In this document: positions 1 through 64,000 of the stretch, in pieces | Layout: every line of letters starts with the position of its first letter | Position numbering within the stretch: position 1 is the stretch's first letter | Assembly: GCF_003351785.1 (NCBI RefSeq) | Contig: NZ_CP031230.1 | Span: 3,138,501-3,202,500 of the forward strand | Length of the DNA: 64,000 nt | Reading direction: 5' to 3' | Origin: Sporosarcina sp. PTS2304 | GTDB lineage: Bacteria > Bacillota > Bacilli > Bacillales_A > Planococcaceae | The notes under the pieces: model-generated | Seen by the model: the letters and a program-made list of their open reading frames with translations, nothing else | What the model was told of the DNA's origin: nothing | Databases searched by the model: none | Made by a program: the position numbers and the translations under genes

Positions 1-99
1 ATGGTACAGGCAACCTTTAAAAACAATCCAACACAAAAAAATCATCAATCTATCGAAGACGTGTCATACAGTGAACGCGGCTCGTTTGGTTGGCAATAA
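1..99 (+). CDS. C-terminal end of an unidentified protein (partial)
   Basis: An open frame runs from the window edge to TAA at 97-99 and is followed at once by a strong terminator, so this is probably the tail of a gene that begins outside the window. The visible 32 residues are hydrophilic and end in ERGSFGWQ. The ATG at position 1 cannot be tested as a start because no upstream sequence is visible. I do not recognise the product. Confidence 0.5.
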   Translation: MVQATFKNNPTQKNHQSIEDVSYSERGSFGWQ

Positions 100-100
100 G

Positions 101-138
101 AAAAGCAGTTACTCATCGTTTGAGTAACTGCTTTTTTG
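101..138. terminator. Bidirectional intrinsic terminator
   Basis: A 14-bp stem (AAAGCAGTTACTCA pairing with TGAGTAACTGCTTT) with a 4-nt loop ends in a T run on the + strand and has an A run on its left side. It can serve the gene ending at 99 and also transcripts arriving leftward from the MMPL gene through the repeat array. Confidence 0.85.
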
Positions 139-150
139 TGTGAGGTGGCC

Positions 151-823
151 GCGTGCTATGAGCGGAAGTCGTCATTCTATGATCAGAACCGCACGTGCTA
201 TGAGCGGAAGTCGTCATTCTATGATCGGAACCGCGCGTGCTATGAGCGGAAGTGGTCATTCTATGATCGGAACCGCGCGTGCTATGAGCGGAAGTGGTCA
301 TTCTATGATCGGAACCGCGCGTGCTATGAGCGGAAGTGGTCATTCTATGATCGGAACCGCACGTGCTATGAGCGGAAGTGGTCATTCTATGATCGGAACC
401 GCGCGTGCTATGAGCGGAAGTGGTCATTCTATGATCAGAACCGCACGTGCTATGAGCGGAAGTGGTCATTCTATGATCGGAACCGCACGTGCTATGAGCG
501 GAAGTGGTCATTCTATGATCGGAACCGCACGTGCTATGAGCGGAAGTGGTCATTCTATGATCGGAACCGCGCGTGCTATGAGCGGAAGTGGTCATTCTAT
601 GATCAGAACCGCACGTGCTATGAGCGGAAGTGGTCATTCTATGATCGGAACCGCACGTGCTATGAGCGGAAGTGGTCATTCTATGATCGGAACCGCACGT
701 GCTATGAGCGGAAGTGGTCATTCTATGATCAGAACCGCGCGTGCTATGAGCGGAAGTAGTCATTCTATGATCGGAACCGCGCGTGCTATGAGCGGAAGTG
801 GTCATTCTATGATCGGAACCTCA
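151..823 (-). repeat. CGCTCATAG tandem array 1 (32 half-units, 21-nt period)
   Basis: The core reads CTATGAGCG or CTATGATCG on the + strand, which is CGCTCATAG or CGATCATAG on the minus strand. It occurs 32 times from 156 to 807, always exactly 21 nt apart. Two alternating 12-nt spacers give a 42-bp super-unit. Because 21 is a multiple of three, every frame stays open across the array, so the long reading frames here are artefacts. The array starts 21 nt after the MMPL stop codon with no terminator in between, and ends next to the terminator at 101-138. It would therefore be the 3' untranslated part of the MMPL message. Confidence 0.95.
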
Positions 824-835
824 CACTTCATCCGT

Positions 836-2983
836 TCACTCTTCGCGCCCTCTAGATATCTGGCTGTTCGAGCGGTACAGTCCTTTACCGAATGGGAGCC
901 ACCAGTTCCATTTGCCGAATAGTTTCATCAGGCTTGGGACGAGAAGGAGCCGGATGATGGTTGCATCGATTGCGACAGCGACAGCAATGCCGACGCCGAT
1001 TTGCTTGACGGGCATGACGTCGGTGAATGCGAATGCACCTGTAAGGACGATCATGATAAGTGCGGCAGAAGTGATGACTTTACTCGTGGTAGCGAGTCCC
1101 TCTACAGTGGATTTGTCGTTATCAAATGAATACGAGAATTCCTCTTGCATGCGAGAGATTAAAAATACTTCATAGTCCATACTCAAACCGAAGACGAGAC
1201 TGAAGACGATGACGGGAATGATGAGCGCCACCGTGCCAGGATGCAGCCCAAAATGACCGTATTGGAAAATGTACACTAAGATTCCGAATGTGGCAGAGAG
1301 TCCTAAAATATTCATCAAAATCGCTTTGATCGGGATGATTAACGATCGAAATGCGACTAATAAGATGAAAAATGTGGAAACAACAATAATAAGCAAGACG
1401 TAGACGATGTGATCTGCAATTTCATCGAAAATTTCTTGGTTGAAACGTGGCTCTCCGCCAATCAGCAAGTTCCAGTCGGCTGTAGCGGACCAGTCACGTA
1501 CCCAATCTTGGGCTTCATTTGAACTGCCGGCTGCGCGTAAGGTGACGGGAATCAGCAGTCGGTTCGTGTCGGTCAACTCTTTTAATAATGGATTTAGCTG
1601 ATCATATAGCGGAGGCACTTTTAGCCGGTTTTCCCACTCGGCTGGTGTTTCGATGCCGCTAAGAGTGAAGATCGTCGAAACGTCCTTTACTAATGAGTCC
1701 TCCGTTAACTGGTCTTGAAGTGTTTTCATCGCGTTAAGGCCTTCAGTCGTTTTCCATCCACCTTCACGTTCAGCCAATATATAGACGGTACTTTCCGCAT
1801 CAAGTTCGAATGTCTCTTGCATTTTTTCGAAGGCGGTACGGGTGTCGAATGACTCTGGCAATGAATCAATTTGGGGAATTGTCAGTTCCATATTGCGTAC
1901 AGGAATAACTGCGATCGCTAGCAGCACAAACGCTACGAGAGCAATGGTTACAGGTCTTTTAATGACACCGTTCGCAAACTTGCGCCAGCCATTCGCATCT
2001 TCTGTGTGATCTTTCAGCAATCGCCCTTTATGAATTCGTTCGCCTAACACTAAAAGAACTGCCGGCAATAAAGTGAGTGAAGAAATAACGGCCATGCCGA
2101 CGACGATCATACCGCCAACCGCGATATTCATGAAAATATCCACTCGAATAAGCAACATGGCGCCGAGTCCGATAAAGACACAGATCGCGGAGAAAATAAT
2201 CGAGCGGCCCGCTGTGCGGATCGTCATAATAATAGAATCCACGATAGATTGCTTTTTTAATTCTTCGCGGTAACGGCTGATGAACAACAACGCAAAGTCG
2301 ATACTTAGTGCCAGCCCGAGCATAGGGACGATATTGAGCACGAAAATGGACAGCTCCACTTGATTGCCTAGTATTCCCATCACACCTAACGTAGACACAA
2401 CGGTACCGATTCCTACAATTAAAGGAACGAACGAAGCGACGATTGTGCCGAATGCGAACAGCAAAACGATGATTGCAATCGGCAAGCCAATAGCCTCCGC
2501 AGTCATCAAATCACGCTGACTTGCCTGATTGACGTCATGTTCAAATGCACCACCGCCTGTTAGGACGATACCTTCCTCTTTGGCAAATGAAGCGCGAATG
2601 TCTGAAACGACTTGCGGCATATTATCGGGTGCTTCATTGAAATGTAAGAGTGCATAAGATAAATCATTCGTATATTGTGCGTCTTCCGCTAACGGAGAAA
2701 CGATTTCCGACGCAATGTGAAGCGTATCCAGTCTTTCTAAAGTAGCATCGATTTCGGCATCGGTTTTCCCATCGAATACGATCAACAATGACTCAGCAGG
2801 CAAGCCGAAATCTTCCGAGATGATCTTCATGACTTTTTCATGTTCGCCATCGACTCTAAATCCATCTCCTGCTAAAAGACCGGGAAGTTGAATGGCAAAG
2901 TACGTCATGATGCCGAAAAAGACAAGCCAGAAAGCAAGAATCCACTTATAAGACGTAGTGACAAACTTTGCGAATGGCAGCAA
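836..2983 (-). CDS. MMPL/RND-family membrane transporter (YdfJ-like)
   Basis: This 715-residue membrane protein has the two-fold MMPL layout: a first membrane segment, an extracytoplasmic domain, a block of helices carrying ALSIDFALLFISRYREE near residue 240, a second soluble domain, and a second block carrying FGLSMDYEVFLISRM near residue 600. The acidic residues inside these helices are the usual proton-relay positions of RND/MMPL exporters. Family members export lipids or hydrophobic compounds; the substrate here is unknown. I place the start at a TTG (2981-2983) because AAAGGAGG sits 7 nt upstream, whereas the in-frame ATG 33 nt further upstream has no ribosome site. The length is close to that of B. 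subtilis YdfJ. Confidence 0.9.
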   Translation of the reverse strand: MLPFAKFVTTSYKWILAFWLVFFGIMTYFAIQLPGLLAGDGFRVDGEHEKVMKIISEDFGLPAESLLIVFDGKTDAEIDATLERLDTLHIASEIVSPLAEDAQYTNDLSYALLHFNEAPDNMPQVVSDIRASFAKEEGIVLTGGGAFEHDVNQASQRDLMTAEAIGLPIAIIVLLFAFGTIVASFVPLIVGIGTVVSTLGVMGILGNQVELSIFVLNIVPMLGLALSIDFALLFISRYREELKKQSIVDSIIMTIRTAGRSIIFSAICVFIGLGAMLLIRVDIFMNIAVGGMIVVGMAVISSLTLLPAVLLVLGERIHKGRLLKDHTEDANGWRKFANGVIKRPVTIALVAFVLLAIAVIPVRNMELTIPQIDSLPESFDTRTAFEKMQETFELDAESTVYILAEREGGWKTTEGLNAMKTLQDQLTEDSLVKDVSTIFTLSGIETPAEWENRLKVPPLYDQLNPLLKELTDTNRLLIPVTLRAAGSSNEAQDWVRDWSATADWNLLIGGEPRFNQEIFDEIADHIVYVLLIIVVSTFFILLVAFRSLIIPIKAILMNILGLSATFGILVYIFQYGHFGLHPGTVALIIPVIVFSLVFGLSMDYEVFLISRMQEEFSYSFDNDKSTVEGLATTSKVITSAALIMIVLTGAFAFTDVMPVKQIGVGIAVAVAIDATIIRLLLVPSLMKLFGKWNWWLPFGKGLYRSNSQISRGREE

Positions 2984-3079
2984 TGTAGTTCCTCCTTTTC
3001 CTATGTATTGGGTCATATTGTATGTTCATCATAACGAAAAACGTACAGAATGTCTTATGGAAATAAGAAAAGAAATGCA

Positions 3080-3115
3080 CAAAAAAACCACTCCCTAAAA
3101 GGAAGTGGTTTGTGA
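3080..3115 (-). terminator. Intrinsic terminator of the cold shock gene
   Basis: On the minus strand, AAACCACTTCC and GGGAGTGGTTT form a stem followed by a T run, just after the cold shock stop codon. Confidence 0.8.
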
Positions 3116-3122
3116 AGTTAAA

Positions 3123-3323
3123 TTAGTTTTTAGTTACGTTAGTAGCTTGAAGTCCGCGCTGACCTTGTTCGATCTCGAATGATACTTCTTGACCTTCTTC
3201 AAGTGTTTTGAACCCGTCGCCTTGGATAGCTGAGAAGTGTACGAATACGTCGTCGCCATCTTCACGTTCGATGAAGCCATAACCTTTTTCTGCGTTAAAC
3301 CATTTTACTTTACCTTGTTCCAT
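3123..3323 (-). CDS. cspB: Cold shock protein (CspA/CspB family)
   Basis: This 66-residue single cold-shock-domain protein carries both RNA-binding motifs, KGYGFIE (RNP1) near residue 15 and VFVHFSAI (RNP2) near residue 27. The family binds single-stranded RNA and DNA and acts as an RNA chaperone in the cytoplasm. The ATG at 3323 is chosen because AAGGAGG lies 7-8 nt upstream and the length matches B. subtilis CspB and CspD exactly. A near-consensus promoter at 3442-3470 implies a leader of about 110 nt, as expected for cold shock mRNAs. A terminator follows, so the gene is monocistronic. The paralogue symbol (cspB versus cspD) is not certain. Confidence 0.95.
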
Positions 3324-3441
3324 GTTTGTTTCCTCCTTGTGTACGGTTGTGTACACATTGTATTACTATCCTTGCTCAATTTCTTAAAAACGGTCGAGAT
3401 GAAATCATTGACCTTGCGTCGAACAAAAATAATTCTTCTTT

Positions 3442-3470
3442 ATCATACCAAGTATTGTTAAAGATTGCAA
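3442..3470 (-). promoter_or_regulatory. SigA-type promoter of the cold shock gene
   Basis: On the minus strand, TTGCAA (-35) and TATGAT (-10) are separated by exactly 17 nt. Initiation near 3434 would leave an untranslated leader of roughly 110 nt before the Csp start. Confidence 0.75.
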
Positions 3471-3479
3471 GTTAAAATA

Positions 3480-4478
3480 TTATAAGAAGAGTGCGAATAG
3501 TTTATAAACAATAGCCGCCACGATAGCTGAAATGGGCATTGTGATGACCCAAGTGAAGACGATTCTCTGCGCCACGCCCCACTTTACACCTTTAAAACGC
3601 TGTGCAGATCCCACTCCCATAATAGAAGAAGAAATCACGTGTGTCGTGCTGACTGGCAAGTGAAGAAGGGTGGCGCCGAAAATGATTATGGCAGAATTCA
3701 AGTCAGCTGCTATGCCGTGAATCGGTCGGATTTTCATGATTTTGCCGCCGACAGTTTTGATGATTTTATAGCCGCCGATTGACGTGCCAAGTCCCATTGC
3801 GGTAGCTGCTGCGATACGCACCCACAGCTGGATGTCATCGGACGTTTGCAATTCCGCAGCGATCAAAGCCATCGTCATAATTCCCATTGCTTTTTGTGCA
3901 TCATTCGTTCCGTGCGTGAATGATTGAATAGCCGCTGTGGCGATTTGCATATAACGAATTCGTCGATTGGCTTTAAATAAATTTCGATTCTTTAATACCG
4001 TCCGTAAAATACTCATCACGATAAATCCGCCGACAAGCGCAATGAAAGGTGATAAGAGAAGGGCTTGAATGATCTTGATGAAGCCGCCGTAATTTAAAAT
4101 GCCGAATCCAGCCGCCGCAATAGCAGCCCCTGCGATGGAACCGATCAAAGCATGCGATGAACTGGAAGGGATGCCGAAATACCACGTAACTAAGTTCCAA
4201 ATGATAGCGGAAACGAGTGCTGCTAAAATGACGAGGGAGCCGTTATCCAGCGTAAACGGATCGACGATATCTTTTGTGATCGTCTTGGCCACCCCTGTAA
4301 ATGTCATAGCACCGACAAAGTTCATAACCGCCGCCATCATAACGGCTGTGCGCGGTTTTAAAGCACGGGTCGAGACAGATGTGGCAATTGCGTTCGCTGT
4401 ATCGTGAAATCCATTGATGAAGTCGAATGCTAAAGCGAACACGACCACGAGAATGGTCAATAGAAGAATCGTATCCAT
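3480..4478 (-). CDS. pit: PiT-family inorganic phosphate transporter
   Basis: This 332-residue polytopic membrane protein has two inverted family signatures: NGFHDTANAIAT near residue 24 and THGTNDAQKAMGIM near residue 190. PiT proteins import phosphate (often as a metal-phosphate complex) with cations. It lies 13 nt after the DUF47/PhoU-like gene on the same strand, the usual arrangement in Bacillales. The start is either ATG (4478) or the TTG immediately before it; AAGGAG is 6-9 nt upstream of both. Confidence 0.93.
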   Translation of the reverse strand: MDTILLLTILVVVFALAFDFINGFHDTANAIATSVSTRALKPRTAVMMAAVMNFVGAMTFTGVAKTITKDIVDPFTLDNGSLVILAALVSAIIWNLVTWYFGIPSSSSHALIGSIAGAAIAAAGFGILNYGGFIKIIQALLLSPFIALVGGFIVMSILRTVLKNRNLFKANRRIRYMQIATAAIQSFTHGTNDAQKAMGIMTMALIAAELQTSDDIQLWVRIAAATAMGLGTSIGGYKIIKTVGGKIMKIRPIHGIAADLNSAIIIFGATLLHLPVSTTHVISSSIMGVGSAQRFKGVKWGVAQRIVFTWVITMPISAIVAAIVYKLFALFL

Positions 4479-4491
4479 CAATCAGTGCTCC

Positions 4492-5112
4492 TTATGCGTT
4501 GCGCATGATGATTGTTTCGATATTATTTGCGACGTCCTGACAATAATCTGCGATATCTTCCAGCAACTCATACAAATCTTTTAGCTGAATGATACGAATA
4601 GGATCTTTTTCATTTAAAAATAATTGTTTAATCGATGTGCGCAACACTTCATCGCAAATACGCTCATATTCCTTTATTTGCACAGCATGCGTACGCATCT
4701 CGACTAGTTTTTTCTTCGTTAATAACTCCATGGCCGCAACGATTTCATCGGTACTTTTCATAATATTTTCGATAAACGTCTGCATGTATTCATCTATTTC
4801 AATGAAAGAAAACATTTCCAGATTGGCAAAATAATGTTCGATACCGTCCAAAATATCATCCATTGTAATAGCGATTTCCAAAATATCTTCTCGTTCGATA
4901 GGTGTGATAAACGACGCATTCAGTTTCGTAATCAGTTCATGAATCAATGTATCACCGGACGTTTCATATGCTTTCATGCGCGTGCTGACTTCCTGCAAAT
5001 CAGCGATGCTTTCTACTTTACAGTCATTGGCATAATGCATCGATTGTTGAACGTGCAGAGCGATATCTAATAAGGCAGTGAAAAAAGGATCTGTTTTACG
5101 TTGACCTAACAT
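4492..5112 (-). CDS. ykaA: DUF47/PhoU-like accessory protein of the Pit transporter
   Basis: This 206-residue, almost entirely helical soluble protein belongs to the DUF47 (TIGR00153, PhoU-like) family. Conserved acidic stretches such as EREDILEIAITMDDILDGIE (near residues 72-91) are typical of the metal-binding sites of PhoU bundles. Family members are encoded next to Pit transporters and are thought to control them. I choose ATG 5112 because GGAGG lies 7 nt upstream and the length fits B. subtilis YkaA; a longer frame to 5157 lacks this support. Cotranscribed with pit. Confidence 0.9.
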   Translation of the reverse strand: MLGQRKTDPFFTALLDIALHVQQSMHYANDCKVESIADLQEVSTRMKAYETSGDTLIHELITKLNASFITPIEREDILEIAITMDDILDGIEHYFANLEMFSFIEIDEYMQTFIENIMKSTDEIVAAMELLTKKKLVEMRTHAVQIKEYERICDEVLRTSIKQLFLNEKDPIRIIQLKDLYELLEDIADYCQDVANNIETIIMRNA

Positions 5113-5222
5113 GTAGCTACCTCCATCTATTATTGGCATCAATCGTTTATCCATCATACCAAAAGAAATACGTAAAAGGATAGCGAATGGTGTGAGGAAT
5201 TGACTTTATATAAGAAGAAGTT

Positions 5223-5252
5223 TTGTATACAGAAATTAATTCGTGCTAGAAT
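5223..5252 (+). promoter_or_regulatory. Candidate extended -10 promoter for the MFS exporter
   Basis: TTGTAT and TAGAAT are 18 nt apart and the -10 is preceded by TGC (extended -10). Initiation near 5260 would exclude the long upstream in-frame starts and favour the ATG at 5287 (or 5272). Confidence 0.5.
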
Positions 5253-5286
5253 GAATGAATTATTAATAGAAATGAGTTTTGTCCAC

Positions 5287-6498
5287 ATGGAAAATCAATT
5301 ACAAAAGAGTGTGCCGTTGCCGACGGTTTGGCTTGTCATGTTGCTTGGATCGCTGACGGCATTTGGTCCGTTGTCGATGGATATGTATTTGCCTGGATTG
5401 CCGGTTGTGGCGGAGGATTTAAGTGCCTCTACGTCTCTAGTTCAGTTGAGTTTGACGGCTTGTTTAGTCGGCTTGGGTGCGGGACAATTAGTGTTTGGAC
5501 CGATGAGTGATATTTACGGCAGACGAAAGCCGCTGGTCATTAATTTGCTAGTGTATGCGGCAGCTTCTGTGCTTTGTGCGTTCAGTGTCAACATTTGGGT
5601 GTTCATCTTCTTGCGTTTCGTTCAAGGGATGACGGGGGCTGCGGGAATTGTCATCGCGCGGGCTTGTGCACGTGATTTATACGTAGGGAAAGAATTGACG
5701 AAGTTTATGGCGCTGTTGTCGATTGTCAGCGGGGCCGCTCCCATTCTTGCGCCGATTGCAGGAGGAGTCGTGTTGAGCTTCACGTCTTGGCAGGTCGTTT
5801 TCTTCATTTTAGGCGGGATTGGGTTCGTTATGTTCTTGGCGACGTTGTGGTTCTTGCCGGATACATTGCCTGTCGAACAGCGTGCAGAGGCGGGTATGCT
5901 TTCAGTCGTCAAAACGTTTGGCAGTTTAGTGAAGGACCCGTGGTTTATAAGTATCGCGCTGACATCGGGCTTTATCATGTCCAGCATGTTCGCATATATC
6001 GCAGGGTCACCGTTCGTTTTGCAAAATATATACGGTGTCAATGCGCAGCAATTTTCTCTGTTCTTTGCGCTCAACGGCATCGGGATCATTATCGCGGCTC
6101 AGTTAACGGGGCGTTTGGCCGGGAGAATTGAGGAAGTGAAGTTTTTGCGGACGGGCGTGCTTCTGTCGTTTTCAGGCAGTATTTTATTGGCGCTGGTCGT
6201 CTGGAATGAATGGTCCTTACCGTTTATCGCGATTGCATTGTTCATGATCGTCTCGAGTGTCGGGATGGTTTCTACCGCTTCTTTTTCATTGGCGATGCAA
6301 AGCCAGGGGAAATCAGCAGGTAGCGCGGCTGCATTTCTAGGGTTATTGCCTTTTGTCGGTGGTGCCATTGTTTCTCCGCTAGTCGGTCTAGCCGGCGATC
6401 AATCTGCCGCGCCGCTCGCTATAGTCGTTTTCGTCTGTAGCAGTTGTGCGATTTTATTGTTCTTCTTTGTTATCAGAAAAGCTTCTAACCCTTTTTAA
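5287..6498 (+). CDS. Bcr/CflA-family multidrug efflux MFS transporter
   Basis: This 403-residue protein has 12 predicted membrane helices. The first-helix motif GPLSMDMYLPGLPVVAEDL and the loop 2-3 motif FGPMSDIYGRRKPL are diagnostic of the Bcr/CflA subfamily of drug:H+ antiporters. The frame is open further upstream to 5200, but a promoter-like sequence lies inside that extension, so I place the start at the ATG encoding MENQLQ. No strong Shine-Dalgarno is visible there, which leaves the start uncertain. The substrate cannot be read from sequence. Confidence 0.88.
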   Translation: MENQLQKSVPLPTVWLVMLLGSLTAFGPLSMDMYLPGLPVVAEDLSASTSLVQLSLTACLVGLGAGQLVFGPMSDIYGRRKPLVINLLVYAAASVLCAFSVNIWVFIFLRFVQGMTGAAGIVIARACARDLYVGKELTKFMALLSIVSGAAPILAPIAGGVVLSFTSWQVVFFILGGIGFVMFLATLWFLPDTLPVEQRAEAGMLSVVKTFGSLVKDPWFISIALTSGFIMSSMFAYIAGSPFVLQNIYGVNAQQFSLFFALNGIGIIIAAQLTGRLAGRIEEVKFLRTGVLLSFSGSILLALVVWNEWSLPFIAIALFMIVSSVGMVSTASFSLAMQSQGKSAGSAAAFLGLLPFVGGAIVSPLVGLAGDQSAAPLAIVVFVCSSCAILLFFFVIRKASNPF

Positions 6499-6567
6499 TT
6501 CAAATTTTCTCATAAATAAGGCATGATAGAGAAAGAGTCTGATTACAATTTCGAGAGGTGGATGAAA

Positions 6568-7950
6568 ATGGAATATCGTATAGAACATGACACGTTCGGA
6601 GAAATACAAGTACCTGCAGACAAATTATGGGGGGCGCAAACACAGCGTAGTAAGCAGAACTTCAAAATCGGTGGCGAACATATTCCGCTTGGTGTCATTC
6701 AAGCATTTGCCCATTTAAAGAAATCAGCAGCGATTGCGAGTCATTCATTCGGCAACTTATCGGAAGCGAAGATGAAAGCGATCAAAACTGCAGCTGAAGA
6801 AGTAATCGAAGGCAAGTGGGACGAGCATTTCCCGTTAGTCGTTTGGCAAACAGGAAGTGGTACACAATCCAATATGAATATGAACGAAGTGTTAGCAAAT
6901 CGTGGCAATCAGCTGTTGGAAGAGTGGGGCGAGGAAGAGCGTCTGCACCCGAACGACGATGTCAATAAATCTCAGAGTTCGAATGACACATTCCCGACAG
7001 CGCTTCATGTAGCGGGTGTCATTGCGGTAGAGCGTGAAGTGTTGCCGGCAATCGATAAGCTGAAAAAGACATTGCATCAGAAATCCGAAGACTTTATGGA
7101 CATTATCAAAATTGGCCGGACGCACTTGCAAGATGCGACTCCGTTGACATTGGGACAAGAAATCAGTGGCTGGCACCGAATGTTGGAAAAAACGCGCAGT
7201 ATGCTTGAAATTAGTGTGGAATCAATGAAAGAGCTTGCGATCGGTGGAACGGCAGTCGGTACAGGACTCAATGCACCAGCAGGCTTCGGTGATAAAGTGG
7301 CAGAAGAAATTTCGAAGTCTGTCGGTATCGACTTCACTTCAGCGACAAATAAGTTCCACGCACTGACAAGTTACGATGAAGTCGTTTATACACACGGCGC
7401 GCTCAAAGCGTTGGCAGCAGATTTGATGAAAGTGGCGAATGACGTCCGTTGGCTGGCAAGTGGTCCACGCTCAGGAATCGGTGAAATTACGATTCCGGAA
7501 AACGAGCCGGGCAGTTCGATTATGCCAGGGAAAGTGAATCCGACACAAAGTGAAGCGTTGACGATGGTCGTGGCCCAAGTGATGGGGAATGATGCAACGA
7601 TCGGTTTCGCAGCGAGTCAGGGGAACTTTGAGCTTAACGTCTTTAAGCCGGTTATCATTTACAACTTCCTGCAATCTGCCAAATTATTAGCAGACGGTAT
7701 GATCAGTTTCAACGATAATTGTGCAGTCGGTATCGAGCCGAATCGTGAAGAGATTGACAATAAAGTAAAGAATTCATTGATGCTAGTGACAGCGTTAAAT
7801 CCGTATATTGGCTATGAAAATGCAGCGAAAATTGCGAAGAAAGCCCATAAAGAAGGCACAACACTAAAAGAAGCCGCTTTGTCTACGGGTTTACTGACAG
7901 AAGAGCAGTTTGACGAATACGTAGACCCAAGCAAAATGACAGGAAATTAA
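6568..7950 (+). CDS. fumC: Class II fumarate hydratase
   Basis: This 460-residue enzyme of the TCA cycle interconverts fumarate and malate. It belongs to the iron-independent class II group of the aspartase/fumarase superfamily. The substrate-binding stretches [14 protein letters not shown] and [13 protein letters not shown] and the signature [15 protein letters not shown] are all intact. The start at ATG 6568 gives the N-terminus [13 protein letters not shown], as in B. subtilis CitG/FumC, with AGAGGTGG just upstream; a longer frame to 6523 is not supported. It appears monocistronic. Confidence 0.97.
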
Positions 7951-8038
7951 TAATTTGTCATAAGATTGTGCGCGTGTGTTCGCAATGAATCGAGTATACT
8001 GAAGTTATTACGTTCACACGAAGGAGTTTCAACTAGCT

Positions 8039-8563
8039 ATGAATAAGAAAATACTTGCGGCATTGGCGGCGCTCACTTTGGCGTTGGCGGCTTGTGGAAA
8101 TGGTGCGACGGAAAAACCCGAAGAAGTCGATCCTCAAGATGTACGTGCTGAAGCTGGTCATGATCATACAGAACATCTTCCGAATGGTGATTTGCAAGAA
8201 GTGACTGCTTCAGCGGATATTTTGCCATCGTTTTTAGATGATAAGCCTGAAGATATGCGTATGGTTTACCAAGTGGCAGGCAAAGCGACGGATATTTTGG
8301 AGTATATGCCTTGCTACTGCGGCTGTGGCGATAGCGCGGGCCATAAGAGTAACTTGAATTGCTTCCTGGACGAAGTGCGTGAAGACGGTTCCGTTGTCTG
8401 GGACGATCATGGCACACGCTGCTTGGTTTGTCTGGAGATTGCAGTGAAATCTGTGCAGATGAAGCAAGACGGCAAATCCATGAAAGAAATCCGCGATGCC
8501 ATTGATGCGGAGTACGGCAATGGAAATTATGCAAAGCCAACAGATACACCAATGCCAGCTTAA
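8039..8563 (+). CDS. PCYCGC-motif lipoprotein
   Basis: This 174-residue secreted protein has a lipoprotein signal peptide (LALAAC, lipidation Cys about residue 19), a His-rich stretch (AGHDHTEH), and the family motif MPCYCGCGDSAGHKS near residue 94 followed by further cysteines (NCF, CLVC). It matches the PCYCGC domain family (PF13798) of Bacillales. The six or more Cys residues suggest metal or cofactor binding outside the membrane, but the function is unknown. AAGGAG is 12 nt upstream of the ATG. A terminator follows directly. Confidence 0.9.
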   Translation: MNKKILAALAALTLALAACGNGATEKPEEVDPQDVRAEAGHDHTEHLPNGDLQEVTASADILPSFLDDKPEDMRMVYQVAGKATDILEYMPCYCGCGDSAGHKSNLNCFLDEVREDGSVVWDDHGTRCLVCLEIAVKSVQMKQDGKSMKEIRDAIDAEYGNGNYAKPTDTPMPA

Positions 8564-8576
8564 TCGCAACCAGTTC

Positions 8577-8611
8577 ACCCCCCTTTCCTTTTTAGGAAAG
8601 GGGGTGTTTTC
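8577..8611 (+). terminator. Intrinsic terminator
   Basis: CACCCCCCTTTCC and GGAAAGGGGGTG form a long GC-rich stem followed by TTTT. It separates the lipoprotein gene from repeat array 2. Confidence 0.9.
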
Positions 8612-8614
8612 ATT

Positions 8615-9020
8615 GAAGCATGTGTTGTCGCGCTCATAGGGTGAGTGTTTCCGCTCATAGCGTGTGTTGTCGCGCTCATAGGGAGAGTGTTTCCGCTCAT
8701 AGCATGCGTTGTCGCGCTCATAGGGTGAGTGTTTCCGCTCATAGCACGCGTTGTCGCGCTCATAGGAAGAGTGTTTCCGCTCATAGCATGCGTTGTCGCG
8801 CTCATAGGGAGAGTGTTTCCGCTCATAGCATGCGTTGTCGCGCTCATAGGGTGAGTGTTTCCGCTCATAGCACGCGTTGTCGCGCTCATAGGGCGAGTGT
8901 TTCCGCTCATAGCATGCGTTGTCGCGCTCATAGGAGGAGTGTTTCCGCTCATAGCATGCGTTGTCGCGCTCATAGGAAGAGTGTTTCCGCTCATAGCATT
9001 CGTCGCGACGCTCATAGAAA
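8615..9020 (+). repeat. CGCTCATAG tandem array 2 (19 half-units, 21-nt period)
   Basis: CGCTCATAG occurs 19 times between 8631 and 9017, every copy exactly 21 nt from the next. Two alternating spacers (about GGNGAGTGTTTC and CATGCGTTGTCG) make a 42-bp super-unit. The spacers differ from those of the other arrays while the core is the same. It lies 3' of the PCYCGC gene, after that gene's terminator, with the core on the coding strand. Open frames across it are a by-product of the 21-nt period. Confidence 0.95.
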
Positions 9021-9063
9021 TCAACTCTCGCCACACATAACTCATTCAAATCTTCTCGTTTTA

Positions 9064-9091
9064 TTGGAAAATGAAAAGGGTATGGTATAAT
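9064..9091 (+). promoter_or_regulatory. Promoter of the GNAT/Dph6-like operon
   Basis: TTGGAA and TATAAT are 16 nt apart, with TGG directly before the -10 (extended -10). It lies 30 nt upstream of the GNAT start and just downstream of array 2. Confidence 0.75.
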
Positions 9092-9120
9092 TTAGTTAAA
9101 TTAGGCAGGAGGGGATTCTG

Positions 9121-10113
9121 ATGATACGATTTGTTGAGTTTGATGAACAATATTTGCCGCAGATGGCCGCGTTATTGGCGACTAGACATCAAGAAGAACG
9201 GAGACGCTTTCCATTTTTGCAACAGCGGTTTGAGGAAGTGGGGCAGGCGGAGCAGCGTTTGTGGGAAGAGATGCGTAAGCCGTATGTAGGCGGGTTGGTT
9301 ACGTTGCGTGATGATGATGTTATAGGGTATTTGTTGTATGAATATCGTCAGGATGTGACGCGTGGCCGTACGGTATATGTCGGCTATCCTTCGTTTGTGA
9401 TGCATGAAGACGAGCATCCGCGGTTGGCGCGTTTGATGTATACGGAGGTGGGAGCGGAGTGGATCCGCAATGGCTACTTTGAGCATGTGGTGGATGCGCC
9501 GGTTGGCAATGATGAGTTGATCTTGGAGTTGCTGGAACAGTCTTTCCGTTTTGAACAGCGGTTTGCTGCGTTGTCTTTGGAGAATTATCGAGCGCAACCG
9601 GGAGAGAATAGTCTCGTGAAAGTGAAGGAATTGAAGGCCGATGAACAGCAGATGTTGCGGAAGATGGCGCCTTGGAATAGTATGCATCAGGCAAAAGCGC
9701 CCGCGTGGAAGCCGATTACACAAGAGGCCTTGGATGCGGAGCGTGATATGTTGAGTGCTTACGAAGGCAAGGAAGGAACGCGTAGCTGGGTGGCGGAGCA
9801 AGATGACGCGCCTGTTGCTTTCCATTTATTCACAACGGCTGATGCTAGACATGCGATGACTACACCTGATCAGGCGGCGGTTCTTGTGCAGGCGGCGACG
9901 AATATTGAGTTGCGTGGACAAGGAATCGGGAAGTCGATTGCGAATCATAGTTTTACTCAAATGAAAAAAGCTGGCTATGAATATCTGATGACGGACTGGT
10001 ATACAGCGAATCATTTAGCATCATATTTCTGGCCGAAACTTGGATTCCGTTCATATATGATCCGCATGGCGCGTTCAGTAGATGCACGCATTGCCTGGGC
10101 GGATGGGCAATGA
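9121..10113 (+). CDS. GNAT-family N-acetyltransferase
   Basis: This 330-residue protein has an N-terminal degenerate GNAT half and a C-terminal half with the acetyl-CoA-binding pattern ELRGQGIGKSIANHSF near residue 262, followed by the typical TDWYTANHLASYFWPKLGF segment. It should transfer an acetyl group to an amine, but the acceptor is unknown. AGGAGGGG lies 7 nt upstream of the ATG. Its stop overlaps the next start (ATGA), so the two genes are translationally coupled. Confidence 0.88.
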   Translation: MIRFVEFDEQYLPQMAALLATRHQEERRRFPFLQQRFEEVGQAEQRLWEEMRKPYVGGLVTLRDDDVIGYLLYEYRQDVTRGRTVYVGYPSFVMHEDEHPRLARLMYTEVGAEWIRNGYFEHVVDAPVGNDELILELLEQSFRFEQRFAALSLENYRAQPGENSLVKVKELKADEQQMLRKMAPWNSMHQAKAPAWKPITQEALDAERDMLSAYEGKEGTRSWVAEQDDAPVAFHLFTTADARHAMTTPDQAAVLVQAATNIELRGQGIGKSIANHSFTQMKKAGYEYLMTDWYTANHLASYFWPKLGFRSYMIRMARSVDARIAWADGQ

Positions 10114-10784
10114 CTGGGGCGAAGTTTGTAGCATCGTGGAGTGGAGGCAAAGATTCAGCACTTGCTACATATCGGGCAATCCGAGAAGGTAACGTACTCG
10201 CGATGCTATGGACGATGTTTGATAAAGACCAGCCCCATTCAAAGTCCCATGCCTTGCCTCTTGAAATCATTCAAGCACAAGCGAAACAACTTGATGTGCC
10301 GTTGATGATTCGGAAAGCCGATTGGGCGGGCTATGAAGGACAGTTTATGGATGCGATGCGTGTGTGCAAAGCGCATGGGATTCCACAGGCGATTTTTGGC
10401 GATATCGATTTGGAAGATCATCTGTTATGGGTGCAGTCGATGTGCGCAAAAGTTGGAATGGAAGCTGTTCATCCGTTGTGGCAAGAGTCTCGCCGATCGT
10501 TGCTGGAGGAATTTGTGCGAGAAGGGTTCGAGGCGTATATAGTGGTCGTTCACACGGAGAAGATGCCTGCTGAATTTCTAGGCAGACGCTTTACGATCGA
10601 ATTAATGGATGAACTTGAAGCGCTCGACATTGATAGTTGTGGCGAATCGGGTGAGTTTCATACGGTCGTAGTCGATGGGCCGATTTTCAAGGAACGTATT
10701 CCGATTCAAATGGGAGACGAAGTTGAAAAGGACAGCTATGTATTTTTGACATGTGGACTGGAAAAAGACACTTCTGTAGACTGA
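10110..10784 (+). CDS. Dph6-like ATP-binding amidoligase (adenine nucleotide alpha hydrolase family)
   Basis: This 224-residue protein carries the PP-loop SWSGGKDSALA at residues 9-19 and the C-terminal GESGEFHTVVVDGP motif of the diphthine-ammonia ligase (Dph6/ATP_bind_4) family. Bacteria do not make diphthamide, so the true substrate is probably another carboxylate that is adenylated and amidated. It overlaps the upstream acetyltransferase by 4 nt, which suggests a shared pathway. A terminator overlaps its 3' end. Confidence 0.88.
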   Translation: MTGAKFVASWSGGKDSALATYRAIREGNVLAMLWTMFDKDQPHSKSHALPLEIIQAQAKQLDVPLMIRKADWAGYEGQFMDAMRVCKAHGIPQAIFGDIDLEDHLLWVQSMCAKVGMEAVHPLWQESRRSLLEEFVREGFEAYIVVVHTEKMPAEFLGRRFTIELMDELEALDIDSCGESGEFHTVVVDGPIFKERIPIQMGDEVEKDSYVFLTCGLEKDTSVD

Positions 10785-10812
10785 AATCAGTCGCGGAAGT
10801 GTCTTTCTGTTA
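10762..10812. terminator. Terminator between convergent genes
   Basis: AAAGACACTTC pairs with GAAGTGTCTTT around an inner hairpin (GACTGAAATCAGTC). It overlaps the 3' end of the Dph6-like gene and abuts the stop of the convergent GMC gene, so it may act in both directions. Confidence 0.7.
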
Positions 10813-12549
10813 TTCGGTTTTTGCGTCAAGTAGTAATCCGCCTTTGCCTTTTAGGTACAGATCCATTCCTTCAGCCGCCCGGTATGCGACGGCTCCAATT
10901 GTTCCGGTAGGATTGTAGTTGGAAAAGTGGGGGAAAGAAGAACCGCCGACGACGAAAAGGTTGTCCATCGTCCATAGTTGTGAGTAATTATTAACTGCAG
11001 ATGTTGCTGGATTGCTTCCCATAATCACGCCGCCACCATAATGTCCGGAAGTGTACGCATGAGGAAAATCTTCAGCGACGTTGCCAGGTTCTATAATGTC
11101 TGCGCCCATTTGTTCGAGAAGTTCGATACCTTTTTCGATACCGAACGCTGCCAGCTTGCGGTCTTGGTCTGTATATTTACGAGTGACACGAAGCAAAGGA
11201 TCGCCGAATGCGTCTTTGTACGTCGGATCCAAGTCATAATAATTATGAGAGCTCGGCAAAGCGGCTTTTTGTAGACGGATGATCATGTGGCGGTTCGTAT
11301 AGTGCAATGACTTGTCTTTGAACTCTTTGCCCCACGTCGGGGTACCTTTAGGGACGGGATTCGATGTGATCGGTCGCTGTCCAACAGATGTGGTTTCAAT
11401 ATCAAGTCCATGAATGAAGTCTACATCTTGATGGTCAAAATTATCTGCACAATAATCCGCATAGCACGTTTGTAATGAACCAGCACCTGCGAAGTTATTA
11501 AATTTCTTATCTTCGAAATAGCCCATCACACCGATAATATCGATATTATTGTCATGACCGGTCATGTTTTTGCCGATGACCCCTTTGCCGGTCTTCGGAT
11601 TATACGGCTCGCCGATTTCCGACAACAGCAATAAGCGGTTATTCGTGAACGCAAAGCCCGCTAGCACAACGATATCCGCGGGTTGTTCGCATACTTCTCC
11701 TGTTTTCATATCGATGTACTGTAGTCCAGTAGCTTTCTTGCCATCATGAATTACACGCGTTACGTACGATTCGTTTCGAAGTTCGTACTTGCCGGTCTTT
11801 TTGGCAGTTTCTAGCACAGTCACCAATGGATCGGATTTTGCACCGAAATCACAGCCATACAATGCACAATACGAACAATACATGCAGGCATTCAACGTTT
11901 CACCGTCGGGATTAGTATATTGTTGTGAAAGATTGCCTGCAGGTGACATGTACGGGTGATAGCCAAGTTCCGTTGCGGCTTTTTGAAATAACCGAATTTG
12001 TGCATTTTTCTTTAGTGGCGGATTGGGATAGGCATCGGATCGTTCGGGCCCTAATGGATTATCCTCACCTGAAATGCCAGCCATTTTTTCGAATTTGTCA
12101 TAATACGGTTCCAGTTCATCGTACGTGATGCCCCAATCTTGCAATGTCATCTCTTTTGGAATTTTTTCTTTGCCGTACTTTTTCACCGTTTGGCTATATA
12201 TTTCAAAATCATACGGATACCATCGATACGTGATGCCGTTCCAGTGCATCGAACTCCCACCAGTATCTGTTCCTACAGCGAGGGCGCTATTATTTCGGAC
12301 AGGTTTCGCGACTTCGTCCAACTCATTCCTTGATGTGAGTGTTTCGATCGCTAAATCCTGCATTAACGCAAATCGTCGGGAATAGCGCAGTTCGTCTTTA
12401 GAGCCGATGAAATCTTCACGAGTTTTTTCCTTTCCTCGTTCCAATGCTACGACGGTATACCCTTTTTTCGTAAGTTCAGCAGCAGGGATTCCTCCAGACC
12501 AGCCACTGCCGACAATGACGACATCCACTTTTCCTAGTTTTTTCACCAT
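10810..12549 (-). CDS. GMC-family FAD-dependent oxidoreductase (gluconate/sugar dehydrogenase-like catalytic subunit)
   Basis: This 579-residue flavoprotein has the N-terminal dinucleotide motif VVIVGSGWSGG (residues 10-20) and the C-terminal GMC region ending TSGHYGGGVIMGS...NYNPTGTIGAVAYRAAEG. A cysteine cluster, CMYCSYCALYGC near residue 221, resembles the region that binds a 3Fe-4S cluster in three-subunit FAD glucose dehydrogenases. Family knowledge suggests oxidation of a sugar or polyol with electrons passed to the respiratory chain. It lies 18 nt after the Tat-signal small subunit gene on the same strand. No cytochrome c subunit is encoded nearby. AGGGGG is about 8 nt upstream of the ATG. 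Confidence 0.88.
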   Translation of the reverse strand: MVKKLGKVDVVIVGSGWSGGIPAAELTKKGYTVVALERGKEKTREDFIGSKDELRYSRRFALMQDLAIETLTSRNELDEVAKPVRNNSALAVGTDTGGSSMHWNGITYRWYPYDFEIYSQTVKKYGKEKIPKEMTLQDWGITYDELEPYYDKFEKMAGISGEDNPLGPERSDAYPNPPLKKNAQIRLFQKAATELGYHPYMSPAGNLSQQYTNPDGETLNACMYCSYCALYGCDFGAKSDPLVTVLETAKKTGKYELRNESYVTRVIHDGKKATGLQYIDMKTGEVCEQPADIVVLAGFAFTNNRLLLLSEIGEPYNPKTGKGVIGKNMTGHDNNIDIIGVMGYFEDKKFNNFAGAGSLQTCYADYCADNFDHQDVDFIHGLDIETTSVGQRPITSNPVPKGTPTWGKEFKDKSLHYTNRHMIIRLQKAALPSSHNYYDLDPTYKDAFGDPLLRVTRKYTDQDRKLAAFGIEKGIELLEQMGADIIEPGNVAEDFPHAYTSGHYGGGVIMGSNPATSAVNNYSQLWTMDNLFVVGGSSFPHFSNYNPTGTIGAVAYRAAEGMDLYLKGKGGLLLDAKTE

Positions 12550-12567
12550 TTTTTCATCCCCCTGACG

Positions 12568-13335
12568 TTATGATTTTCTTTGGTAATCTGTCAAACTGAT
12601 AGGTTCCATTTTAACGAACTCATCGCTTTCAATAATGCTAGCGTAGGAAGGGACGGGTCCGGGAAATTCTTTCATCCTCCAACCATCCATATTCCGATTG
12701 CCTCCGTAGAGAGGGTCTGCGTAGGCTCCTTCAATGACTGTCATGCGCAATAATTGAAAGAAGCTGGCGGAACTGACACCGTTTAATGGAACTTTGTCTT
12801 GCTCGAAGTCTGTCAAAATGGCGATTTGTTGTTCTTCATCTATTTTTTCGAATGTCGCGTCGTATCGTTCTTGGCTCAGTTCATTCATTTTGCGTAAAGC
12901 ATTGAGAAATAGGTCGCCTCTCGTCAATCGGGAGTTTACAGCTTGTGCATCCGCTCCGTCAAAAGGAGCTTGTCTGTAATCTTTGACGTTCGAGCCCCAA
13001 GATCCTGCCAATTGTTTATCGATAAAATATGCAACGCCTAGTTCGATGGCGCCGGGTCCGTTATGATCTTTCGGATAGATCCGTTCCGATGCTTGTTCAA
13101 GTACGACGAAGTCTGTATATCTGGTGAAAAATGTTCTAGCTTCGGTCACATCTCGTTTCGTAGAGTCGTCTTTCGTCACAGTGGATGGCTCTGATTGCAA
13201 TTTGTTTGAGAATAATCCTCCAAGCAGTGAACCTCCTGCGACACCGCCTATGACGAGTCCAGTGTTTTTCATAAAACGACGTCTGCTTGGATCGTGGTTT
13301 TGATCGTTATTATGTGGTGGTTTGTTGTGATCCAT
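12568..13335 (-). CDS. Gluconate 2-dehydrogenase subunit 3-family protein with Tat signal
   Basis: This 255-residue protein has a twin-arginine signal (SRRRFMKNTGLVIGG near residues 20-34) and a C-terminal domain typical of the small subunit that carries FAD-dependent dehydrogenases through the Tat pathway. The adjacent GMC enzyme has no signal peptide, so this subunit is probably its export chaperone and partner. The ATG at 13335 has AAGGAGGG 9 nt upstream; the GTG at 13344 is too close to the ribosome site. Confidence 0.87.
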   Translation of the reverse strand: MDHNKPPHNNDQNHDPSRRRFMKNTGLVIGGVAGGSLLGGLFSNKLQSEPSTVTKDDSTKRDVTEARTFFTRYTDFVVLEQASERIYPKDHNGPGAIELGVAYFIDKQLAGSWGSNVKDYRQAPFDGADAQAVNSRLTRGDLFLNALRKMNELSQERYDATFEKIDEEQQIAILTDFEQDKVPLNGVSSASFFQLLRMTVIEGAYADPLYGGNRNMDGWRMKEFPGPVPSYASIIESDEFVKMEPISLTDYQRKS

Positions 13336-13403
13336 TGCTGTCACCCTCCTTGTATAGATATAAGTAGTAGTGTTAGAAGATAAATAAACTGTATATTCGG
13401 ATT

Positions 13404-13432
13404 ATTATATCATCTATAAAAGTAATTTGTCA
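13404..13432 (-). promoter_or_regulatory. Promoter of the dehydrogenase operon
   Basis: On the minus strand, TGACAA and TATAAT are 17 nt apart, about 70 nt upstream of the Tat-subunit start. Confidence 0.65.
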
Positions 13433-13470
13433 TCTTGCAATCTACTGTTGCTTAGTATGGCTATTTTAAA

Positions 13471-13700
13471 ATGTTTTATTCACCAGTATATAGAATGCTT
13501 GAAAGGGTAGCTTCTTTTCCTATCATTGGTGGAAATACACATCGGCCTGATCCGAACATGACCTAGTGACGCCTGATAGAAGACTGTTCATCGGATCGAT
13601 ATTTGACGGTACAGGAAAAGTGCTCGCAGATCCCGCAAAAGAAACACTAAAACAAGTGGAAATGAAGGAATCCAGCAACGAATTTTCGTGCATAGAGTGA
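13471..13700 (+). pseudogene. Remnant of an unidentified coding sequence, two out-of-frame fragments
   Basis: This otherwise gene-free stretch holds two successive protein-like fragments in different frames. The first (13471-13566) contains FPIIGGNTHRPDPNMT and stops at TAG. The second (to TGA at 13698-13700) contains DRRLFIGSIFDGTGKVLADP. No ribosome site is visible. The continuous protein-like composition across a frame change suggests decayed coding sequence. I do not recognise the family, and chance cannot be excluded. Confidence 0.35.
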
Positions 13701-13834
13701 AAATGGTAAAATGCATAGAAAACGGAGAAGGAATAAGGTGTTTTGTGCTACAGTAGATTATAAGATAACAACTACTTAGGCAATTGAATCAATGGTGGAA
13801 AATCTAATAGAAAAGAGATTACGAGGTGATTGCT

Positions 13835-14017
13835 TTGTTGAAGAGAAACTTCACATTCGCCCTACTATTTTTTGTATTGATAACTGCTTGGAAATGGGTT
13901 TCTACTTCTGAAATTCAGTGGCTGGAGAATATAATGTTAACTATTGGAATTACGCTAGTCACTGCGTTTATAGACTGGGCAAGTAAACCTTATCAGTATA
14001 AAAAGAGCAATGACTAG
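13835..14017 (+). CDS. Small two-helix membrane protein (paralogue of 42768-42944)
   Basis: This 60-residue protein has two membrane helices around a short loop containing STSEIQWLENIM. It closely resembles the product at 42768-42944 (same FALLFFVL and STSEI.W.ENIM blocks) and more distantly the product at 53476-53664. I choose the TTG at 13835, 6 nt after GAGGTG; a GTG at 13826 lies within the ribosome site. Function unknown. The paiB start lies 21 nt downstream. Confidence 0.7.
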   Translation: MLKRNFTFALLFFVLITAWKWVSTSEIQWLENIMLTIGITLVTAFIDWASKPYQYKKSND

Positions 14018-14038
14018 TTTAATGAAAGGTGGAGAAAT

Positions 14039-14659
14039 ATGTATATTCCAAATCAGTTTAAGGTTCATGACGCAGAAGAAATCCGAGAGTTTATTCAGCA
14101 GAACTCCTTTGCGACACTCATTACTACGAAAAAAGGAACACCTATCGCAACCCATTTGCCGATGCAACTAGTGAAAGAAGAGGATCATTACTATATAACT
14201 GGTCACATGGCTTACGGCAATCCCCAGTGGCGGACATTCGTCGATTCTGCAGATACTTTGGTAATATTCCAAGGACCGCATGCCTACATCTCCCCTTCTT
14301 GGTATGAACAAGAAAATGTCCCGACCTGGAACTATCAGGCTGTCCACGTCTACGGAAAGGCAACTATAGTGTCAGAAGAGGAACTGATCAAAGACCTTGC
14401 CCTCCTGCTGGAAAAATACGAGGGAAATCGAAAAAATCCTGTTTTATGGGATACGCTTTCTCCATCGCTTCTGGAAAAGGAACTAACAGGCATTGTCGGC
14501 CTCAAAATTCAAGTAGATGAAATGCAGGCTGCTTATAAGATGAGCCAAAATCGAAATGCGACAGATTATCAAAGCATCGTCGATCACTTACAGCATGAGG
14601 AGGGTCCAACCGCAAAACAGATGGCTGCTCAGATGGACAAACGAGCAAACGATCAGTAA
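14039..14659 (+). CDS. paiB: PaiB-family FMN-binding negative transcriptional regulator
   Basis: This 206-residue protein matches PaiB (PF04299). It starts MYIPNQF, has the FATLITTKKGTPIATHLPM strand pair of a split-barrel flavin-binding fold near residue 24, and the conserved YGNPQW and PTWNYQAVHVYG motifs. In B. subtilis PaiB acts with the acetyltransferase PaiA on sporulation and protease genes. No PaiA neighbour is present. AAAGGTGG lies 7 nt upstream of the ATG. Confidence 0.92.
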   Translation: MYIPNQFKVHDAEEIREFIQQNSFATLITTKKGTPIATHLPMQLVKEEDHYYITGHMAYGNPQWRTFVDSADTLVIFQGPHAYISPSWYEQENVPTWNYQAVHVYGKATIVSEEELIKDLALLLEKYEGNRKNPVLWDTLSPSLLEKELTGIVGLKIQVDEMQAAYKMSQNRNATDYQSIVDHLQHEEGPTAKQMAAQMDKRANDQ

Positions 14660-14779
14660 TCGGTGGGATGTTATTTTCATGTACTATAGGAAAAATATCA
14701 TTGATGTAACGAGAGTATGTATAGGGTTCGTTTAACAATTGGGCTAAATTGAGAAGTAACGGATAATTGTGGTGAGGTT

Positions 14780-14857
14780 TTGAAACGTCTTATTATAGGG
14801 GCTTTGGTTATAGCGGTTGTTCTATTGTTTATGTTTTTCTTACTAACCGGTGCATAA
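14780..14857 (+). CDS. Possible 25-residue membrane peptide
   Basis: TTG-initiated frame encoding a single hydrophobic helix (LIIGALVIAVVLLFMFFLL). GGTGAGG lies upstream but only 2 nt from the TTG, which is unusually close. It sits alone between paiB and a repeat element. Real expression is uncertain. Confidence 0.3.
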   Translation: MKRLIIGALVIAVVLLFMFFLLTGA

Positions 14858-14875
14858 AAAATTGTGTATGAACAG

Positions 14876-14926
14876 AATCGAGTGCAATAACAGCAGAAGG
14901 TTAGTGTCTCAATCAGGCCAGATTGT
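14876..14926 (+). repeat. Intergenic element C, outlying copy
   Basis: AATCGAGTGCAATAA ... CTCAATCAGGCCAGATTG matches the recurrent ~50-nt element that separates the small genes of the 28-57 kb tract. This is the only recognisable copy outside that tract. Confidence 0.5.
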
Positions 14927-15002
14927 CAAACATACAGAAAATAACGAGCTTGTTTATCCAAAAAAAATTTTTTGGAAATGAGATGCTCTTGACGGGGGAT
15001 TG

Positions 15003-15096
15003 TAGAGTTAGTGTAGTCGTTAGGATTCTCCCGAGAGAATCCTTGAGTTTGTGTCGGGAAGTCAGTTGGTGTTCGTCCAGAAGTTGGAGTAGTGCA
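15003..15096 (+). repeat. Repeat family A, short copy with a perfect hairpin
   Basis: This segment contains AGGATTCTC-CCGA-GAGAATCCT, a perfect 9-bp hairpin at 15022-15043, followed by about 50 nt (from TTGAGTTTGTGTCGGGAAG to GAAGTTGGAGTAG). The same flanks recur at 48940-49133, where an unrelated repeat occupies the hairpin loop. No gene is visible between 14858 and 15276. Confidence 0.75.
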
Positions 15097-15150
15097 GTAG
15101 ACGATGGAACAAATTACATGACGTGGATAATAGAAAAAGTGGTAAATAAC

Positions 15151-15188
15151 GAAACGCACGAGCGTGCAATACGCTGTGCGTTTTTTTG
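15151..15188 (+). terminator. Intrinsic terminator without an obvious gene
   Basis: AAACGCAC pairs with GTGCGTTT and is followed by seven T. It lies downstream of repeat A, with no convincing gene before it, so it may end an untranslated transcript. Confidence 0.65.
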
Positions 15189-15275
15189 TATACATTAATA
15201 AAAGTTTGAAACTATTTCTCGAATTTACCGTCTGTACAGCAACCTATGAAAGAACGATGGAAAGGAAGATGAAAA

Positions 15276-16754
15276 ATGAGAAAACTATGGATCGCGTTTG
15301 GATTATTGCTACTCCTCGTCGTTCATCCGATATCTAACGTAGCCGCAAGCATTCAACGGTTTCCGGATGTCCCTTCAACAAAACACTTTGCGGAAGCGGT
15401 CAATGAGTTGGCGAAACGTCGCGTCATTGGTGGGTATCCGGACGGTATGTTCAAACCGAGCAACCCTATCACGCGTGGGCAAGCGGCTGCGATCATTGTC
15501 AAGATGATCAGACTAGAAACGACGAATGTCAAAGAGCCTAAATTTACAGACGTTACGAAGGCAAACGGCTATTACCAAGCGATTGCAGCACTAGCAGAAA
15601 AAGGTGTCATCAACGGCTATGGCGATGGACGTTTTGGCCCGAATGATTCGATTACACGTGCGCAAATGGCTTCGATCCTTGTCAAAGCGTTTGATTTGCC
15701 ATTGTATCGTGATCCGGATTATGGATTTAAAGATGTCGTGCATAAAAATAGTCACCGCGACGGCATTTATAGTTTATATCAGCTTGGGCTCACTACGGGA
15801 ACGTCTCCTACGACATTTAGTCCGAACGCTTCCATTACGAGAGGGCAAGCGGCGAAGTTATTGAAAGCTGCGGAAGATGTAAAGCCCGGTATCGTGACGC
15901 TTTATGCGAAAGACTATCAATGGAAGAGGTTCGCGGACGTCAGCAAAGCGACTTCGGATATAGTTGATATTGTGCCTGGTAGCGAGATGCCGAGCCAACC
16001 GAATCTTATGACGAAAATTCATCTAGTTCCGAAGAAGGAAGGCACGGCGACACTGCATTTTTCTACATTTGCTGATGCCAGCCGACCTGAGCATAAAAAT
16101 TACAGGAAATACTATGTTCATGTGAAAAAAGTGGATGATGAATGGAACATTTCATTGGAAGAGACGGATGATATCTATTCGACACCCGTACAACTTTGGC
16201 TTGATGATGCTAGAACAGAGACGAATGAAGCGTTAACCCGTGCGAAATCCATCACGCTTTCCACGGCGGAAGGAAAATTGGTGAACGATCACGTAGAGTT
16301 CAAGCCATGTACAAATACGACACTGCAATATTGCTCGACGATTTCAATCGATCAGCCGGGGACATTCATTGCGACTGTGCGTTATATGGACGATAAAGAA
16401 GTGCGCTACTGGCTGACGTCCACTGAACAACTAGATAAATTTTATTATTTTGTTCATGTGACACCAATCAAAACGAGTGAAGTCGTAAAGGTGTGGGAAG
16501 GAGCGCAACTGGGCCAGCATGTGTTACCTAAAGGAAGTGAGCAAATCGCAACAGTGACGAGAGATAAAGGAACGAACACATTCCGCATCACACCAAAAAA
16601 AGCCGGTGAGTTTTTTATCGACTTCCCCGAAAGCAAAGTAGCACCTGGCAGTCACCGGATTTACTACGGTATTACGGTAAGGGTCAGTACACTAGGCCCG
16701 TACTTGCATGTCAGCGCGATCGTTAGTGAAGAGGATGATATGGTATTCGATTAA
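15276..16754 (+). CDS. Secreted protein with three SLH domains
   Basis: This 492-residue protein has a signal peptide (hydrophobic core LLLLLVVHPI, cleavage after about residue 24). Three SLH repeats follow (about residues 27-205), each with an FxDV start and a GYPDGMFKPSNPITRGQAA-type motif. SLH domains hold proteins to the peptidoglycan-linked polymer of the cell wall. The C-terminal ~280 residues are a unique beta-rich region with a possible disulfide (CTNTTLQYC). Its role is unknown. The RBS is GGAAG upstream of the ATG. It is more divergent than the SLH pair at 20420 and 24815. Confidence 0.9.
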   Translation: MRKLWIAFGLLLLLVVHPISNVAASIQRFPDVPSTKHFAEAVNELAKRRVIGGYPDGMFKPSNPITRGQAAAIIVKMIRLETTNVKEPKFTDVTKANGYYQAIAALAEKGVINGYGDGRFGPNDSITRAQMASILVKAFDLPLYRDPDYGFKDVVHKNSHRDGIYSLYQLGLTTGTSPTTFSPNASITRGQAAKLLKAAEDVKPGIVTLYAKDYQWKRFADVSKATSDIVDIVPGSEMPSQPNLMTKIHLVPKKEGTATLHFSTFADASRPEHKNYRKYYVHVKKVDDEWNISLEETDDIYSTPVQLWLDDARTETNEALTRAKSITLSTAEGKLVNDHVEFKPCTNTTLQYCSTISIDQPGTFIATVRYMDDKEVRYWLTSTEQLDKFYYFVHVTPIKTSEVVKVWEGAQLGQHVLPKGSEQIATVTRDKGTNTFRITPKKAGEFFIDFPESKVAPGSHRIYYGITVRVSTLGPYLHVSAIVSEEDDMVFD

Positions 16755-16788
16755 AACGTAGAGGTCTATCCTTTACGTTTTTTTCGTT
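16755..16788 (+). terminator. Intrinsic terminator
   Basis: AAACGTAGAGG and CCTTTACGTTT form a stem with one G-U pair, followed by a T run directly after the SLH gene. Confidence 0.85.
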
Positions 16789-16869
16789 AACTATCAGAAT
16801 ATTCATCCTACAATTTCTATGCTAAGATTAATAAAATAGCTCTGACTTAAACAAAGGGAGGGCATAGAG

Positions 16870-17769
16870 ATGAACGTCATTGAGATGAAGCAAGTGACGA
16901 AAGTGTTTGGCAAGAATCATGCACTGAGTAGTCTGGATTTAGCTGTGAAATCAGGAGAAGTGTTCGGTTTCATTGGACCGAATGGGGCAGGGAAGTCGAC
17001 TGCGATTCGAGTATTGCTTGGGATGTTGCGGGCGACGAACGGAACTGCAAAGATGTTCGGCAAGGACGTGTGGCGTGACGCAGTAGAGATTCATCGTCGC
17101 ATTGCGTATGTCCCGGGAGATGTGAATTTATGGCCCCAGTTGACGGGTGGCGAAGTGATTGATTTGTTCGCGAGCCTTCAAGGCCAGAGTAATGAACAAA
17201 AGCGTGATGAATTGCTTCGGCGTTTTCAGCTCGATCCGACGAAGAAATGTCGCACGTATTCGAAAGGGAATCGGCAAAAGGTAGCACTCGTCGCGGCATT
17301 TGCTTCGGATGCGGAGTTATTTTTGTTGGATGAACCGACGTCTGGACTTGATCCGTTAATGGAGAAAGTGTTTCAGCAATGCGTGGCGGAAGTGAAGGCA
17401 GAGGGCAAGACGGTGTTGCTGTCGAGTCATATTCTGTCTGAAGTTGAAAAGCTTTGCGATCGTGTCGGGATTATTCGGCAAGGTCGTTTGATTGAGTGCG
17501 GGACGTTGGATGAATTGCGGCATTTGACTCGTATGCATTTGACGGTGGAGACGAGTATCCCACTGGAGTCACTCGTTTCGTGGCAAGGTATTCACGAAGT
17601 TACAGAGACAGAAAATGGTTGGACATTTCAAGCGGACGCAGATGAAATGGAAGAGATTATGCGGAAATTGAGTGAGCATGGTATACGAAAAATTGAAAGT
17701 ACGCCGCCTACGCTGGAAGATTTATTTATGCGTCATTATGAGGAAACTGTAGAAGGTAGGGAATCATGA
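16870..17769 (+). CDS. ABC transporter ATP-binding protein (drug-export type)
   Basis: This 299-residue ATPase has Walker A GPNGAGKST (about residue 37), a signature region YSKGNRQKVALVA and Walker B LFLLDEPTSGLDPL, plus a C-terminal extension typical of exporter ATPases of the CcmA/tetronasin-resistance type. AAAGGGAGG precedes the ATG. It overlaps the permease start (ATGA). The partner permease is frameshifted, so the exporter may not work. Confidence 0.92.
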   Translation: MNVIEMKQVTKVFGKNHALSSLDLAVKSGEVFGFIGPNGAGKSTAIRVLLGMLRATNGTAKMFGKDVWRDAVEIHRRIAYVPGDVNLWPQLTGGEVIDLFASLQGQSNEQKRDELLRRFQLDPTKKCRTYSKGNRQKVALVAAFASDAELFLLDEPTSGLDPLMEKVFQQCVAEVKAEGKTVLLSSHILSEVEKLCDRVGIIRQGRLIECGTLDELRHLTRMHLTVETSIPLESLVSWQGIHEVTETENGWTFQADADEMEEIMRKLSEHGIRKIESTPPTLEDLFMRHYEETVEGRES

Positions 17770-19345
17770 TGCGCGGGAGATTTGCGGGAACGTTGCGTCT
17801 CTCGCGGTTTATCGTCCGGCAAGATCGATTGCGCTATGTATGGTGGTTGTTTGGAATTGTGGCGCTGACGTTACTTGTACCGCCAGCGCTGAATACTTTA
17901 TATCCGACCCAAACAGATCGCGATATGATGGCGGCTACGATGGAAAACCCTGTCATGACGGCGATGGTCGGTCCAGCTGATTTAACACATTATACGCTAG
18001 GTGTAATGGTGTCGCATCAGATGTTATTGATGACTGGGATTGCGGTCGCGATTATGAATATTTTATTGATGGTGCGTCATACGCGTGCAATGGAGGAAGA
18101 TGGTCAGGTGGAATTACTGAGTTCTTTATCCATTTCGCGACACTCGCAATTGATGGCTTCGATACTAGTGCTGGTGGTCATGAATGTTGTTCTTTCTGTG
18201 CTAATCGGTGTCGGTTTGTTTAGTCTTTCATTGGAAAGTATGGATGTATGGGGATCCTTCATGTATGGTGCGGGACTTGGTGCGATTGGGTTGTTTTTTG
18301 CAGGTGTGACGGCGGTTTGTGCGCAACTTGTGGAAAGTTCAAGGGCCGCGGTTGGTTTGTCGTTTGCGGTGATGATTAGTAGTTATTTACTGCGAGCGCG
18401 GGTACAGAAATCATTCCACCGTTTGGCTGGTTGGCACAGGTTCAGCCGTTTAGTGAAAATGATTTGTTGTATGTAACGCTATTACTTGTTGGAGGTCTAC
18501 TGTTATTCGTTCTAGCAATCGCTCTCCATGCGAAACGAGATCTAGGCTCGGGTTTGTTACCATCGAGAAGTGGCCGTGCACATGCCACTAGATTTTTACA
18601 ATCACCACTTGGACTCGCTTGGCGTTTAGAGAGAACAGCTTTTATCTCGTGGGCGATCGGTATGTTGGTGCTTGGATTATCCTATGGTTCCGTTCTCGGC
18701 GACTTGGATAAGTTCTTCCGAAGCAATGAACTATTTGCTTCGATGATTGTGGCGGATGAACATAGTTCACTTGCTACACAGTTTTTACCGATGTTGATGG
18801 CGGTATTGGCTTTTATCGGAACTATTCCTGCTCTGTTAGCCATCCATAAACTAGCAGGAGAAGAACGCAAGTCGAGAGTAGATCCGTTACTTGGTCGTGC
18901 GGTTTCGCGTGTGAAATTACTAGGTGCTTATGTGGTGTTGGCCTTGTTCAATGGATTTGTCATGCTGAGTTTTGCAGGTTTCAGTCTGTGGACAGCTGGT
19001 ACAGTTTCTATGGAAGAGCCATTCGCGTTTGGAACTGTGTGGCAAGCTGGGATTGTTCATTTTCCTGCGGTAGTAGTAATGATCGCAATTAGTACGTGCG
19101 TAATTGGTTTGGCACAAAAAATGGTGGGCTTTGTCTGGCTCTATCTATTCTATGGTTTTTTAACGTTGTACTTGGGCGGTTTATTTCAGTTTCCGCAGTG
19201 GATGGAAAAACTTTCGCCATTTGGCTATGTGTCGAAACTTCCCATTGAGGAAATGGATTGGCTAGCTGCTGTTGGGTTGCTTGTAGTCGCTTTTGGTTTA
19301 TTCATTTTTGGCATGATTAAATATAAGAGTCGAGATATTTCGTGA
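17766..19345 (+). pseudogene. ABC transporter permease (tetronasin-resistance type) split by a frameshift
   Basis: Two open frames together encode one polytopic permease of about 525 residues. The first runs to 18476 and ends with an unrelated tail after about residue 211; the second covers the rest to 19345. Near 18395-18400 the sequence CGAGCGCGGGTACA would read LRAGTEIIPPFGWLAQVQPF if one CG were removed, joining both halves cleanly. The likely cause is a 2-bp slippage duplication in GCGC, or a sequencing error. The gene is coupled to the ATPase at 16870 by a 4-nt overlap. Confidence 0.88.
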
Positions 19346-19447
19346 CGGTGTTTTCGTTGTGTCTGTAAAAAATGTGTTAAATTTTGACTAACTTCGCACA
19401 AATGGTTGATCAGCTGGATTAATTGGAAAAAAATATGAGATAAAAAT

Positions 19448-19475
19448 TTGTGAAAATAATATTAAATGCTATTAT
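19448..19475 (+). promoter_or_regulatory. Promoter of the acetate transporter gene
   Basis: TTGTGA and TATTAT are 16 nt apart, with TGC before the -10 (extended -10), 36 nt upstream of the start codon. Confidence 0.55.
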
Positions 19476-19510
19476 ATAGAAGGTTTGGTTAGCTTTTTCG
19501 GGAGGATGTC

Positions 19511-20203
19511 ATGAGTAGGAATCAAATGAAAGAGATGAAGGTAGTGACAGCAGACCCATCTGCAGTAGGCTTATTCGGCCTAGCGATGGTTACTCTTGTA
19601 GCTTCTTCACAAAAGTTAGGATTGACTACGGAGGTCTCATTTGTTATTCCGTGGGCTATTTTTTTAGGAGGATTTGCGCAACTGTTCGCTTGCGTCAATG
19701 ACTCAAAACGCAATAATACATTCGGCACGACGGCATTTGGAGCATACGGTTTATTCTGGCTGGCGGTCGGTGCGTCTTGGCTGCTACAAAGAGGTGTCTT
19801 TGGGGAGACATTGGCTGCTGGGGTGGATCCACATCAGTTAGGTTTGGCTTTTGTCGGGTATTTGATCTTTACAATTTTTATGACGATCGGAGCTATGGAG
19901 ACGACAAAAGTATTATTTTCGATTTTCTTTTTTATCAATTTTCTTTTTATCGGCTTGGCGCTCGACAGCTTTGGGTTACTCGGGGCATTCCCTCATCAAT
20001 TGGCGGCGTACTCTGAATTGATCATTTCTTTACTATCATTTTACGGTGCTGGAGCGGCTGTGTTAAATGAACATTTTGAAAGAGAGTTTCTTCCTGTTGG
20101 CAAGCCATTTGGTATTTTCAAAAAGTCAGAGGAGTCTGCAATTACACCAACGCAACGTGCAAGTGTAGGCGGGGATTTAAAGGTGAAGAATACATTTAGC
20201 TAA
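19511..20203 (+). CDS. satP: GPR1/FUN34/YaaH-family acetate (succinate) transporter
   Basis: This 230-residue protein has six predicted helices. The family motif near the first helix, usually NPAPLGL, reads DPSAVGLFG here, and the central GGFAQLFACVNDSKRNNTFGTTAFGAYG region is typical. Family members (E. coli SatP, B. subtilis YaaH-type) move acetate and related short acids with protons. GGGAGG is 6 nt upstream of the ATG. It is followed by a terminator and stands alone. Confidence 0.88.
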   Translation: MSRNQMKEMKVVTADPSAVGLFGLAMVTLVASSQKLGLTTEVSFVIPWAIFLGGFAQLFACVNDSKRNNTFGTTAFGAYGLFWLAVGASWLLQRGVFGETLAAGVDPHQLGLAFVGYLIFTIFMTIGAMETTKVLFSIFFFINFLFIGLALDSFGLLGAFPHQLAAYSELIISLLSFYGAGAAVLNEHFEREFLPVGKPFGIFKKSEESAITPTQRASVGGDLKVKNTFS

Positions 20204-20277
20204 CTTTGTATATAAAGACCACAACTTTAGAGAAATTATAGATGTTACTAATTTTTATCATTATAACTAGCCAAACC

Positions 20278-20312
20278 AAGTAGTGCCTGCGGTTGTCGCG
20301 GGTACTTTTTAT
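20278..20312 (+). terminator. Intrinsic terminator
   Basis: AGTA...CCTGCG and CGCGGGTACT form a stem with a 3-nt bulge, followed by five T. Confidence 0.6.
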
Positions 20313-20419
20313 CGTTCACTTGTGGGCATAGGTGAAAAGATGATTACAAACTACTAGTATTATAATGATAGAATGATAATAGGGAATAGAGTTAATTACA
20401 TCAACAGAGGAGGGAACAA

Positions 20420-21664
20420 ATGAAGAAAATCATTCAACTCACGTGGCTCGTAGCTTTAGCTTTTGCTCTGTCAATCGGCGGCATGGGGACAGGTCAAGCG
20501 GCGGTGAAGGAATTCAAAGACGTGTCAAAGAAACATCCGAACTATAACGCCATTCAAGCGATCCAAGAAGCAGGCTACATTACGGGGTATCCCGACGGAA
20601 CGTTTCGACCAAGCCAAAGCATTAGCCGCAAACACGTAGCCAAATTATTGGACAAAGCGCTCAATATGCCGGCCTATACGGGTGGAAAAGTAGTCTACAA
20701 AGATATACCGAAAAACCATCCATACTACTCAGCTATCATGAACTTGACAGAAGCGGGAATTTTCAGCGGGGGGCTCGATGGAAAGTTCAATCCGGAAGCA
20801 GCAATTACCCGTATTCAAATGGCGAAAGTATTGGATTTGGCGTATGACTTCAATATGACAGCGTACGATATGTTCGAAGACGTCTACCGCAATCATTGGG
20901 GCTATGTACACGCGAATGCGCTAGCTTCCAGTGGAGTGGCGAGAGGGGATGCAGGAAAATTTTATCCGAATCGTCCTGTGACGCGCGCACATTATACGGA
21001 GTTTTTACACCGTGCCATTCAAGCGAAAAAAGCAGATCCAAGCCTCGGGAAAGTGACAAAGAACAAGGCCATTGATTTGTCTAATCGGTTGACGAATAAA
21101 ATTGAATACACATTAGTTGAAGGAAAGAGACAGAAAAAGACGTTTGCTCAACTGCGTCCGGAGTTATTGAAATATGCGACGCTAGAGTTTGTGGAAGGCA
21201 ATCTTCAAGAATACTATCCACTTGTCTGTACAGAGTGTGACCAGTTTTTATTCCCATTCCAATTGCGTTCAGAATTTAACTTGCGCTTTAATTTCACCGA
21301 GCCGACACCGAATCGAATAAGTGTAGAAACGGTAGAATTTGGTGACGGCTTGGCACATGGTGGATTTGTGGGTTATTTATTCAAAAAAGTGTCAGGAACT
21401 TGGAAGATGGAAGACTATACGTACGAAATGGTCGGGAAAAAGAATTTCAAGCTGACAGTGGATGAAGCGAAACAAATTATTCGCCATGACTTTTTATCTT
21501 ATAATGACACAGTAGATGTGAAGTATGTTTCTAAAAAACAAGCGACTAAAAAGGATATTGTAACGGAAGAGAAGTATACGTACGACGTCTATACGTTCAC
21601 TGTTACGACGAATGTCGATACGGAAACCGTCCAGTTGGATTCGGATTCAGGCATGTATTATTGA
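20420..21664 (+). CDS. Secreted SLH-domain protein (tandem paralogue 1)
   Basis: This 414-residue protein has a signal peptide (to about residue 28), three SLH repeats (FKDVSKKHPNYNAIQAI, YKDIPKNHPYYSAIMNL, FEDVYRNHWGYVHANAL), and a C-terminal domain of about 200 residues with a CTEC pair near residue 272 and a conserved VDEAKQII stretch. The same architecture and C-terminal domain recur in the gene at 24815. The C-terminal domain is unassigned. GGAGGG precedes the ATG. The IS66 element and array 3 separate the two paralogues. Confidence 0.9.
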   Translation: MKKIIQLTWLVALAFALSIGGMGTGQAAVKEFKDVSKKHPNYNAIQAIQEAGYITGYPDGTFRPSQSISRKHVAKLLDKALNMPAYTGGKVVYKDIPKNHPYYSAIMNLTEAGIFSGGLDGKFNPEAAITRIQMAKVLDLAYDFNMTAYDMFEDVYRNHWGYVHANALASSGVARGDAGKFYPNRPVTRAHYTEFLHRAIQAKKADPSLGKVTKNKAIDLSNRLTNKIEYTLVEGKRQKKTFAQLRPELLKYATLEFVEGNLQEYYPLVCTECDQFLFPFQLRSEFNLRFNFTEPTPNRISVETVEFGDGLAHGGFVGYLFKKVSGTWKMEDYTYEMVGKKNFKLTVDEAKQIIRHDFLSYNDTVDVKYVSKKQATKKDIVTEEKYTYDVYTFTVTTNVDTETVQLDSDSGMYY

Positions 21665-21668
21665 ACAA

Positions 21669-21711
21669 TGAAAGTGGCGAGGGTCGACAATGGCTCTCGT
21701 CACTTTTTTCG
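21669..21711 (+). terminator. Intrinsic terminator
   Basis: AGTGGCGAGGG pairs, with G-U pairs, with CTCTCGTCACT and is followed by six T, directly after the SLH gene and before array 3. Confidence 0.75.
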
Positions 21712-21800
21712 TTCGGCTTCTACTTTACGCAAACCTACAGCGCTGATTGTCCGCTTTACTCCCTGTTCGCAAAATTCATACGAGCGCCACGAGTAAGTCA

Positions 21801-22043
21801 CGCTCATAGAGTCGTTGTATTCGCTCATAGAAAGTGCTTATGCGCTCATAGAGTCGTTGTATTCGCTCATAGAAAGTGCTTATGCGCTCATAGAGTCACT
21901 GTATTCGCTCATAGAAAGTGCTTATGCGCTCATAGAGTCACTGTATTCGCTCATAGAAAGTGCTTATGCGCTCATAGAGTCGTTGTATTCGCTCATAGAA
22001 AGTGCTTATGCGCTCATAGAATCGTTGTATTCGCTCATAGAGT
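21801..22043 (+). repeat. CGCTCATAG tandem array 3 (12 half-units, cut by IS66)
   Basis: CGCTCATAG occurs 12 times from 21801 to 22032, each copy exactly 21 nt apart. The spacers alternate between AGTCGTTGTATT-like and AAAGTGCTTATG. The array lies 3' of an SLH gene and its terminator, core on the coding strand. The IS66 element begins within the spacer of the last unit; its other side continues at 24552 with the duplicated CATAGAGT and a degenerate end of the array. Confidence 0.95.
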
Positions 22044-22126
22044 GTAAGCGTCAAAAGAAGGACACATTCCTCTCTTCCTCTTTTAATGAGAAACTATGAC
22101 TAGCTTATTGGAAAGGAAGTAGAGAA

Positions 22127-22474
22127 ATGAATGAACCAACCCTTCAGCCCTTGGCTGAGCACAGTAAAACCGATTTGGAATGGACAGAAATCATCGAAGA
22201 GTGGCGACGAAGTGGAGAAAATATGGCCGAGTGGGTCAGAAGACAAAGCGATTTCTCCTATGATCAATTCGCAAAAGCACGGAGGCGGCTCTCTCCGGAG
22301 GATACACGCAAAGGAGAATTTTTGGAATCCAAAACCACTTGGTCATCTGTTGCGGTCGCCCTTCCTTCTTCCACAGTAGATCTTCATTATCGGGACTACA
22401 AATTAGTGATCAGCAGCGGCTTCGACCGCGAACTGGTACAAGAGTTACTGGAGGTGTTGGCTGATGCGAATTAA
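22127..22474 (+). CDS. tnpA: IS66 accessory protein TnpA
   Basis: This 115-residue protein of the IS66 first-frame family has a helix-turn-helix-like N-terminal half (WTEIIEEWRRSGENMAEWVR) and the conserved end VISSGFDRELVQELLEVL. In IS66 elements it is needed for transposition alongside TnpB and TnpC. GGAAAGGAAG precedes the ATG. It overlaps tnpB by 11 nt. Confidence 0.9.
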   Translation: MNEPTLQPLAEHSKTDLEWTEIIEEWRRSGENMAEWVRRQSDFSYDQFAKARRRLSPEDTRKGEFLESKTTWSSVAVALPSSTVDLHYRDYKLVISSGFDRELVQELLEVLADAN

Positions 22475-22823
22475 TCTGGAAGGTATTCAGGGGATTTATC
22501 TGGCACATGGCGCAACGGATATGCGGCTGTCCATTGATGGTCTGTCTGCGAAGGTGCAGGAAACCTTTCAGGCAAATCCGTGTTCCTCCAATTTATTTAT
22601 CTTTTGTAACCGGGATCGCGACCGTTTAAAAATCCTGCACTGGGACTACAATGGCTTCTGGTTGTACTACCGGCGACTGGAAACTGGCCGCTTTCACTGG
22701 CCTGACGGCCAAGAAGAAGAAACCACGTCTATCAGCCCGCGCCAGCTTCAATGGATGCTCGATGGATTGACTATTGAAGAAGGAAAAGTCTTCCCCCGTA
22801 TACTGGGAAACAAAATCGTATAA
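22464..22823 (+). CDS. tnpB: IS66 accessory protein TnpB
   Basis: This 119-residue protein of the IS66 Orf2 family has IYLAHGATDMRLSIDGL near residue 11, LFIFCNRDRDRLKILHWD and FHWPD, all signature stretches. Its start lies inside the tnpA 3' end, so translation is coupled. The biochemical role within the transposition complex is not settled. Confidence 0.94.
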   Translation: MRINLEGIQGIYLAHGATDMRLSIDGLSAKVQETFQANPCSSNLFIFCNRDRDRLKILHWDYNGFWLYYRRLETGRFHWPDGQEEETTSISPRQLQWMLDGLTIEEGKVFPRILGNKIV

Positions 22824-22865
22824 ATCACAAAGTTTTTTTAAAAAGCAGAAGGACTTTGTCAGCTT

Positions 22866-24479
22866 TTGGCGAATTTTACTTTTATGAAAACTAATCAGAA
22901 GATCTCATCCCATACAACTGAACAGAATGACCGTGTAACTGTGTTGGAACAAGAAGTCGCGAGATTGTCCGCTTTGGTGTCTTGGTACGAGGAGCAGTTT
23001 CGTTTGAAAAAAAGTAAGGAATTTGGACGCTCCAGCGAAAAGGCACCGAAAGGCCAGATGGAGATGGAATTGTTTAATGAAGCAGAAGCACTGCTAGATG
23101 CTTCTGCTGAACCATCTTCAGAACCTGAAGAGGTGATTTCGGGATCTTCACCTGCGAAAAAAACTCCACGGGAAACACGCACGACTTTCTCTGCCGATCT
23201 GCCGGTGGAGAGTGTGACATACAGCTTGCCCCCAGAGGAGCAGGCTTGTTTAGATTGCGGTCACCCAATGCATGTCATGAAAAAAGAAGTTCGCCGCGAA
23301 CTCGTGGTTATCCCAGCACAAGTGAAAGTCGTCGAACACGAACGGGAAGTCTATGCCTGCAGGCATTGCGATCAAGAAGGCATCCAGACACCGATTGTTC
23401 AGGCACCAATGCCCAATCCGGTATTGCCAAAAAGTATGGCCTCGCCCTCGATCCTGTCATTTTTGATTACTCAAAAATACTTGTTCGGCATGCCGCTCTA
23501 TCGGTTAGAGGAAGTTTTTCGACAGGCAGGCGCGCCGCTTTCAAGGCAGACCCTCTCCAATTGGTTAATGAATGTGTCCGATCGGTGGTTTGAACCGCTC
23601 TATGAGAATATGCGACAGCGTATTTTGTCAGCCGACTACCTTCATGCAGACGAAACCAGTGTGCAGGTCTTGCGTGAAAAAGGACGCAGTCCCTCTACCA
23701 CTTCCTATATGTGGCTGTACCGTACCGGGAAGTTTGATGTCCCTTGCGTGGTGTATGACTACCAGCCTGGTCGGGGATCGGAATACCCGAAACAATTTCT
23801 GGAAGGCTATGCTGGTACGCTTCATGTAGATGGTTATAAGGCTTACGAAAGCCTGCAAAGTGTACGGCTATCAGGCTGTTGGGCACATTTGCGCCGAAAA
23901 TTTGATGAAGCCCTGCGCGCCATTCCGAAAAAATCGAAGAGGCGGCGTACGCTGACAGAGGAAGCAGTCAACCAAATCGGCAAGATTTATGGAGCGGAAT
24001 CAGAAATAAAGGAGCTTACTCCTTCCGAACGGCTTGAGGTACGCAAGAAAAAAATTGAGCCCCTAGTGGAGGCTTTTTTCGCCTGGGTAAAAACTGTCCG
24101 AATAGATGTACTGCCGAAAAGCAAGCTTGGTGAGGCGCTAACATATGCCGTCAATCAGGAAAAGAAATTGAGGCAGCCATTTCTAGATGGTTATCTGGAG
24201 ATAGATAATAACCGTGCCGAACGAAGCATCAAGCCGTTTGTGATCGGCCGAAAGAACTGGCTCTTCTCGGTCACACCTAGAGGCGCAACAGCGAGCGCAA
24301 GAATGTACAGCCTGATCGTAACTGCGAAAGAAAATCAGCTGCATGTCCCTCACTATTTAACGTATCTTCTTGAAAAGCTGCCTAACTTAGATCTGGCAGA
24401 TGACGAACAGTTGGAACAACTGATGCCTTGGTCTTCGACTTTGCCTGAACAGTGTTATCAAGGTAAAGAAGGAATATAA
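22866..24479 (+). CDS. tnpC: IS66 family transposase TnpC
   Basis: This 537-residue transposase has an N-terminal coiled-coil/leucine-rich segment, a zinc-finger-like region (CLDCGHPMHV and CRHCDQEG near residues 125-170), and a DDE catalytic core. Candidate acidic residues are in ADYLHADETSVQV, VDGYKAYESL and the C-terminal DNNRAERSIKPFVIGRKNW segment, which holds the family's E. The TTG start at 22866 is supported only by a distant AAGGA; ATG 22884 is the alternative. No frameshift or premature stop is seen. Confidence 0.95.
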   Translation: MANFTFMKTNQKISSHTTEQNDRVTVLEQEVARLSALVSWYEEQFRLKKSKEFGRSSEKAPKGQMEMELFNEAEALLDASAEPSSEPEEVISGSSPAKKTPRETRTTFSADLPVESVTYSLPPEEQACLDCGHPMHVMKKEVRRELVVIPAQVKVVEHEREVYACRHCDQEGIQTPIVQAPMPNPVLPKSMASPSILSFLITQKYLFGMPLYRLEEVFRQAGAPLSRQTLSNWLMNVSDRWFEPLYENMRQRILSADYLHADETSVQVLREKGRSPSTTSYMWLYRTGKFDVPCVVYDYQPGRGSEYPKQFLEGYAGTLHVDGYKAYESLQSVRLSGCWAHLRRKFDEALRAIPKKSKRRRTLTEEAVNQIGKIYGAESEIKELTPSERLEVRKKKIEPLVEAFFAWVKTVRIDVLPKSKLGEALTYAVNQEKKLRQPFLDGYLEIDNNRAERSIKPFVIGRKNWLFSVTPRGATASARMYSLIVTAKENQLHVPHYLTYLLEKLPNLDLADDEQLEQLMPWSSTLPEQCYQGKEGI

Positions 24480-24814
24480 ATCAACATATATACTTATCTA
24501 GTATAAAGAGAACCACATCTCATTTGAAGGTGTGGTTCTTTTGACGCTTACCATAGAGTCGGTATTCGTAATGAACAAAACTTTATAACAGTATAATATT
24601 TTACAATTAGTGGGAACAATTGAAATAAATTTTAAAAAACATGCATACTTTACGTGGAATGGGGTAAAGAATCTTATCAATACATAACTATATGAAAAAT
24701 AGTCGGAATATTCTGTTATTAATTGTATACGAATAGCATTCTATCTAGTAAAATAGAATGAACAAGTATCGTGCAGCTACCGCCGGCGAAAAAACATGCG
24801 GGGAGGAAAAGGTT

Positions 24815-26062
24815 ATGAAGGGGATCTGTCGAGTTGTTGTAGGTACACTATTGTTCGTGATGCTTTCATTCACCATTTTTACAGGAGTCAATCAAGCGGC
24901 AGTTAAAAGTTTTAAAGATGTACCGACTACGCATTCGAATTACAAAGCGATTCAGTACATGGCGGAAAGAGGATATATCGGTGGATATCCAGATGGGAAT
25001 TTCCGTCCGCAAGAGCTAATCAGCCGTAAACACGTCGCAGCTTTATTGGATAAAGTGCTAAAGTTGCCACAGCCAACGAGTACAAAGGCGAAATTCTATG
25101 ATGTGCCGAAGAACCATCCGTATTATTCTTCTATTATGAAATTATCTGAGGCGGGGATTGTTAGCGGAGGGCCGGATGGAAGGTTTAACCCAGACGCACC
25201 TGTCACTCGTATCCAGATGGCGAAAGTGCTGGACTTAGCGTTTGATTTACACATGACCACGCAAAACGCATTTTATGACGTATATCCTGATCACTGGGGC
25301 TACGTTCATGCCAATGCTCTTTATTCCAGCGGGGTAGCGAAAGGATATCAGGGAGAGTTTTTACCGAATGAATCTGTGACACGCGCGCATTATGCGGAGT
25401 TTTTATACCGTGCGATGTTAGTACGCGATGCACGTCCAGCAGGAAATGCGATGACCAAAGGAAAAGCGTGGGATCTGTCAAATCGAATTCCTTATTTAAT
25501 TGAGCAAACGATGAGAAAAGGACAGACGAACGGTCAGCCATACGCGGACATCAAGATGGAGTTATCTAAATATGCTACGAAAGATGTTGTGGACAATACG
25601 CTAGTCAATTATTATGCAAAAGCGTGTATGGAGTGCTACAACCAAGCGCTTCCCGTGTTGCGTATGGAGCCGCTCGTCCGTTTTAACTTTACACAACCAG
25701 ATGCGAATACGCTCCATGTCAAAACGATTGAGTTCCAAAACGGCATTTCCACTGGCGGTTTCGTAGACTACACGTTTAAAAAGCAAAATAGTCATTGGAA
25801 ATTAGCTTCCTTCACGTATACGCCAGCCGGCACAAAGAACTTCGAGTTTACAGTGGACGAAGCGAAAAAAGTGATTGAGGCGGAATATAAATCTTACAAT
25901 TACAAAGAAGTCGTCATTAAATACGTTACAAAAACGCAACAAATTGAACTAGATCCAGTCACCGACGCTCCTTACACATTCGACCAATACGTCTTCAACG
26001 CAGAGACAGAATACGGTCGATACAAAGTACACTTCAATGCATCCGACGGGCTTATGCAATAA
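24815..26062 (+). CDS. Secreted SLH-domain protein (tandem paralogue 2)
   Basis: This 415-residue protein has a signal peptide and three SLH repeats (FKDVPTTHSNYKAIQYM, FYDVPKNHPYYSSIMKL, FYDVYPDHWGYVHANAL). Its C-terminal domain is homologous along its length to that of the gene at 20420, with CMEC near residue 272 and VDEAKKVI. The ATG at 24815 follows GGGGAGG at a good distance; the frame is open further upstream to 24758 without a ribosome site. The pair probably arose by tandem duplication before array 3 and IS66 separated them. Confidence 0.9.
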   Translation: MKGICRVVVGTLLFVMLSFTIFTGVNQAAVKSFKDVPTTHSNYKAIQYMAERGYIGGYPDGNFRPQELISRKHVAALLDKVLKLPQPTSTKAKFYDVPKNHPYYSSIMKLSEAGIVSGGPDGRFNPDAPVTRIQMAKVLDLAFDLHMTTQNAFYDVYPDHWGYVHANALYSSGVAKGYQGEFLPNESVTRAHYAEFLYRAMLVRDARPAGNAMTKGKAWDLSNRIPYLIEQTMRKGQTNGQPYADIKMELSKYATKDVVDNTLVNYYAKACMECYNQALPVLRMEPLVRFNFTQPDANTLHVKTIEFQNGISTGGFVDYTFKKQNSHWKLASFTYTPAGTKNFEFTVDEAKKVIEAEYKSYNYKEVVIKYVTKTQQIELDPVTDAPYTFDQYVFNAETEYGRYKVHFNASDGLMQ

Positions 26063-26077
26063 AGAATGAGCAACTAG

Positions 26078-26122
26078 CAAGCCACATTCTATGAGCGATC
26101 ATGGAACGTGGCTTGTATTTTT
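26078..26122 (+). terminator. Intrinsic terminator with a lone array core in its loop
   Basis: CAAGCCAC pairs with GTGGCTTG and is followed by TATTTTT. The loop contains CTATGAGCG (26089-26097), the complement of the CGCTCATAG array core, as a single copy. Confidence 0.8.
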
Positions 26123-26236
26123 GGAGGATGTATTCATAAGAATGTTGTTCACGCCTGTTGTCTTGTTCACCCACCTCGGCTATGGTACTCTGTAAGTACT
26201 GAAAAACTGTATGTGCGTGAGGAAGGATGGAACGAT

Positions 26237-26458
26237 ATGAACTTCGAAGAAATTTTGCCGCGTCTGAAAGCGGGAGAAAAAGTGATTCGTGGGAATTGGG
26301 GCGGCGCGGAATTATATGTGAAGCTGGTTCCGGCAGAAACATTGGATGGCGAGACGATGAACCCGTATTTTGTGATCAATGTGCGAGGAGAAGGCTATAC
26401 GATGTTTACTCCAACAGTATGTGATTTATTGGCGGATGATTGGAAAATTGTTGAGTAA
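26237..26458 (+). CDS. DUF2829 / Tad2-like small protein
   Basis: This 73-residue protein begins MNFEEILPRLKAGEKVIRGNW and ends with MFTPTVCDLLADDWKIVE, the typical ends of the DUF2829 family. Phage members of this family (Tad2) bind signalling nucleotides and block Thoeris defence. Here it sits among ordinary chromosomal genes between an SLH gene and an SDR gene, so a phage role is not implied. ATG 26237 is preceded by AGGAAGG; upstream in-frame sequence runs through the preceding terminator and is not coding. Confidence 0.82.
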   Translation: MNFEEILPRLKAGEKVIRGNWGGAELYVKLVPAETLDGETMNPYFVINVRGEGYTMFTPTVCDLLADDWKIVE

Positions 26459-26465
26459 GATGTGG

Positions 26466-26495
26466 AAGTTCATGGGGATCCATGAGCTTTTTTTG
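26466..26495 (+). terminator. Intrinsic terminator
   Basis: AAGTTCATGG and CCATGAGCTT form a stem with one G-U pair and a GGAT loop, followed by seven T. Confidence 0.85.
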
Positions 26496-26511
26496 ATTGG
26501 AGGAGTAGAAA

Positions 26512-27249
26512 GTGAACGGTGAATTTGAGGGTAGATGTGTCTTTATTACAGGGGCGGCTTCGGGAATCGGGCTGGCGCAAGCTATCGAGTTTCTTGAACA
26601 GGGTGCTGAGGTTTTTGGGTTCGACAGGGATCTATCAGGGCTGGATTCATTGGCACGGACGTACGAAGGATTTCGTTATGCAGTCGGAAATGTTCGTGTA
26701 AATGAAGAGGTTTTGGAAGCGGTGAGGGAAGCTGGAGAAGTCGATATTTTATGTAATACGGCTGGGGTGCTGGACGGTTTTGCGAAGACGTTGGAGACGG
26801 ACGAAGCGTTGTGGGATCGCATCCTTGAGACGAATGTAAAAGGGATGTTTCTTGTGACGAATGCATTGTTGCCAAGTATGACCAAGCGGAAGTCAGGCGT
26901 AATTGTGAATATGGCATCGATTGCGGGATTGGTGGCGGGCGGTGGCGGTGCGGCGTATACAGCCTCGAAACATGCCGTCGTCGGTTATACGAAACAGCTA
27001 TCGATGGATTATTGCCGGGAGGGGATCCGTGTCAATGCGATTGCACCGGGTGCGATTGAGACGCCAATGAATGCAGCGGATTTTGCAGGTGACGGTGCGA
27101 TGGCAAAATGGGTAGCCGAGGAAACGCCGGCTGGACGCTGGGCGCAACCGGAAGAAGTGGCGAAGTTGACTGTCTATTTGGCATCGGATGCGTCTAGTTA
27201 TATCCACGGAACGGTTATACCGATTGATGGCGGGTGGACTGCAAAATAA
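26512..27249 (+). CDS. Short-chain dehydrogenase/reductase (FabG-like)
   Basis: This 245-residue Rossmann-fold oxidoreductase has the cofactor motif TGAASGIG (residues 14-21), the CNTAG stretch, the catalytic Ser in NMASIAG and YxxxK in YTASK, and the C-terminal IPIDGGWTAK. An acidic residue after strand 2 (FDRD) suggests NAD(H) preference. Family members reduce 3-oxoacyl-ACP or oxidise diverse alcohols; the substrate is unknown. The GTG start is 8 nt after GGAGGAG. It is flanked by a terminator and by the queT promoter, so it is a single-gene unit. Confidence 0.9.
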   Translation: MNGEFEGRCVFITGAASGIGLAQAIEFLEQGAEVFGFDRDLSGLDSLARTYEGFRYAVGNVRVNEEVLEAVREAGEVDILCNTAGVLDGFAKTLETDEALWDRILETNVKGMFLVTNALLPSMTKRKSGVIVNMASIAGLVAGGGGAAYTASKHAVVGYTKQLSMDYCREGIRVNAIAPGAIETPMNAADFAGDGAMAKWVAEETPAGRWAQPEEVAKLTVYLASDASSYIHGTVIPIDGGWTAK

Positions 27250-27252
27250 TGA

Positions 27253-27281
27253 TTTCCAGCAGAGTTTGTTTCTGCTATACT
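27253..27281 (+). promoter_or_regulatory. Extended -10 promoter of queT
   Basis: TTTCCA and TATACT are 17 nt apart, with TGC directly before the -10. Initiation near 27288 would give a leader of about 114 nt. Confidence 0.6.
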
Positions 27282-27287
27282 AGGCAA

Positions 27288-27390
27288 GCAGACTTTTGTG
27301 CTGCACTACGGAACTTCTTGAAAGAGCGATAGGCTCTCTCTTCCTTTGTCCGTAGTTATTACTAAAACGGCTCTGTGCTGTTTTATAAAG
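27288..27390 (+). promoter_or_regulatory. Structured leader of queT, possible riboswitch or attenuator
   Basis: The leader has an 8-bp stem ACTACGGA/TCCGTAGT (27305-27312 with 27349-27356) enclosing an inner hairpin AGAGC-GATA-GGCTCT, then a second hairpin AAAACGGC/GCTGTTTT just before the ribosome site. GGCTCT occurs in both the inner hairpin and the second hairpin's arm and loop, so alternative pairing with AGAGC is possible. QueT genes are often controlled by preQ1 riboswitches, but the known preQ1-I consensus is not visible. Ligand and class are unassigned. Confidence 0.5.
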
Positions 27391-27401
27391 GAGGAATAGA
27401 T

Positions 27402-27908
27402 ATGACGTTACTCTCTAAAGAGCAACCGCGTACAGCTGTCAGTGAGATTGCCAAAATGGCGATGGTCGCGAGCTTATATGTGGCTGTTACGGTCATGCTT
27501 GCGGTCGTCAGCTTCGGTGCGATTCAATTACGTCTGTCGGAAATGTTCAACTACTTGGCTTTGTTTAACAAGCGATATGTGATCGCTGTTACAGCAGGTG
27601 TCGTGCTAGCGAACTTCTTTTCACCGACTTGGTTTTTGGACGTGCCCGTTGGTGGACTTGCGACGTTTCTTGTATTGATTATTAGCCGTGCTGCGACGAA
27701 GAATATGAAGTCGATGAAGATGAAATTTGTCTGTATGGCTCTCATTGCCGCTTTCTCGATGTTCAGTATCGCAGGTCAATTGACGTTGCTGTATGGGTTA
27801 CCGTTCTGGTTTACCTGGTTTACGGTCGGCGCAGGCGAATTATTGTCGATGACGGTCGGCGGTATGATCATGTTCGCTCTTTCGAAAAAAATAGATTTCA
27901 GTAAATAA
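27402..27908 (+). CDS. queT: QueT-family queuosine precursor transporter
   Basis: This 168-residue hydrophobic protein has five or six helices and matches the QueT family, the substrate-binding (S) component of an ECF transporter for queuosine precursors such as preQ1. Characteristic stretches are IQLRLSEMFNYLALFNKRY near residue 45 and FWFTWFTVGAGELLSMTVGG near the end. It would use the shared ECF ATPase module encoded elsewhere. GGAGG lies 8 nt upstream of the ATG. A terminator follows. Confidence 0.9.
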   Translation: MTLLSKEQPRTAVSEIAKMAMVASLYVAVTVMLAVVSFGAIQLRLSEMFNYLALFNKRYVIAVTAGVVLANFFSPTWFLDVPVGGLATFLVLIISRAATKNMKSMKMKFVCMALIAAFSMFSIAGQLTLLYGLPFWFTWFTVGAGELLSMTVGGMIMFALSKKIDFSK

Positions 27909-27953
27909 TGAAAAGCACATTCCTTTTTGATGGGGAGTGTGCTTTTTTTGTTT
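27909..27953 (+). terminator. Intrinsic terminator of queT
   Basis: AAAGCACATTCC and GGAGTGTGCTTT form a stem with one G-U pair, followed by a T run. Repeat array 4 begins 17 nt later. Confidence 0.88.
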
Positions 27954-27969
27954 GGAGTAGTGGTGGACG

Positions 27970-28398
27970 CGCTCATAGAATTGCGGTTTGCGCTCATAGG
28001 GTGTCCGCGACCGCTCATAGGATTGCGGTATGCGCTCATAGAGTGTCCGCGACCGCTCATAGGATTGCGGTATGCGCTCATAGAGTGTCCGCGACCGCTC
28101 ATAGGATTGCGGTATGCGCTCATAGAGTGTCCGCGACCGCTCATAGGATTGCGGTATGCGCTCATAGGGTGTCCGCAATCGCTCATAGGATTGCGGTATG
28201 CGCTCATAGGGTGTCCGCGACCGCTCATAGGATTGCGGTATGCGCTCATAGGGTGTCCGCGACCGCTCATAGGATTGGGGTATGCGCTCATAGGGTGTCC
28301 GCGACCGCTCATAGGATTGCCGTTTGCGCTCATAGGGTGTCCGCGACCGCTCATAGGATTGGGGTATGCGCTCATAGGGTGTCCGCAATCGCTCATAG
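27970..28398 (+). repeat. CGCTCATAG tandem array 4 (21 half-units, 21-nt period)
   Basis: CGCTCATAG occurs 21 times from 27970 to 28390 at exact 21-nt spacing, with alternating spacers close to GGTGTCCGCGAC and GATTGCGGTATG. A decayed further unit follows near 28409. It lies 3' of queT and its terminator, core on the coding strand. The frames across it are open in all registers and are not genes. From 28400 to 28636 I see nothing else. Confidence 0.95.
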
Positions 28399-28636
28399 AG
28401 TCCGCCTCCACTCATTGCTTCCACACTCTCAGTGATTTTGACAAACAAAAATACCTCAGCTACGATGAATTTAATATAAATTGCGTAATAGCGATCACGT
28501 GATAAAGCACTTCATTGAAAAGCAGTTGGAAACAATACATCAGTAGCGCTGTAACATATCGAACATTTAGCCGTCTGCTTACTAATGAGACACAGTGTAA
28601 ATGAAATAATTTAAAGTAACGAGGAGGGATAGGAAA

Positions 28637-29050
28637 ATGAGAAATTTTAACTTTTTCATCATTCTAGTTTTACTATTTTTGGTCGGATGTGCACCTGACA
28701 ACGAAGCGGATGACTGGAAGGTAAGTCCAACATTTACTAAGGAAAGCCAAGTGTTGTATGGAACTGAGGGAAAATTTGGTATGATCAACATAAATGGACC
28801 TGATCAGCCGGTGTTTCCAGCAGAACAAGGAAGGTTGTACCGTATGTATTTTTTGGAGGACGTTAACGAATACAGTACATTCAAAATTATAGCTACCCAT
28901 CAAAATACAGGGGCTTCCGAGCAACTTATTGACACAGAAATTGGAGAAGAGACGGAAGCGAAACTAGGATTTGGCGAGTCTGGACTTTGGAAGATGGATG
29001 TAACGGTTGACGGTGAGCCATACACGGATTTTGTCGTAGAAGTAAACTAA
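28637..29050 (+). CDS. Small lipoprotein, DUF4871-like
   Basis: This 137-residue exported protein has a lipobox (LFLVGC, Cys at residue 18). The mature part contains VLYGTEGKFGMI and a YRMYFLEDVNEYSTFKIIA stretch that recalls DUF4871 proteins, and it looks like a beta-sandwich. Function unknown. GAGGAGGG precedes the ATG. It is the first gene of the accessory tract. Confidence 0.75.
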   Translation: MRNFNFFIILVLLFLVGCAPDNEADDWKVSPTFTKESQVLYGTEGKFGMININGPDQPVFPAEQGRLYRMYFLEDVNEYSTFKIIATHQNTGASEQLIDTEIGEETEAKLGFGESGLWKMDVTVDGEPYTDFVVEVN

Positions 29051-29105
29051 ATCGATCTTATTAAATTGTATCGATCAAGGGTAATGAGAAAAGGAGGAAA
29101 GATAA

Positions 29106-29702
29106 ATGAGTAAAAAGATGATAGTAATTGCTTTTTTACAAATCGTCACGATAGTAGTGCTAGCAGGATGTGGCTCTTCAAATAAATCTACAGATCATAC
29201 GTCTTTCACTATAGCTGATTTTTATGGAGACTATATTTTTGATGAAGTAGCATATATGCGTAAACCATCTACAATAAGTGAGGAACAATATCAAAAAGAC
29301 TTGAAAGCAGTAACCGAAACGTTCACTAATGTAGAGTTTTCTATTAAAAAGAATTATTTCTATGAAACTTCGGGAACATTTGGAGAGAATCCGACAGAAG
29401 GTTTTGAATTTATGACTATAAAAGACTATGGCGAAACCTATTATGATGAGTTAGCAAGTGAAAATATTGAAAACTTTGAAGGTCTGAGTTCCATATTTGA
29501 CTATGATAGGATAAAAAAGGAATTAGATGCTAAAGAAATCAAACATTATATGATGTATGTAGAAGATGGGATTATGTCAAATCCTACATTTTATATAACG
29601 AAAAACCATATTTACGTTGCGATGGAAACGATATCCTTGGATGAAGCGGAGGATGCTTTAAAGGGATATACGCATTATTTACTAAAATTGAAAGATAGTT
29701 AA
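29106..29702 (+). CDS. Lipoprotein of unknown function
   Basis: This 198-residue protein has a lipoprotein signal (VVLAGC, Cys about residue 22) and a hydrophilic, acidic and aromatic-rich mature domain. I recognise no family. AAAGGAGG is 9 nt upstream of the ATG, and it lies 55 nt after another lipoprotein gene on the same strand. Confidence 0.75.
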   Translation: MSKKMIVIAFLQIVTIVVLAGCGSSNKSTDHTSFTIADFYGDYIFDEVAYMRKPSTISEEQYQKDLKAVTETFTNVEFSIKKNYFYETSGTFGENPTEGFEFMTIKDYGETYYDELASENIENFEGLSSIFDYDRIKKELDAKEIKHYMMYVEDGIMSNPTFYITKNHIYVAMETISLDEAEDALKGYTHYLLKLKDS

Positions 29703-29737
29703 AGAGAATTCGGTTTTATGACTAGGTCAGACTAATA

Positions 29738-29830
29738 GTGACATTCTCTTCAGCTAAGGCAACGGGACGATTCATTCTACTTGTTGAATTAGAGGGAAAA
29801 CTATTTGCCTATTGCTATATTGCAATTGAG
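29738..29830 (+). pseudogene. C-terminal fragment of a lipoprotein related to 34100-34510
   Basis: The reading SAKATGRFILLVELEGKLF resembles SAKEKGEVGGPILLVESEGKLF at the C-terminus of the lipoprotein at 34100-34510. No signal peptide or N-terminal part remains, so this is probably a truncated paralogue. Confidence 0.5.
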
Positions 29831-29873
29831 ACAGATTCGGAAGTAGTGATGAAACATAGAGGTGGTGTAGAAA

Positions 29874-30083
29874 GTGAGTGTGTCCGAAAACAAATAGTTT
29901 ACAGGTGTTTTATTGATTGGAATCACGCTTTTACTAGTTATTTCTTTTTTAATTGCTAGTGCTAGTTATTTTAATACGAAAGAAATCGGTGCATTACGTT
30001 CACAATGTCATAAAAACGGAGGAGAAGAGATAGTAGAAATCCATAATGATCTTACAAGCAACTATTCCTTTACGTGTAGATGA
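29874..30083 (+). pseudogene. Small membrane protein gene with an in-frame TAG at codon 8
   Basis: A GTG start preceded by GGTGGTG is followed by MSVSENK, then TAG (29895-29897), then an uninterrupted frame with a membrane helix (GVLLIGITLLVISFLIASA) and a soluble tail ending TSNYSFTCR at TGA 30083. The single stop splits a plausible ~69-residue protein. Function unknown. Confidence 0.6.
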
Positions 30084-30181
30084 GTAAGAAACGTTTCTTG
30101 TAATTGTATAGATTTCTGCTAGAATCGAGCCATTTGGTCAAACAGACAGAAAATAAAACATGATATGTTGGGAGAATATAA

Positions 30182-30602
30182 ATGAACATAGAAAGGCAAT
30201 TATTCGATGCAGCGGTGGAATTAATTAAGAAGAGATATCCTTTTGATTGGGGGGGGCGCTGCAGCAATGGCTTTAGAGAATGGTACGATTTTGACAAGCG
30301 TGGCACCTGAAGTTATTGCTGCTTCTACAGAACTCTGTATCGAAACAGGGGCAATTCTAGAAGCTCATAAACTAAACCAAAAGGTAACCCATTCAATATG
30401 TGTAGTACGAGATGATGAACATTCAGCTTTTAAGGTGCTTTCTCCGTGTGGAGTATGTCAGGAAAGATTAATTTATTGGGGACCAAACGTAAAAGTGGCA
30501 GTTACTGTGCCAGGAGAAGAGTTAGTTTTTAAGGCTTTATCAGAGGTGCAACCTTTTCATTGGACTGCTGCTTATCTAGATGAAAATTTATTTAATGAGT
30601 AA
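30182..30602 (+). pseudogene. Cytidine deaminase-like gene frameshifted in a run of eight G
   Basis: The ATG at 30182 (GGGAG upstream) begins MNIERQLFDAAVELIKKRY and reaches a run of eight G near 30249-30256. The next frame then continues with GGAAAMALENGTILTSVAPEV, and later SPCGVCQERL, the zinc-binding PCxxC motif of cytidine deaminases. Seven G would restore one frame of about 139 residues. The first zinc-ligand/catalytic motif (usually HAE or CAE) reads STE, so even the restored enzyme would be atypical. Confidence 0.75.
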
Positions 30603-30749
30603 AAATTTGCAAAGGAGTGGATATGCGTTGGCTATTCACTCTTTAACTTTTTTGTACTTGTCGCAATGATGCGAAGGATAGTTGATCCAAAGAGAAGATA
30701 GATTCAAACTAGTGGTGCGAACCAAATAGAATACAATGTAGAAGAATAA

Positions 30750-31085
30750 ATGAATAACAAGAGAACAATAGTGATTACTATTGTTCTATCTTTTTGTTTG
30801 ATAGTAGTTGCTGTTTTACTGTTCTGGGGTTTAGATAATTGTGAGCAAGGCGTTAAAGTAACTTTTATAGGAACAATCGAAGAAATCTATAGTAGTGGAA
30901 CAGCGTACGTTTCTGAAATTAAAGCAAACGATACTAACCTTTCAGGATCCGTTGTAATCGATCTCCCTGAGAATAGAGAAGAAACGTTTCAAGTAGGTGA
31001 TAAGGTGAGAGTTGGACATGATGGGACGACTATGGAAATAGCCCCAGTCAGAATCCATACACTCACTATAGAAAAAATTAAATGA
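30750..31085 (+). CDS. Membrane-anchored small beta-barrel protein (DUF3221-like)
   Basis: This 111-residue protein has one N-terminal membrane helix (IVVAVLLFWGL region, residues 8-27) and an OB-like beta domain with FQVGDKVRVGHDG near residue 83. It resembles DUF3221-type proteins by pattern only. Function unknown. The ribosome site is weak (AGAAG). Confidence 0.6.
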   Translation: MNNKRTIVITIVLSFCLIVVAVLLFWGLDNCEQGVKVTFIGTIEEIYSSGTAYVSEIKANDTNLSGSVVIDLPENREETFQVGDKVRVGHDGTTMEIAPVRIHTLTIEKIK

Positions 31086-31185
31086 TTTCGGAACTTTTAC
31101 AATCAGGCGTTATTTCTGGAATAAGGAGTGTTTAACAAGAAATGCCGAAATAAAGCCAATTTAAGTCGTTGGAGGAAGGTGTACA

Positions 31186-31716
31186 ATGCTCGGTATAAAA
31201 GATTACAACCCCAAATTCTATACTGATAAAAATGAGTTTATCAAGGAGCATGGCGCTACGTTAAAGTCACTCATTGGTTCAAATTTACGTGAAGTTTGGA
31301 CAGTACATGAAGCGTCTGACGGTGAATTTTGGGCTGATTGTCCTGTAATTTTGTTAATTGGAGAAAAACAATTAGAGTTTTGTTCGTTTAAAGATGATGA
31401 AATTGCTGTTACTTGGGATGAAATTGATTTAAAAGAAACAGTAGATTGGTATGGCGATCAAGAATTAAATCTGGAATGGCGAAAAAATGCAATAGAAAAT
31501 ACCGCTTTATTTATTGGAAGACAGATAGAAAAAATTGAAGTTATCGAAATGACTCAAGAGGCAATTGATGCAAAAGATAACCTGATCCACTCAAACGTAT
31601 GGTTAAGCGGATTAGGTTTTTCAGTGAGAGAGTGTTATGTATCAATTTTTAATACCTTTGATGAGACAGGGTTTTCATTTTCGAAAAAGGAGAATCTTAT
31701 ATACACTAAGGTATAA
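31186..31716 (+). CDS. Hypothetical cytosolic protein
   Basis: This 176-residue soluble, acidic protein has no signal peptide or membrane segment. I recognise no family. GGAGGAAGG lies 6 nt upstream of the ATG, which supports translation. A copy of intergenic element C lies upstream, near 31097-31137. Confidence 0.7.
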   Translation: MLGIKDYNPKFYTDKNEFIKEHGATLKSLIGSNLREVWTVHEASDGEFWADCPVILLIGEKQLEFCSFKDDEIAVTWDEIDLKETVDWYGDQELNLEWRKNAIENTALFIGRQIEKIEVIEMTQEAIDAKDNLIHSNVWLSGLGFSVRECYVSIFNTFDETGFSFSKKENLIYTKV

Positions 31717-31850
31717 AATAAGTCTATTCTTCTGAAACTAGAACGCTTTTTCACTAGCCAGCTCATAAGAAACCAATCGTTAATCAATAAATGGGCGCAA
31801 TGGTGGCATAAGGATTACACCATTAGAGAACCATTTTGAGGAGGGTAAAC

Positions 31851-32168
31851 TTGGGTAACTATGTGTTAATTATATTACTTGCGCTATTAATGGCACGTGC
31901 ATTTATAAAAAATAGAGAGACTTTGAAAGAGTATAAGAAACTTAGTAAAACTCAACTTTTAGGTGTTATTATAACTTTTATTTTCACGGTAGGTACTTCA
32001 ACAGCCCTTATAGTTTACGGGAAAAACTTGATTGAAGGAAAATTCCAGAGTCCCTTCTTAGAGGCTTTTATTTTCCTTGTCATATTATTCTTTGTCTTTA
32101 TTAGTATTGGAACTATATCGGACAAAGCGATGAAGAAAATCACAAAAGGAGTACTTCCAAAAGAGTAA
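31851..32168 (+). CDS. Small three-helix membrane protein
   Basis: This 105-residue protein has an N-terminal helix, a basic linker (KNRETLKEYKKLSKTQ), and two further helices. I choose the TTG at 31851, 7-8 nt after GAGGAGGG. A degenerate element C copy precedes it (31792-31834). Function unknown. Confidence 0.7.
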   Translation: MGNYVLIILLALLMARAFIKNRETLKEYKKLSKTQLLGVIITFIFTVGTSTALIVYGKNLIEGKFQSPFLEAFIFLVILFFVFISIGTISDKAMKKITKGVLPKE

Positions 32169-32214
32169 AGGATTATTCTGAAAAAAGACCAGATTGTAAA
32201 AAAACAGTAAGGAT

Positions 32215-32574
32215 ATGATAGGTGTGTTATTTATTCAGTTTTTGACAATTGCAATATGGATTATACCAATACTCTTTTTCGCTAGTATTTATATGAAAAT
32301 GGATAAGAAAGATCGGGGTAAATTTAGAACAGAATTAAAGCGTCCTTCTGTTTATCTTGGCATGGGAATTCCTGTTATAGGGACATTAATTTTATTCACT
32401 GGAATTTTTTCAGCAACGAAATGGTTACAACATATCGGAGTCATAATGTTGCTTGGTAGTTAGTTCACAACGAGCATTATAAGTTGGAAGAAAGGTAGTA
32501 CAAGCGCGACCCTCAGTGCAACACTCTTATTATTGGGCTTAGCAGGCACACTCGCTTATGGTTATTTCATTTAA
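32215..32574 (+). pseudogene. Membrane protein gene interrupted by an in-frame TAG
   Basis: The frame encodes helices up to VIMLLGS, meets TAG at 32461-32463, then continues uninterrupted through another hydrophobic helix (LSATLLLLGLAGTLAYGYF) to TAA at 32574. This looks like one ~119-residue four-helix protein broken by a single nonsense codon. The start is ATG 32215 or GTG 32224. Function unknown. Confidence 0.65.
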
Positions 32575-32578
32575 AGTA

Positions 32579-32632
32579 ATCGAGAGCGATTCTTGTACAA
32601 AGACTTGTGCCCATTCACCAAACGGACCAGTT
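32579..32632 (+). repeat. Intergenic element C copy
   Basis: ATCGAGAGCGATTCTTGTACAAAG...CCAAACGGACCAG, between the broken membrane gene and the gene at 32729. Confidence 0.55.
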
Positions 32633-32728
32633 TTGTTTAAGAAATGAGCTTGAAAAAGATTAGTATTTTCTGTTGATGTTATAATAATTAAAATTGTAGT
32701 TCAGATATAAAATTGAGGAGGGGATAAA

Positions 32729-33325
32729 ATGAAGCAAATGCCGTTTGAACGTCCAACGAACCATTATGATGAACAACTTTACCCTATAGACGAACAAATT
32801 TGTGCTTTATTAAAACAACGTAAAGATCTCTCGAACGATAATCCTGGGTTTCCATCTGAAGACGCTATCTCAAAGTGGGCTACAAAGTACGATCTATATG
32901 AAGATTATTTAAGTTCCTTTTTCGAAACGCTAAGAATGAAAGAACTTTTTAGACCTCGTGTTGAACCGACTGGATTTAGAAAGCATATCCCTGTTTTAAA
33001 ATCAGTTGAAATAGATGAGCGTTTATATTCAATAACCTTTATACGGCAGTATGAGAATGCAAGCGTAATAAATCTTAATGTCGATTGGGATGGTATAAAT
33101 GATTCACCGCACATGAATGAGCAGAGTGATTTTGAATTATCTTTAGGGGAACAGTACGATTGTCGGCAAGATGGTGGAAGCGGATCCACAGGCTATTTCA
33201 AATACAGTTATATTATTTCTCCACCATTACCTGACGATTTTTCAGGACTGGAGTTAGTTGTCAAAGAGTATAGTGACCATTTTAAGGAGAAGCCAACGGG
33301 TATAGAGTTTGTAATTCATTTATAA
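32729..33325 (+). CDS. Hypothetical protein
   Basis: This 198-residue soluble protein has a helical N-terminal half (residues 1-75) and a beta-rich C-terminal half with DCRQDGGSGSTGYF near residue 147. No family recognised. GAGGAGGGG is 6 nt upstream of the ATG. Confidence 0.7.
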   Translation: MKQMPFERPTNHYDEQLYPIDEQICALLKQRKDLSNDNPGFPSEDAISKWATKYDLYEDYLSSFFETLRMKELFRPRVEPTGFRKHIPVLKSVEIDERLYSITFIRQYENASVINLNVDWDGINDSPHMNEQSDFELSLGEQYDCRQDGGSGSTGYFKYSYIISPPLPDDFSGLELVVKEYSDHFKEKPTGIEFVIHL

Positions 33326-33375
33326 GAAGTTTAACTATTGGGCCATTTAATTTAATAATTTGTAGGAGGGGTAAT

Positions 33376-33609
33376 ATGAATAAAAATAATTGTCCGAATT
33401 GTGATGAAGAAATGAAAAAAGGTTATATACAAAGTGGTACTAGGCTTGCTTGGGTGCCCAAAGTGTCAAAATTGAGTGTTGAACCAAGTCTCAGTAAGGG
33501 ATCAGTTTTGTTATCAAAACAAAATCGTTTTTCAATCAATTATGTTGACGCTTATCTTTGTGAGAGTTGTAAAAAAGTTATTATAGATTACTCAGGTAAT
33601 GAAGATTAA
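33376..33609 (+). CDS. Zinc-ribbon protein of the PF20097/DUF6487 type
   Basis: This 77-residue protein begins with a CPNC pair (residues 6-9), followed by MKKGYIQSGTRLAWVP and VLLSKQN, and ends with a CESC pair near residue 65. The spacing fits a single zinc ribbon and the DUF6487 pattern. Function unknown. GTAGGAGGGG precedes the ATG. Confidence 0.8.
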   Translation: MNKNNCPNCDEEMKKGYIQSGTRLAWVPKVSKLSVEPSLSKGSVLLSKQNRFSINYVDAYLCESCKKVIIDYSGNED

Positions 33610-33684
33610 AACAGAGATAATTGTTTTATAAAAGATCACGCTTGTATCGCAATCGAGCAAGAATGAGGAATAAGAGGGATTTAA

Positions 33685-34002
33685 ATGCCGAATTGCGAGA
33701 ATTGCCATAGTAAGTGGAGTTGGAAACAAACCATCAAAAAGACTTTTACCTTGGATCCTGCAATGACTTGCCCCTATTGCGGAGAAAGACAATATCAAAC
33801 ACAAAAATCAAAAACAATAAATGCCTTTCTAACTCCAATTGTATTACTTCCACTCCTTTTAAAGATTTTCTTTGACATTCCAGGAGCGATCTTGCTAAGT
33901 TTATTTCCTACTTTATTTGTTATTGTTTTATTGATATATCCGTTTTTAATAAAGTTAAGTAGTAAAGAAGAATACATCAACTTATCTAAGGAAAAACAAT
34001 AA
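33685..34002 (+). CDS. TIGR04104-type CXXC-20-CXXC zinc protein with membrane tail
   Basis: This 105-residue protein begins MPNCENCHSKWSWKQTIKKT, with a second CPYC pair about 20 residues later, the hallmark of the CXXC-20-CXXC family. Two membrane helices and a short basic tail follow. Function unknown. The ribosome site is a modest AAGAGGG. Confidence 0.82.
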   Translation: MPNCENCHSKWSWKQTIKKTFTLDPAMTCPYCGERQYQTQKSKTINAFLTPIVLLPLLLKIFFDIPGAILLSLFPTLFVIVLLIYPFLIKLSSKEEYINLSKEKQ

Positions 34003-34099
34003 AAACAAGATGTTGCTTATTCAAGAATCGAGCCATTTTACAGAATATATCGGTAACTTATTTAACCTTTATCCGTCTAACGATAAAAGGAGTGATTAG

Positions 34100-34510
34100 G
34101 TGAGAATACGAATATTATTTTTAAGTTTGTCTGTTTTTATTTTATTAACAGCTGTTGGATGTTCTAATTCATCAATTACAAGTACAACAGAAACTCATAC
34201 AACTGAAAATCCTGATTCAAAAGAGATTTTAACATCAGATCCTGAGGCTGATATATTTCAATTTGATGGTGTGATTTATAAGACTGGAATTGATTGGGTT
34301 GAAGAACTGACTTTAACAAAAGACGAACAGGTAGGAGAAATAAAAACAAGAAATAATACAGATACAAACTTTGAGGATGATATGTCGAACAAATTGCCTG
34401 TTGGTTCGAAAATCTATTCGGCTAAAGAAAAGGGAGAAGTTGGAGGGCCAATTTTACTCGTTGAATCAGAGGGAAAGCTATTTAAATACTATGGGCTTGT
34501 GGAGGGTTAA
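34100..34510 (+). CDS. Lipoprotein of unknown function
   Basis: This 136-residue protein has a lipobox (LTAVGC, Cys about residue 21), a Ser/Thr/Glu-rich linker and a small C-terminal domain with IFQFDGVIYKTGIDW and ILLVESEGKLFKYY. A fragment of a paralogue lies at 29738. The GTG start follows AAAGGAG by 8-9 nt. Confidence 0.75.
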   Translation: MRIRILFLSLSVFILLTAVGCSNSSITSTTETHTTENPDSKEILTSDPEADIFQFDGVIYKTGIDWVEELTLTKDEQVGEIKTRNNTDTNFEDDMSNKLPVGSKIYSAKEKGEVGGPILLVESEGKLFKYYGLVEG

Positions 34511-34530
34511 CCAAGTTACCTATATCAATA

Positions 34531-34582
34531 ATCGGGTGCAATTCTGGAATATGGATTTGCACCCGTTCAACGATAGGGCCAG
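34531..34582 (+). repeat. Intergenic element C copy with a perfect 8-bp inner stem
   Basis: GGGTGCAA (34534-34541) pairs perfectly with TTGCACCC (34557-34564); CGATAGGGCCAG follows. This copy favours pairing of the 5' arm with the middle arm. Confidence 0.7.
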
Positions 34583-34620
34583 TAACTTTAACAAGTAACA
34601 TAAAGGTTATTTAATAAATA

Positions 34621-34799
34621 ATGGGGATTTTTATTTAGAGCGTTAATCATTTTTTGTTGCAATAATACTCAGCTTTATTGCAATTGCAACTTACTGGATT
34701 TTATTTGGGTTGCTAATACATTTGATTTTTAAGGTAATAGAAGAATTCCTACAATTGATTGTAGGAATTTTCGGATTTACCGAGAAAGTAGAAATCTAA
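34621..34799 (+). pseudogene. Possible remnant of a small membrane protein
   Basis: ATG 34621 soon meets TAG, but another frame encodes VAIILSFIAIATYWILFGLL followed by a soluble tail ending FTEKVEI at TAA 34799. This looks like a decayed coding sequence, but no intact start exists. A 12-bp hairpin (34743-34772) lies within it. Confidence 0.3.
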
Positions 34800-34804
34800 T
34801 AGGT

Positions 34805-34855
34805 AAGTTGTCGATAAAGAGCAAAGTAATTTACTCCTTACCGACAACTTTTTTA
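34805..34855 (+). terminator. Intrinsic terminator before the sigma operon
   Basis: AAGTTGTCG pairs with CGACAACTT and is followed by TTTT. Confidence 0.7.
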
Positions 34856-34935
34856 TTTGTTTTCAAACTATTATTGTATCGAATACGAATATACTTGTAG
34901 GGGCTAGAAATAGTGTGGGAAGCGTGTGATGAAAG

Positions 34936-35490
34936 ATGGACAATGAGGTACGTTGGATTAAGAAAATAAAGCGAACGGGTAATGAGTCTGCGGCAAATGC
35001 GCTCGTTTCCAAGTATTACAAAGAAGTCTATGCGTATCTATATAAACAAACGCTAGATAATGAGTTATCGCTGGATCTTACGCAGGAAATTTTCATAAGT
35101 GTGCTGAAATCCATTAAGCGATATGACAGCAAGAAAGCCGCGTTTCGAACGTGGTTGTACAAAATTGCATCGAATAGACTTGTCGATTATTACAGGTCTA
35201 AAAGTTATCGTTATGCACAAATTGAAGAGCCACTTGAGGAGGTTGACATTGAAGATACATATGATGTAACGATTTCACTGGAATATAAAGAGGATTACGA
35301 GAAAGTGACTTCGATTGTGAATGAATTAGAAGCAAGTTCTCAACAAATTATGCGTCTTAAATTATTTGGGGAATATACATTTCAGGAAATCGCGGCGATT
35401 GAGGATATGCCGCTATCTACGGTGAAAACGAAATATTATACGTCATTAAGGCGCATTAGAAAGACTATGAAGGAGGGTTCTCATGACTAA
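34936..35490 (+). CDS. ECF-type RNA polymerase sigma factor
   Basis: This 184-residue sigma-70-family protein has region 2 (LDLTQEIFISVLKSIKRYD, then FRTWLYKIASNRLVDYYR) and region 4 (IMRLKLFGEYTFQEIAAIED followed by STVKTKYYTSLRRIRK), with the acidic linker usual in ECF factors. It should direct polymerase to its own operon and a small regulon. It overlaps the next gene by 8 nt and heads a five-gene unit with an ABC transporter. The ribosome site is weak. Confidence 0.93.
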   Translation: MDNEVRWIKKIKRTGNESAANALVSKYYKEVYAYLYKQTLDNELSLDLTQEIFISVLKSIKRYDSKKAAFRTWLYKIASNRLVDYYRSKSYRYAQIEEPLEEVDIEDTYDVTISLEYKEDYEKVTSIVNELEASSQQIMRLKLFGEYTFQEIAAIEDMPLSTVKTKYYTSLRRIRKTMKEGSHD

Positions 35491-36241
35491 AGAAAAGTTC
35501 CACATTCCAATGCCAGACGAGCGAACGATTCAGCAACAGGTAAGTCAAATTGTCGCAGTGGGCACTGGGCATCAACCATCCTTTTATCTGTATATGAAAA
35601 CAATGGTCCAACAAGTCGGGCTACAACATCTACTGTCAGGACATTCAATACTTGCACTCATTTCAATGATGGCTATCGGGGTAGTAGGTCCATTTGTTAT
35701 AGGTGCGGAATCAACTGTTACAAATGTAGATGATTTATATGCGCAGTTGTTTCTGTTATCCCCTCTATTATTTATTGCCTTTTCAATTTATACGTACGCG
35801 ATAAAAATAAGTAATGTCACGTATGAAGTAGAGATGTCTTGTAAATACAACGTCTATCAAATGATTGCTTTTCGTATGCTCATTTTCAGTGTTGTTGCCA
35901 TACTTGTCAATACGGCTAGCATTTCACTCATTATAATAGTCTATGAAAATATTCACTTTATGCGGGCATTTATGATTTCGACGACGGGGTTATTCGTGTT
36001 CTCTATTTTCTTCTTATACACGATGATGAAGCGGCGTTCGCTGTTTAGTGTGGCGGCAACGGTTATTGTGTGGATTACAGTAAACTTAGTATTGAAGTAT
36101 GCTGATGATTCATTTTATAGTGAGGTTCTTGTCGGTATGCCACTATTCGTTTATGCACTTGTGTTAATGGTTAGTTTTTATTATTATATTCGCGCGTTGA
36201 AAAGGTTAATTTGCATTAAACAGATGGAAGGAGCTTATTAA
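35483..36241 (+). CDS. Membrane protein, possible anti-sigma or sensor partner
   Basis: This 252-residue protein has an N-terminal cytoplasmic segment of about 45 residues and six hydrophobic helices. Overlap with the sigma factor gene is the usual arrangement for anti-sigma factors, but no zinc-binding HxxxCxxC motif is visible. The role is inferred from position only. Confidence 0.7.
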   Translation: MTKEKFHIPMPDERTIQQQVSQIVAVGTGHQPSFYLYMKTMVQQVGLQHLLSGHSILALISMMAIGVVGPFVIGAESTVTNVDDLYAQLFLLSPLLFIAFSIYTYAIKISNVTYEVEMSCKYNVYQMIAFRMLIFSVVAILVNTASISLIIIVYENIHFMRAFMISTTGLFVFSIFFLYTMMKRRSLFSVAATVIVWITVNLVLKYADDSFYSEVLVGMPLFVYALVLMVSFYYYIRALKRLICIKQMEGAY

Positions 36242-36242
36242 G

Positions 36243-37106
36243 ATGATTGTTGTGAAAGAAGTTAGTAAGAGATATGGGGATTTTACTGCGTTACAACAAA
36301 TAAATTTAACGTTTTCAACTGGCTTATACGGCTTGCTTGCACCAAATGGAGCTGGTAAGACGACGCTCATTAAAATGCTTTCGACGTTGATTTCACCAAC
36401 TGAAGGGGAAATCCTTTATGAGGGTAAAAACATTGTCGATATGGGGGAAGATTACCGCACATTGCTCGGTTATTTACCGCAGCATTTTGGCTATTATAAA
36501 AATTATTCACCGAAGCAATATTTACTGTATTTAGCGGCACTAAAAGGGATTGGGAAAAAGGAGGCGCTTCCTAAAATTGAAGAGCTACTAGAGAAAGTTG
36601 CGTTAACTAATGTGGCCAGTAAAAAGATGAAGAAATTTTCTGGGGGAATGATTCAACGCGTTGGCATTGCGCAATCGTTATTAAACGACCCAAAAATACT
36701 TATATTAGATGAACCAACTTCTGGGCTAGATCCAAAAGAACGGGCACGGTTTAGACATTTGCTGACACAACTTGCACGCGAACGACTCGTTATTATTTCG
36801 ACGCACATCGTGTCTGACATCGAATCGATTGCGAATGAAATTATTATGATTAAAAACCAGCAAGTACTGTATCAGGATTCTGTGGGAAAAATTTGTGCAA
36901 CGCTGGATGGTTCTGTGTTTGAAACGTCGATTCGCTACGATGAATTAGAAGCATTTAGGATGCAAACGGTGATCCTGTCGGAAAGGCAGGAGAGAGACTG
37001 TATGTGTGTGCGCTTTATTCATAAAGGGGAAGCGACTGCTGATTGGACACCTGTAACTGCGCATTTGGAAGATGTCTTTTTATATGAATACCGCGATGAG
37101 GTGTGA
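36243..37106 (+). CDS. ABC transporter ATP-binding protein
   Basis: This 287-residue ATPase has Walker A APNGAGKTT (residues 33-41), Q-loop, signature FSGGMIQRVGIA, Walker B LILDEPTSGLDP and the H-loop ISTHIVSD. It is similar to exporter ATPases linked to antimicrobial peptide resistance. It begins 1 nt after the membrane-protein stop and its own stop lies just before the permease start, so the genes are coupled. Confidence 0.93.
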   Translation: MIVVKEVSKRYGDFTALQQINLTFSTGLYGLLAPNGAGKTTLIKMLSTLISPTEGEILYEGKNIVDMGEDYRTLLGYLPQHFGYYKNYSPKQYLLYLAALKGIGKKEALPKIEELLEKVALTNVASKKMKKFSGGMIQRVGIAQSLLNDPKILILDEPTSGLDPKERARFRHLLTQLARERLVIISTHIVSDIESIANEIIMIKNQQVLYQDSVGKICATLDGSVFETSIRYDELEAFRMQTVILSERQERDCMCVRFIHKGEATADWTPVTAHLEDVFLYEYRDEV

Positions 37107-37111
37107 TAGGG

Positions 37112-38338
37112 ATGCGCATTACTTTTCATGAATGTAAAAAGGCATTAACGTCCCCCGTTCTCATTGGACTATTCGTGTTGTTTTCGGTCTATAATATTTT
37201 CTTGATTACGAGCCAGTCCCATATCTCAGATGAATTAAAAGTAGCGAACGAGCTATCAGAAACGTATGGACTGAAAATTACGAAAGCGTCGTTGCGGCAG
37301 CTTGATCATGACATTGGTCTAGAAATGGAACAATTAAGAGCGATGACTGGAAAATCGTATGAACAAGTTGAATGGACAGATCTTGATAACTTTAGTGAAG
37401 CTGAACTGGAACTTTATGAGCAATTACAGTTAAAAGAAATGTACGCGGATTTCGCCCATACGATTGACGGTGAGTACGCAAAAATAGATTTAAAAATGGT
37501 TGCGGAAAATGAAATTTTGAAATATGGGTTAAGTGGACAGGCTGCAAAGGTTTTACGGCATGAATACGGTAAACTTGCACAACGTTTTGAAGAACTCAAG
37601 CAAAATGACGAGCATAAAGAGTGGTTTTTCTTAGGGAAGTCTTACCAGATGCATAGTTTTCTATTTAGATCACTCACTGCTCATCTTATATTTGAAATAT
37701 TAATTTTAGTCGTGTTGGCAACCGCATTCATGACAAATTTTGAATTTGAAAATCGAACACAACTCCATACATATGCAAGTAAAAGAGGGCGTTCTTTAAT
37801 GAAGGACAAGCTGGCGGCATCACTTATTATTGCAACGCTTGTGACGGTTCTTTTAATGTTGGTGACATTTGGCACGTATTTTACTGTATTTGATTATACA
37901 CATTTATGGGGTAGTTCAATTAGCAGTGCGTTCAATTGGGAATACAACTTCCCGTACATTACTTGGTGGGAAATGCCGTTTTTGAAGTTTTTAATGTTAG
38001 TCATTGGGTTGATTTATATGAGTATGCTTTTATTTACAGCACTTGCGTTTGCGATTGCCGTTGTTGTGAAAAATAGTTATGCGACATTTTTTATCATTGC
38101 AATTTTATTTACAATTGGTTTTTTGTTACCTGGCTTCGTGCCATCAAATTCTATTTTGAAAGATTATGCTGGGTATAATTTAGCGGCGCTTGTCGTCAAT
38201 CCACATATGTTCTTTACGGGGAGTAATGCTGTCATGTTCAAGCATTATGAGTGGATGACGGTCGCGGTAGGAACGATTATTGTTGTTGCATTATGTGTGC
38301 AAGTGATGTGCTATTTCAGGAAGCAAGATATTCAGTGA
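37112..38338 (+). CDS. ABC transporter permease 1
   Basis: This 408-residue protein has one N-terminal helix, a long extracytoplasmic helical region (about residues 40-185), then five or six helices, the ABC-2-like layout. The N-terminus MRITFHECKKAL aligns with MRILWHELKKIL of the next gene, so I choose ATG 37112 (GAGGTG 8 nt upstream) rather than GTG 37103. The substrate is unknown. Confidence 0.85.
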   Translation: MRITFHECKKALTSPVLIGLFVLFSVYNIFLITSQSHISDELKVANELSETYGLKITKASLRQLDHDIGLEMEQLRAMTGKSYEQVEWTDLDNFSEAELELYEQLQLKEMYADFAHTIDGEYAKIDLKMVAENEILKYGLSGQAAKVLRHEYGKLAQRFEELKQNDEHKEWFFLGKSYQMHSFLFRSLTAHLIFEILILVVLATAFMTNFEFENRTQLHTYASKRGRSLMKDKLAASLIIATLVTVLLMLVTFGTYFTVFDYTHLWGSSISSAFNWEYNFPYITWWEMPFLKFLMLVIGLIYMSMLLFTALAFAIAVVVKNSYATFFIIAILFTIGFLLPGFVPSNSILKDYAGYNLAALVVNPHMFFTGSNAVMFKHYEWMTVAVGTIIVVALCVQVMCYFRKQDIQ

Positions 38339-38350
38339 AGGGGTGCAACG

Positions 38351-39496
38351 ATGCGGATTTTATGGCATGAATTAAAGAAGATATTAACGTTGAAAATGAT
38401 GTTATTGCTCGTAATCGTCAATAGTTTGTTGTTTTTCTTACTCATTGAGTTTGATATTACTCATTTCCCGAATGGTAGACCTGGTCTAGATTCTTATCGA
38501 ATTGGCATTGAAATGATTGAAAAGTACGGGACGCATATGGATGAGGCGGAGTTTGTCGATTTTAAGAACGTATACGAGGAAGAAGTGAAGAAGGCGGATC
38601 AGTATTTACAATCAAGACAAGCGTTTGTCGATGCTGATATGGATACGTATGAAAAACTTGTGAACTATGATTGGGATAATGAAACGGATGTGCAGCGTGA
38701 CTTGCGTAATGAGCTGTTCCATGAACAACAAGTGGATCTTTTCTGGGAGCTTCAGGAAAGGCGGAGTCTTCTTGATTTTCATGATAGCAAAGAGAGTAGT
38801 TTAGATTGGTTTCTCGAAAATCCAACTGTTCAACAGCAAGCACGTATAGATGAGATGAAGGAACAGAAGCTATACCAGGTTTATACTGATGTCGTGTATG
38901 ACAATTATAAAAACTTTATTAGGAGTGTGGCAATAACAATTTTATTAAGCGTGGTGATTGTCATTTCACCGATCTTTCTAAAAGATAGGTCACAACGATT
39001 ACTTGATCTTCAATATACGTCGAAGAAAGGTAGGAACTTGTATAAAACAAAAGTGCTTGCTGGTTCCTTGTCAACTTTTCTTGTCATTACAGCTTTACTT
39101 CTTATTTATTTCCGCATTTATGCACTTAATGATACAGCGATGTTTTTTGATGTGCCAGTACATATGTTCATCGCAAGTAACTCATGGTATGATCCAACAT
39201 TCTTTCAGTATATCATGCTGACGATACTCGCTATTTACGCACTTGGATTTGTATTTGCGCTCCTTGCAATGGTATTTTCTAGTATTGTGCCAAATATGAT
39301 TTCTTTAATTGGCGTTCAAATTCCGTTCATTGTGAGCATGATTAGCTACGGTCTAAAGGTATTGTTAGTTGGCATGATTGCTTTCTATACAGCGAAATGG
39401 GTAGTGCCGACGTTATATGGGGTAATGATTGTTCTGAGTTGTATTGCGATGATTTTGATGTGGTTGAGAGAGAAGAAGCGGGATGTTTTGGTGTGA
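38351..39496 (+). CDS. ABC transporter permease 2
   Basis: This 381-residue paralogue of the preceding permease has the same layout: an N-terminal helix, a charged extracytoplasmic region (residues 35-185) and a C-terminal helix cluster. AAGGGGTG precedes the ATG. The two permeases probably form a heterodimer with the ATPase at 36243 under control of the sigma factor at 34936. Confidence 0.85.
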   Translation: MRILWHELKKILTLKMMLLLVIVNSLLFFLLIEFDITHFPNGRPGLDSYRIGIEMIEKYGTHMDEAEFVDFKNVYEEEVKKADQYLQSRQAFVDADMDTYEKLVNYDWDNETDVQRDLRNELFHEQQVDLFWELQERRSLLDFHDSKESSLDWFLENPTVQQQARIDEMKEQKLYQVYTDVVYDNYKNFIRSVAITILLSVVIVISPIFLKDRSQRLLDLQYTSKKGRNLYKTKVLAGSLSTFLVITALLLIYFRIYALNDTAMFFDVPVHMFIASNSWYDPTFFQYIMLTILAIYALGFVFALLAMVFSSIVPNMISLIGVQIPFIVSMISYGLKVLLVGMIAFYTAKWVVPTLYGVMIVLSCIAMILMWLREKKRDVLV

Positions 39497-39628
39497 TTTG
39501 TTGCGAAAAATCAAAACAAGTTTTATGTTGAATCAATTTGAAAAAGTATTCTAGTTTGCATGGAATAAACATACAGACAGCATTTGAAATTGACAGCACC
39601 TTATAGGATACATCCGTTTACGAAAGGG

Positions 39629-39744
39629 ATGATGTTAAAATAACATCAGCTTGTGAAGAAGCAATTGCAACGGTGTTAATTCAAGATACTCTTAAAGGTG
39701 CAGATACGGCTGAAGAAGAGTTATTAAATAATTTTGGTGAATAG
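39629..39744 (+). pseudogene. Small coding remnant
   Basis: After MMLK and TAA, the next frame reads ITSACEEAIATVLIQDTL and continues to a stop at 39744, a protein-like acidic segment without a start. This is the only coding-like content seen between 39497 and 40089. Identity unknown. Confidence 0.3.
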
Positions 39745-40089
39745 GTACTTGAACTTGTGCAAGCAGAAGTGATGGTTTGTTATAAATTCAAAAGCGATAG
39801 TGAGGCAAAGAATAGAGGGGTTTTCGTATAGCGGGTTCTCTTCGGAGGTTTTTTGGATATCTCTGGTATATCTCTGGTATTATGGTATTGAAGTATTAAA
39901 AAGATTATTGATATTCAATTAATGGGGGCGTTTGCGTGATAAAGACAAAACAGATGTAAAAGAAATAATTAACTGACATCACATAGTTCTAATTTGAAAA
40001 ATATGATGAATATCAATTAGTATAGAACTTTTCCATTATGCGGTACAATAATAGAAATGCTCTACTTGTATACTTGGGAGGTTACTCAT

Positions 40090-40818
40090 TTGTTTGAAGT
40101 TATTAATAAAAAGAAGGCACAATTAGATGCTGCTCGTCCTTTACCAAAATATACATTGAAAAGTTTACGAGAAAAGTTATTTCTAGAGTGGACCTATAAT
40201 TCGAATGCCATTGAAGGAAACACCTTAACCATAAATGAAACGAAAGTGGTTCTTGAAGGAATTACAATCGGTGGTAAGACACTAAGAGAACATTTGGAGG
40301 TCATCAATCATCGTGATGCTATTACTTATGTTGAAGAAATTGTCCAAATGAACGAACCCCTTTCTGAATGGCAAATAAAAAATTTACATCGGTTAGTACT
40401 TAAAGGAATTCATGACGAGTACGCAGGTATTTATCGTAAAGAACAAGTCTTTATTTCTGGCGCTACGCATATACCACCAGCGCATTATCTAATCCAAGAA
40501 AAAATGGAACAAATGATGAATTGGTATCGTAACGAAGGTAGTTATCTTCATCCTGTTGAGCGTGGAGCAACGTTGCATGCTATTTTTGTAGGCATTCATC
40601 CTTTTATAGATGGAAATGGACGTACATCAAGACTTTTGCTTAATTTGGAGGTAATGAAAGAAGGATTTCCTCCAGTCATTATTAAAGTGGAAAATCGATT
40701 GGCCTATTATGAAGCGCTCGACAAAGCACATACTACAGAAAACTATAGTGACTTTATAGCGCTAGTAGAACGTGAAGTAGAAGACTCCCTTGACTTATAT
40801 CTAAGTACAATCAGTTAG
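40090..40818 (+). CDS. Class II Fic-domain protein (AMPylase)
   Basis: This 242-residue protein has the inhibitory helix motif SNAIEGN (residues 38-44) and the catalytic motif HPFIDGNGRTSR near residue 170. Both are intact, which defines a self-inhibited class II Fic enzyme that transfers AMP to hydroxyls of target proteins. The TTG start at 40090 is 8 nt after GGGAGG; the frame is open further upstream without such support. The target is unknown. A terminator follows. Confidence 0.93.
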   Translation: MFEVINKKKAQLDAARPLPKYTLKSLREKLFLEWTYNSNAIEGNTLTINETKVVLEGITIGGKTLREHLEVINHRDAITYVEEIVQMNEPLSEWQIKNLHRLVLKGIHDEYAGIYRKEQVFISGATHIPPAHYLIQEKMEQMMNWYRNEGSYLHPVERGATLHAIFVGIHPFIDGNGRTSRLLLNLEVMKEGFPPVIIKVENRLAYYEALDKAHTTENYSDFIALVEREVEDSLDLYLSTIS

Positions 40819-40843
40819 AAAGCACCTATGAGGTGCTTTTTTG
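40819..40843 (+). terminator. Intrinsic terminator of the Fic gene
   Basis: AAAGCACCT, loop ATG, AGGTGCTTT, then a T run. Confidence 0.9.
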
Positions 40844-40932
40844 CAACCAATAGTTGTGCTTCAATCGAGCCATTTTACGATATAACTTATTGTTAAATAT
40901 GGTGAAAAATTAGGAAAGGGGAAAGTTGAAAA

Positions 40933-41472
40933 ATGGATTGTTTCAGTAATGATACATATATAGTCTTGGATTTACCAAAGCATATTTCAGAAAAGGTAAA
41001 GATTATAAGAGAGAATTACAACTATCCTGATGCTTTACCCGCAGAAATCACACTTACTGGTTCAAGCGGAGTAGGTGTATTCTTAGCAGGCCAAGATCAA
41101 AGTCGTGTATTCGAAGAAGTAGACAAGATTGCTAATAAAACAAAACCAGTTAAGGTTTCTTTTTCCAACGTGTTAAACTTTCCGAACACAAATATCTTCT
41201 TTTTTACAATAAAAAATGAGGAGATCCTAAGGGAAATCCATCTAAAGATAAGTGATTCTCAAATTAACTTCAAAGAAAGCCCGTTTCCTTATAAACCTCA
41301 TTGTACTCTGTGTAATCTCGACACAATCCTGGAAGAAGAAAAGCAAGGACTATTAAGTATTAATCTTACAGATGAATTTACATTAGACACTTTATCTGTC
41401 TACTCACTTCAAAATAAAACAAATGAAGATGTAAAGGTAAGTTTACTTCATAGAGTGAAGTTATCAGGCTGA
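40933..41472 (+). CDS. 2H phosphoesterase (2'-5' RNA ligase-like) lacking the first His
   Basis: This 179-residue protein has the two-lobed layout of 2H phosphoesterases. The second motif is present (YKPHCTLC, near residue 121) but the first reads AEITLTG where HxT/S is expected, so one of the two catalytic histidines is replaced by Glu. It may be inactive or altered. GGAAAGGGG lies upstream of the ATG. Confidence 0.75.
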   Translation: MDCFSNDTYIVLDLPKHISEKVKIIRENYNYPDALPAEITLTGSSGVGVFLAGQDQSRVFEEVDKIANKTKPVKVSFSNVLNFPNTNIFFFTIKNEEILREIHLKISDSQINFKESPFPYKPHCTLCNLDTILEEEKQGLLSINLTDEFTLDTLSVYSLQNKTNEDVKVSLLHRVKLSG

Positions 41473-41526
41473 AAACTAAATTTGCTGTTCAAGATAAGAG
41501 CGCGATTCTGATATAGCATTCATCTA

Positions 41527-41715
41527 GTTGACCGGAGTGGAAACCAGCGACTCCTGTAGGATCAGTGAGAGCCGTAACGAAGAACGGCTTTTGCGAGTGA
41601 GGCGCAGCGAGAAGGAGCACATCTTTGCCTTTACAGGTCATCCAACGAAGCGAAGTGGATGGGTGTGGTGCTCCTCGCGCCTAACAGAACACGTCCGCCT
41701 AGTACGTAGATCAAC
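41527..41715 (+). repeat. Repeat family B, copy 1
   Basis: The copy starts GTTGACCGGAGTGGAAACC and ends GTAGATCAAC, with GCGACTCCTG and GGATCAG near the left end. It belongs to the GC-rich, palindrome-ended intergenic repeats found widely in Bacillaceae genomes. It carries an extra internal palindromic segment (GAGCACATC... to ...GTGCTCCTCGC). Open frames across it are not genes. Confidence 0.75.
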
Positions 41716-41766
41716 GAGTTCATTCTGTCTAACAATGGAACTACTCTATTGTAAAGGGGTGCAAAT

Positions 41767-42126
41767 GTGACATCTTACTATTTCATAGCATCAGACCAAA
41801 AATTAGGATGCGGAAATGCTTCACTTGAAATTTTAGAGACTGAGCCGTGGATCATTTCAGGATTTGATTATCCCATTCAAAGAGAAATTATGAATGGTGT
41901 AGAGAAAGAGTGGCAACTACGGGAATTGTTGCAATATATCCGTAATCACACCGCACCGTATGAAGCTTGTACTGTGCAAATAGCTCATTTAGTAAATTCA
42001 AATCACGAGGAACTACATGTGCAGAGAAAATCTAACTTATTGCTACATGAAATAAATACCCCAAAACAACTTATAGTACCAGAAGGACATCTGCTAACTA
42101 TTATTAAAGTACCCATTTCTTCGTAA
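41767..42126 (+). CDS. Hypothetical protein
   Basis: This 119-residue soluble protein begins MTSYYFIASDQKLGCGN. No family recognised. The GTG start follows AAAGGGGTG by 6 nt. It is followed at 42201 by the MepB-like gene. Confidence 0.65.
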   Translation: MTSYYFIASDQKLGCGNASLEILETEPWIISGFDYPIQREIMNGVEKEWQLRELLQYIRNHTAPYEACTVQIAHLVNSNHEELHVQRKSNLLLHEINTPKQLIVPEGHLLTIIKVPISS

Positions 42127-42200
42127 TTGCTTTGCTGCCAGACGAGTATGCAAATATAAAAGAGTAGATCATGTAAGAAGTAACGGATTGGAGTAGTTCA

Positions 42201-42710
42201 ATGAAAGATTTTCATCAAGCCCTATCCTATATAAATAAAATGATGTACGAACCGAATCATATGATAGTGCAGTCGATTCAAGAAGAAAAACAAAACGCTG
42301 CCTATGGGGCCGGCATATTTCAAATTGCGTCTACAACCATTCGATTCAGAGTAGCGAATGTCACGGCGACAAAAGTAGGGCAATTTGTAGCGTTTTGGGA
42401 GAAAGATGAACATGACAAAAATCAGCCCTATTCCTATGAACAAGCGGCTGACTTATTAGTCATTACTACGTTTGCAAGTGAAACGGAGTTCGGACAATTT
42501 ATTTTTCCAAAAGAGCTACTTCTCAAACAGAATATTTTGAGGTCTAGCTCCACAAAAGGGAAAATGGCTATGCGAGTGTATCCAGTTTGGGATCGACCGA
42601 CTAGTAAACAAGCGATGAACACACAAGAGTGGCAATTACCTTTTTTTGTTGATATGAGTCACTCACATAAAGTGCCCAAAGAAAAAATAAGGGAGCTGTA
42701 TTCTTTTTAG
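42201..42710 (+). CDS. MepB-family protein
   Basis: This 169-residue protein resembles MepB, encoded with the mepRA multidrug efflux genes in Staphylococcus aureus, including YGAGIFQIASTTIRFRVA near residue 33 and FGQFIFPKELLLK. No efflux pump or MepR homologue lies beside it. The biochemical role of MepB is not established. Confidence 0.82.
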   Translation: MKDFHQALSYINKMMYEPNHMIVQSIQEEKQNAAYGAGIFQIASTTIRFRVANVTATKVGQFVAFWEKDEHDKNQPYSYEQAADLLVITTFASETEFGQFIFPKELLLKQNILRSSSTKGKMAMRVYPVWDRPTSKQAMNTQEWQLPFFVDMSHSHKVPKEKIRELYSF

Positions 42711-42767
42711 TTCTTTGTGATAGATCACGCTATCACAGAGTGGAGTTAGGGAGAGGGGATGGATGTC

Positions 42768-42944
42768 GTGAAAAAAAGATTCAAATTCGCCCTGCTATTT
42801 TTTGTGCTGTTCACTATTTGGAAATGGTTTTCCACTTCGGAAATTCATTGGTTTGAAAATATAATGATGACTATTGGGGTTACACTAGTGTTTGCTTTTG
42901 TAGAGTGGGTTAGTAAACCATATGAATACAAAAAGAGAATATGA
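42768..42944 (+). CDS. Small two-helix membrane protein (paralogue of 13835-14017)
   Basis: This 58-residue protein shares KFALLFFVLFTIWKW and STSEIHWFENIMMTIG with the product at 13835. The GTG at 42768 is 9 nt after GAGGGG; ATG 42759 lies inside the spacing. Function unknown. Confidence 0.7.
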   Translation: MKKRFKFALLFFVLFTIWKWFSTSEIHWFENIMMTIGVTLVFAFVEWVSKPYEYKKRI

Positions 42945-43014
42945 CCTTAAAAAAGAGTCAAATGATGTAACGTACACAATGGTCTGCCGTCTACTAAATA
43001 AAAGGAGAGGTTTT

Positions 43015-43800
43015 ATGAAGAAAATATCCAGTATTCTATTTATAGGGCTCGTCTTAGCTGCTTGTACAGGGAAAGGCATATCGGACGGAGACAGTAGTGT
43101 AAACGTTCCAGCCATTTCATTGCCGACAAATACTTCTACTGCGGATATGGTAGGTTTGATCGTCTATAATGGGAAAATTTATACTGAAACGAATGTAGAA
43201 ATACGCGCGGAAGATGCAAAAGCGTTACGAGATGATATATTGGGCATAACGACAGGAACGATTGATGAATGGAGTAAACAAAAGGAATATGATAAAGAGC
43301 TCGCTTCCACTGTCGGAGAAATGGATGTCTATTCTGTGAAAGGGTATGACCGCGATTTTAGGATAATGACGTATGAAGAACAAGACGGAATCGCATATGC
43401 ACGGTTTTACGAACATCTTAACGGTATTACGGTACGTAGTGGGGAAGATATTTTTGGCAAGTTGCAGCTGGTGGGAAATGTAGTTTCGGCACGGTGGAGA
43501 ACGTTTAGTGAGCGAGAACGTGACATGGATCGCTATCATGAGATTGCAGATACAGCGACTGTGAATACGTTTGTGGAAGAATTGAACAATACGAAGCCGC
43601 TAGCTCGCGAACGACAGTCAGATCCATTGAATACGTCAAGAAACGACGAGGAATTCAGAGAACTGTCGTTACAATTGGCGGATGGTTCCTTCGTGACACT
43701 TAGTCTTCTGAAGGACGGATATATTTATTATAGTATGACAGATGTCTACTTTGAGATGAATCAACGGACGTTTTCAGAACTATGGAACCAACTGAAATGA
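43015..43800 (+). CDS. Lipoprotein of unknown function
   Basis: This 261-residue protein has a lipobox (LVLAAC, Cys about residue 17) and a charged, soluble mature region with MVGLIVYNGKIYTETNVEI, a pattern like the lipoprotein at 34100 (FDGVIYKTG). AAAGGAGAGG precedes the ATG. Codon use is less AT-rich than in its neighbours. Confidence 0.8.
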   Translation: MKKISSILFIGLVLAACTGKGISDGDSSVNVPAISLPTNTSTADMVGLIVYNGKIYTETNVEIRAEDAKALRDDILGITTGTIDEWSKQKEYDKELASTVGEMDVYSVKGYDRDFRIMTYEEQDGIAYARFYEHLNGITVRSGEDIFGKLQLVGNVVSARWRTFSERERDMDRYHEIADTATVNTFVEELNNTKPLARERQSDPLNTSRNDEEFRELSLQLADGSFVTLSLLKDGYIYYSMTDVYFEMNQRTFSELWNQLK

Positions 43801-43820
43801 ATAGACCTACGTGCGCTACG

Positions 43821-43854
43821 AATAATCGTCCTTTTCATGGGCGGTTATTTTTTT
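43821..43854 (+). terminator. Intrinsic terminator
   Basis: AATAATCGTCC pairs with GGGCGGTTATT (G-U pairs) and is followed by seven T. Confidence 0.85.
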
Positions 43855-43927
43855 GGAAAAAGTTAAGCTAAATGATGTAGTAGTTTGTCTAATACATAGT
43901 AGGCATTAACAGAAAGGAGGGATTCCG

Positions 43928-44088
43928 ATCATTGCATTAGTGAAAAAAGCTCAAAAGGGTAGTGATGACGCTTTTTTTGCAACAGGATTCTTCCTCCAGC
44001 ACGGGAAACTCCTCAACCTGAAGTTTTTGATGGTGCTTGGCAATCGGCTTATCGTATCGCACACTTCCGACAGTAAAGTACTAATAAT
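43928..44088 (+). pseudogene. Remnant of a sigma factor-like gene
   Basis: GAAAGGAGGG is followed by IALVKKAQKGSDDAF, a typical ECF sigma N-terminus, but the normal ATG is missing and the frame decays after about 16 codons. A second frame then reads FDGAWQSAYRIAHFRQ to TAA at 44088. The rest of 43855-44312 shows no gene. Confidence 0.4.
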
Positions 44089-44312
44089 TATGTGTTGATA
44101 CTTGATGTATTCAAGTGAATAAGCTAATAATTGAAGGATCAAACATGTCACTTTCTTTTTAGGGATTTGAGTGTCGTGTGGTAACCTCACTTTAATTCTA
44201 AATTTATGGGAGTGGCAAGTTTTTTTGCTTATAATGCATTACCTGCAATGAATGATTAGCTTATTATTATAGAAGTTTTGACAATACATATTTATAAATA
44301 GGAGAGATCTAT

Positions 44313-45530
44313 ATGAAGAATACTAGGCTACAAGAGAAGTTAGTGGAGATTGAAAAAGAATATAGAGAAACATTCCAAACTATTAGTGATCATTTGTTTC
44401 ATCACCCAGAAATTAGTGGAGAAGAATACAAATCGGCTGCGTATTTGGCTGAAGTAATGGAGTCTTTCGATTTTACGGTGACGTTCCCCTATCCGCATCT
44501 AAAAGAAATAGAGACTGCTTTTATAGCTGAATTTGGGACTGGGGAAGGACCTACTATCGCTTTTTTAGCAGAATATGATGCGTTGCCAGGATACAAAACG
44601 CCATCAGGAAATGGTCATGCATGTGGTCATAATTGGATCGCCTCGACTATGTGTGGATGTGCGATTGTTTTGTCAAAGTTACAAGAGCATTTTGAGGGGA
44701 AAATTGTAGTCATAGGTACACCAGCGGAAGAAACATATGGCGGCAAAATTAACATGTTGAAAGAAGGAGCTTTTGAGGGCGTTGATATTGTGTTTCAAGC
44801 TCATTTAGCAAATGAAACCGTTTTGGATTCAGCTGCATTGGCGATGACCGATTATGAATTTGAGTTCAAAGGTAAAGCCGCACATGCCGCCTCCTATCCC
44901 GAGAACGGAATTAATGCACTGGATGCGGTGCAACTAACTTTTATGGGGGTTAATGCGTTACGCCAACATGTAAGACAAGATGTTCGAATCCATGGCATTG
45001 TAAAAGAAGGTGGCACAGCAACGAATATTACACCCGATAGAGGGGTTTGTCATATGACAGTGCGGGCGCAAGATCGAAAGTATTTACAACATGTAAGTTC
45101 GCGCGTGATAGACTGTGGGAAAGGAGCAGCGCTAATGACGGGGGCTGAATTTACATATCGCCAACTCGGTAATTCCTTTGATGATTTACTAAATATCCCG
45201 TCTTTAATAGAATTGACAAAAAAGAATTTGATAGAAGTAGGCATTACAAACTTTACTTCTCAACAGGATGCTCCGACTCCAGGCTCAACAGACATTGGAA
45301 ATGTGAGTTATCTATGTCCTACGTTATATATTGAAGTAGACTTAGAGGCAGACAAACCTTTTTATGTACATGAAGAAGAAGCTTTGAATTATGTAAATTC
45401 TCCATACGCTTATGATAAAATGTCCCAAGTCATTCGTGCGTTCTCATCTAGTGCACTTGAACTATTTTTAGAACCGAAACTTCTAGCGACGATTAAAGAC
45501 GAACATCAAAACATTTTGCTAAAAAAGTAA
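44313..45530 (+). CDS. M20-family amidohydrolase (p-aminobenzoyl-glutamate hydrolase-like)
   Basis: This 405-residue metalloenzyme has the M20 ligand motifs: EYDALPG near residue 87, GHACGHN near residue 102, TPAEETYGGK near residue 145 and AHAASYPENG near residue 190. The set fits the AbgB/amidohydrolase branch that cleaves N-acyl or peptide-like amides in the cytoplasm. AGGAGAG precedes the ATG. It stands alone; the substrate is unknown. Confidence 0.9.
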   Translation: MKNTRLQEKLVEIEKEYRETFQTISDHLFHHPEISGEEYKSAAYLAEVMESFDFTVTFPYPHLKEIETAFIAEFGTGEGPTIAFLAEYDALPGYKTPSGNGHACGHNWIASTMCGCAIVLSKLQEHFEGKIVVIGTPAEETYGGKINMLKEGAFEGVDIVFQAHLANETVLDSAALAMTDYEFEFKGKAAHAASYPENGINALDAVQLTFMGVNALRQHVRQDVRIHGIVKEGGTATNITPDRGVCHMTVRAQDRKYLQHVSSRVIDCGKGAALMTGAEFTYRQLGNSFDDLLNIPSLIELTKKNLIEVGITNFTSQQDAPTPGSTDIGNVSYLCPTLYIEVDLEADKPFYVHEEEALNYVNSPYAYDKMSQVIRAFSSSALELFLEPKLLATIKDEHQNILLKK

Positions 45531-45644
45531 ACTATAAAGTGTCTCGTCACGTAGGTACATTAGTGATATAATTTAAAAAACAGTATGGCGAGTGATATAA
45601 ATGGAAAATTTTATCTCAACCAAATATATTTTTTTAAAAATAAC

Positions 45645-45675
45645 AACCTTGACTGAATCTAGTCAAGGTTTTTTG
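45645..45675 (+). terminator. Intrinsic terminator
   Basis: AACCTTGACT, 6-nt loop, AGTCAAGGTT, then a T run, 115 nt after the M20 gene. Confidence 0.88.
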
Positions 45676-45744
45676 TTGCCTTAAGGCAATTTTGAATAAT
45701 AGTTAAATTTTTACTAAACCCAATGGATAAGGAGCTGTATTTTT

Positions 45745-46629
45745 TTGGATGAATAAAAGTATAATGATCTAAAATTAGGTGAAAAAGGTGCTTATTTAAG
45801 TATAGTCGCTTATCTATGTTTATCTATTTTAAAATTAATTATAGGCTATGTAAGTGACTCTGAAGCACTGAAGGCAGATGGATTAAATAATACAACGGAT
45901 ATTATTGCATCGATCGCTGTTCTGATCGGGCTAAAATTGTCGAGAAAACCAGCAGATAAAAATCATAAATATGGTCATTGGAAAAGTGAAACTATCGCAT
46001 CACTGGTTGCTTCTTTTATTATGATGGCGGTCGGTATACAAGTACTATTTAGTACAATCATATCCTTTGCAGGTGGAGGAAAAGAGTCACCAGATATAAT
46101 GGCGGGATATGTTGGTATTTTTTCGTTTGTCGTCATGTATATTGTCTATCGATACAATAAAAAATTAGCAATAAAAATCAATAGTCAAGCTCTTATGGCA
46201 GCAGCTAAAGACAATATTTCAGATGCGTGGGTCAGTATAGGAACAGCTATAGGAATATTCGGTTCTCAGTTACATATGCCGTGGATTGACACATTCACTG
46301 CATTAATAGTAGGATTTCTTATTTGTAAAACGGCATGGGATATTTTTAGAGAAGCCTCTCATGATCTAAGTGACGATTTTGATGAGAAGCAAATTGAAGT
46401 TTACAAAAAAACGATTCAATCCATACATGAAGTACAGCAGATTAAAGAAATTAAAGGTAGAAATTATGGAAATAATGTAGTAGTCGATATTGTAATTTTA
46501 GTACAGCCAAATCTAAGTCTTGAAGAAGCACATGACATTACTACCTTAGTGGAAAACGCATTGAAAGAAAAAGATGGCGTGTATGATGTTCATGTTCATG
46601 TAGAGCCAAATTGCAAACAGAGTTACTAA
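45745..46629 (+). pseudogene. Cation diffusion facilitator with a stop at codon 4
   Basis: A TTG start 10 nt after AAGGAG encodes MDE, then TAA (45754-45756), and then an unbroken CDF transporter of about 290 residues: KYNDLKLGEKGAYLS, ADGLNNTTD with the family's metal site, HKYGHWKSE and DNISDAW in the helices, and a C-terminal cytoplasmic domain ending DVHVHVEPNCKQ. No usable ATG/GTG/TTG occurs between the stop and TTG 45937, which would delete the first two helices. It is either a recent nonsense mutant or uses an unusual start. Confidence 0.8.
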
Positions 46630-46769
46630 ATGTAGGTTATACTATACGTGAAAATCTTTTATTTTTACTTTACTAAAAGTAATATTGTATAAATAGTTAA
46701 CAAGTGAAGTAATCGGAAACAATGTAATCAAATCACAAGGCATGTAGTACTTTAGTGGAGGGAAAGATA

Positions 46770-46964
46770 ATGAAAAAAACAAGAGCAATTTTTATTGGTG
46801 ATGTTAGATATGATCAGTGTCCAGTTTTTGAATTGAATAACGAAACGGATTACTTTGAAATGATAATTGACAAAGAAGTTAGATATGAAAAAGTAGTAGT
46901 TGAAGAAGATGATGATTTTTTGATATTTGAAATTGAAGAGGATATTGCAAATTTGATCGAGTAA
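46770..46964 (+). CDS. Hypothetical small acidic protein
   Basis: This 64-residue protein, MKKTRAIFIGDVRYDQC..., is rich in Glu and Asp toward the C-terminus. No family recognised. GGAGGG is 7-8 nt upstream of the ATG. An element C copy follows its stop. Confidence 0.65.
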   Translation: MKKTRAIFIGDVRYDQCPVFELNNETDYFEMIIDKEVRYEKVVVEEDDDFLIFEIEEDIANLIE

Positions 46965-46974
46965 TTATGCAAGT

Positions 46975-47023
46975 AGGCGCGATTCTTAGTAAAAGGATTT
47001 GCGCTATTTCAGTAATAGGGCCA
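46975..47023 (+). repeat. Intergenic element C copy
   Basis: GGCGCGATTCTTAGTAAAAG, then TTGCGC, then CAGTAATAGGGCCATG. It contains all three arms of the element (5', middle, 3'). Confidence 0.7.
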
Positions 47024-47066
47024 TGTTATGGAAATGTGAAAACATATTTAATCATTGGGGGAAACA

Positions 47067-47381
47067 ATGAGAAGAACTTTAGAATTATTCATTATGTTTT
47101 TTACATTACTTCTTGCTTCCTGTGGAGGGCCTTTCACATCAACTACTTCGATGTTGACTGTGATTGAAAAAGGTCATTCAAGTGACTACAAAGAATTTTG
47201 GATCAAGGCATATGACCCGAGCAATCACAACAAAGGAGAAGCATTTAGGATAGTAGTACAAGAAGAGATGGTATGGAATCTTATTGAAGAAGACAGAGAG
47301 TATTTTTCCTCGTATGCAAAAGAAGGAGACAAACCTTGGATTTTAGAGAAAACCGAACATTCAGCGGTTGAAAGAGAATAA
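47067..47381 (+). CDS. Small lipoprotein
   Basis: This 104-residue protein has a lipobox (LLLASC, Cys about residue 19) and a compact mature domain (YKEFWIKAYDPSNHN). Function unknown. GGGGG lies just upstream of the ATG. Its stop lies just before the ribosome site of the AAA ATPase gene. Confidence 0.72.
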   Translation: MRRTLELFIMFFTLLLASCGGPFTSTTSMLTVIEKGHSSDYKEFWIKAYDPSNHNKGEAFRIVVQEEMVWNLIEEDREYFSSYAKEGDKPWILEKTEHSAVERE

Positions 47382-47394
47382 AGGAGGGGTTGTA

Positions 47395-48246
47395 ATTTAT
47401 TTACATGACTTTTCATTTCCAAGTGATGATATGGAATTCGACTTTTTTATGAAGATAAAACGAACATGCTATGACTCGTTTTACCCATTTAAAATTTTAT
47501 CGAAAAATAGCTTTGAAACGATTGTTTTTGAGCCAGTGACGATTTTGTATGGGGGAAATGGTTCTGGAAAATCTACAGCATTACATGTCATAGCAGAAAA
47601 AACAGGAGTCAAACGGGATTCTATTTATAATAAATCTAATTTCTATCCTGATTATGTCAATATGTGTGGAATGCAACTTAAAGAAGAGATTCCCGAAAAC
47701 AGCAGGATTATTACTAGTGATGACGTGTTTGACTATATGTTGAATATCCGGAACCTCAATGAGGGAATAGACCAAAAAAGAGAAGAACTTTTTGAGGAAT
47801 ATTTGGATGCAAAATATTCCCATTTTCAGATGAGATGTATGGAGGATTACGAGCAGTTAAAAAAAGTTAATATCGCTAGAAGTCAAACACAGTCCCGTTT
47901 TGTAAGAAATGAATTAATGGATAATGTGAGGGAATATTCGAATGGGGAAAGTGCATTCCTATATTTCACTGAAAAGATTGGTGAGAATGGACTGTATATT
48001 TTGGATGAGCCGGAAAACAGCCTTTCTCCAAAGCGCCAAGTGGAATTGGTGGACTTTATCGAACAATCTGCCCGTTTTTTCGGATGTCAGTTCATCATAT
48101 CAACACATTCTCCATTTCTACTATCCATGAACGGTGCAAAAATTTATAATCTTGACGAAAAACCCGTTAAAGTGAGACGCTGGACGGAATTAGAAAATAT
48201 CCGTACATACTACGATTTTTTCAAAAGACATGAAAACAAGTTTTGA
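47395..48246 (+). CDS. AAA-family ATPase (SMC/OLD-like), probable ATT start
   Basis: This 283-residue ATPase has Walker A YGGNGSGKST near residue 52, an ABC-like signature YSNGESAFLYF near residue 182, Walker B LYILDEPENSLS near residue 200 and the H-loop ISTHSPF. The architecture fits small overcoming-lysogenization/SMC-type ATPases. The best start is ATT at 47395: AAAGGAGGGG sits 5-8 nt upstream, and no ATG, GTG or TTG lies near it. The alternatives are a TTG at 47368 without a ribosome site or internal ATGs. Confidence 0.8.
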   Translation: MYLHDFSFPSDDMEFDFFMKIKRTCYDSFYPFKILSKNSFETIVFEPVTILYGGNGSGKSTALHVIAEKTGVKRDSIYNKSNFYPDYVNMCGMQLKEEIPENSRIITSDDVFDYMLNIRNLNEGIDQKREELFEEYLDAKYSHFQMRCMEDYEQLKKVNIARSQTQSRFVRNELMDNVREYSNGESAFLYFTEKIGENGLYILDEPENSLSPKRQVELVDFIEQSARFFGCQFIISTHSPFLLSMNGAKIYNLDEKPVKVRRWTELENIRTYYDFFKRHENKF

Positions 48247-48416
48247 AGAACATTGAATCGTACCTCAAGAGAGATCTGGTGCATAAAAACTATTCAACTA
48301 AAGGGAATTTGTTAAAGAGTGCCAGTATGTCATACGACGTAGAAGAAATTCTGAATCGAGTGTAAGTTGTGTAGCGCACAGCACTGCTCACTAATTTGAT
48401 TGTTAGGAGGATCGCT

Positions 48417-48890
48417 ATGAAACGATTGGTTAATTTTTCTCTTTCAGCTTTATTGGTAATGTTAATTGTAAGTGGATGTAACACAAAAAGTGGAGAAGAG
48501 AGTATTTTTACATACAAAGATTCGTATGTGGGTGATGCTAGCGCAGTAGGGAATAGTGCAAGTCAGTTGCGAGGTGCTGAACACTATAAAGGCTTTGAAC
48601 TTAAAACGACCGAAGAGCCGTATGGTATTATTTTGAACTATGATTGGTCGGACTCAGAACTGAATTATAAAAAAACAGCTATTTATAACGCCACTTTTTT
48701 ATTTGCATTAATTAAAAACGCTGACTGGATAACGTTTAATTTTACTAATCAAGAGTACAAAATAACAAGAGAAAATCTTCAAGATTGGTATGGGGAAAAT
48801 CTCAGCGATTTAGAAAATGAAAATGAAACAGAAAAAATTGCACAAAAATATTTGGAAGATGAAAGTAAAATAAATCAGTTATTTAATTGA
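48417..48890 (+). CDS. DUF4825-like lipoprotein
   Basis: This 157-residue protein has a lipobox (LIVSGC, Cys about residue 20). The mature part contains FTYKDSYVGDASAVGN, the pattern of DUF4825 domains also seen in BlaR1-linked proteins. AGGAGG is 6-7 nt upstream of the ATG. Function unknown. Confidence 0.75.
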   Translation: MKRLVNFSLSALLVMLIVSGCNTKSGEESIFTYKDSYVGDASAVGNSASQLRGAEHYKGFELKTTEEPYGIILNYDWSDSELNYKKTAIYNATFLFALIKNADWITFNFTNQEYKITRENLQDWYGENLSDLENENETEKIAQKYLEDESKINQLFN

Positions 48891-48940
48891 GCGATGCGAT
48901 TGCGAAAAAGCGATTTGCGTACGTTCTGCAATCGGGCCAG
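48890..48940 (+). repeat. Intergenic element C copy
   Basis: CGATTGC pairs with GCAATCG across a loop containing CGATTTGCGTACG, then GGGCCAG. It overlaps the stop of the lipoprotein gene. Confidence 0.6.
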
Positions 48941-49133
48941 TAGAATTAGTGTACTCTTTAGGATTCTCCCGAGAGAAACCGGACGCTTTCCTGAGGGCAC
49001 GCGGCGGACTCGCCAGAAGTGCGTTGGCGATTACGCCTGTCGCGCTGATCCTCCAGGAGTCGCCGGTTCTTCCGGGAGAATCCTTGAGTTTGTGTCGGGA
49101 AGTCAGTTGGTGTTTGTCCAGAAGTTGGAGTAG
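48940..49133 (+). repeat. Repeat family A copy carrying an inverted family B copy
   Basis: The flanks match the short copy at 15003-15096. Here the hairpin arms AGGATTCTCCCG (48960-48971) and CGGGAGAATCCT (49073-49084) are about 100 nt apart. Between them lies a family B repeat in reverse orientation: the complement reads ACCGGCGACTCCTGGAGGA at one end and GGAAAGCGTCCGG at the other. The whole unit can form one long hairpin. Confidence 0.75.
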
Positions 49134-49358
49134 GGGTAAGTGACTTCTCCTGTAAAGTGTGGATGAAGCTGTAGATTCTTTGACTGAATGCATATAGAGT
49201 CATTTCTTTTTTCGTTCAATTTATCGAGACAGTCAAAGTAGCCAAAAATACTTCGCTGCTTTCTAACTTCAAAACCGGACCATTGTATCAGACAAGTCTA
49301 CTCGGCTTTCACTACTTGCAGAGAGCTATCAAACTGTCTTATGTACACTAAGTCGGGC

Positions 49359-49479
49359 TGGAGCTTCCAGACGATCGACTCCGGGAGGATCAGGGCGACA
49401 GGCGTAACCCGCAGCGCTTGACGGTCCGCCGCGTCCCCTCCGGAAAGCGTATCGTCTGGAAGCGGAAGCCGCAACGATA
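49359..49479 (+). repeat. Repeat family B, copy 3
   Basis: TTCCAGACGAT on the left and ATCGTCTGGAA on the right are inverted repeats; GCGACTCC-like and GGAGGATCAG motifs near the left match the other B copies. From 48891 to 49678 I see only repeats. Confidence 0.7.
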
Positions 49480-49678
49480 TCCAAGTCAGCGTCACAATCT
49501 CAGAAAAAACAAAAATTACTTATTTCGTGTTCTTCTGTTAACGGGCGCATTAACAGAACAAGGTTATGCGAGAATCAGGGCTATTATCCGGAATAAGACC
49601 TTTTAAATAATCCGGGCAATTAGTTTAACAAGAAAACCGAGATATATTATTTGGATTTTTTAATTAGGGAGTGTTCAT

Positions 49679-50437
49679 GTGGGTGTTTGGGGAGCGGCAA
49701 TATTATCCGATGATATTGCTGAAGATGTCAGCTTTAAATATAAGGACTTATTGGGAGAAAATTATTCGAGTGAAAAAGCAAGTAAACGAGTAATAGAAGA
49801 ATTTCAAAATGATTTAGATGGTGAAGAAATTACTGCCTTTTGGTTGTCATTCGCTTTAATACAATGGAAATTAGGAAGACTTCAAGAGGAAGTTAAAAAT
49901 AAAGCAATTGAAATTATTGATAGTGGTGTGGATCTTGAACGTTGGGAAGAAGATCCTAAACTAATGAAGAAACGTGAAGCTGTTCTTTTGAAACTAAAAG
50001 AACAATTACATTCCCCGCAACCACAAGCTAAAAGAGTTCCAAAGAGGTTTGTAACGAATACATTTTTAAAAGCTGGTGATGCAATTAGCTATGAATTAGT
50101 TTCAAGGGATTTTATTATTCTTAAGGTCATTGGCATTATTGAACAAGGGACTGGAGACAGATATCCACTTTTCGAAATATGTGACTGGAAAGGGAAAGTA
50201 ATTCCTTCAAAAGAACAAATTAATGAATTAGAATTAAAAAAATGGACGTGGGAAAATGGTAATCAAGAGTTAAACGCATTAGCTATCTTTCCAGCTGGTA
50301 AAAAAGATGACCCTATAAAAAGAGTACAAGTGGTAGCAGAAGGTGTAAGAATCGTATTGGATATGGAAGAATCCTTCGTCGCATTAACTTGGAAAGCATT
50401 AGATGATAATTTAAAGGAGTTTTACTCATTCGAATAA
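49679..50437 (+). CDS. Hypothetical protein with a DUF4259-like N-terminus
   Basis: This 252-residue soluble protein begins MGVWGAAILSDDIAEDV, the opening typical of DUF4259-type proteins. Its C-terminal half (from about residue 120) is beta-rich and unassigned. GGGAGTG lies 5-6 nt upstream of the GTG start. Function unknown; such proteins are often found among immunity genes. Confidence 0.72.
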   Translation: MGVWGAAILSDDIAEDVSFKYKDLLGENYSSEKASKRVIEEFQNDLDGEEITAFWLSFALIQWKLGRLQEEVKNKAIEIIDSGVDLERWEEDPKLMKKREAVLLKLKEQLHSPQPQAKRVPKRFVTNTFLKAGDAISYELVSRDFIILKVIGIIEQGTGDRYPLFEICDWKGKVIPSKEQINELELKKWTWENGNQELNALAIFPAGKKDDPIKRVQVVAEGVRIVLDMEESFVALTWKALDDNLKEFYSFE

Positions 50438-50540
50438 TATCTCTTAAATGAGCATGATTATAATTGGAAAGTCTTGTGTAAGAAAAGAACTGTTATGCCA
50501 GCGTTTAATGATCTAAAGAAGAATTAGTGGGAGTGTTACT

Positions 50541-50888
50541 ATGAAATGTAACTTTTGCAAAAAAGAAGTTACTTTTAATTTAAAAGTAGAAGGCGATGTT
50601 GGCGCAGACGCAATTTGGTGTGATGAGTGTTACTGTAATTTAGATATTTATGATATGCCGATTTCAAATAGTTTGAAAAAACAACTTACAACTTGGACAC
50701 AGCAGTACGGTGAATGGATGGATTGGAGCAAAGATATGTTGTGTTCTAATGGAGTTCAAATGGAAGAAGAACATAATAAAATAGGTGAATCACTTACTGT
50801 AAAAGTTCGTAATGAGCTCGGAGATGAATATAAAGTCAGATTTTCACCTTCTTCATCTACAAGAATGTATGCTAACCGCGATTCTTAA
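50541..50888 (+). CDS. Small zinc-ribbon protein
   Basis: This 115-residue protein has CNFC at residues 3-6 and CDEC near residue 27, suggesting one zinc-ribbon. The rest is hydrophilic. Function unknown. GGGAGTG precedes the ATG. Downstream to 51103 I see no convincing gene. Confidence 0.65.
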   Translation: MKCNFCKKEVTFNLKVEGDVGADAIWCDECYCNLDIYDMPISNSLKKQLTTWTQQYGEWMDWSKDMLCSNGVQMEEEHNKIGESLTVKVRNELGDEYKVRFSPSSSTRMYANRDS

Positions 50889-51103
50889 TGAAAAACCCCT
50901 TACAATTTACTACATTACTACTCATGCTATTCTAGTATTTGAGAAAAGGAATGATTATTCAGTGACTAGCTATCAGCAGTTTTACTCACGCATTTTTTCG
51001 ATTCTCTACGAGTTAGCATCTTAAACTTTTTTAATTTAGCTTTTTTACATGAGGTTAACAACAATTTATAAGGACAAATTTTGATATGGAAGGAAAATAA
51101 TAT

Positions 51104-51493
51104 ATGACTACTTTCAGTTTTCTTATACTGTCTGAAAAAAGCTCGTTGATTGAGAAAGATAGATATAATAAACATTCATTTGTTAAAAAAGAAGGAAATT
51201 TTTATATTTTCGCCCGTCAACAAACAGCGGGTATTGTTGAAGGCAAAAGTATAAGCAGAGAATATATTGATTTCATTCGTTCGATATCGAGTGAAATGGA
51301 ATCACCCATATATACTTTAGTGAAAGAACTTAAGAACAAAGAAGGAGAAAATGATTTTTCTATTAAAAAATATATTGATTCTAATGGAATTATAGATAGT
51401 GAGAAGGTTTTAGTTTTAAATAAAGATACCTTAATATCTTATAATAAATTATATAAATTTCCTTTTATCACAAGTGAAATTACACGATTTTGA
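51104..51493 (+). CDS. Hypothetical protein
   Basis: This 129-residue soluble protein is rich in Lys, Ser and Ile. No family recognised. AAGGA is about 11 nt upstream of the ATG, a moderate site. A degenerate element C copy follows near 51525. Confidence 0.6.
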   Translation: MTTFSFLILSEKSSLIEKDRYNKHSFVKKEGNFYIFARQQTAGIVEGKSISREYIDFIRSISSEMESPIYTLVKELKNKEGENDFSIKKYIDSNGIIDSEKVLVLNKDTLISYNKLYKFPFITSEITRF

Positions 51494-51672
51494 TATAAAA
51501 ATTATAGCTGTGCTTATATATGCAATAATCGAGCGCGATTTTTTGGTAACAGCATATTTTCAAACGTGCCACCTTCCGAATAAAAACTTTTAAAAACATT
51601 AAGTGACCGAACTATCTTACGATACATGAACACTGGTATAATAGAGGTAACAATAAATGAGGGGTGTTATTT

Positions 51673-51858
51673 ATGAATGAAAATTCACGAACAGAACGCC
51701 AAAAGCAAGTAGAATTTGCAGTTGGAATGGCTGCAATTGACGGTGGAAAGCCAAGCGTATTTACAAAGAATCTTTTAAATCAATATGAAGATGGTCAAGT
51801 ATCATCCAGTCAATTGAAGCAAGCCATTGTTGAAAAATATACAAAGGCTTCAGAGTGA
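51673..51858 (+). CDS. VbhA-like antitoxin
   Basis: This 61-residue helical protein, MNENSRTERQKQVEFAVGMA..., matches the antitoxin VbhA family that blocks Fic toxins with an inhibitory helix. The adjacent downstream gene is a Fic toxin with a nonsense codon, so the antitoxin now lacks an active partner. GAGGGGTG lies 5-6 nt upstream of the ATG. Confidence 0.82.
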   Translation: MNENSRTERQKQVEFAVGMAAIDGGKPSVFTKNLLNQYEDGQVSSSQLKQAIVEKYTKASE

Positions 51859-51861
51859 TTT

Positions 51862-52581
51862 ATGGATCCTTATGTTTATCCTAATACAAACATTTTAATC
51901 AATAAATTAGATATTCGAGATGAAGAGCAATTAATTGACGTTGAAGCACAGTTGTTAATTGCTGGGATTATAGATATTTCTTCTATCTCCCAAAAGATTG
52001 ATTTCCAAAAATATGAAAGTCTTCAGTTGATTCATCACTTTATTTTTCAGGAACTATATTCATGGGCTGGCGAATTTCGCACAGTCAATATTTCTAAGAG
52101 TGAACGGGTTTTAAATGGATTATCTATCTCCTATAGCGATAAAGATCATATTATATCTGATTTGAAAACTATTTTCAGTTGGTCTGAATCTAAAAAATAG
52201 AGTTATTCTAATCCTAATCTTGTAAAAGATTTTTCGGCTTTTATGATAAAGCTCTGGCGTGTTCATCCTTACCGTGAAGGAAATACAAGAACAGTTTCAA
52301 TTTTCATGAAGCTTTTTGCTGAAGCAAGTAGGCTAGACTTCAATGCTCAATTACTTTCACAACATACAGGATACTTACGAAATGCACTAGTTCTAGCCAC
52401 AGTAGAAGAAGCTCCAGAACCACATTATTTATTGAATATGATATCTGACGCACTAGGTGTAGTTGATTTCAATAAATTCATGCCTGATGATGAAGCTTCT
52501 AGTAAATATCAAGTGATTGGCAATTACGATGTTTCTAAAGATGAAGAAAAACCGTTCGAAATTGATCTTGATGATGAATAA
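51862..52581 (+). pseudogene. Fic toxin (VbhT-like) broken by an in-frame TAG
   Basis: The frame begins 3 nt after the antitoxin stop. It encodes ELYSWAGEFRTVNISKSE near residue 56, meets TAG at codon 113 (52198-52200), and continues in the same frame through HPYREGNTRTVSIFMK (Fic motif, near residue 135) to TAA 52581. The Fic motif has GNTR in place of the usual GNGR. The catalytic half lies after the stop, so the product should be inactive. Confidence 0.88.
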
Positions 52582-52622
52582 CTTTTTTTCAAATCAATTC
52601 AGTAGGCTCTAAGTATTCATAT

Positions 52623-52660
52623 AAAAAATGCAAGAGTGAAAATTCACTTTTGCATTTTTT
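52623..52660 (+). terminator. Intrinsic terminator of the toxin-antitoxin pair
   Basis: AAAATGCAAGAGTGAA pairs with TTCACTTTTGCATTTT, a near-perfect 16-bp stem, followed by T. Confidence 0.9.
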
Positions 52661-52704
52661 ATAACCACTTTGTTTTCTTGTTGCTCAATTTCAAGCACTG
52701 TAGT

Positions 52705-52800
52705 TTGATTGGGAAATCTAATATTGTTGAAATCAATCAAGGTGAACTTGTCGTTCTTATTTTGAAAATTGGAAGCCGCGGTGATATGTATAAAAAGTAA
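52705..52800 (+). pseudogene. C-terminal remnant of a RelE/ParE-type toxin
   Basis: The frame reads VEINQGELVVLILKIGSRGDMYKK then TAA, in two parts: the strand segment VEINQGELVVLILKIG and the tail SRGDMYKK. This matches the usual end of RelE/ParE toxins (YEI..GELVVLV.KIGHR.DVY). No N-terminal part or antitoxin remains. Confidence 0.6.
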
Positions 52801-52840
52801 ACGAACGTCTGCTGTATCTAAAGAAGGCGTTCGTTTATTG
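52799..52840 (+). terminator. Intrinsic terminator after the toxin remnant
   Basis: AAACGAACG pairs with CGTTCGTTT, followed by ATT. Confidence 0.7.
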
Positions 52841-52930
52841 TAGTAATTAGATTATCGAGGGTTTTATTAAATCAAAAGAAATGTTACACGAACAAACGGG
52901 GCGATTTAATTGAATAAATCGGAGGATATA

Positions 52931-53125
52931 ATGAGCACTAAAACCTTTGTCTTGTTATTAGTCGTTTTAGGAATTAATACTTTGAGGTATGGAACTTATC
53001 TTTTAGAGGGTTCTACAAGTATCTATTATTGGATTATGTTTATCTTGAATGTACTAGCCGTAATTTATGTTCTCATCTTAAAATTAAATAAAAGCAAAAC
53101 TGAAATTAATTCAAGAAGAATCTAA
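52931..53125 (+). CDS. Small two-helix membrane protein
   Basis: This 64-residue protein has two hydrophobic helices and a basic tail. GGAGG is 5-6 nt upstream of ATG 52931. Function unknown. Confidence 0.65.
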   Translation: MSTKTFVLLLVVLGINTLRYGTYLLEGSTSIYYWIMFILNVLAVIYVLILKLNKSKTEINSRRI

Positions 53126-53139
53126 AATACTTTAACAAA

Positions 53140-53188
53140 CGGGAGCAATTCTGGAATAAAGATTTGCGCTCTTTCAACAATAGGGCCA
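53140..53188 (+). repeat. Intergenic element C copy
   Basis: GGGAGCAATTCTGGAATAAA, GATTTGCGCTC, CAACAATAGGGCC: close to the consensus of the family. Confidence 0.7.
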
Positions 53189-53237
53189 CTTGTATGAAAA
53201 TAATACTTGTCTGTAATATACAAGGAGGGTGTTCGCT

Positions 53238-53426
53238 ATGAAAAGAGGAAGTATCGGAATGGCTATATTTACAGGGGTATTCGTTGGTATTATGGTCTTT
53301 ATCTCTACGTACTTAGTGCCTGAAGCGAGTTCTATCACTTCGATCGTGATTGCTGTTTTAGCAGCATTTATAGGTGGATTGATTGGGAATAAATTATTTC
53401 CACGTAGAGAAGAACAAACGCGATAA
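53238..53426 (+). CDS. Small two-helix membrane protein
   Basis: This 62-residue protein has two glycine-rich helices (GMAIFTGVFVGIMVFIS and VIAVLAAFIGGLIG) and a basic end. AAGGAGGG lies upstream of ATG 53238. Function unknown. Confidence 0.68.
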   Translation: MKRGSIGMAIFTGVFVGIMVFISTYLVPEASSITSIVIAVLAAFIGGLIGNKLFPRREEQTR

Positions 53427-53475
53427 ACATCTGTAGTCGTGCCAGATTGATGAGAATAGTTAAGGGGATTGGGAT

Positions 53476-53664
53476 ATGTTAAAAAAGGTTGTTAAGTATT
53501 GGTTAACCACTTGTTTAATTTTCTTAGTACTTATAACCGTTACGCAATGGTTATTTGATCCAGAGATTAGATGGGTTCAGAATATTAAAGTTGCTATTAT
53601 TGCATATTTATTTCTTGTAGTTATTGATTTGATTATCAAATCATTAGCAAAAGCTAGAAAATAA
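53476..53664 (+). CDS. Small two-helix membrane protein, distant paralogue of 13835 and 42768
   Basis: This 62-residue protein has PEIRWVQNIKVAI in the same position as STSEIxWxENIM of the two paralogues. AAGGGGATTGGG lies upstream of the ATG. Function unknown. Confidence 0.65.
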   Translation: MLKKVVKYWLTTCLIFLVLITVTQWLFDPEIRWVQNIKVAIIAYLFLVVIDLIIKSLAKARK

Positions 53665-53758
53665 ATGTTTGGCTGTTAAACTTTCGGGCGCATTCACGGA
53701 ATAAAAACGCGTCCCACTATTATTTTTCCGCACAGATTATATAAACGGAGGTATAAAA

Positions 53759-53845
53759 ATGTGGATGTTTTTGGTGGCACTAGTCATTTCGTTAGGAGTG
53801 GCATTTGGATTTTTTGATACTAAAAAGAAAAAAAGTAAATGGTAA
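53759..53845 (+). CDS. 28-residue membrane peptide
   Basis: ATG preceded at 7 nt by GGAGG encodes one helix (MFLVALVISLGVAFGFF) and a strongly basic tail (KKKKSKW). The optimal ribosome site and its place between element C copies like its neighbours support a real gene. Function unknown. Confidence 0.6.
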   Translation: MWMFLVALVISLGVAFGFFDTKKKKSKW

Positions 53846-53852
53846 TGTAACT

Positions 53853-53896
53853 AATGGGCGCGTTTGTAGGACGACACTGTACTAGAATCGGGCCAT
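53853..53896 (+). repeat. Intergenic element C copy
   Basis: GGGCGCGTTTGTAGGACGAC, then CTAGAATCGGGCCATG. Confidence 0.65.
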
Positions 53897-53938
53897 GATT
53901 ATCCAAGAAAAACTATGAAGCTTTCAGGGGGATAATGT

Positions 53939-54328
53939 ATGAAAAGAATTGGGATTATCTTGAGTATAGTTATAGTTATTGCAGCTGTTTTTATATTTGT
54001 AAATAAATCATATTATCCATCCTTGCCAGTTGATAGCCTATCCGCAAGAGAAACAATCGAAAAACTAAATAAGTCTGATGAAAAGATAGTAGAGATTGCA
54101 AAAGATGATAAATCTATTTGGTACATCACAAAAAATGAAGAAGACGGCATTTTAACAGTTGATGAAAATATTAAAAAAATGATTAGTACGAAGGGTTGGG
54201 AGTTTAAAGATAAAATGGGTTCTGGTCTTTTCTTTGAAAAAGATGATGAACAGTTAACCGTTACAACTCAAATGTGGACTAAAAAATATGTTCTTATTCA
54301 GGTACAAAATCAATTTAAAGAAGCTTAA
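53939..54328 (+). CDS. Membrane-anchored protein of unknown function
   Basis: This 129-residue protein has an N-terminal signal anchor (residues 4-22) and an extracytoplasmic alpha/beta domain. No family recognised. GGGGG is 7 nt upstream of the ATG. Confidence 0.68.
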   Translation: MKRIGIILSIVIVIAAVFIFVNKSYYPSLPVDSLSARETIEKLNKSDEKIVEIAKDDKSIWYITKNEEDGILTVDENIKKMISTKGWEFKDKMGSGLFFEKDDEQLTVTTQMWTKKYVLIQVQNQFKEA

Positions 54329-54341
54329 AACATTAAGCAAT

Positions 54342-54390
54342 CAGGGCGCGATTGTCGTACAACGTAGTGCTGCAATCGGGCCAGATTGAT
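54342..54390 (+). repeat. Intergenic element C, best-preserved copy
   Basis: GGCGCGATTG (54345-54354) pairs with CAATCGGGCC (54373-54382) in a 10-bp stem with one mismatch around an 18-nt loop. The copy at 55541-55583 is almost identical. No T run follows, so it is not a standard intrinsic terminator. About 20 related copies occur between genes from 31 to 56.3 kb. Confidence 0.85.
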
Positions 54391-54446
54391 TAAAAAGGGC
54401 TATGGTTAAAGTGAAATACCAAGTAAATAATTTTGGGGGTGTATAA

Positions 54447-54992
54447 GTGAAAAGACGCTATATTACATTGCTGGTTATTTTTATTTTATTAATAGCTGCT
54501 ATATATTTATGGAATGAAAAAAATGAGGAATCAAAGACCCGCAATACAATTTATCTTACACAACTTTCGAAGGACGTTGAATTTCTAACAACTACTGTAA
54601 TGCTTAATTCGATTCCTGACACTTTTGAATTGTATAGTGATGAATTTACAGAGGAAGAATTAAGTCTTTTTAAAAATTCCCTACAGATTATAAATAGGGA
54701 ATTAAGTGTTGCATCAGTAAATATAGAAAAGATTGAAGATATTGATGATAGAGATAATACCCTATCGGAATCAATAGATGAACTTCGTCAATTGTTTTCT
54801 GAAATTCAAGAAGATGCAGGGAAAATAGATAAAGATGTGTTTATTAAAATAAGCGAAATTGCCCCAGATTATTCAAGAAAATTAAATGATCTTTTTTACA
54901 AACCATCGGCAGAAAACATCTTTAAAAAAGGTCCTGATGTGTTAGAAGAAATGAATCAGGAAATTGAAGAACTGATAAAGCAGGATAAATAG
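54447..54992 (+). CDS. Membrane-anchored helical protein
   Basis: This 181-residue protein has an N-terminal anchor helix (residues 6-22) and a long, acidic, helical extracytoplasmic region that may form a coiled coil. The GTG start follows GGGGGTG. Function unknown. A terminator follows. Confidence 0.68.
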   Translation: MKRRYITLLVIFILLIAAIYLWNEKNEESKTRNTIYLTQLSKDVEFLTTTVMLNSIPDTFELYSDEFTEEELSLFKNSLQIINRELSVASVNIEKIEDIDDRDNTLSESIDELRQLFSEIQEDAGKIDKDVFIKISEIAPDYSRKLNDLFYKPSAENIFKKGPDVLEEMNQEIEELIKQDK

Positions 54993-55021
54993 AATTAATC
55001 AATTGGTAGTAATAGTTCAAT

Positions 55022-55057
55022 AATCGGGAGAGTTTCTTTAGAACCTCCCGATTTTTC
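55022..55057 (+). terminator. Intrinsic terminator
   Basis: AATCGGGAG pairs with CTCCCGATT and is followed by TTTC. Confidence 0.8.
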
Positions 55058-55069
55058 TTATTCCAGAAA

Positions 55070-55120
55070 AGGGTGCGATTCTTGTATAAGAGATCTACAC
55101 CCTATTCAATAATGAGACCA
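55070..55120 (+). repeat. Intergenic element C copy
   Basis: GGGTG (55071-55075) pairs with CACCC (55098-55102); CAATAATGAGACCAG follows. The compensated stem bases differ from other copies but still pair. Confidence 0.65.
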
Positions 55121-55157
55121 GATTATTAGAAACAATTTAGGGTTAGGAGGAGACACA

Positions 55158-55349
55158 ATGGACAAATTTCATCGGTCTAGCTTACTGTTAATTATTATTG
55201 TTTCTATAACGGTATTTATATCTACGTATTGGCTAGATTTAGAGATTGGATATGGAATTATACTTTTGATCATAGCTGTTGGCTATACTATTTATCTAAA
55301 TTTTAAAGCACTTAGAAATGAACAAATGAAAGATAAGCAACTTCGATAA
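55158..55349 (+). CDS. Small two-helix membrane protein
   Basis: This 63-residue protein has two helices and a basic C-terminus. TAGGAGGAG lies about 5-6 nt upstream of the ATG. Function unknown. Confidence 0.66.
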   Translation: MDKFHRSSLLLIIIVSITVFISTYWLDLEIGYGIILLIIAVGYTIYLNFKALRNEQMKDKQLR

Positions 55350-55390
55350 TCGGGCGCGATTGCGTTACATGATTTATTCGTAGTAACTTA

Positions 55391-55518
55391 GTTGATCGGA
55401 GCGGAAACCGGCGACTCTGGGAGGATCAGCGGGACAGGTGAAACACCCAGCGAGCGAAGCGAGGGGTGTGGTTCACCGCCCGCCCTCCAGAAAGCGTCCG
55501 GTTGCAGCGCAGATCAAC
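55391..55518 (+). repeat. Repeat family B, copy 4
   Basis: The copy begins GTTGATCGGAGCGGAAACC and ends GCGCAGATCAAC, with an inverted terminal match (GTTGATC/GATCAAC). The centre contains paired AACACCCAGCGAGC and GGGGTGTGGTT. It has split an element C copy: GGGCGCGATT lies just before it at 55353. Confidence 0.78.
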
Positions 55519-55540
55519 GGTTTCAAACCACTATCTAGCT

Positions 55541-55583
55541 ATCGGGCGCGATTGTCGTACAACGTAGTGCTACAATAGGGCCA
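55541..55583 (+). repeat. Intergenic element C copy, near-identical to 54342-54390
   Basis: This shares the arms GGCGCGATTG and CAATAGGGCC and the whole loop with the copy 1.2 kb upstream, which implies recent duplication or strong conservation. Confidence 0.75.
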
Positions 55584-55643
55584 TATCGTTGTATAAACTA
55601 TGATAATTTAATCTAAGAATTTATAACATTTAGGAGGAATCAT

Positions 55644-55859
55644 TTGAAGAACACGAAATTAAGGGTTGCGTGGATTGTTCCAAATATTTTTATTTACCTA
55701 ATGTTTATAGGTGCTTTGATATTTGTGACAATAAATATAAAAGGGATTCAAGAGATTGGTATGACATCACTTTGGATATTTAATTTATTTGTGCTTTTCG
55801 TAGGTTCAGTATTAGGTAGCCTCCGTATCAAGCATTGGATTAAAAATGGAAAAATTTAA
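55644..55859 (+). CDS. Small two-helix membrane protein
   Basis: This 71-residue protein has two helices and a basic end. The TTG start is 6-7 nt after AGGAGG. Function unknown. Confidence 0.66.
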   Translation: MKNTKLRVAWIVPNIFIYLMFIGALIFVTINIKGIQEIGMTSLWIFNLFVLFVGSVLGSLRIKHWIKNGKI

Positions 55860-55947
55860 GAAGGATTATTCAGTTATAGGGCGCGATTTCAGTGTGAATG
55901 ATGTGTCCAGATCACTTAAATAAGCGGAAATTGGAGGTCGGACAGAT

Positions 55948-56193
55948 ATGAAACGAGAGGGAATTGTTAAGTGGTTTAAAGAAGAAAAGGGTTATGGTCG
56001 TATTATGCTTGACGGTGAGGATGGAAATCTCGTTTTTGTTCATTTTAGCTCGATTTCACCTAATGAAGAAGTATTTCCGAACGAATTCAGATATCTTAAG
56101 CAAGGTCAGAAAGTGTCTTTTGATTTAATTGAAAACCCGAATTCTCCTGACCAAAAGCAAGTAGCAGAAAATGTAATCATTATTACGGAGTAA
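55948..56193 (+). CDS. Cold-shock-domain protein, divergent
   Basis: This 81-residue protein has a cold shock domain with KGYGRIML in place of the RNP1 motif KGYGFI and a good RNP2 VFVHFSSI, plus an insertion before the final strand. It should bind RNA or DNA less typically than the Csp at 3123. TGGAGG lies upstream of the ATG. It is part of the small-gene tract. Confidence 0.82.
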   Translation: MKREGIVKWFKEEKGYGRIMLDGEDGNLVFVHFSSISPNEEVFPNEFRYLKQGQKVSFDLIENPNSPDQKQVAENVIIITE

Positions 56194-56208
56194 AAATTTC
56201 TTCACAGC

Positions 56209-56260
56209 AAACGGACGCTGATTGCGTAAAAAGAATCGTGTTCATACCGCAATTGGCCCA
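56209..56260 (+). repeat. Intergenic element C copy
   Basis: GGACGCTGATTGCG, then CCGCAATTGGCCC; ATTGCG pairs with CGCAAT. Confidence 0.55.
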
Positions 56261-56282
56261 TATTGTGAAATGAGGTTAAAAG

Positions 56283-56546
56283 ATGGATTGGAGCGCTCTG
56301 TTTGAAGTTTTACGAAATATATGTATGATTCTATTCATTATGTTTTTTATAATAGATGTTTTTTCAAAAAGGTCTTATAAAGTTCTATACCATATAGCAT
56401 TAACATGTGGAGTCATTTTCTCGGCTTTCATATGGAATTGGGCAATAGGATTCAAAGCGGGGTTTATTGTTCTCTTTTTAATTGTGGCTGTAAAGACAAT
56501 TTCTGATGTTAGAAAAAGAGAGATAGATACTAAAACAGAAGCGTGA
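56283..56546 (+). CDS. Small three-helix membrane protein
   Basis: This 87-residue protein has three hydrophobic helices and a charged tail (RKREIDTKTEA). The ribosome site GAGG lies about 6 nt upstream. Function unknown. Confidence 0.63.
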   Translation: MDWSALFEVLRNICMILFIMFFIIDVFSKRSYKVLYHIALTCGVIFSAFIWNWAIGFKAGFIVLFLIVAVKTISDVRKREIDTKTEA

Positions 56547-56615
56547 AGGTTAGAGAAAACTGTTAAAGTAATTAGGAAACAAATCATCAGTGTTTCAAAA
56601 AAAGGAGGGTGAACT

Positions 56616-56903
56616 ATGGTTCTCTTGTTTTGGCCGTTTATGATTGCTTCTATTATTTTTTCTGTTGTGGCTCTAAGTATGAAAAAGCCACTGTTTCTCG
56701 TAATTTCCTTTGTTTTACTCATTCCTTTTTCGCTTTATTTAGCTGCTACACCGCTATTTAGATGGTGGGGGATCGTTTTGCCTTTCTTTTATCTCGGTTC
56801 AGCTGTAGCGCTTAAGAAAAATATTATGTGGCTATCCGTTTTGCTGATTGTGCCTGTTATCATCATGATTGGTTGGATTGGATATGTTGTGGTAACTCAG
56901 TAA
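56616..56903 (+). CDS. Small multi-helix membrane protein
   Basis: This 95-residue, very hydrophobic protein has about four helices. AAAGGAGGG lies upstream of the ATG. Function unknown. Confidence 0.68.
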   Translation: MVLLFWPFMIASIIFSVVALSMKKPLFLVISFVLLIPFSLYLAATPLFRWWGIVLPFFYLGSAVALKKNIMWLSVLLIVPVIIMIGWIGYVVVTQ

Positions 56904-57066
56904 TGAATAACGCAAATAGCCTATAAAGCATCAAGGACAATTTGACGAACGCTTCCACCATAGCGAAAAAAATATTTGCTCAAATAGTGCCAATACTATT
57001 CGTTTACTGAAGTGTAGAACTTGTATGAACAATGCGTGTGATATATAACTAAAAGAAGGTGAAACT

Positions 57067-57267
57067 ATGAATTTTTTATTGTTGTTTTTGTTTTGGATCG
57101 GCTGGTGCTTCATGCCCATTTGGTGCACAGTTTTTTGTATGAATTTGGTTTCGATAATGAAAAAGGTCAAACACGAGGAAAAAACGACAGCTAATACAGT
57201 GTGGCTTATTATTTCGTTGACGATGATTATGTGGACTACTGCCTCTCAAGCGATGGGCTTCGAGTAA
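57067..57267 (+). CDS. Small two-helix membrane protein
   Basis: This 66-residue protein has two helices joined by KKVKHEEKTT. GAAGG precedes the ATG by about 8 nt. Last gene of the small-gene tract; from here to 57500 I see nothing else. Confidence 0.6.
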   Translation: MNFLLLFLFWIGWCFMPIWCTVFCMNLVSIMKKVKHEEKTTANTVWLIISLTMIMWTTASQAMGFE

Positions 57268-57515
57268 ACGAATGGATGCCAAAAATACATGCAATGCAGC
57301 GCCATATTCGGATCAAATGACGAACTTTACGTATCATGCTGTCCATGCCTTTTTGAAACTGCCGCCACGAATTTTTCCCTCAGCTGTATACTTTCCGTAA
57401 AAAATCACTATATAGGTGAAAAAAAAGGTTTTTTCTTTTTAGACTCTATTTTCCCGTACATATTCATTGTAAAAAATAGGTTCACACGATGTTCGCTGTA
57501 CATAAATAACTGTAG

Positions 57516-57632
57516 CCACATTGACGAGATCCACTTTGACGATGTGGACGTGCCACATTGACGAGATCCATCTTGCCACTTTGACGATGTGGACGTGCCA
57601 CATTGACGAGACCCATCTTGCCACATTGACGA
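57516..57632. repeat. Iteron-like repeat CCACWTTGACGA, six copies
   Basis: Copies start at 57516, 57531, 57553, 57576, 57598 and 57621, so after the first step the spacing is 22-23 nt. CCACATTGACGA and CCACTTTGACGA alternate in part. The reading frames through this stretch are repeat artefacts. It lies between the small-gene tract and the mcrBC operon. Confidence 0.85.
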
Positions 57633-57640
57633 GACCAATA

Positions 57641-57672
57641 ACTTAAGAACTTAAGAACTTAAGAACTTAAGA
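57641..57672. repeat. Tandem 8-bp repeat ACTTAAGA, four copies
   Basis: Four perfect head-to-tail copies of ACTTAAGA follow the iteron-like cluster by 8 nt; each includes the palindrome CTTAAG. Confidence 0.9.
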
Positions 57673-57694
57673 ACTATAAAACATAAAACATATT

Positions 57695-57735
57695 GTCGAG
57701 TTGCCACTCGACGTGATCTCTTTTTATTTATTTTT
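57695..57735 (+). terminator. Possible terminator
   Basis: GTCGAG pairs with CTCGAC; after GTGATCTC comes a long T-rich stretch. The 8-nt gap before the T run makes it weak. Confidence 0.45.
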
Positions 57736-57860
57736 AAAAAAGTTGTCCACCTTTTATGCATAGCTGTCTATCTAGTAAGCAAAAGGTAATAGGCGACATA
57801 CGGTTGTGTACCCCGGTTGCTATATTGGAATGAATGAGGAGAGGGCGGTGGATTCGGTTG

Positions 57861-57971
57861 ATGCGTATGGATAGTGAGGGTGTTTGGAGTGTTGTCTTGA
57901 ATGTCAGAGTGAGTACATTGGGTACTATCGCATTGTACACACTCTGGTACTGTTGGAAAGACGGAATGTGA
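57861..57971 (+). CDS. Possible 36-residue protein
   Basis: ATG preceded by GGCGGTGG encodes a short protein with a semi-hydrophobic end (LGTIALYTLWYCW). It stops 6 nt before the convergent HNH gene's stop. Only weakly supported. Confidence 0.3.
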   Translation: MRMDSEGVWSVVLNVRVSTLGTIALYTLWYCWKDGM

Positions 57972-57976
57972 AATGA

Positions 57977-58825
57977 TTACAGAATACCGTAAAATGAAAG
58001 CAATTCATCTTTTTGGATCAGGATTCCAAACTGTTCGTATTTGTGCTTCCTTCGCTCATACAATGTTTCTACCAGTGGTAATTTTTCATCTTTGATAGCG
58101 TAGTGAATTTGACGATGACAAGTAGGGCATAAACAAGCGATGTTTTCTGCAAAGTCAATTGTATTATGGAATAAGTCTTGTGTGGCCATTGGTAGCAGAT
58201 GATGGCCTTCTACGTATGGTCTGGAATTTTGATCAGTGAATGTTTTGTGGTTTTGATCCATTTCGCAACGCCATCGATGAGCGCTTTTTGATTTTATTGT
58301 TTCTTTTATGTTGCGGGGATAAGCCTGTCTTCCAGCAATTTGTACTTTCCCATAGCGCTCCGTTGCCTCGGAAATGACAGGTAAATCCAAGATCAGCTCT
58401 GATTGCTTCGTAGAGTAAAAGTACTCGTCTACTGCACGATCAATCGGATGTTCTTGCAGCGAATTGCGATGGATGATGTAAGATTGGAAACAATTGATGG
58501 CGGCATTTAGAAAACTGCCTTCAGCTGCGTTAAAGCTTTTGTAGCTCGGAATGTTCCTAAGCTGTTCCACTGCATGATATGCATCGATTGACTCGAACGC
58601 AGGGAAGACAGCATCAAAAATCTCTTCGAAAAAAATGATGCTACGAATCAAGTAGCCAGCATAAGATCGCGCTTTACCACTATCGCCTTTCGATTTGCCG
58701 TCTTTCACAGTCAAATATTCCGCATACAAACGAAAACTTTCCAATTCATCGGCAACCCGTATTCTAGTTTCAATAAATACTTGTTCTTTTGCTTGAATTT
58801 TGCGAAATGGAGAATAGTTAGTCAT
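57977..58825 (-). CDS. HNH endonuclease linked to McrBC
   Basis: This 282-residue protein has an N-terminal helical region (about residues 1-175) and a C-terminal HNH nuclease domain: HRWRCEM near residue 187, VEGHHLLPMA with the His pair near residue 208, and NIACLCPTCHRQIHYA with zinc-binding cysteines near residue 235. It is the third gene of the mcrB-mcrC operon and starts about 50 nt after mcrC. It may be an additional effector cutting modified or foreign DNA. The start at 58825 follows AAGAGG by about 6 nt. Confidence 0.87.
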   Translation of the reverse strand: MTNYSPFRKIQAKEQVFIETRIRVADELESFRLYAEYLTVKDGKSKGDSGKARSYAGYLIRSIIFFEEIFDAVFPAFESIDAYHAVEQLRNIPSYKSFNAAEGSFLNAAINCFQSYIIHRNSLQEHPIDRAVDEYFYSTKQSELILDLPVISEATERYGKVQIAGRQAYPRNIKETIKSKSAHRWRCEMDQNHKTFTDQNSRPYVEGHHLLPMATQDLFHNTIDFAENIACLCPTCHRQIHYAIKDEKLPLVETLYERRKHKYEQFGILIQKDELLSFYGIL

Positions 58826-58876
58826 GTCAAACCTCTTTCTCGGAATACCGTAATCGACACACGCCACTTCAACAGA

Positions 58877-60184
58877 TCACGCGAACTTTTTAGACACTAG
58901 CTCGGCTAGATGGTTCATAGATTTTTCTATCTCATACAAATTAATGAAGAAAATATACATGATGACGGAATCGTGACTTGAAAATTGTATAGGCTCCGAT
59001 TGCACAGGAAAGCCGTTATTCCATGGATAGACGAGAATCACGCATTCCGCATCGTATTTATGATGGTAGGCGAACATTTGGTACATGTCTGCTTGGGAAA
59101 TTCCGTAATTGCTGCGTAGATCATTCTTCAAGATTTTCCATTTTGTATCTAACACGATGCACTTCTCGTTGTGCTCAATGACAATGTCTGGTCGTAATGC
59201 GAAACGTTTTGGTACATCGAATAGTGAATGTGTCCGATCTTGTGTATATATCGCATATATCCTATTATCCATAGTTCGTTTTAAAACGCCGGCAATGTAG
59301 GCCTCGTATACTTTCTCCATAGGAAATAAAAGTGCGTAGGCGACGCTCGTACCGGAAAATGTAGTAAAGCTTTTATTTTGCAGAAAGACTTTGCACCATT
59401 CCAGCACGGTACGGTAGTCTTTCATATTTCTATCATTGGTCAGGGTAGAGAATGCATCATTCGGATTGTAGATTGTCTCTACTTGATCGAAAAATTGTAG
59501 GGCCGATTTGATATCTTTTTTATTCATCGAATGAGACGTTTTGGTTTGTATATGAAGCAAAGCTGTTTTAATCAGCCGATTTTCTGTGCGGTTAAGATCC
59601 AGTTGATCGTACGTTACATGGAATCTTTCTTTATGTGCTAAGTTATAACGAATATGTTGTGTAATATTCAGTTTTCCTTTGTAATACACTTCATTTCCCG
59701 CAAATGCTTGATAGTCTGATTTCAGTCCGCGAGTCAGTAGCCACTTAACTTCTGTAAGAAACATTTGGATGAATAGTTCCAATACATGATGATCAGCAAG
59801 TTGTAAGTTGGCCATAGTAAATTTTTTAAACGGCAAATTAGGCAAATGCATAAGCATAGTAAGAAAGACTCGTTTCGTTTCTTCTTCGGATAGATCAGAA
59901 GCCGGGGAATGAATTTTCGGCAAAATCTCAATTTCTGTACCATTTTTCAGTTTCAATACACCTACGTAATTTTTGGTACGAATGACTTTCCCTATCCCTT
60001 TGACGTTTCCTATAGACAGGAAAGACGCTATATCGTCGGATGTCTCAGAAATCGCAGTGCTGTCTAAAATGAATTGTTCTAGCAGATCAAATGTCACATC
60101 ATCTAGCATATGATAGTTGGCATGATCGACTGAAAGATTTCTTGTGAAGCTGTCGAACTCTTTTACTGTCAGCCGCTTATTCAT
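58877..60184 (-). CDS. mcrC: McrC-family nuclease subunit of a type IV restriction system
   Basis: This 435-residue protein has an N-terminal region that would contact McrB and a C-terminal PD-(D/E)xK nuclease: RPDIVIEH and CIVLDTKWK near residues 355-370. McrC is activated by the McrB motor and cuts DNA carrying modified cytosines. The ATG at 60184 lies 8 nt inside the mcrB 3' end with GGAG upstream, so translation is coupled. The longer frame to 60337 lies inside mcrB and is rejected. Confidence 0.92.
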   Translation of the reverse strand: MNKRLTVKEFDSFTRNLSVDHANYHMLDDVTFDLLEQFILDSTAISETSDDIASFLSIGNVKGIGKVIRTKNYVGVLKLKNGTEIEILPKIHSPASDLSEEETKRVFLTMLMHLPNLPFKKFTMANLQLADHHVLELFIQMFLTEVKWLLTRGLKSDYQAFAGNEVYYKGKLNITQHIRYNLAHKERFHVTYDQLDLNRTENRLIKTALLHIQTKTSHSMNKKDIKSALQFFDQVETIYNPNDAFSTLTNDRNMKDYRTVLEWCKVFLQNKSFTTFSGTSVAYALLFPMEKVYEAYIAGVLKRTMDNRIYAIYTQDRTHSLFDVPKRFALRPDIVIEHNEKCIVLDTKWKILKNDLRSNYGISQADMYQMFAYHHKYDAECVILVYPWNNGFPVQSEPIQFSSHDSVIMYIFFINLYEIEKSMNHLAELVSKKFA

Positions 60185-61574
60185 ATATACTCCGGTACGC
60201 TGCTGGATGTAAAAATGCTGCGTCATTGATCTCGTATAATGTTTTCTCTTCCATATGAGTAGGAAGAGTCGTGCCGAATAGATCGATTGGATGGATGGAG
60301 CGTTCTTTGATGAATTGCAGTGCAGTATCTTTTCCATAATCTCCGAGGATCAACTGAATCATTTCATAGTCTTCGTAAAAGTACTCTTGTAATAGAGGAA
60401 TGATCGCATTTTTGAATAGGTCTGCTAGCCGTTCCATCGTAGGATCTTGCAGCAATGGCATGAAATACGCATGTCCTATCGTACGTTCTCTGTCATACAG
60501 TGCTTCAATGCGTGTATTGATCTTATGTAATAACGCTTTAAAATCGATCTGTTCCAGTTCAATAGATTCTAGCAACGCGGGATTCGGAAGCAGTTCGATA
60601 AACTGAAATCTTCTTCTGAGAGCTGAATCCAATCTAGCTATGGAACGATCGGCTGTATTCATAGTCGCTAATATCGTAACATTGCTCGGAACTCCAAACG
60701 TATTTTGTGAATAGGGGAGTTGTAGAGTAATTTCCTCACGTTGCCCTAATCGTTTAGAAGGCTCGATCAATGTAATGAGCTCCCCAAATATTTTAGAAAT
60801 ATTGCCTCGGTTGATCTCATCGATGATAAATACATAATGTTGGTCGCTATGTTTCCTCGCCTGATCACAAAACTCTTGAAACAGCCCTTTTTTTAACTCG
60901 TAGGTCAATGTCTCTTCTGTATCTTGCATGACAGGTTTAATGCCTTCGATGAATTCCTCATAGCTGTATGATTGATGAAACGTCGTGAACATAATTTGTC
61001 CAGTTGACGTAAAATATTCAAAACGATTCCGTATCGCTTCATAGCTATATTTTTGAATCTGATGTGCGATTTCTGAATAGGGAACGCCTTCAATTTTGGC
61101 TACGGCATAGGCTGTTGTATTGTATGTTTTCCCTGTTCCAGGTGGACCGTAGAGGATTAGGTTGTCTCCTAGATTTTGTTTAGGTTGTAAATTCGGTATT
61201 TTTGGTATATCAGGTTTTGGTGATATAGGTGGGTTTATTATCGTACGATTTTTAGAGATACCTGTTTCTTGTTCTTTTAGAAACTCTGAATATTTTTCCA
61301 TCCCGTGATAGAATGCTTGGTTTCCTGCTGCAATATTAACTTCTTTATAATTTGGAGCGGCATAAATGACTTTCCTGACTCTATCGAACTCGGTTGAGTC
61401 CTTGATCGAATAAAGCGAAGGTATTTCCTCTTTCAAACCAATTAATCTTGAAGGAGCAGTTGCGATAGCTGTCGCATATGCATTAATAGTTCCACTTTTA
61501 TATGGCTTGTTATGGTTGCTCAATTGTTTAGACATCCAATCTGCAAATTCCTTACGTTGTTGTTTTAGATTCAT
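60177..61574 (-). CDS. mcrB: McrB-family AAA+ GTPase motor of a type IV restriction system
   Basis: This 465-residue protein has an N-terminal domain of about 110 residues (the specificity part), a Pro-rich linker, and the McrB AAA+ domain: Walker A LYGPPGTGKT near residue 145, Walker B FIIDEINRGNISKIFGE, and the McrB signature MNTADRS near residue 305. McrB rings use GTP to move DNA and activate McrC. The N-terminal domain determines which modified DNA is recognised; its type is not assigned. AAAGAGG lies about 9 nt upstream of the ATG. First gene of the operon. Confidence 0.94.
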   Translation of the reverse strand: MNLKQQRKEFADWMSKQLSNHNKPYKSGTINAYATAIATAPSRLIGLKEEIPSLYSIKDSTEFDRVRKVIYAAPNYKEVNIAAGNQAFYHGMEKYSEFLKEQETGISKNRTIINPPISPKPDIPKIPNLQPKQNLGDNLILYGPPGTGKTYNTTAYAVAKIEGVPYSEIAHQIQKYSYEAIRNRFEYFTSTGQIMFTTFHQSYSYEEFIEGIKPVMQDTEETLTYELKKGLFQEFCDQARKHSDQHYVFIIDEINRGNISKIFGELITLIEPSKRLGQREEITLQLPYSQNTFGVPSNVTILATMNTADRSIARLDSALRRRFQFIELLPNPALLESIELEQIDFKALLHKINTRIEALYDRERTIGHAYFMPLLQDPTMERLADLFKNAIIPLLQEYFYEDYEMIQLILGDYGKDTALQFIKERSIHPIDLFGTTLPTHMEEKTLYEINDAAFLHPAAYRSIYE

Positions 61575-62164
61575 ATGTTACAACCTCTTTCTAAATAGTG
61601 TTATCTATTTCGTACTAAAATAATACTCGATTGAATACTAAGAATATATCATAATATCTGTAGTATACTGCTCTTTAGTAATACACTACTAATCATTTAT
61701 GTTTAATGTAGCTTCTAAAAATAGATATGCGAAGGATAAAAAATAGGTCGTTAAAGTATGTATAGATGAAGTTATAAAAATGTTATCGCTATTACTATGA
61801 CAATTCTAAATAATTATCTAACAATTATATAAGATCAAATAAAGCAATATATACATCATCTAGTAATAAAACCTCTCGACTAAAGGAAGCTAATAAGAAA
61901 ATTGGACTTAAATGTTATGTGTCATAGATTCTATGTTGTTTTTGTAAATAGTACCCGTGTGTCACAAATACTATTTCAATTGGTATAGTATCAGATGAAA
62001 AGTAAAGTGTTGCATTTCTTGACTAACAAAGACTGTCATTTTAAATTTATGTAAACCAGTAAGAAAAACTAATATTTATATAAAAGTCTGAATATTTTAA
62101 TAAATTAAAGGTTTTTAATTTATTGTGTCGAATAAGGTTCTTAGTAAATAAATTGAAAGGAGAG

Positions 62165-62363
62165 TCGCTTATCTATACTTCTACATGTCTATTGATAATG
62201 AAGTTGACTGTAGTATAGATACAAGAACGTTTCCAAACGTTGCAGAGGCATGAGAATTAGTGAAGAAAACTCTAATATGACTGATATCGATTTCATATCA
62301 GGTAAGAATAGTAGATCACCAATGATTATTTACGGTAAGAAAATTGAAATTATTCTTCTATGA
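62165..62363 (+). pseudogene. Decayed paralogue of the gene at 62431
   Basis: After GGAGAG the sequence reads AYLYFYMSIDNEVDCSIDTR then FPNVAEA and TGA. This matches VYLYLLIDGEVDHGIES and the following part of the product at 62431. A later segment, to 62363, reads SRSPMIIYGKKIEIILL. There is no ATG and there are two stops. No gene is visible from 61575 to 62160. Confidence 0.45.
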
Positions 62364-62430
62364 ATATTTAATATTTTAGTATATTAGAGTGAATTGAACT
62401 AAATCATTTAATAGAGAGGAGAGGAACGAT

Positions 62431-62724
62431 ATAAATTTCGATGCAACTTTAAATTTACAAGGAGAAGAATTTGTATGTACTGTTTTCGATCCAACAGATA
62501 AATCACGTGCAGTGTTAATTTTAGGTGATAATATGAGTGGAGAACAGGAAGGTCCTATCTTTGTATATCTTTACTTACTCATTGATGGCGAAGTTGATCA
62601 TGGCATAGAATCATTTATGTTCCAAGAACCAGTTGATGCACTGAATTTTATAAAAAACTTTCACAGTATGACAGCACTAGAATTTATGATAAGTTGTATT
62701 GGCTGTCCACCAACTATCTACTGA
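62431..62724 (+). CDS. Hypothetical protein with a non-canonical or lost start
   Basis: The frame reads NFDATLNLQGEEFVCTVFD, then LILGDNMSGEQEGPIFVYLY, and ends CPPTIY. GAGGAGAGG lies 5-6 nt before ATA (62431-62433), where an ATG would be expected, so the start codon is ATA or has mutated. The next in-frame start (GTG, 62512) lacks a ribosome site. About 97 residues, soluble, unknown function. Confidence 0.55.
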   Translation: MNFDATLNLQGEEFVCTVFDPTDKSRAVLILGDNMSGEQEGPIFVYLYLLIDGEVDHGIESFMFQEPVDALNFIKNFHSMTALEFMISCIGCPPTIY

Positions 62725-62728
62725 CATA

Positions 62729-62763
62729 AAAACGAATTATCCGAAATGGATGATTCGTTTTTT
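62729..62763 (+). terminator. Intrinsic terminator
   Basis: AAACGAATTATCC pairs with GGATGATTCGTTT and is followed by T. From 62764 to 63225 I see no gene. Confidence 0.88.
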
Positions 62764-63225
62764 AGTTGAAATATAATTAGTGTAATTTCTGTTGACGACC
62801 TGAGTGCTAATATGAGATCGTTTATATAGGCAACTCTGTTACTGTGGTTTGAATGGAATCTTAGGTCGGAAAATGTAATACAATATACGAAGATGAATTA
62901 TAGCACATTCTTAAAGAAAAATAGTATTAGAAATATTTATAGATTAAATGAAAAGAGTAGTGAAGAGAAAACTATATGACGGTACTTCGACTATAGAAGT
63001 ACTTTCCGTAATTGATTTTTTAGCATGTTGCTTATAAGTTAAGACAGTAGAGGATTGTTGGTATCTATTATTAACGAATCATTTTGGGAAGTAAAAAGTA
63101 TATAGATAGTTTTTGTGTAACAAGATATACAGATACTGGATTTATATATCATTTGCTTTAAATAGTTGCTACATTATATGTTAGATAGAGTAATAAAATA
63201 GAGAATTTAGATGGAGGAATATTAA

Positions 63226-64000
63226 TTGGAAACTAAATTATTAGAAGAGATAAAAGCTGCTTTGTTAAAATTCCCAATATATTGGGAAGGAGAGAATTTA
63301 TTAAAGTCTAAAGTTATAGAGGATCTAAGAGAATATAAAGTTGACTTAATAGAAAGTTTATTAGCGAATGAGCTAATTAAGGACTTTTATTCTATAGAGT
63401 TTAAAAACAATACTATCTTTAAGATTGAAGAATTTATAGGTATGCTTCGATATAAGAACTATTGGAACAATAGTTATACAAATTTCAGCAATGATATCGG
63501 ATTAACAAGTGACAACAAATACTTGAAATATAATACCGATGTAGTATTGGATTTTCCGCATAAGGATTGCATATTAGAAGCTGGGATGACTAAAGAAGAC
63601 ATAGGTAAGAATGAAGTTTTCTATCACAATGTTTTAGCAAAAGAAGAAATTGATTCTTTACTTTCTCCTAAAGTACTAACGAATGTAAGAAAGTATGATG
63701 AAACAGGAGAATCTTCAATTACCAAGTTTACTGCTGAAGATAATCTGGTTATCAAGGGAAATAACTTAATTGCTTTACATACCTTAAAAGAAAAATATGC
63801 GGGTCAAGTAAAACTTATATATATTGATCCTCCTTATAATACTGGAAATGATGGATTTCGTTATAATGACCGATTTAATCATTCGACATGGCTTACTTTC
63901 ATGAGAAATAGATTAGAAGTTGCTAGAGACTTACTTGCAGACGAGGGTGCTATATACATATCAATTGATGATAACGAAGCAGCTTATTTGAAAGTTATTT
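63226..64000 (+). CDS. Site-specific DNA methyltransferase, type III Mod-like (5' part)
   Basis: The TTG start is 8 nt after GGAGG, and the frame is open to the window end (258 codons). The first ~150 residues are a helical leader. Then FTAEDNLVIKGNNLIALHTL precedes IDPPYNTGND near residue 197, which is the DPPY catalytic motif with the FxGNN-like region upstream typical of beta-class Mod subunits of type III restriction-modification. They methylate adenine in short asymmetric sites. The partner Res helicase-nuclease would lie beyond the window. Confidence 0.9.
   Translation, partial: METKLLEEIKAALLKFPIYWEGENLLKSKVIEDLREYKVDLIESLLANELIKDFYSIEFKNNTIFKIEEFIGMLRYKNYWNNSYTNFSNDIGLTSDNKYLKYNTDVVLDFPHKDCILEAGMTKEDIGKNEVFYHNVLAKEEIDSLLSPKVLTNVRKYDETGESSITKFTAEDNLVIKGNNLIALHTLKEKYAGQVKLIYIDPPYNTGNDGFRYNDRFNHSTWLTFMRNRLEVARDLLADEGAIYISIDDNEAAYLKVI

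Follow-up and report, generated by a model that had tools for sequence, protein, structure and literature searches.

Helically phased 21-bp arrays past gene ends in Sporosarcina suggest an undescribed system that marks transcription-unit ends

Four intergenic arrays of 21-nt repeats in the 64-kb stretch of DNA that we analyzed (the window) belong to a family that recurs across the chromosome and in related genomes. The family has a highly constrained core, a nearly fixed spacing, a placement past the ends of genes, a preferred orientation relative to replication, and dialects of the core in different species, and it is the target of two families of insertion sequences (ISs). These features suggest a system, undescribed so far, that marks the ends of transcription units.

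Within the window, there are 69 exact matches to the core CGCTCATAG, where 0.34 would be expected. Our recount gave 32, 19, 12, and 21 units for the four arrays, with every step being exactly 21 nt, just as the first-pass annotation of this sequence had reported. The first pass also described a single 9-nt core. The arrays do share it, except that 16 of the 32 units of array 1 have CGATCATAG instead. The distances from the stop codon of the upstream gene to the array are 20, 67, 136, and 61 nt (arrays 1-4), which agrees with the earlier figure of at most 140 nt, and the neighbors are ordinary or housekeeping genes. The arrays and nearby features are:

156..815, minus strand: array 1, with 32 units of 21 nt in which CGCTCATAG (16) and CGATCATAG (16) alternate; an MMPL gene (836-3016, minus strand) on one side and a bidirectional terminator near 101-139 on the other
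8575..8611, plus strand: terminator-like hairpin and T-run immediately ahead of array 2, read from the sequence and missed by a strict terminator scan
8631..9017, plus strand: array 2, with 19 units of 21 nt; a PCYCGC-domain gene (8039-8563) and its terminator precede it, and a GNAT gene (9121-10113) follows
21673..21712, plus strand: intrinsic terminator, ending about 95 nt ahead of array 3
21801..22040, plus strand: array 3, with 12 units of 21 nt, which follows an SLH-domain gene (20420-21664); right end cut by an IS66 element
22044..24551, plus strand: IS66-family element inserted in array 3, with TIR GTAAGCGTCAAAAGAA and the genes tnpA (22127-22474), tnpB (22464-22823), and tnpC (22866-24479)
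22036..22043, plus strand, and 24552-24559: left and right copies of the 8-bp IS66 target duplication CATAGAGT; the left copy overlaps the core of the last unit
26089..26097, minus strand: lone core that follows an SLH-domain gene
27911..27950, plus strand: intrinsic terminator, ending about 23 nt ahead of the first core of array 4
27970..28398, plus strand: array 4, with 21 units of 21 nt, which follows a QueT-like gene (27375-27908) and the terminator of that gene

For this genome (G000, a Sporosarcina-like genome), 1.66 Mb (48%) was sampled as stretches. G000 has 577 exact core pairs. Core-to-core steps were 21 nt in 253 cases and 20 nt in 5 cases; in Sporosarcina sp. P13, they were 21 nt in 468 cases and 20 nt in 11 cases, and neither genome had a step of 22 nt. 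(Two turns of DNA take 21 bp.) The first-pass claim that this spacing never slips holds for all four arrays in the window, but across the genome, 20-nt steps make up about 2% of the total. Arrays of the CGCTC type are present in 39 of 68 congeners. In relatives, the phase is strong but not absolute: spacing of 20 nt or a mixture of spacings is seen in some of them, and periods of 20 nt and 41 nt occur. One genome outside the family has 20-nt spacing throughout. In Lysinibacillus, analogous arrays with a 21-nt step are built on a different core (ATACTCGCG). With a relaxed pattern search, 29 of the 68 congeners had no CGCTC-type array, so any function of the arrays is dispensable.

Inside the arrays, variation is 18-32 times lower in the core than in the spacers. 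Core positions deviate from the array consensus at rates of 0.9% in G000 and 0.5% in P13, while spacers deviate at 15-16%. Core positions outside the search seed were equally constrained. The tail of the core is common to many arrays of one species and differs between species (the first-pass annotation had missed these dialects); ATAG, AAG, and AAAG are among the dialects. Most spacers are specific to their array, whereas the core recurs genome-wide. All units within an array share one orientation. Higher-order units of 42 nt or 174 nt are present, and array turnover is rapid.

At five sites that are common to G000 and P13, both genomes have kept the arrays and the core, while the similarity of the spacers is at chance level. 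For example, the site of array 4 is syntenic in P13 (L069), where the array also has 21 units but its spacers are unrelated. At the site of array 2, four further species have arrays with unrelated spacers. As for the lone core at 26089-26097 with its SLH-domain gene, a related SLH gene of P13 (L035) has an array on its 3' side. Because the core is conserved while the spacers are free, we favor a factor that reads the core at the level of DNA, in keeping with the protein-binding or DNA-architecture role that was first proposed. A core that is kept while its surroundings are replaced is strong sequence evidence for something that reads it, and some trans-acting reader of the core probably exists.

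The arrays sit past terminators and outside transcription units. They are enriched in convergent gaps (24 of 48 arrays versus 100 of 672 in the background, P = 5.5e-8), and they avoid divergent gaps (1 of 48 versus 152 of 672, P = 1.7e-4). Most sites read with the leading strand, both in G000 (22 of 27) and in P13 (34 of 37), and this polarity holds on both replichores. In G116, 7 of 8 sampled sites read with the leading strand, and the eighth is in a stretch of near-zero skew. All 7 of the Lysinibacillus arrays match the polarity. The first-pass annotation had linked orientation to the upstream gene, and it is true that arrays are often in the same sense as the gene that they follow. But replication direction is the better explanation: 23 of the 24 arrays in convergent gaps, where the direction of the genes gives no answer, follow the leading strand (P = 3e-6), and some arrays run opposite to both neighboring genes. 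The first-pass view of a non-coding, helically phased family at the 3' ends of genes is supported.

The arrays are also where two ISs insert. An IS66 element (9 copies) and an IS256 element (8 copies) are found only inside arrays, or 17 of 17 copies in just 0.60% of the DNA. Such total targeting by two unrelated IS families points to the arrays as natural landing pads that spare genes. One of these IS66 copies is in the window and cuts array 3 at its right end; neither this insertion nor the confinement of the two families to arrays was in the first-pass annotation.

Several other identities were rejected. The arrays are intergenic, and the 20-nt and 41-nt periods of relatives would break any reading frame, so a coding role does not fit. 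A phage or plasmid origin was rejected because there was no match among phages or plasmids; matches to the core in viral contigs were nearly all single, not arrayed. The core contains no inverted repeat, and complementarity within spacers was not above the column expectation. A spacer dyad that was suggested by eye in G175 showed no covariation in G000, P13, or Bhargavaea, where it was testable. RTP was rejected as the binder, as neither G000 nor P13 has an RTP match above the cut-off (the gene is present in 9 of 68 congeners). Within the window, no Rfam covariance model matches the arrays; the only Rfam match is a cspA thermoregulator, away from them. We found nothing relevant to the core, to 21-bp repeats, or to Sporosarcina repeats in the open-access literature, and, in line with the first pass, no named family was found.

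How might the arrays work? On the reading that we favor, they would be clustered, helically phased sites at which a trans-acting, sequence-specific factor reads an 8-9 bp core (CGCTCATAG here and dialects elsewhere), and the spacers would serve only to give the two-turn spacing. We infer that a DNA-binding protein of the host reads the core and that it serves to form a barrier or insulator. A protein-coated array that lies just outside a transcription unit, past the terminator and mostly one-way relative to fork movement, could be open to the replication fork and to traffic in the same direction, while it would block or buffer transcription against the fork (read-through from an opposing gene, or antisense transcription). 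Alternatively, the array might buffer torsional stress where genes end. For IS66- and IS256-family elements, the core or the bound factor would then be a harmless landing pad.

We give a little less than an even chance to host binding arrays at transcription-unit ends, with a putative factor, and the role as a polar barrier specifically is unlikely. Slightly more tentatively, we propose an undescribed chromosome-organizing system of Bacillota, with genus-wide arrays of helically phased sites and a putative core-reading protein that co-evolves with them. The sites, placed past terminators in a fixed replication polarity, would form polar barriers that keep transcription units apart, would have analogues with other cores (as in Lysinibacillus), and would serve as the exclusive target of two unrelated IS families. 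If this is true, then gene ends in much of the genus carry a DNA architecture that is genome-wide and oriented by replication, which opens testable questions about the separation of transcription units in bacteria and about their response to head-on conflicts between replication and transcription. Several observations count against the binding-array explanation: the absence of RTP from G000 and P13, the constraint on single units within long arrays, the dispensability of the arrays, the 5 of 27 sites in G000 that oppose the leading strand, and the 20-nt or mixed spacing of some relatives.

The main rival is a selfish or mutational minisatellite that is driven by replication. The core would be the recognition site for propagation at the fork (by single-strand annealing, template switching, or a transposase that acts on the lagging-strand template), and the host would gain nothing. 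Arrays would grow in one replication polarity and pile up where they are harmless, past terminators. The polarity does fit a fork-linked process, and the rapid turnover with 42-nt or 174-nt higher-order units, the patchy distribution, and the placement in safe gaps are also as expected. Furthermore, the core is constrained in every unit. Host fitness alone hardly accounts for constraint on single units within arrays of 20-30 units; the core could be needed for propagation. On the other hand, the copying of whole units should carry the spacers along, yet the core is genome-wide and the spacers mostly are not. We found no gene associated with the arrays: none of the three Y1 transposase genes in the genome adjoins an array, so a RAYT link was rejected, and no array adjoins the RAYT-like gene at 3439425 either. 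Neither strand has an unusual RNA or single-stranded DNA fold (z = -1.9 to +0.8 relative to shuffles). We consider the minisatellite possible but somewhat doubtful.

The arrays might instead be topological sites, similar to BIME-2, that recruit gyrase, another topoisomerase, or a bending protein to the 3' ends of genes. Positive supercoils collect there, most of all between convergent genes, which would account for the placement; helical phasing and targeting by ISs (as for REP/BIME) fit too. But gyrase is universal and the arrays are not, and one would not expect a gyrase site to have a strict core of 8-9 bp, dialects that differ between species, or a replication polarity, so this is quite improbable. 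It is very unlikely that the arrays guide a DNA translocase of the FtsK/SpoIIIE type, in the way of KOPS and SRS, or another machine that reads replichores. Their leading-strand polarity on both replichores would suit such a signal, but an essential orienting signal should not be confined to intergenic regions, absent from many close relatives, and pointing the wrong way at about a fifth of the sites in G000. Finally, because arrays often lie downstream of a gene in the same sense, they could act as transcribed repeats (a 3'-UTR element, a guide-RNA array, or a Rho-utilisation site). We disfavor this and give it the least credence: the arrays are past terminators, they fold no better than shuffled sequences and match nothing in Rfam, and their spacers are repeated instead of being diverse guides. 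There is no consistently C-rich strand, and a Rho-utilisation site was rejected because the C-over-G bias of the spacers is reversed in Bhargavaea and G065.

Known systems share some of these traits. In bacterial minisatellites or VNTRs, tandem units expand, contract, and homogenise, and the units of our arrays are likewise tandem and turn over. However, we know of no ordinary minisatellite with a core that is so constrained relative to the rest and is common to unlinked loci and species; here, instead of drifting evenly, the core is kept while the spacers are replaced. KOPS and SRS are single polar sites that are dispersed across the genome. The arrays share their leading-strand polarity, but occur only as phased intergenic arrays. 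The Sal boxes of eukaryotic rDNA (with TTF-I) and bacterial Ter sites (with Tus or RTP) are repeated or polar sites past gene ends that act on transcription and forks from one side. This likeness is a works-like comparison only, and our arrays are chromosome-wide, not at one locus or the terminus, in a genome without an RTP gene. TIGR arrays have short conserved blocks that alternate with two kinds of short spacer, which is also what our arrays look like, but TIGR spacers differ between units, and TIGR arrays are transcribed and adjoin a Tas gene (PMC12045711). In contrast to CRISPR or TIGR, the spacers here repeat within an array and no effector gene adjoins.

REP/BIME elements have hundreds of extragenic copies, lie 3' of genes with a preference for convergent or tandem gaps, and are the exclusive targets of particular ISs, including members of the IS256 family (PMC1525189, PMC2817692, PMC3733652). 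Our arrays are also extragenic, 3' of genes, and in convergent and tandem gaps, and they are specific IS targets, although this last trait is common and does not define REP/BIME. Another mark of REP/BIME is binding by gyrase, Pol I, or IHF. Unlike REP/BIME, the array unit lacks an imperfect palindrome, the units do not alternate in orientation, and there is no repeat-flanked transposase (RAYT) gene; the arrays add a fixed 21-bp step, a conserved core with free spacers, and replication polarity. In other words, the arrays resemble REP/BIME in their position and in their targeting by ISs, but not in the features that define REP/BIME.

Recounting confirmed the four arrays of the first-pass annotation, with 32, 19, 12 and 21 cores:

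156-815, minus strand: array 1, 32 units at a 21-nt step
8631-9017, plus strand: array 2, 19 units at a 21-nt step
21801-22040, plus strand: array 3, 12 units at a 21-nt step; an IS66-family element truncates its right end
27970-28398, plus strand: array 4, 21 units at a 21-nt step

CGCTCATAG occurs exactly 69 times in the window (0.34 expected). The claim of one shared 9-nt core needs a correction: in array 1 the core alternates between CGCTCATAG and CGATCATAG. Units form a higher-order repeat of 42 nt. Other features of the window are:

3082-3553, minus strand: Rfam cspA thermoregulator match (81.8 bits), between an MMPL gene and a phosphate transporter gene
26108-26458: chromosomal Tad2-like (Thoeris anti-defence) domain protein, PF11195, adjoining a lone core at 26089
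57515-57675: tandem repeats of no relation to the arrays, with units of 22/45 nt and then the 8-mer AACTTAAG in 4.5 copies

Across the 3.50-Mb source genome, 577 pairs of cores lie 21 nt apart (458 on one strand, 119 on the other); a reversed-pattern control gave 0 pairs. A genus-wide search at the 21-nt period, as the first-pass annotation had proposed, found arrays of a relaxed core (CGCTCWW) in 39 of 68 congeners, many of them with matches in the hundreds, against almost none in controls. The core's tail varies by species: it is ATAG in the source genome and in Sporosarcina sp. P13 (Caryophanaceae), the nearest named genome rich in arrays, and AAG or AAAG in much of four congeners (G157, G167, G175 and G227). 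Within the order, 24 of 261 genomes have three strict-type cores at 21 nt. Beyond the family there are only traces, among them short Metabacillus arenae arrays and, in G614, a version with 20-nt spacing. At locus L116 (G491:C9 79200-79287), which belongs to a different family, CGCTCATA forms a pure 8-nt microsatellite.

Within arrays, the core is nearly invariant and the spacer is not. Interior units deviate from their array's consensus at 0.88% of core versus 15.9% of spacer positions in the source genome (17 arrays), and at 0.47% versus 15.3% in P13 (29 arrays). Because the search seed fixed some core letters, these estimates are partly conditional on the seed, so we checked core positions 7-9, outside the seed, separately; they are as constrained as the rest. 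The 21-nt phase, free of slips in the window arrays, is not absolute genome-wide: the source genome has 253 steps of 21 nt and 5 of 20 nt, P13 has 468 and 11, and neither has any of 22 nt. At five syntenic sites with arrays in both genomes, the core is identical, while same-site spacers match at means of 2.3-4.0 of 12 positions, which is chance level and no better than between unrelated sites. At the array-2 site, four other genomes (G116, G140, G231 and G085) have arrays with wholly different spacers, and P13 and G230 have no array. That the core is kept through full replacement of its surroundings argues that something reads it in trans, and such a reader very probably exists. In one G116 array (L171), the higher-order unit is 174 nt, comprising several 21-nt units and repeated about 5 times, versus the 42-nt dimers common in other arrays; expansion thus proceeds by several units at a time.

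We examined placement in 1.66 Mb, half of the source genome (27 sites after merging IS-split arrays), with genes called by a simple hexamer scorer. Arrays make up 0.60% of this DNA and 3.2% of its non-coding part. As the first-pass annotation expected, arrays are tied to gene ends rather than scattered: among classified sites of the source genome and P13, 24 of 48 lie in convergent gaps, which account for 100 of 672 gaps in the background (P = 5.5e-8), and 1 of 48 lies in a divergent gap, a class that accounts for 152 of the 672 (P = 1.7e-4). Neighboring genes encode transporters, enzymes and surface proteins. A strict scan, which undercounts (it missed a visible terminator before array 2), found intrinsic terminators upstream of 24 of 58 arrays; their ends are often 20-30 nt short of the first core. 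Past 14 of the 58 there is a terminator on the opposite strand. From these sequence features we infer that the arrays lie mostly outside transcripts.

Arrays are also polar with respect to replication. We used GC skew as a proxy for measured replication (origin near 2.87 Mb and terminus near 1.1 Mb in the source genome; local skew in P13). Arrays read on the leading strand at 22 of 27 sites in the source genome (P = 0.0015) and 34 of 37 in P13 (P = 1.2e-7). Three of the five exceptions in the source genome run against both genes and replication. Gene direction confounds polarity in tandem gaps but not in convergent gaps, where 10 of 11 arrays in the source genome (with array 1 counted as the exception) and all 13 in P13 are on the leading strand (P = 3e-6 together). 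In G116, 7 of 8 sampled sites match local skew, and the eighth is in a near-zero-skew stretch.

A second family, in Lysinibacillus-type genomes, turned up by accident through the reversed control pattern:

G049, G127 and G170 (loci L138-L149 and L326-L332): arrays of core ATACTCGC(G), 21-nt period

This core is the letter-for-letter mirror (reverse, not complement) of CGCTCATA, with the same leading-strand polarity. In G127, all seven sites carry ATACTCGCG on the leading strand, and one of them opposes both neighboring genes.

Two insertion sequences lie only in the arrays. An IS66-family element of 2.5 kb has 9 copies, every one of them within an array. For 8 copies the 8-bp target duplication is perfect, and in each case it overlaps the core; 5 of these 8 duplications begin at one shared position of the unit, with core ATAG or ATTG and four bases of spacer. 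An IS256-family element of 1.38 kb (PF00872) has 8 copies, each with array on both sides. Among the source genome's other mobile elements, neither two IS200/IS605 copies nor two copies of an element taken for IS21 from its sequence are in arrays. Because the closest TnpC relatives (74% identity in G223, 58% in G193) sit in local arrays and those at about 50% identity or less, among the loci examined, do not, targeting appears to be a trait of a single IS66 lineage.

We tentatively favor a putative host DNA-binding protein that would coat the phased arrays in polar fashion past terminators. Its most likely role would be that of an insulator or barrier, set between transcription units or directed at traffic opposing the fork. 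The strongest rival, a selfish, replication-linked array whose core is needed for propagation, is somewhat less probable: it would account for the polarity and for constraint unit by unit, but leaves array-specific spacers alongside a genome-wide core unexplained. Control of supercoiling, as by BIMEs, is quite unlikely. REP elements share the arrays' placement (PMC3733652) and likewise attract specific insertion sequences, including the IS256-family ISRm5 (PMC1525189), but the arrays do not qualify as BIME/REP elements, which are defined by palindromic units, an orientation that alternates and a transposase associated with them (PMC2817692): we found no palindrome or spacer dyad in the arrays, and no array beside the source genome's RAYT-like gene (the transposase gene tied to REP elements).

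Nor did other known systems match. Folding of arrays as RNA or DNA gave no signal, Rfam had no matching family, a consistent C-rich strand was rejected (the arrays have none), and we found no description of the core in the open-access literature. The gene for replication terminator protein (RTP) of Bacillus was not found in the source genome or P13, both array-rich. Clear RTP homologues (PF02334) occur in 9 of 68 congeners (G103, G002, G182, G196, G085, G140, G094, G116 and G128), and all nine have CGCTC-type arrays (92-494 matches each). Judged by sequence, the arrays fail the tests of every family considered, and the coating protein is a proposed mechanism; REP elements resemble them in placement and in specific targeting by insertion sequences.

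Follow-up and report, generated by a model that had tools for sequence, protein, structure and literature searches.

Paired Xer-type recombination sites as the probable boundaries of integron-like gene cassettes in Sporosarcina

In Sporosarcina sp. PTS2304 a short repeat, here called Element C, is found as a degenerate copy in many intergenic gaps between ~30 and 56 kb of the window (the whole 64,000-nucleotide stretch of DNA that was analysed, from contig NZ_CP031230.1), just 3′ of a stop codon and in the orientation of the gene. The original prediction described it as a three-armed element whose arms allow mutually exclusive hairpins, and the locus raises the question of whether such a repeat is used as RNA or as DNA. 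Comparison of its copies within and between genomes leads us to propose that Element C is very probably the boundary marker of an integron-analogous gene-cassette system with an Xer-like recombinase of its own.

Core sites and their arrangement in arrays

Logos built from end-aligned copies resolved Element C into two core sites of the tyrosine-recombinase type, L and then R, in direct orientation. The L site reads TTNTTCAACAATC-GGGNGC-GATTGTTGAATAA, and the R site carries the L-site arms around the centre GGGCCA. In both, 13-bp inverted arms surround a 6-nt centre, i.e., the two recombinase arms and 6-bp spacer of a dif-type core, and each site is a full palindrome. The 5′ arm of the original prediction corresponds to the L centre plus the L right arm, the 3′ arm to the R left arm plus the R centre, and the middle arm sits between L and R. 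The outer arms of L and R were conserved as well, though they are irrelevant to the hairpin; arm identity between unrelated copies was only ~50%. L and R lie 34-35 or 41-45 bp apart, with preferred spacings of 34/35 bp (short copies) and 42-44 bp (long copies). Helical phasing as an account of the two spacings was dropped, since the classes differ by ~8 bp and not by 10.5. An Rfam search of the window gave no family match above the gathering score at Element C; the sole match in the window was a cspA thermoregulator RNA at 3082-3553 on the reverse strand. The copies, single sites and cassettes of the window that are referred to below are the following:

14867..14933, forward strand: outlying element (L 14875, R 14910)
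30114..56273, forward strand: cassette array of co-oriented, mostly small genes between L/R sites, several of them half-conserved (lone L or R)
32569..32642, forward strand: long element (L 32577, R 32619)
34521..34594, forward strand: long element; L centre GGGTGC 34534-34539, perfect 8-bp hairpin arms 34534-34541/34557-34564, R centre 34576-34581
46962..47036, forward strand: long element (L 46970, R 47013)
53128..53201, forward strand: long element (L 53136, R 53178)
53843..53908, forward strand: short element (L 53851, R 53885)
54331..54396, forward strand: short element; degenerate L (centre GGGCGC 54344-54349; CAATCA for CAATC) plus R (centre GGGCCA 54378-54383)
55058..55133, forward strand: long element; L centre GGGTGC 55071-55076 (PWM score 34.4), middle-arm CACCC hairpin, degenerate R centre AGACCA 55115-55120
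55339..55370, forward strand: lone L site, centre GGGCGC 55352-55357, which opens an ORF-less L-to-L cassette
55352..55544, forward strand: GC-rich ORF-less mobile cassette between two L sites, found again beside other elements both in this genome and in further Sporosarcina genomes (window 55538 versus L087:13350 and L068:14142)
55531..55596, forward strand: short element; L centre GGGCGC 55544-55549 (PWM score 34.4), R centre GGGCCA 55578-55583
56207..56273, forward strand: long element with degenerate L (R 56250); final array copy in the window

All significant copies in the array are on the forward strand, and the window holds many L and R sites that stand alone or are half decayed. With a sequence model of Element C, 26 copies were found at E<0.4 across the 3.5-Mb genome, every one of them within 3.049-3.266 Mb (217 kb) and again on the forward strand; copies were present in 21 of 24 other Sporosarcina genomes, and the 16 other genera sampled with this model gave one marginal match. 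Profile iteration over 608 kb yielded 201 copies, with a single orientation per locus in every case except L081. This locus carries 4-5 copies on each strand, and possibly represents two arrays meeting.

The intervals between sites have the character of gene cassettes. The R-to-L intervals, 176 in number and 439 bp long at the median, had their longest ORF (at least 50 aa) in sense in 143 cases and in antisense in 24; with one strand per array, this gives co-oriented cassettes each bounded by a recombination site, as in integrons. The median distance from the stop codon to L was 18 bp, and that from R to the start codon 52 bp, which leaves little room for a cassette promoter; promoter-like matches were not above those in shuffled sequence. 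Most cassette products are uncharacterised; the recognised ones include Fic, MepB-like, 2′-5′ RNA ligase-like, DUF4825, AAA ATPase and OLD/PtuA-like proteins.

Several other repeats were seen in the region. GC-rich elements of ~150-270 bp at 55352-55544 and 41493-41760 lie within or between L sites, behave as ORF-less cassettes and are related to others in the genome, and near-identical right ends of the GC-rich element recur in other Sporosarcina genomes. A tandem repeat with a 21/42-nt unit (28000-28480) is contained in the ORF at 27948-28502, at the array edge. Just past the array end, at 57515-57684, tandem 45-nt repeats are followed by 8-nt AAGAACTT repeats.

Exchange of flanks and a linked recombinase

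Flank comparison revealed that some copies share only the upstream gene and others only the downstream gene. One example is the lone L at 55339..55370, whose downstream sequence is common to L134:3342 and L136:9075 while the upstreams differ. In L pairs sharing one flank, positions 3-4 agreed with the upstream partner, and from position 8 on the agreement was with the downstream partner, which places the exchange at the 5′ side of the centre. R-anchored pairs switched at the centre edge too, with less resolution because the R centre is invariant. When each copy was used only once, giving 55 independent L pairs and 22 R pairs, the 2-lnL interval covered the centre in 35 and 13 of them, respectively. 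The inferred crossover positions scatter by ~10 bp about the centre because the recombinants are old. From these comparisons of loci, mostly of different species, we infer site-specific exchange in the L and R centres; the non-identical centres at position 8 among the recombinants suggest tolerance of heterology or single-strand exchange.

Two empty/filled junctions were also found, L080 versus L065 (1,489 bp) and own-genome L093 versus L065 (1,217 bp), and in both the difference lies between L sites. The locus pair L210/L211 was discarded as a junction case, its indel being unrelated to the sites. Cassettes shared by the window genome and G024 are 93-96% identical whereas xerD is 74% identical, which is sequence evidence for horizontal transfer of cassettes between species.

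Repeats are natural substrates for recombination, and flanks could be exchanged by ordinary homologous recombination between passive miniature repeats of the REP or MITE kind, perhaps mini L-recombinase-R units. A miniature derivative is conceivable, L and R being found on both sides of the recombinase gene as well as of the short spacer. Such an origin is nevertheless unlikely. Crossovers concentrate at the 6-nt centre despite the low arm identity between unrelated copies; instead of being dispersed, the copies occur in clusters, at about one per gene and in one orientation; and the cassettes themselves, beyond the repeats, are common to different species.

Four tyrosine recombinases are encoded in the genome. 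The candidate enzyme (~281 aa; 3,094,994-3,095,840) maps outside the window, and ~73 kb separate it from the main array, though other copies of Element C are 1.6 kb away. It is Xer-like, and in the alignment R, K, H/R, H and Y stand where they should; the second H is absent in L127, a plasmid-type member of the family. A weak tyrosine recombinase encoded at 3,206,811 (L090) was discounted as a candidate, because it is distant from the family and has a very long tree branch. All 11 Sporosarcina orthologues of the candidate lie within ~5 kb of a copy, and three of the 11 are broken. At these three loci (L129, L130 and L131, in G010, G013 and G023) copies persist nearby, a situation that resembles integrase-less integron clusters. 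About half of the Sporosarcina genomes with copies are without an intact close orthologue; in those, another recombinase could act or the arrays could be relics.

A scan of genomes for the recombinase alone returned 80 loci in ~30 genera. In 75 loci chosen only by recombinase homology, 396 sites scored at least 18 with the PWMs, a threshold that in 2 Mb of random sequence is reached at most once or twice per strand per model. The orientation of the sites relative to the recombinase strand depended on the clade: in clade 1, 285 were on the same strand and 7 on the opposite one, and in clade 2, 96 were opposite and 8 the same. Roughly half of the clade-1 loci have an L-type site, of the same kind as the array L sites, 134-209 bp upstream of the recombinase, and in many an R site is found 52-136 bp downstream of the gene. 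In the tree these recombinases form one clade apart from XerC/XerD (support for clade 2, 100/100) that does not follow host taxonomy. Of the 400 Bacilli sampled, 26 (in 18 of 146 genera) have a close homologue, and such homologues are also present on plasmids.

The resemblance to integrons is extensive. As in these, compact co-oriented genes, mostly of unknown function, alternate with short imperfect palindromes, the array encodes a tyrosine recombinase, and there are ORF-less cassettes, integrase-less clusters and interspecies cassette transfer. Folded together, L and R could even imitate the hairpin of an attC site, the folded bottom strand of which is recombined by the IntI integrase. A classical integron is quite unlikely, however. 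Against the IntI model TIGR02249 the recombinase scored 94.6 bits, below both the cut-off of 265 and the 149.6 bits of the host XerD. The boundary consists of two full palindromic core sites in direct orientation (L, GGGNGC; R, GGGCCA), and crossovers were inferred in both, whereas attC uses one. Furthermore, pairing of L with R, as in an attC-like fold, did not exceed the shuffled level in short copies, and in long copies the signal was marginal (see below). Complete integrons are extremely rare in Bacilli and nearly absent from Bacillota (PMC9024848). The system functions like an integron and, by the tests run, is not a member of that class.

Pairing between the arms

Pairing had been pointed out in three copies. 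The copy at 34531 does show perfect pairing of the 5′ arm (GGGTGCAA, 34534-34541) with the middle arm (TTGCACCC, 34557-34564), with a fold of -19.6 kcal/mol (z = -2.7), and at 55070 the arms still match (GGGTG at 55071 with CACCC; z = -3.0). In the copy at 54342, pairing of the 5′ arm (GGCGCGATTG, 54345-54354) with the 3′ arm (CAATCGGGCC, 54373-54382) was confirmed at 9 of 10 positions, the remaining one being a G.G mismatch; this copy folds at -27.6 kcal/mol (z = -6.2). Not all copies fold strongly: five of the 10 that were folded had a z of -1.6 or milder.

RNAalifold predicted no common pair on 12 mixed copies because the short and long forms differ, and covariation was therefore tested per spacing class, after near-identical copies had been dropped and against shuffles that leave relatedness in. 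At a spacing of 42 (n = 51), the 5′-middle hairpin was paired in 77.4% of cells versus 72.6±1.1% after shuffling, with 37 compensatory cells versus 19.2±3.6, and none of 500 shuffles reached either value; spacings 43 and 44 also supported this hairpin. In short copies (the 54342 type; spacing 34-35, n = 87) the 5′-middle hairpin did not covary. Pairing of the 5′ with the 3′ arm, i.e., of L with R, showed no covariation in short copies (at spacing 35, 56.3% observed versus 58.4% shuffled) and a marginal one in long copies. The arms within a site did not covary either, a pattern expected where half-sites bind a protein and become reassorted. When every pair of columns was scanned singly for covariation, the signals were only weak.

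These results divide the original prediction. The paired changes, taken there as a sign of selection for structure, have that meaning for the 5′-middle hairpin of the long copies, and not for the short copies or for the 5′-3′ pairing. The three-armed element with mutually exclusive hairpins as a selected switch is not supported: between the 5′ and 3′ arms there is no covariation, and both represent the one palindromic recombinase site. Two copies of such a site pair in the 54342 manner as a matter of course. What holds is that the repeat is structured and under selection, and that a function at the DNA level was worth considering.

It had also been stated correctly that no T run follows in the named copies, which are thus not classical terminators. 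A TTTT was present 3′ of the hairpin in 14 of 83 long Sporosarcina copies, versus 12 of 34 in other genera, so that in Sporosarcina the GC-rich hairpin is seldom joined to the T run of an intrinsic terminator. Promoter and terminator scans of the region revealed no excess. At two loci from other genera (L175:6080 and L198:13012) a hairpin adjoining L has a T run behind it and resembles an intrinsic terminator; there, a single site may work in recombination and also end the transcript.

A transcribed three-armed RNA at gene 3′ ends, switching hairpins to control transcript ending or decay, would account for the position of the copies behind stop codons and their gene orientation, for the compensatory changes in the long copies and for the T runs in some. 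We regard it as very unlikely. The 5′-3′ pairing does not covary, the short copies are devoid of covariation, the outer arms of L and R are conserved with no part in the hairpin, and the copies are confined to arrays and swap flanks exactly at the site. In long copies the 5′-middle hairpin probably has a secondary role as a terminator-like or transcript 3′-end structure, sometimes accompanied by a T run. In those copies the two functions, recombination site and transcript hairpin, may overlap.

Relation to known systems and a model for cassette exchange

The pdif modules of Acinetobacter plasmids are likewise genes flanked by Xer-type sites with a 6-bp spacer in which mismatch is tolerated; their orientation alternates from site to site, and recombination at them is ascribed to the host XerC/XerD (PMC13141974). 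The sites described here are paired as L plus R, mostly chromosomal and linked to a dedicated recombinase. It is hardly likely at all that host XerC/XerD act on L and R as on pdif modules: the layout is alike (arms of ~11-13 bp and a 6-bp centre) and arrays persist in genomes without the dedicated recombinase, but the L/R arms are unlike published pdif arms, the sites of each array are co-oriented (L081 excepted) and not alternating, the XerC and XerD genes lie far from the array, and it is the dedicated recombinase that tracks site position and orientation.

Two further systems were compared. Plasmid-borne homologues beside hsdS in Ligilactobacillus, annotated as XerA-like, are ~35% identical to the recombinase studied here. 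In the shuffling of hsdS by recombinases of the XerA-like kind, of which PsrA of Streptococcus pneumoniae is one, segments of hsdS that lie between inverted repeats are flipped (PMC7096588), whereas the direct repeats of Element C bound many unrelated genes. By their description, the Bacillus stem-loop repeats bcr1 and Bhal-1 are similarly intergenic, ~70-170 bp long and foldable, and the passages considered mention no cassette arrangement or recombinase (PMC2267715). No earlier description of a system such as this one was found in the literature, with preprints and most subscription papers outside the scope of the search, and it is apparently undescribed.

Taken together, the arrangement of the sites, the exchange of flanks and the linked recombinase fit the following model, in which Element C would mark the boundary of a cassette. 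The dedicated Xer-like recombinase would bind the L and R arms and pair L with L and R with R, either in the array or on a circle. Strand exchange would take place at the 5′ edge of the 6-nt centre, and would excise, insert or reorder the gene or ORF-less segment between the sites. The outcome would be an array of compact co-oriented cassettes, in which recombination of L with R would be prevented by the difference between their centres. We infer that this recombinase is the enzyme, that it acts on duplex DNA and that the system is active now. A duplex substrate appears favoured over an attC-like folded strand because L and R are full palindromes, both seem to be used, and L-R pairing lacks covariation.

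Tyrosine-recombinase cassette shuffling is in itself already known, and integrons are the textbook example of a device that stores and swaps genes. We consider it reasonably probable that the system described here is a second, independently evolved integron-equivalent capture platform, native to Bacillales and active today, with an Xer-family recombinase, paired L/R sites, interspecies exchange and clade-specific orientation. It would be a counterpart to integrons in many Bacillota genera, one that integron software is expected to miss because the recombinase falls outside the IntI model and the site is built differently. Since the arrays hold mostly uncharacterised small genes, Fic and OLD/PtuA-like ones among them, functions in adaptation or defence may be stored there. 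With this system it also becomes testable how a shuffler of cassettes arises from an Xer-type recombinase, and whether cassette shuffling depends on folded single strands.
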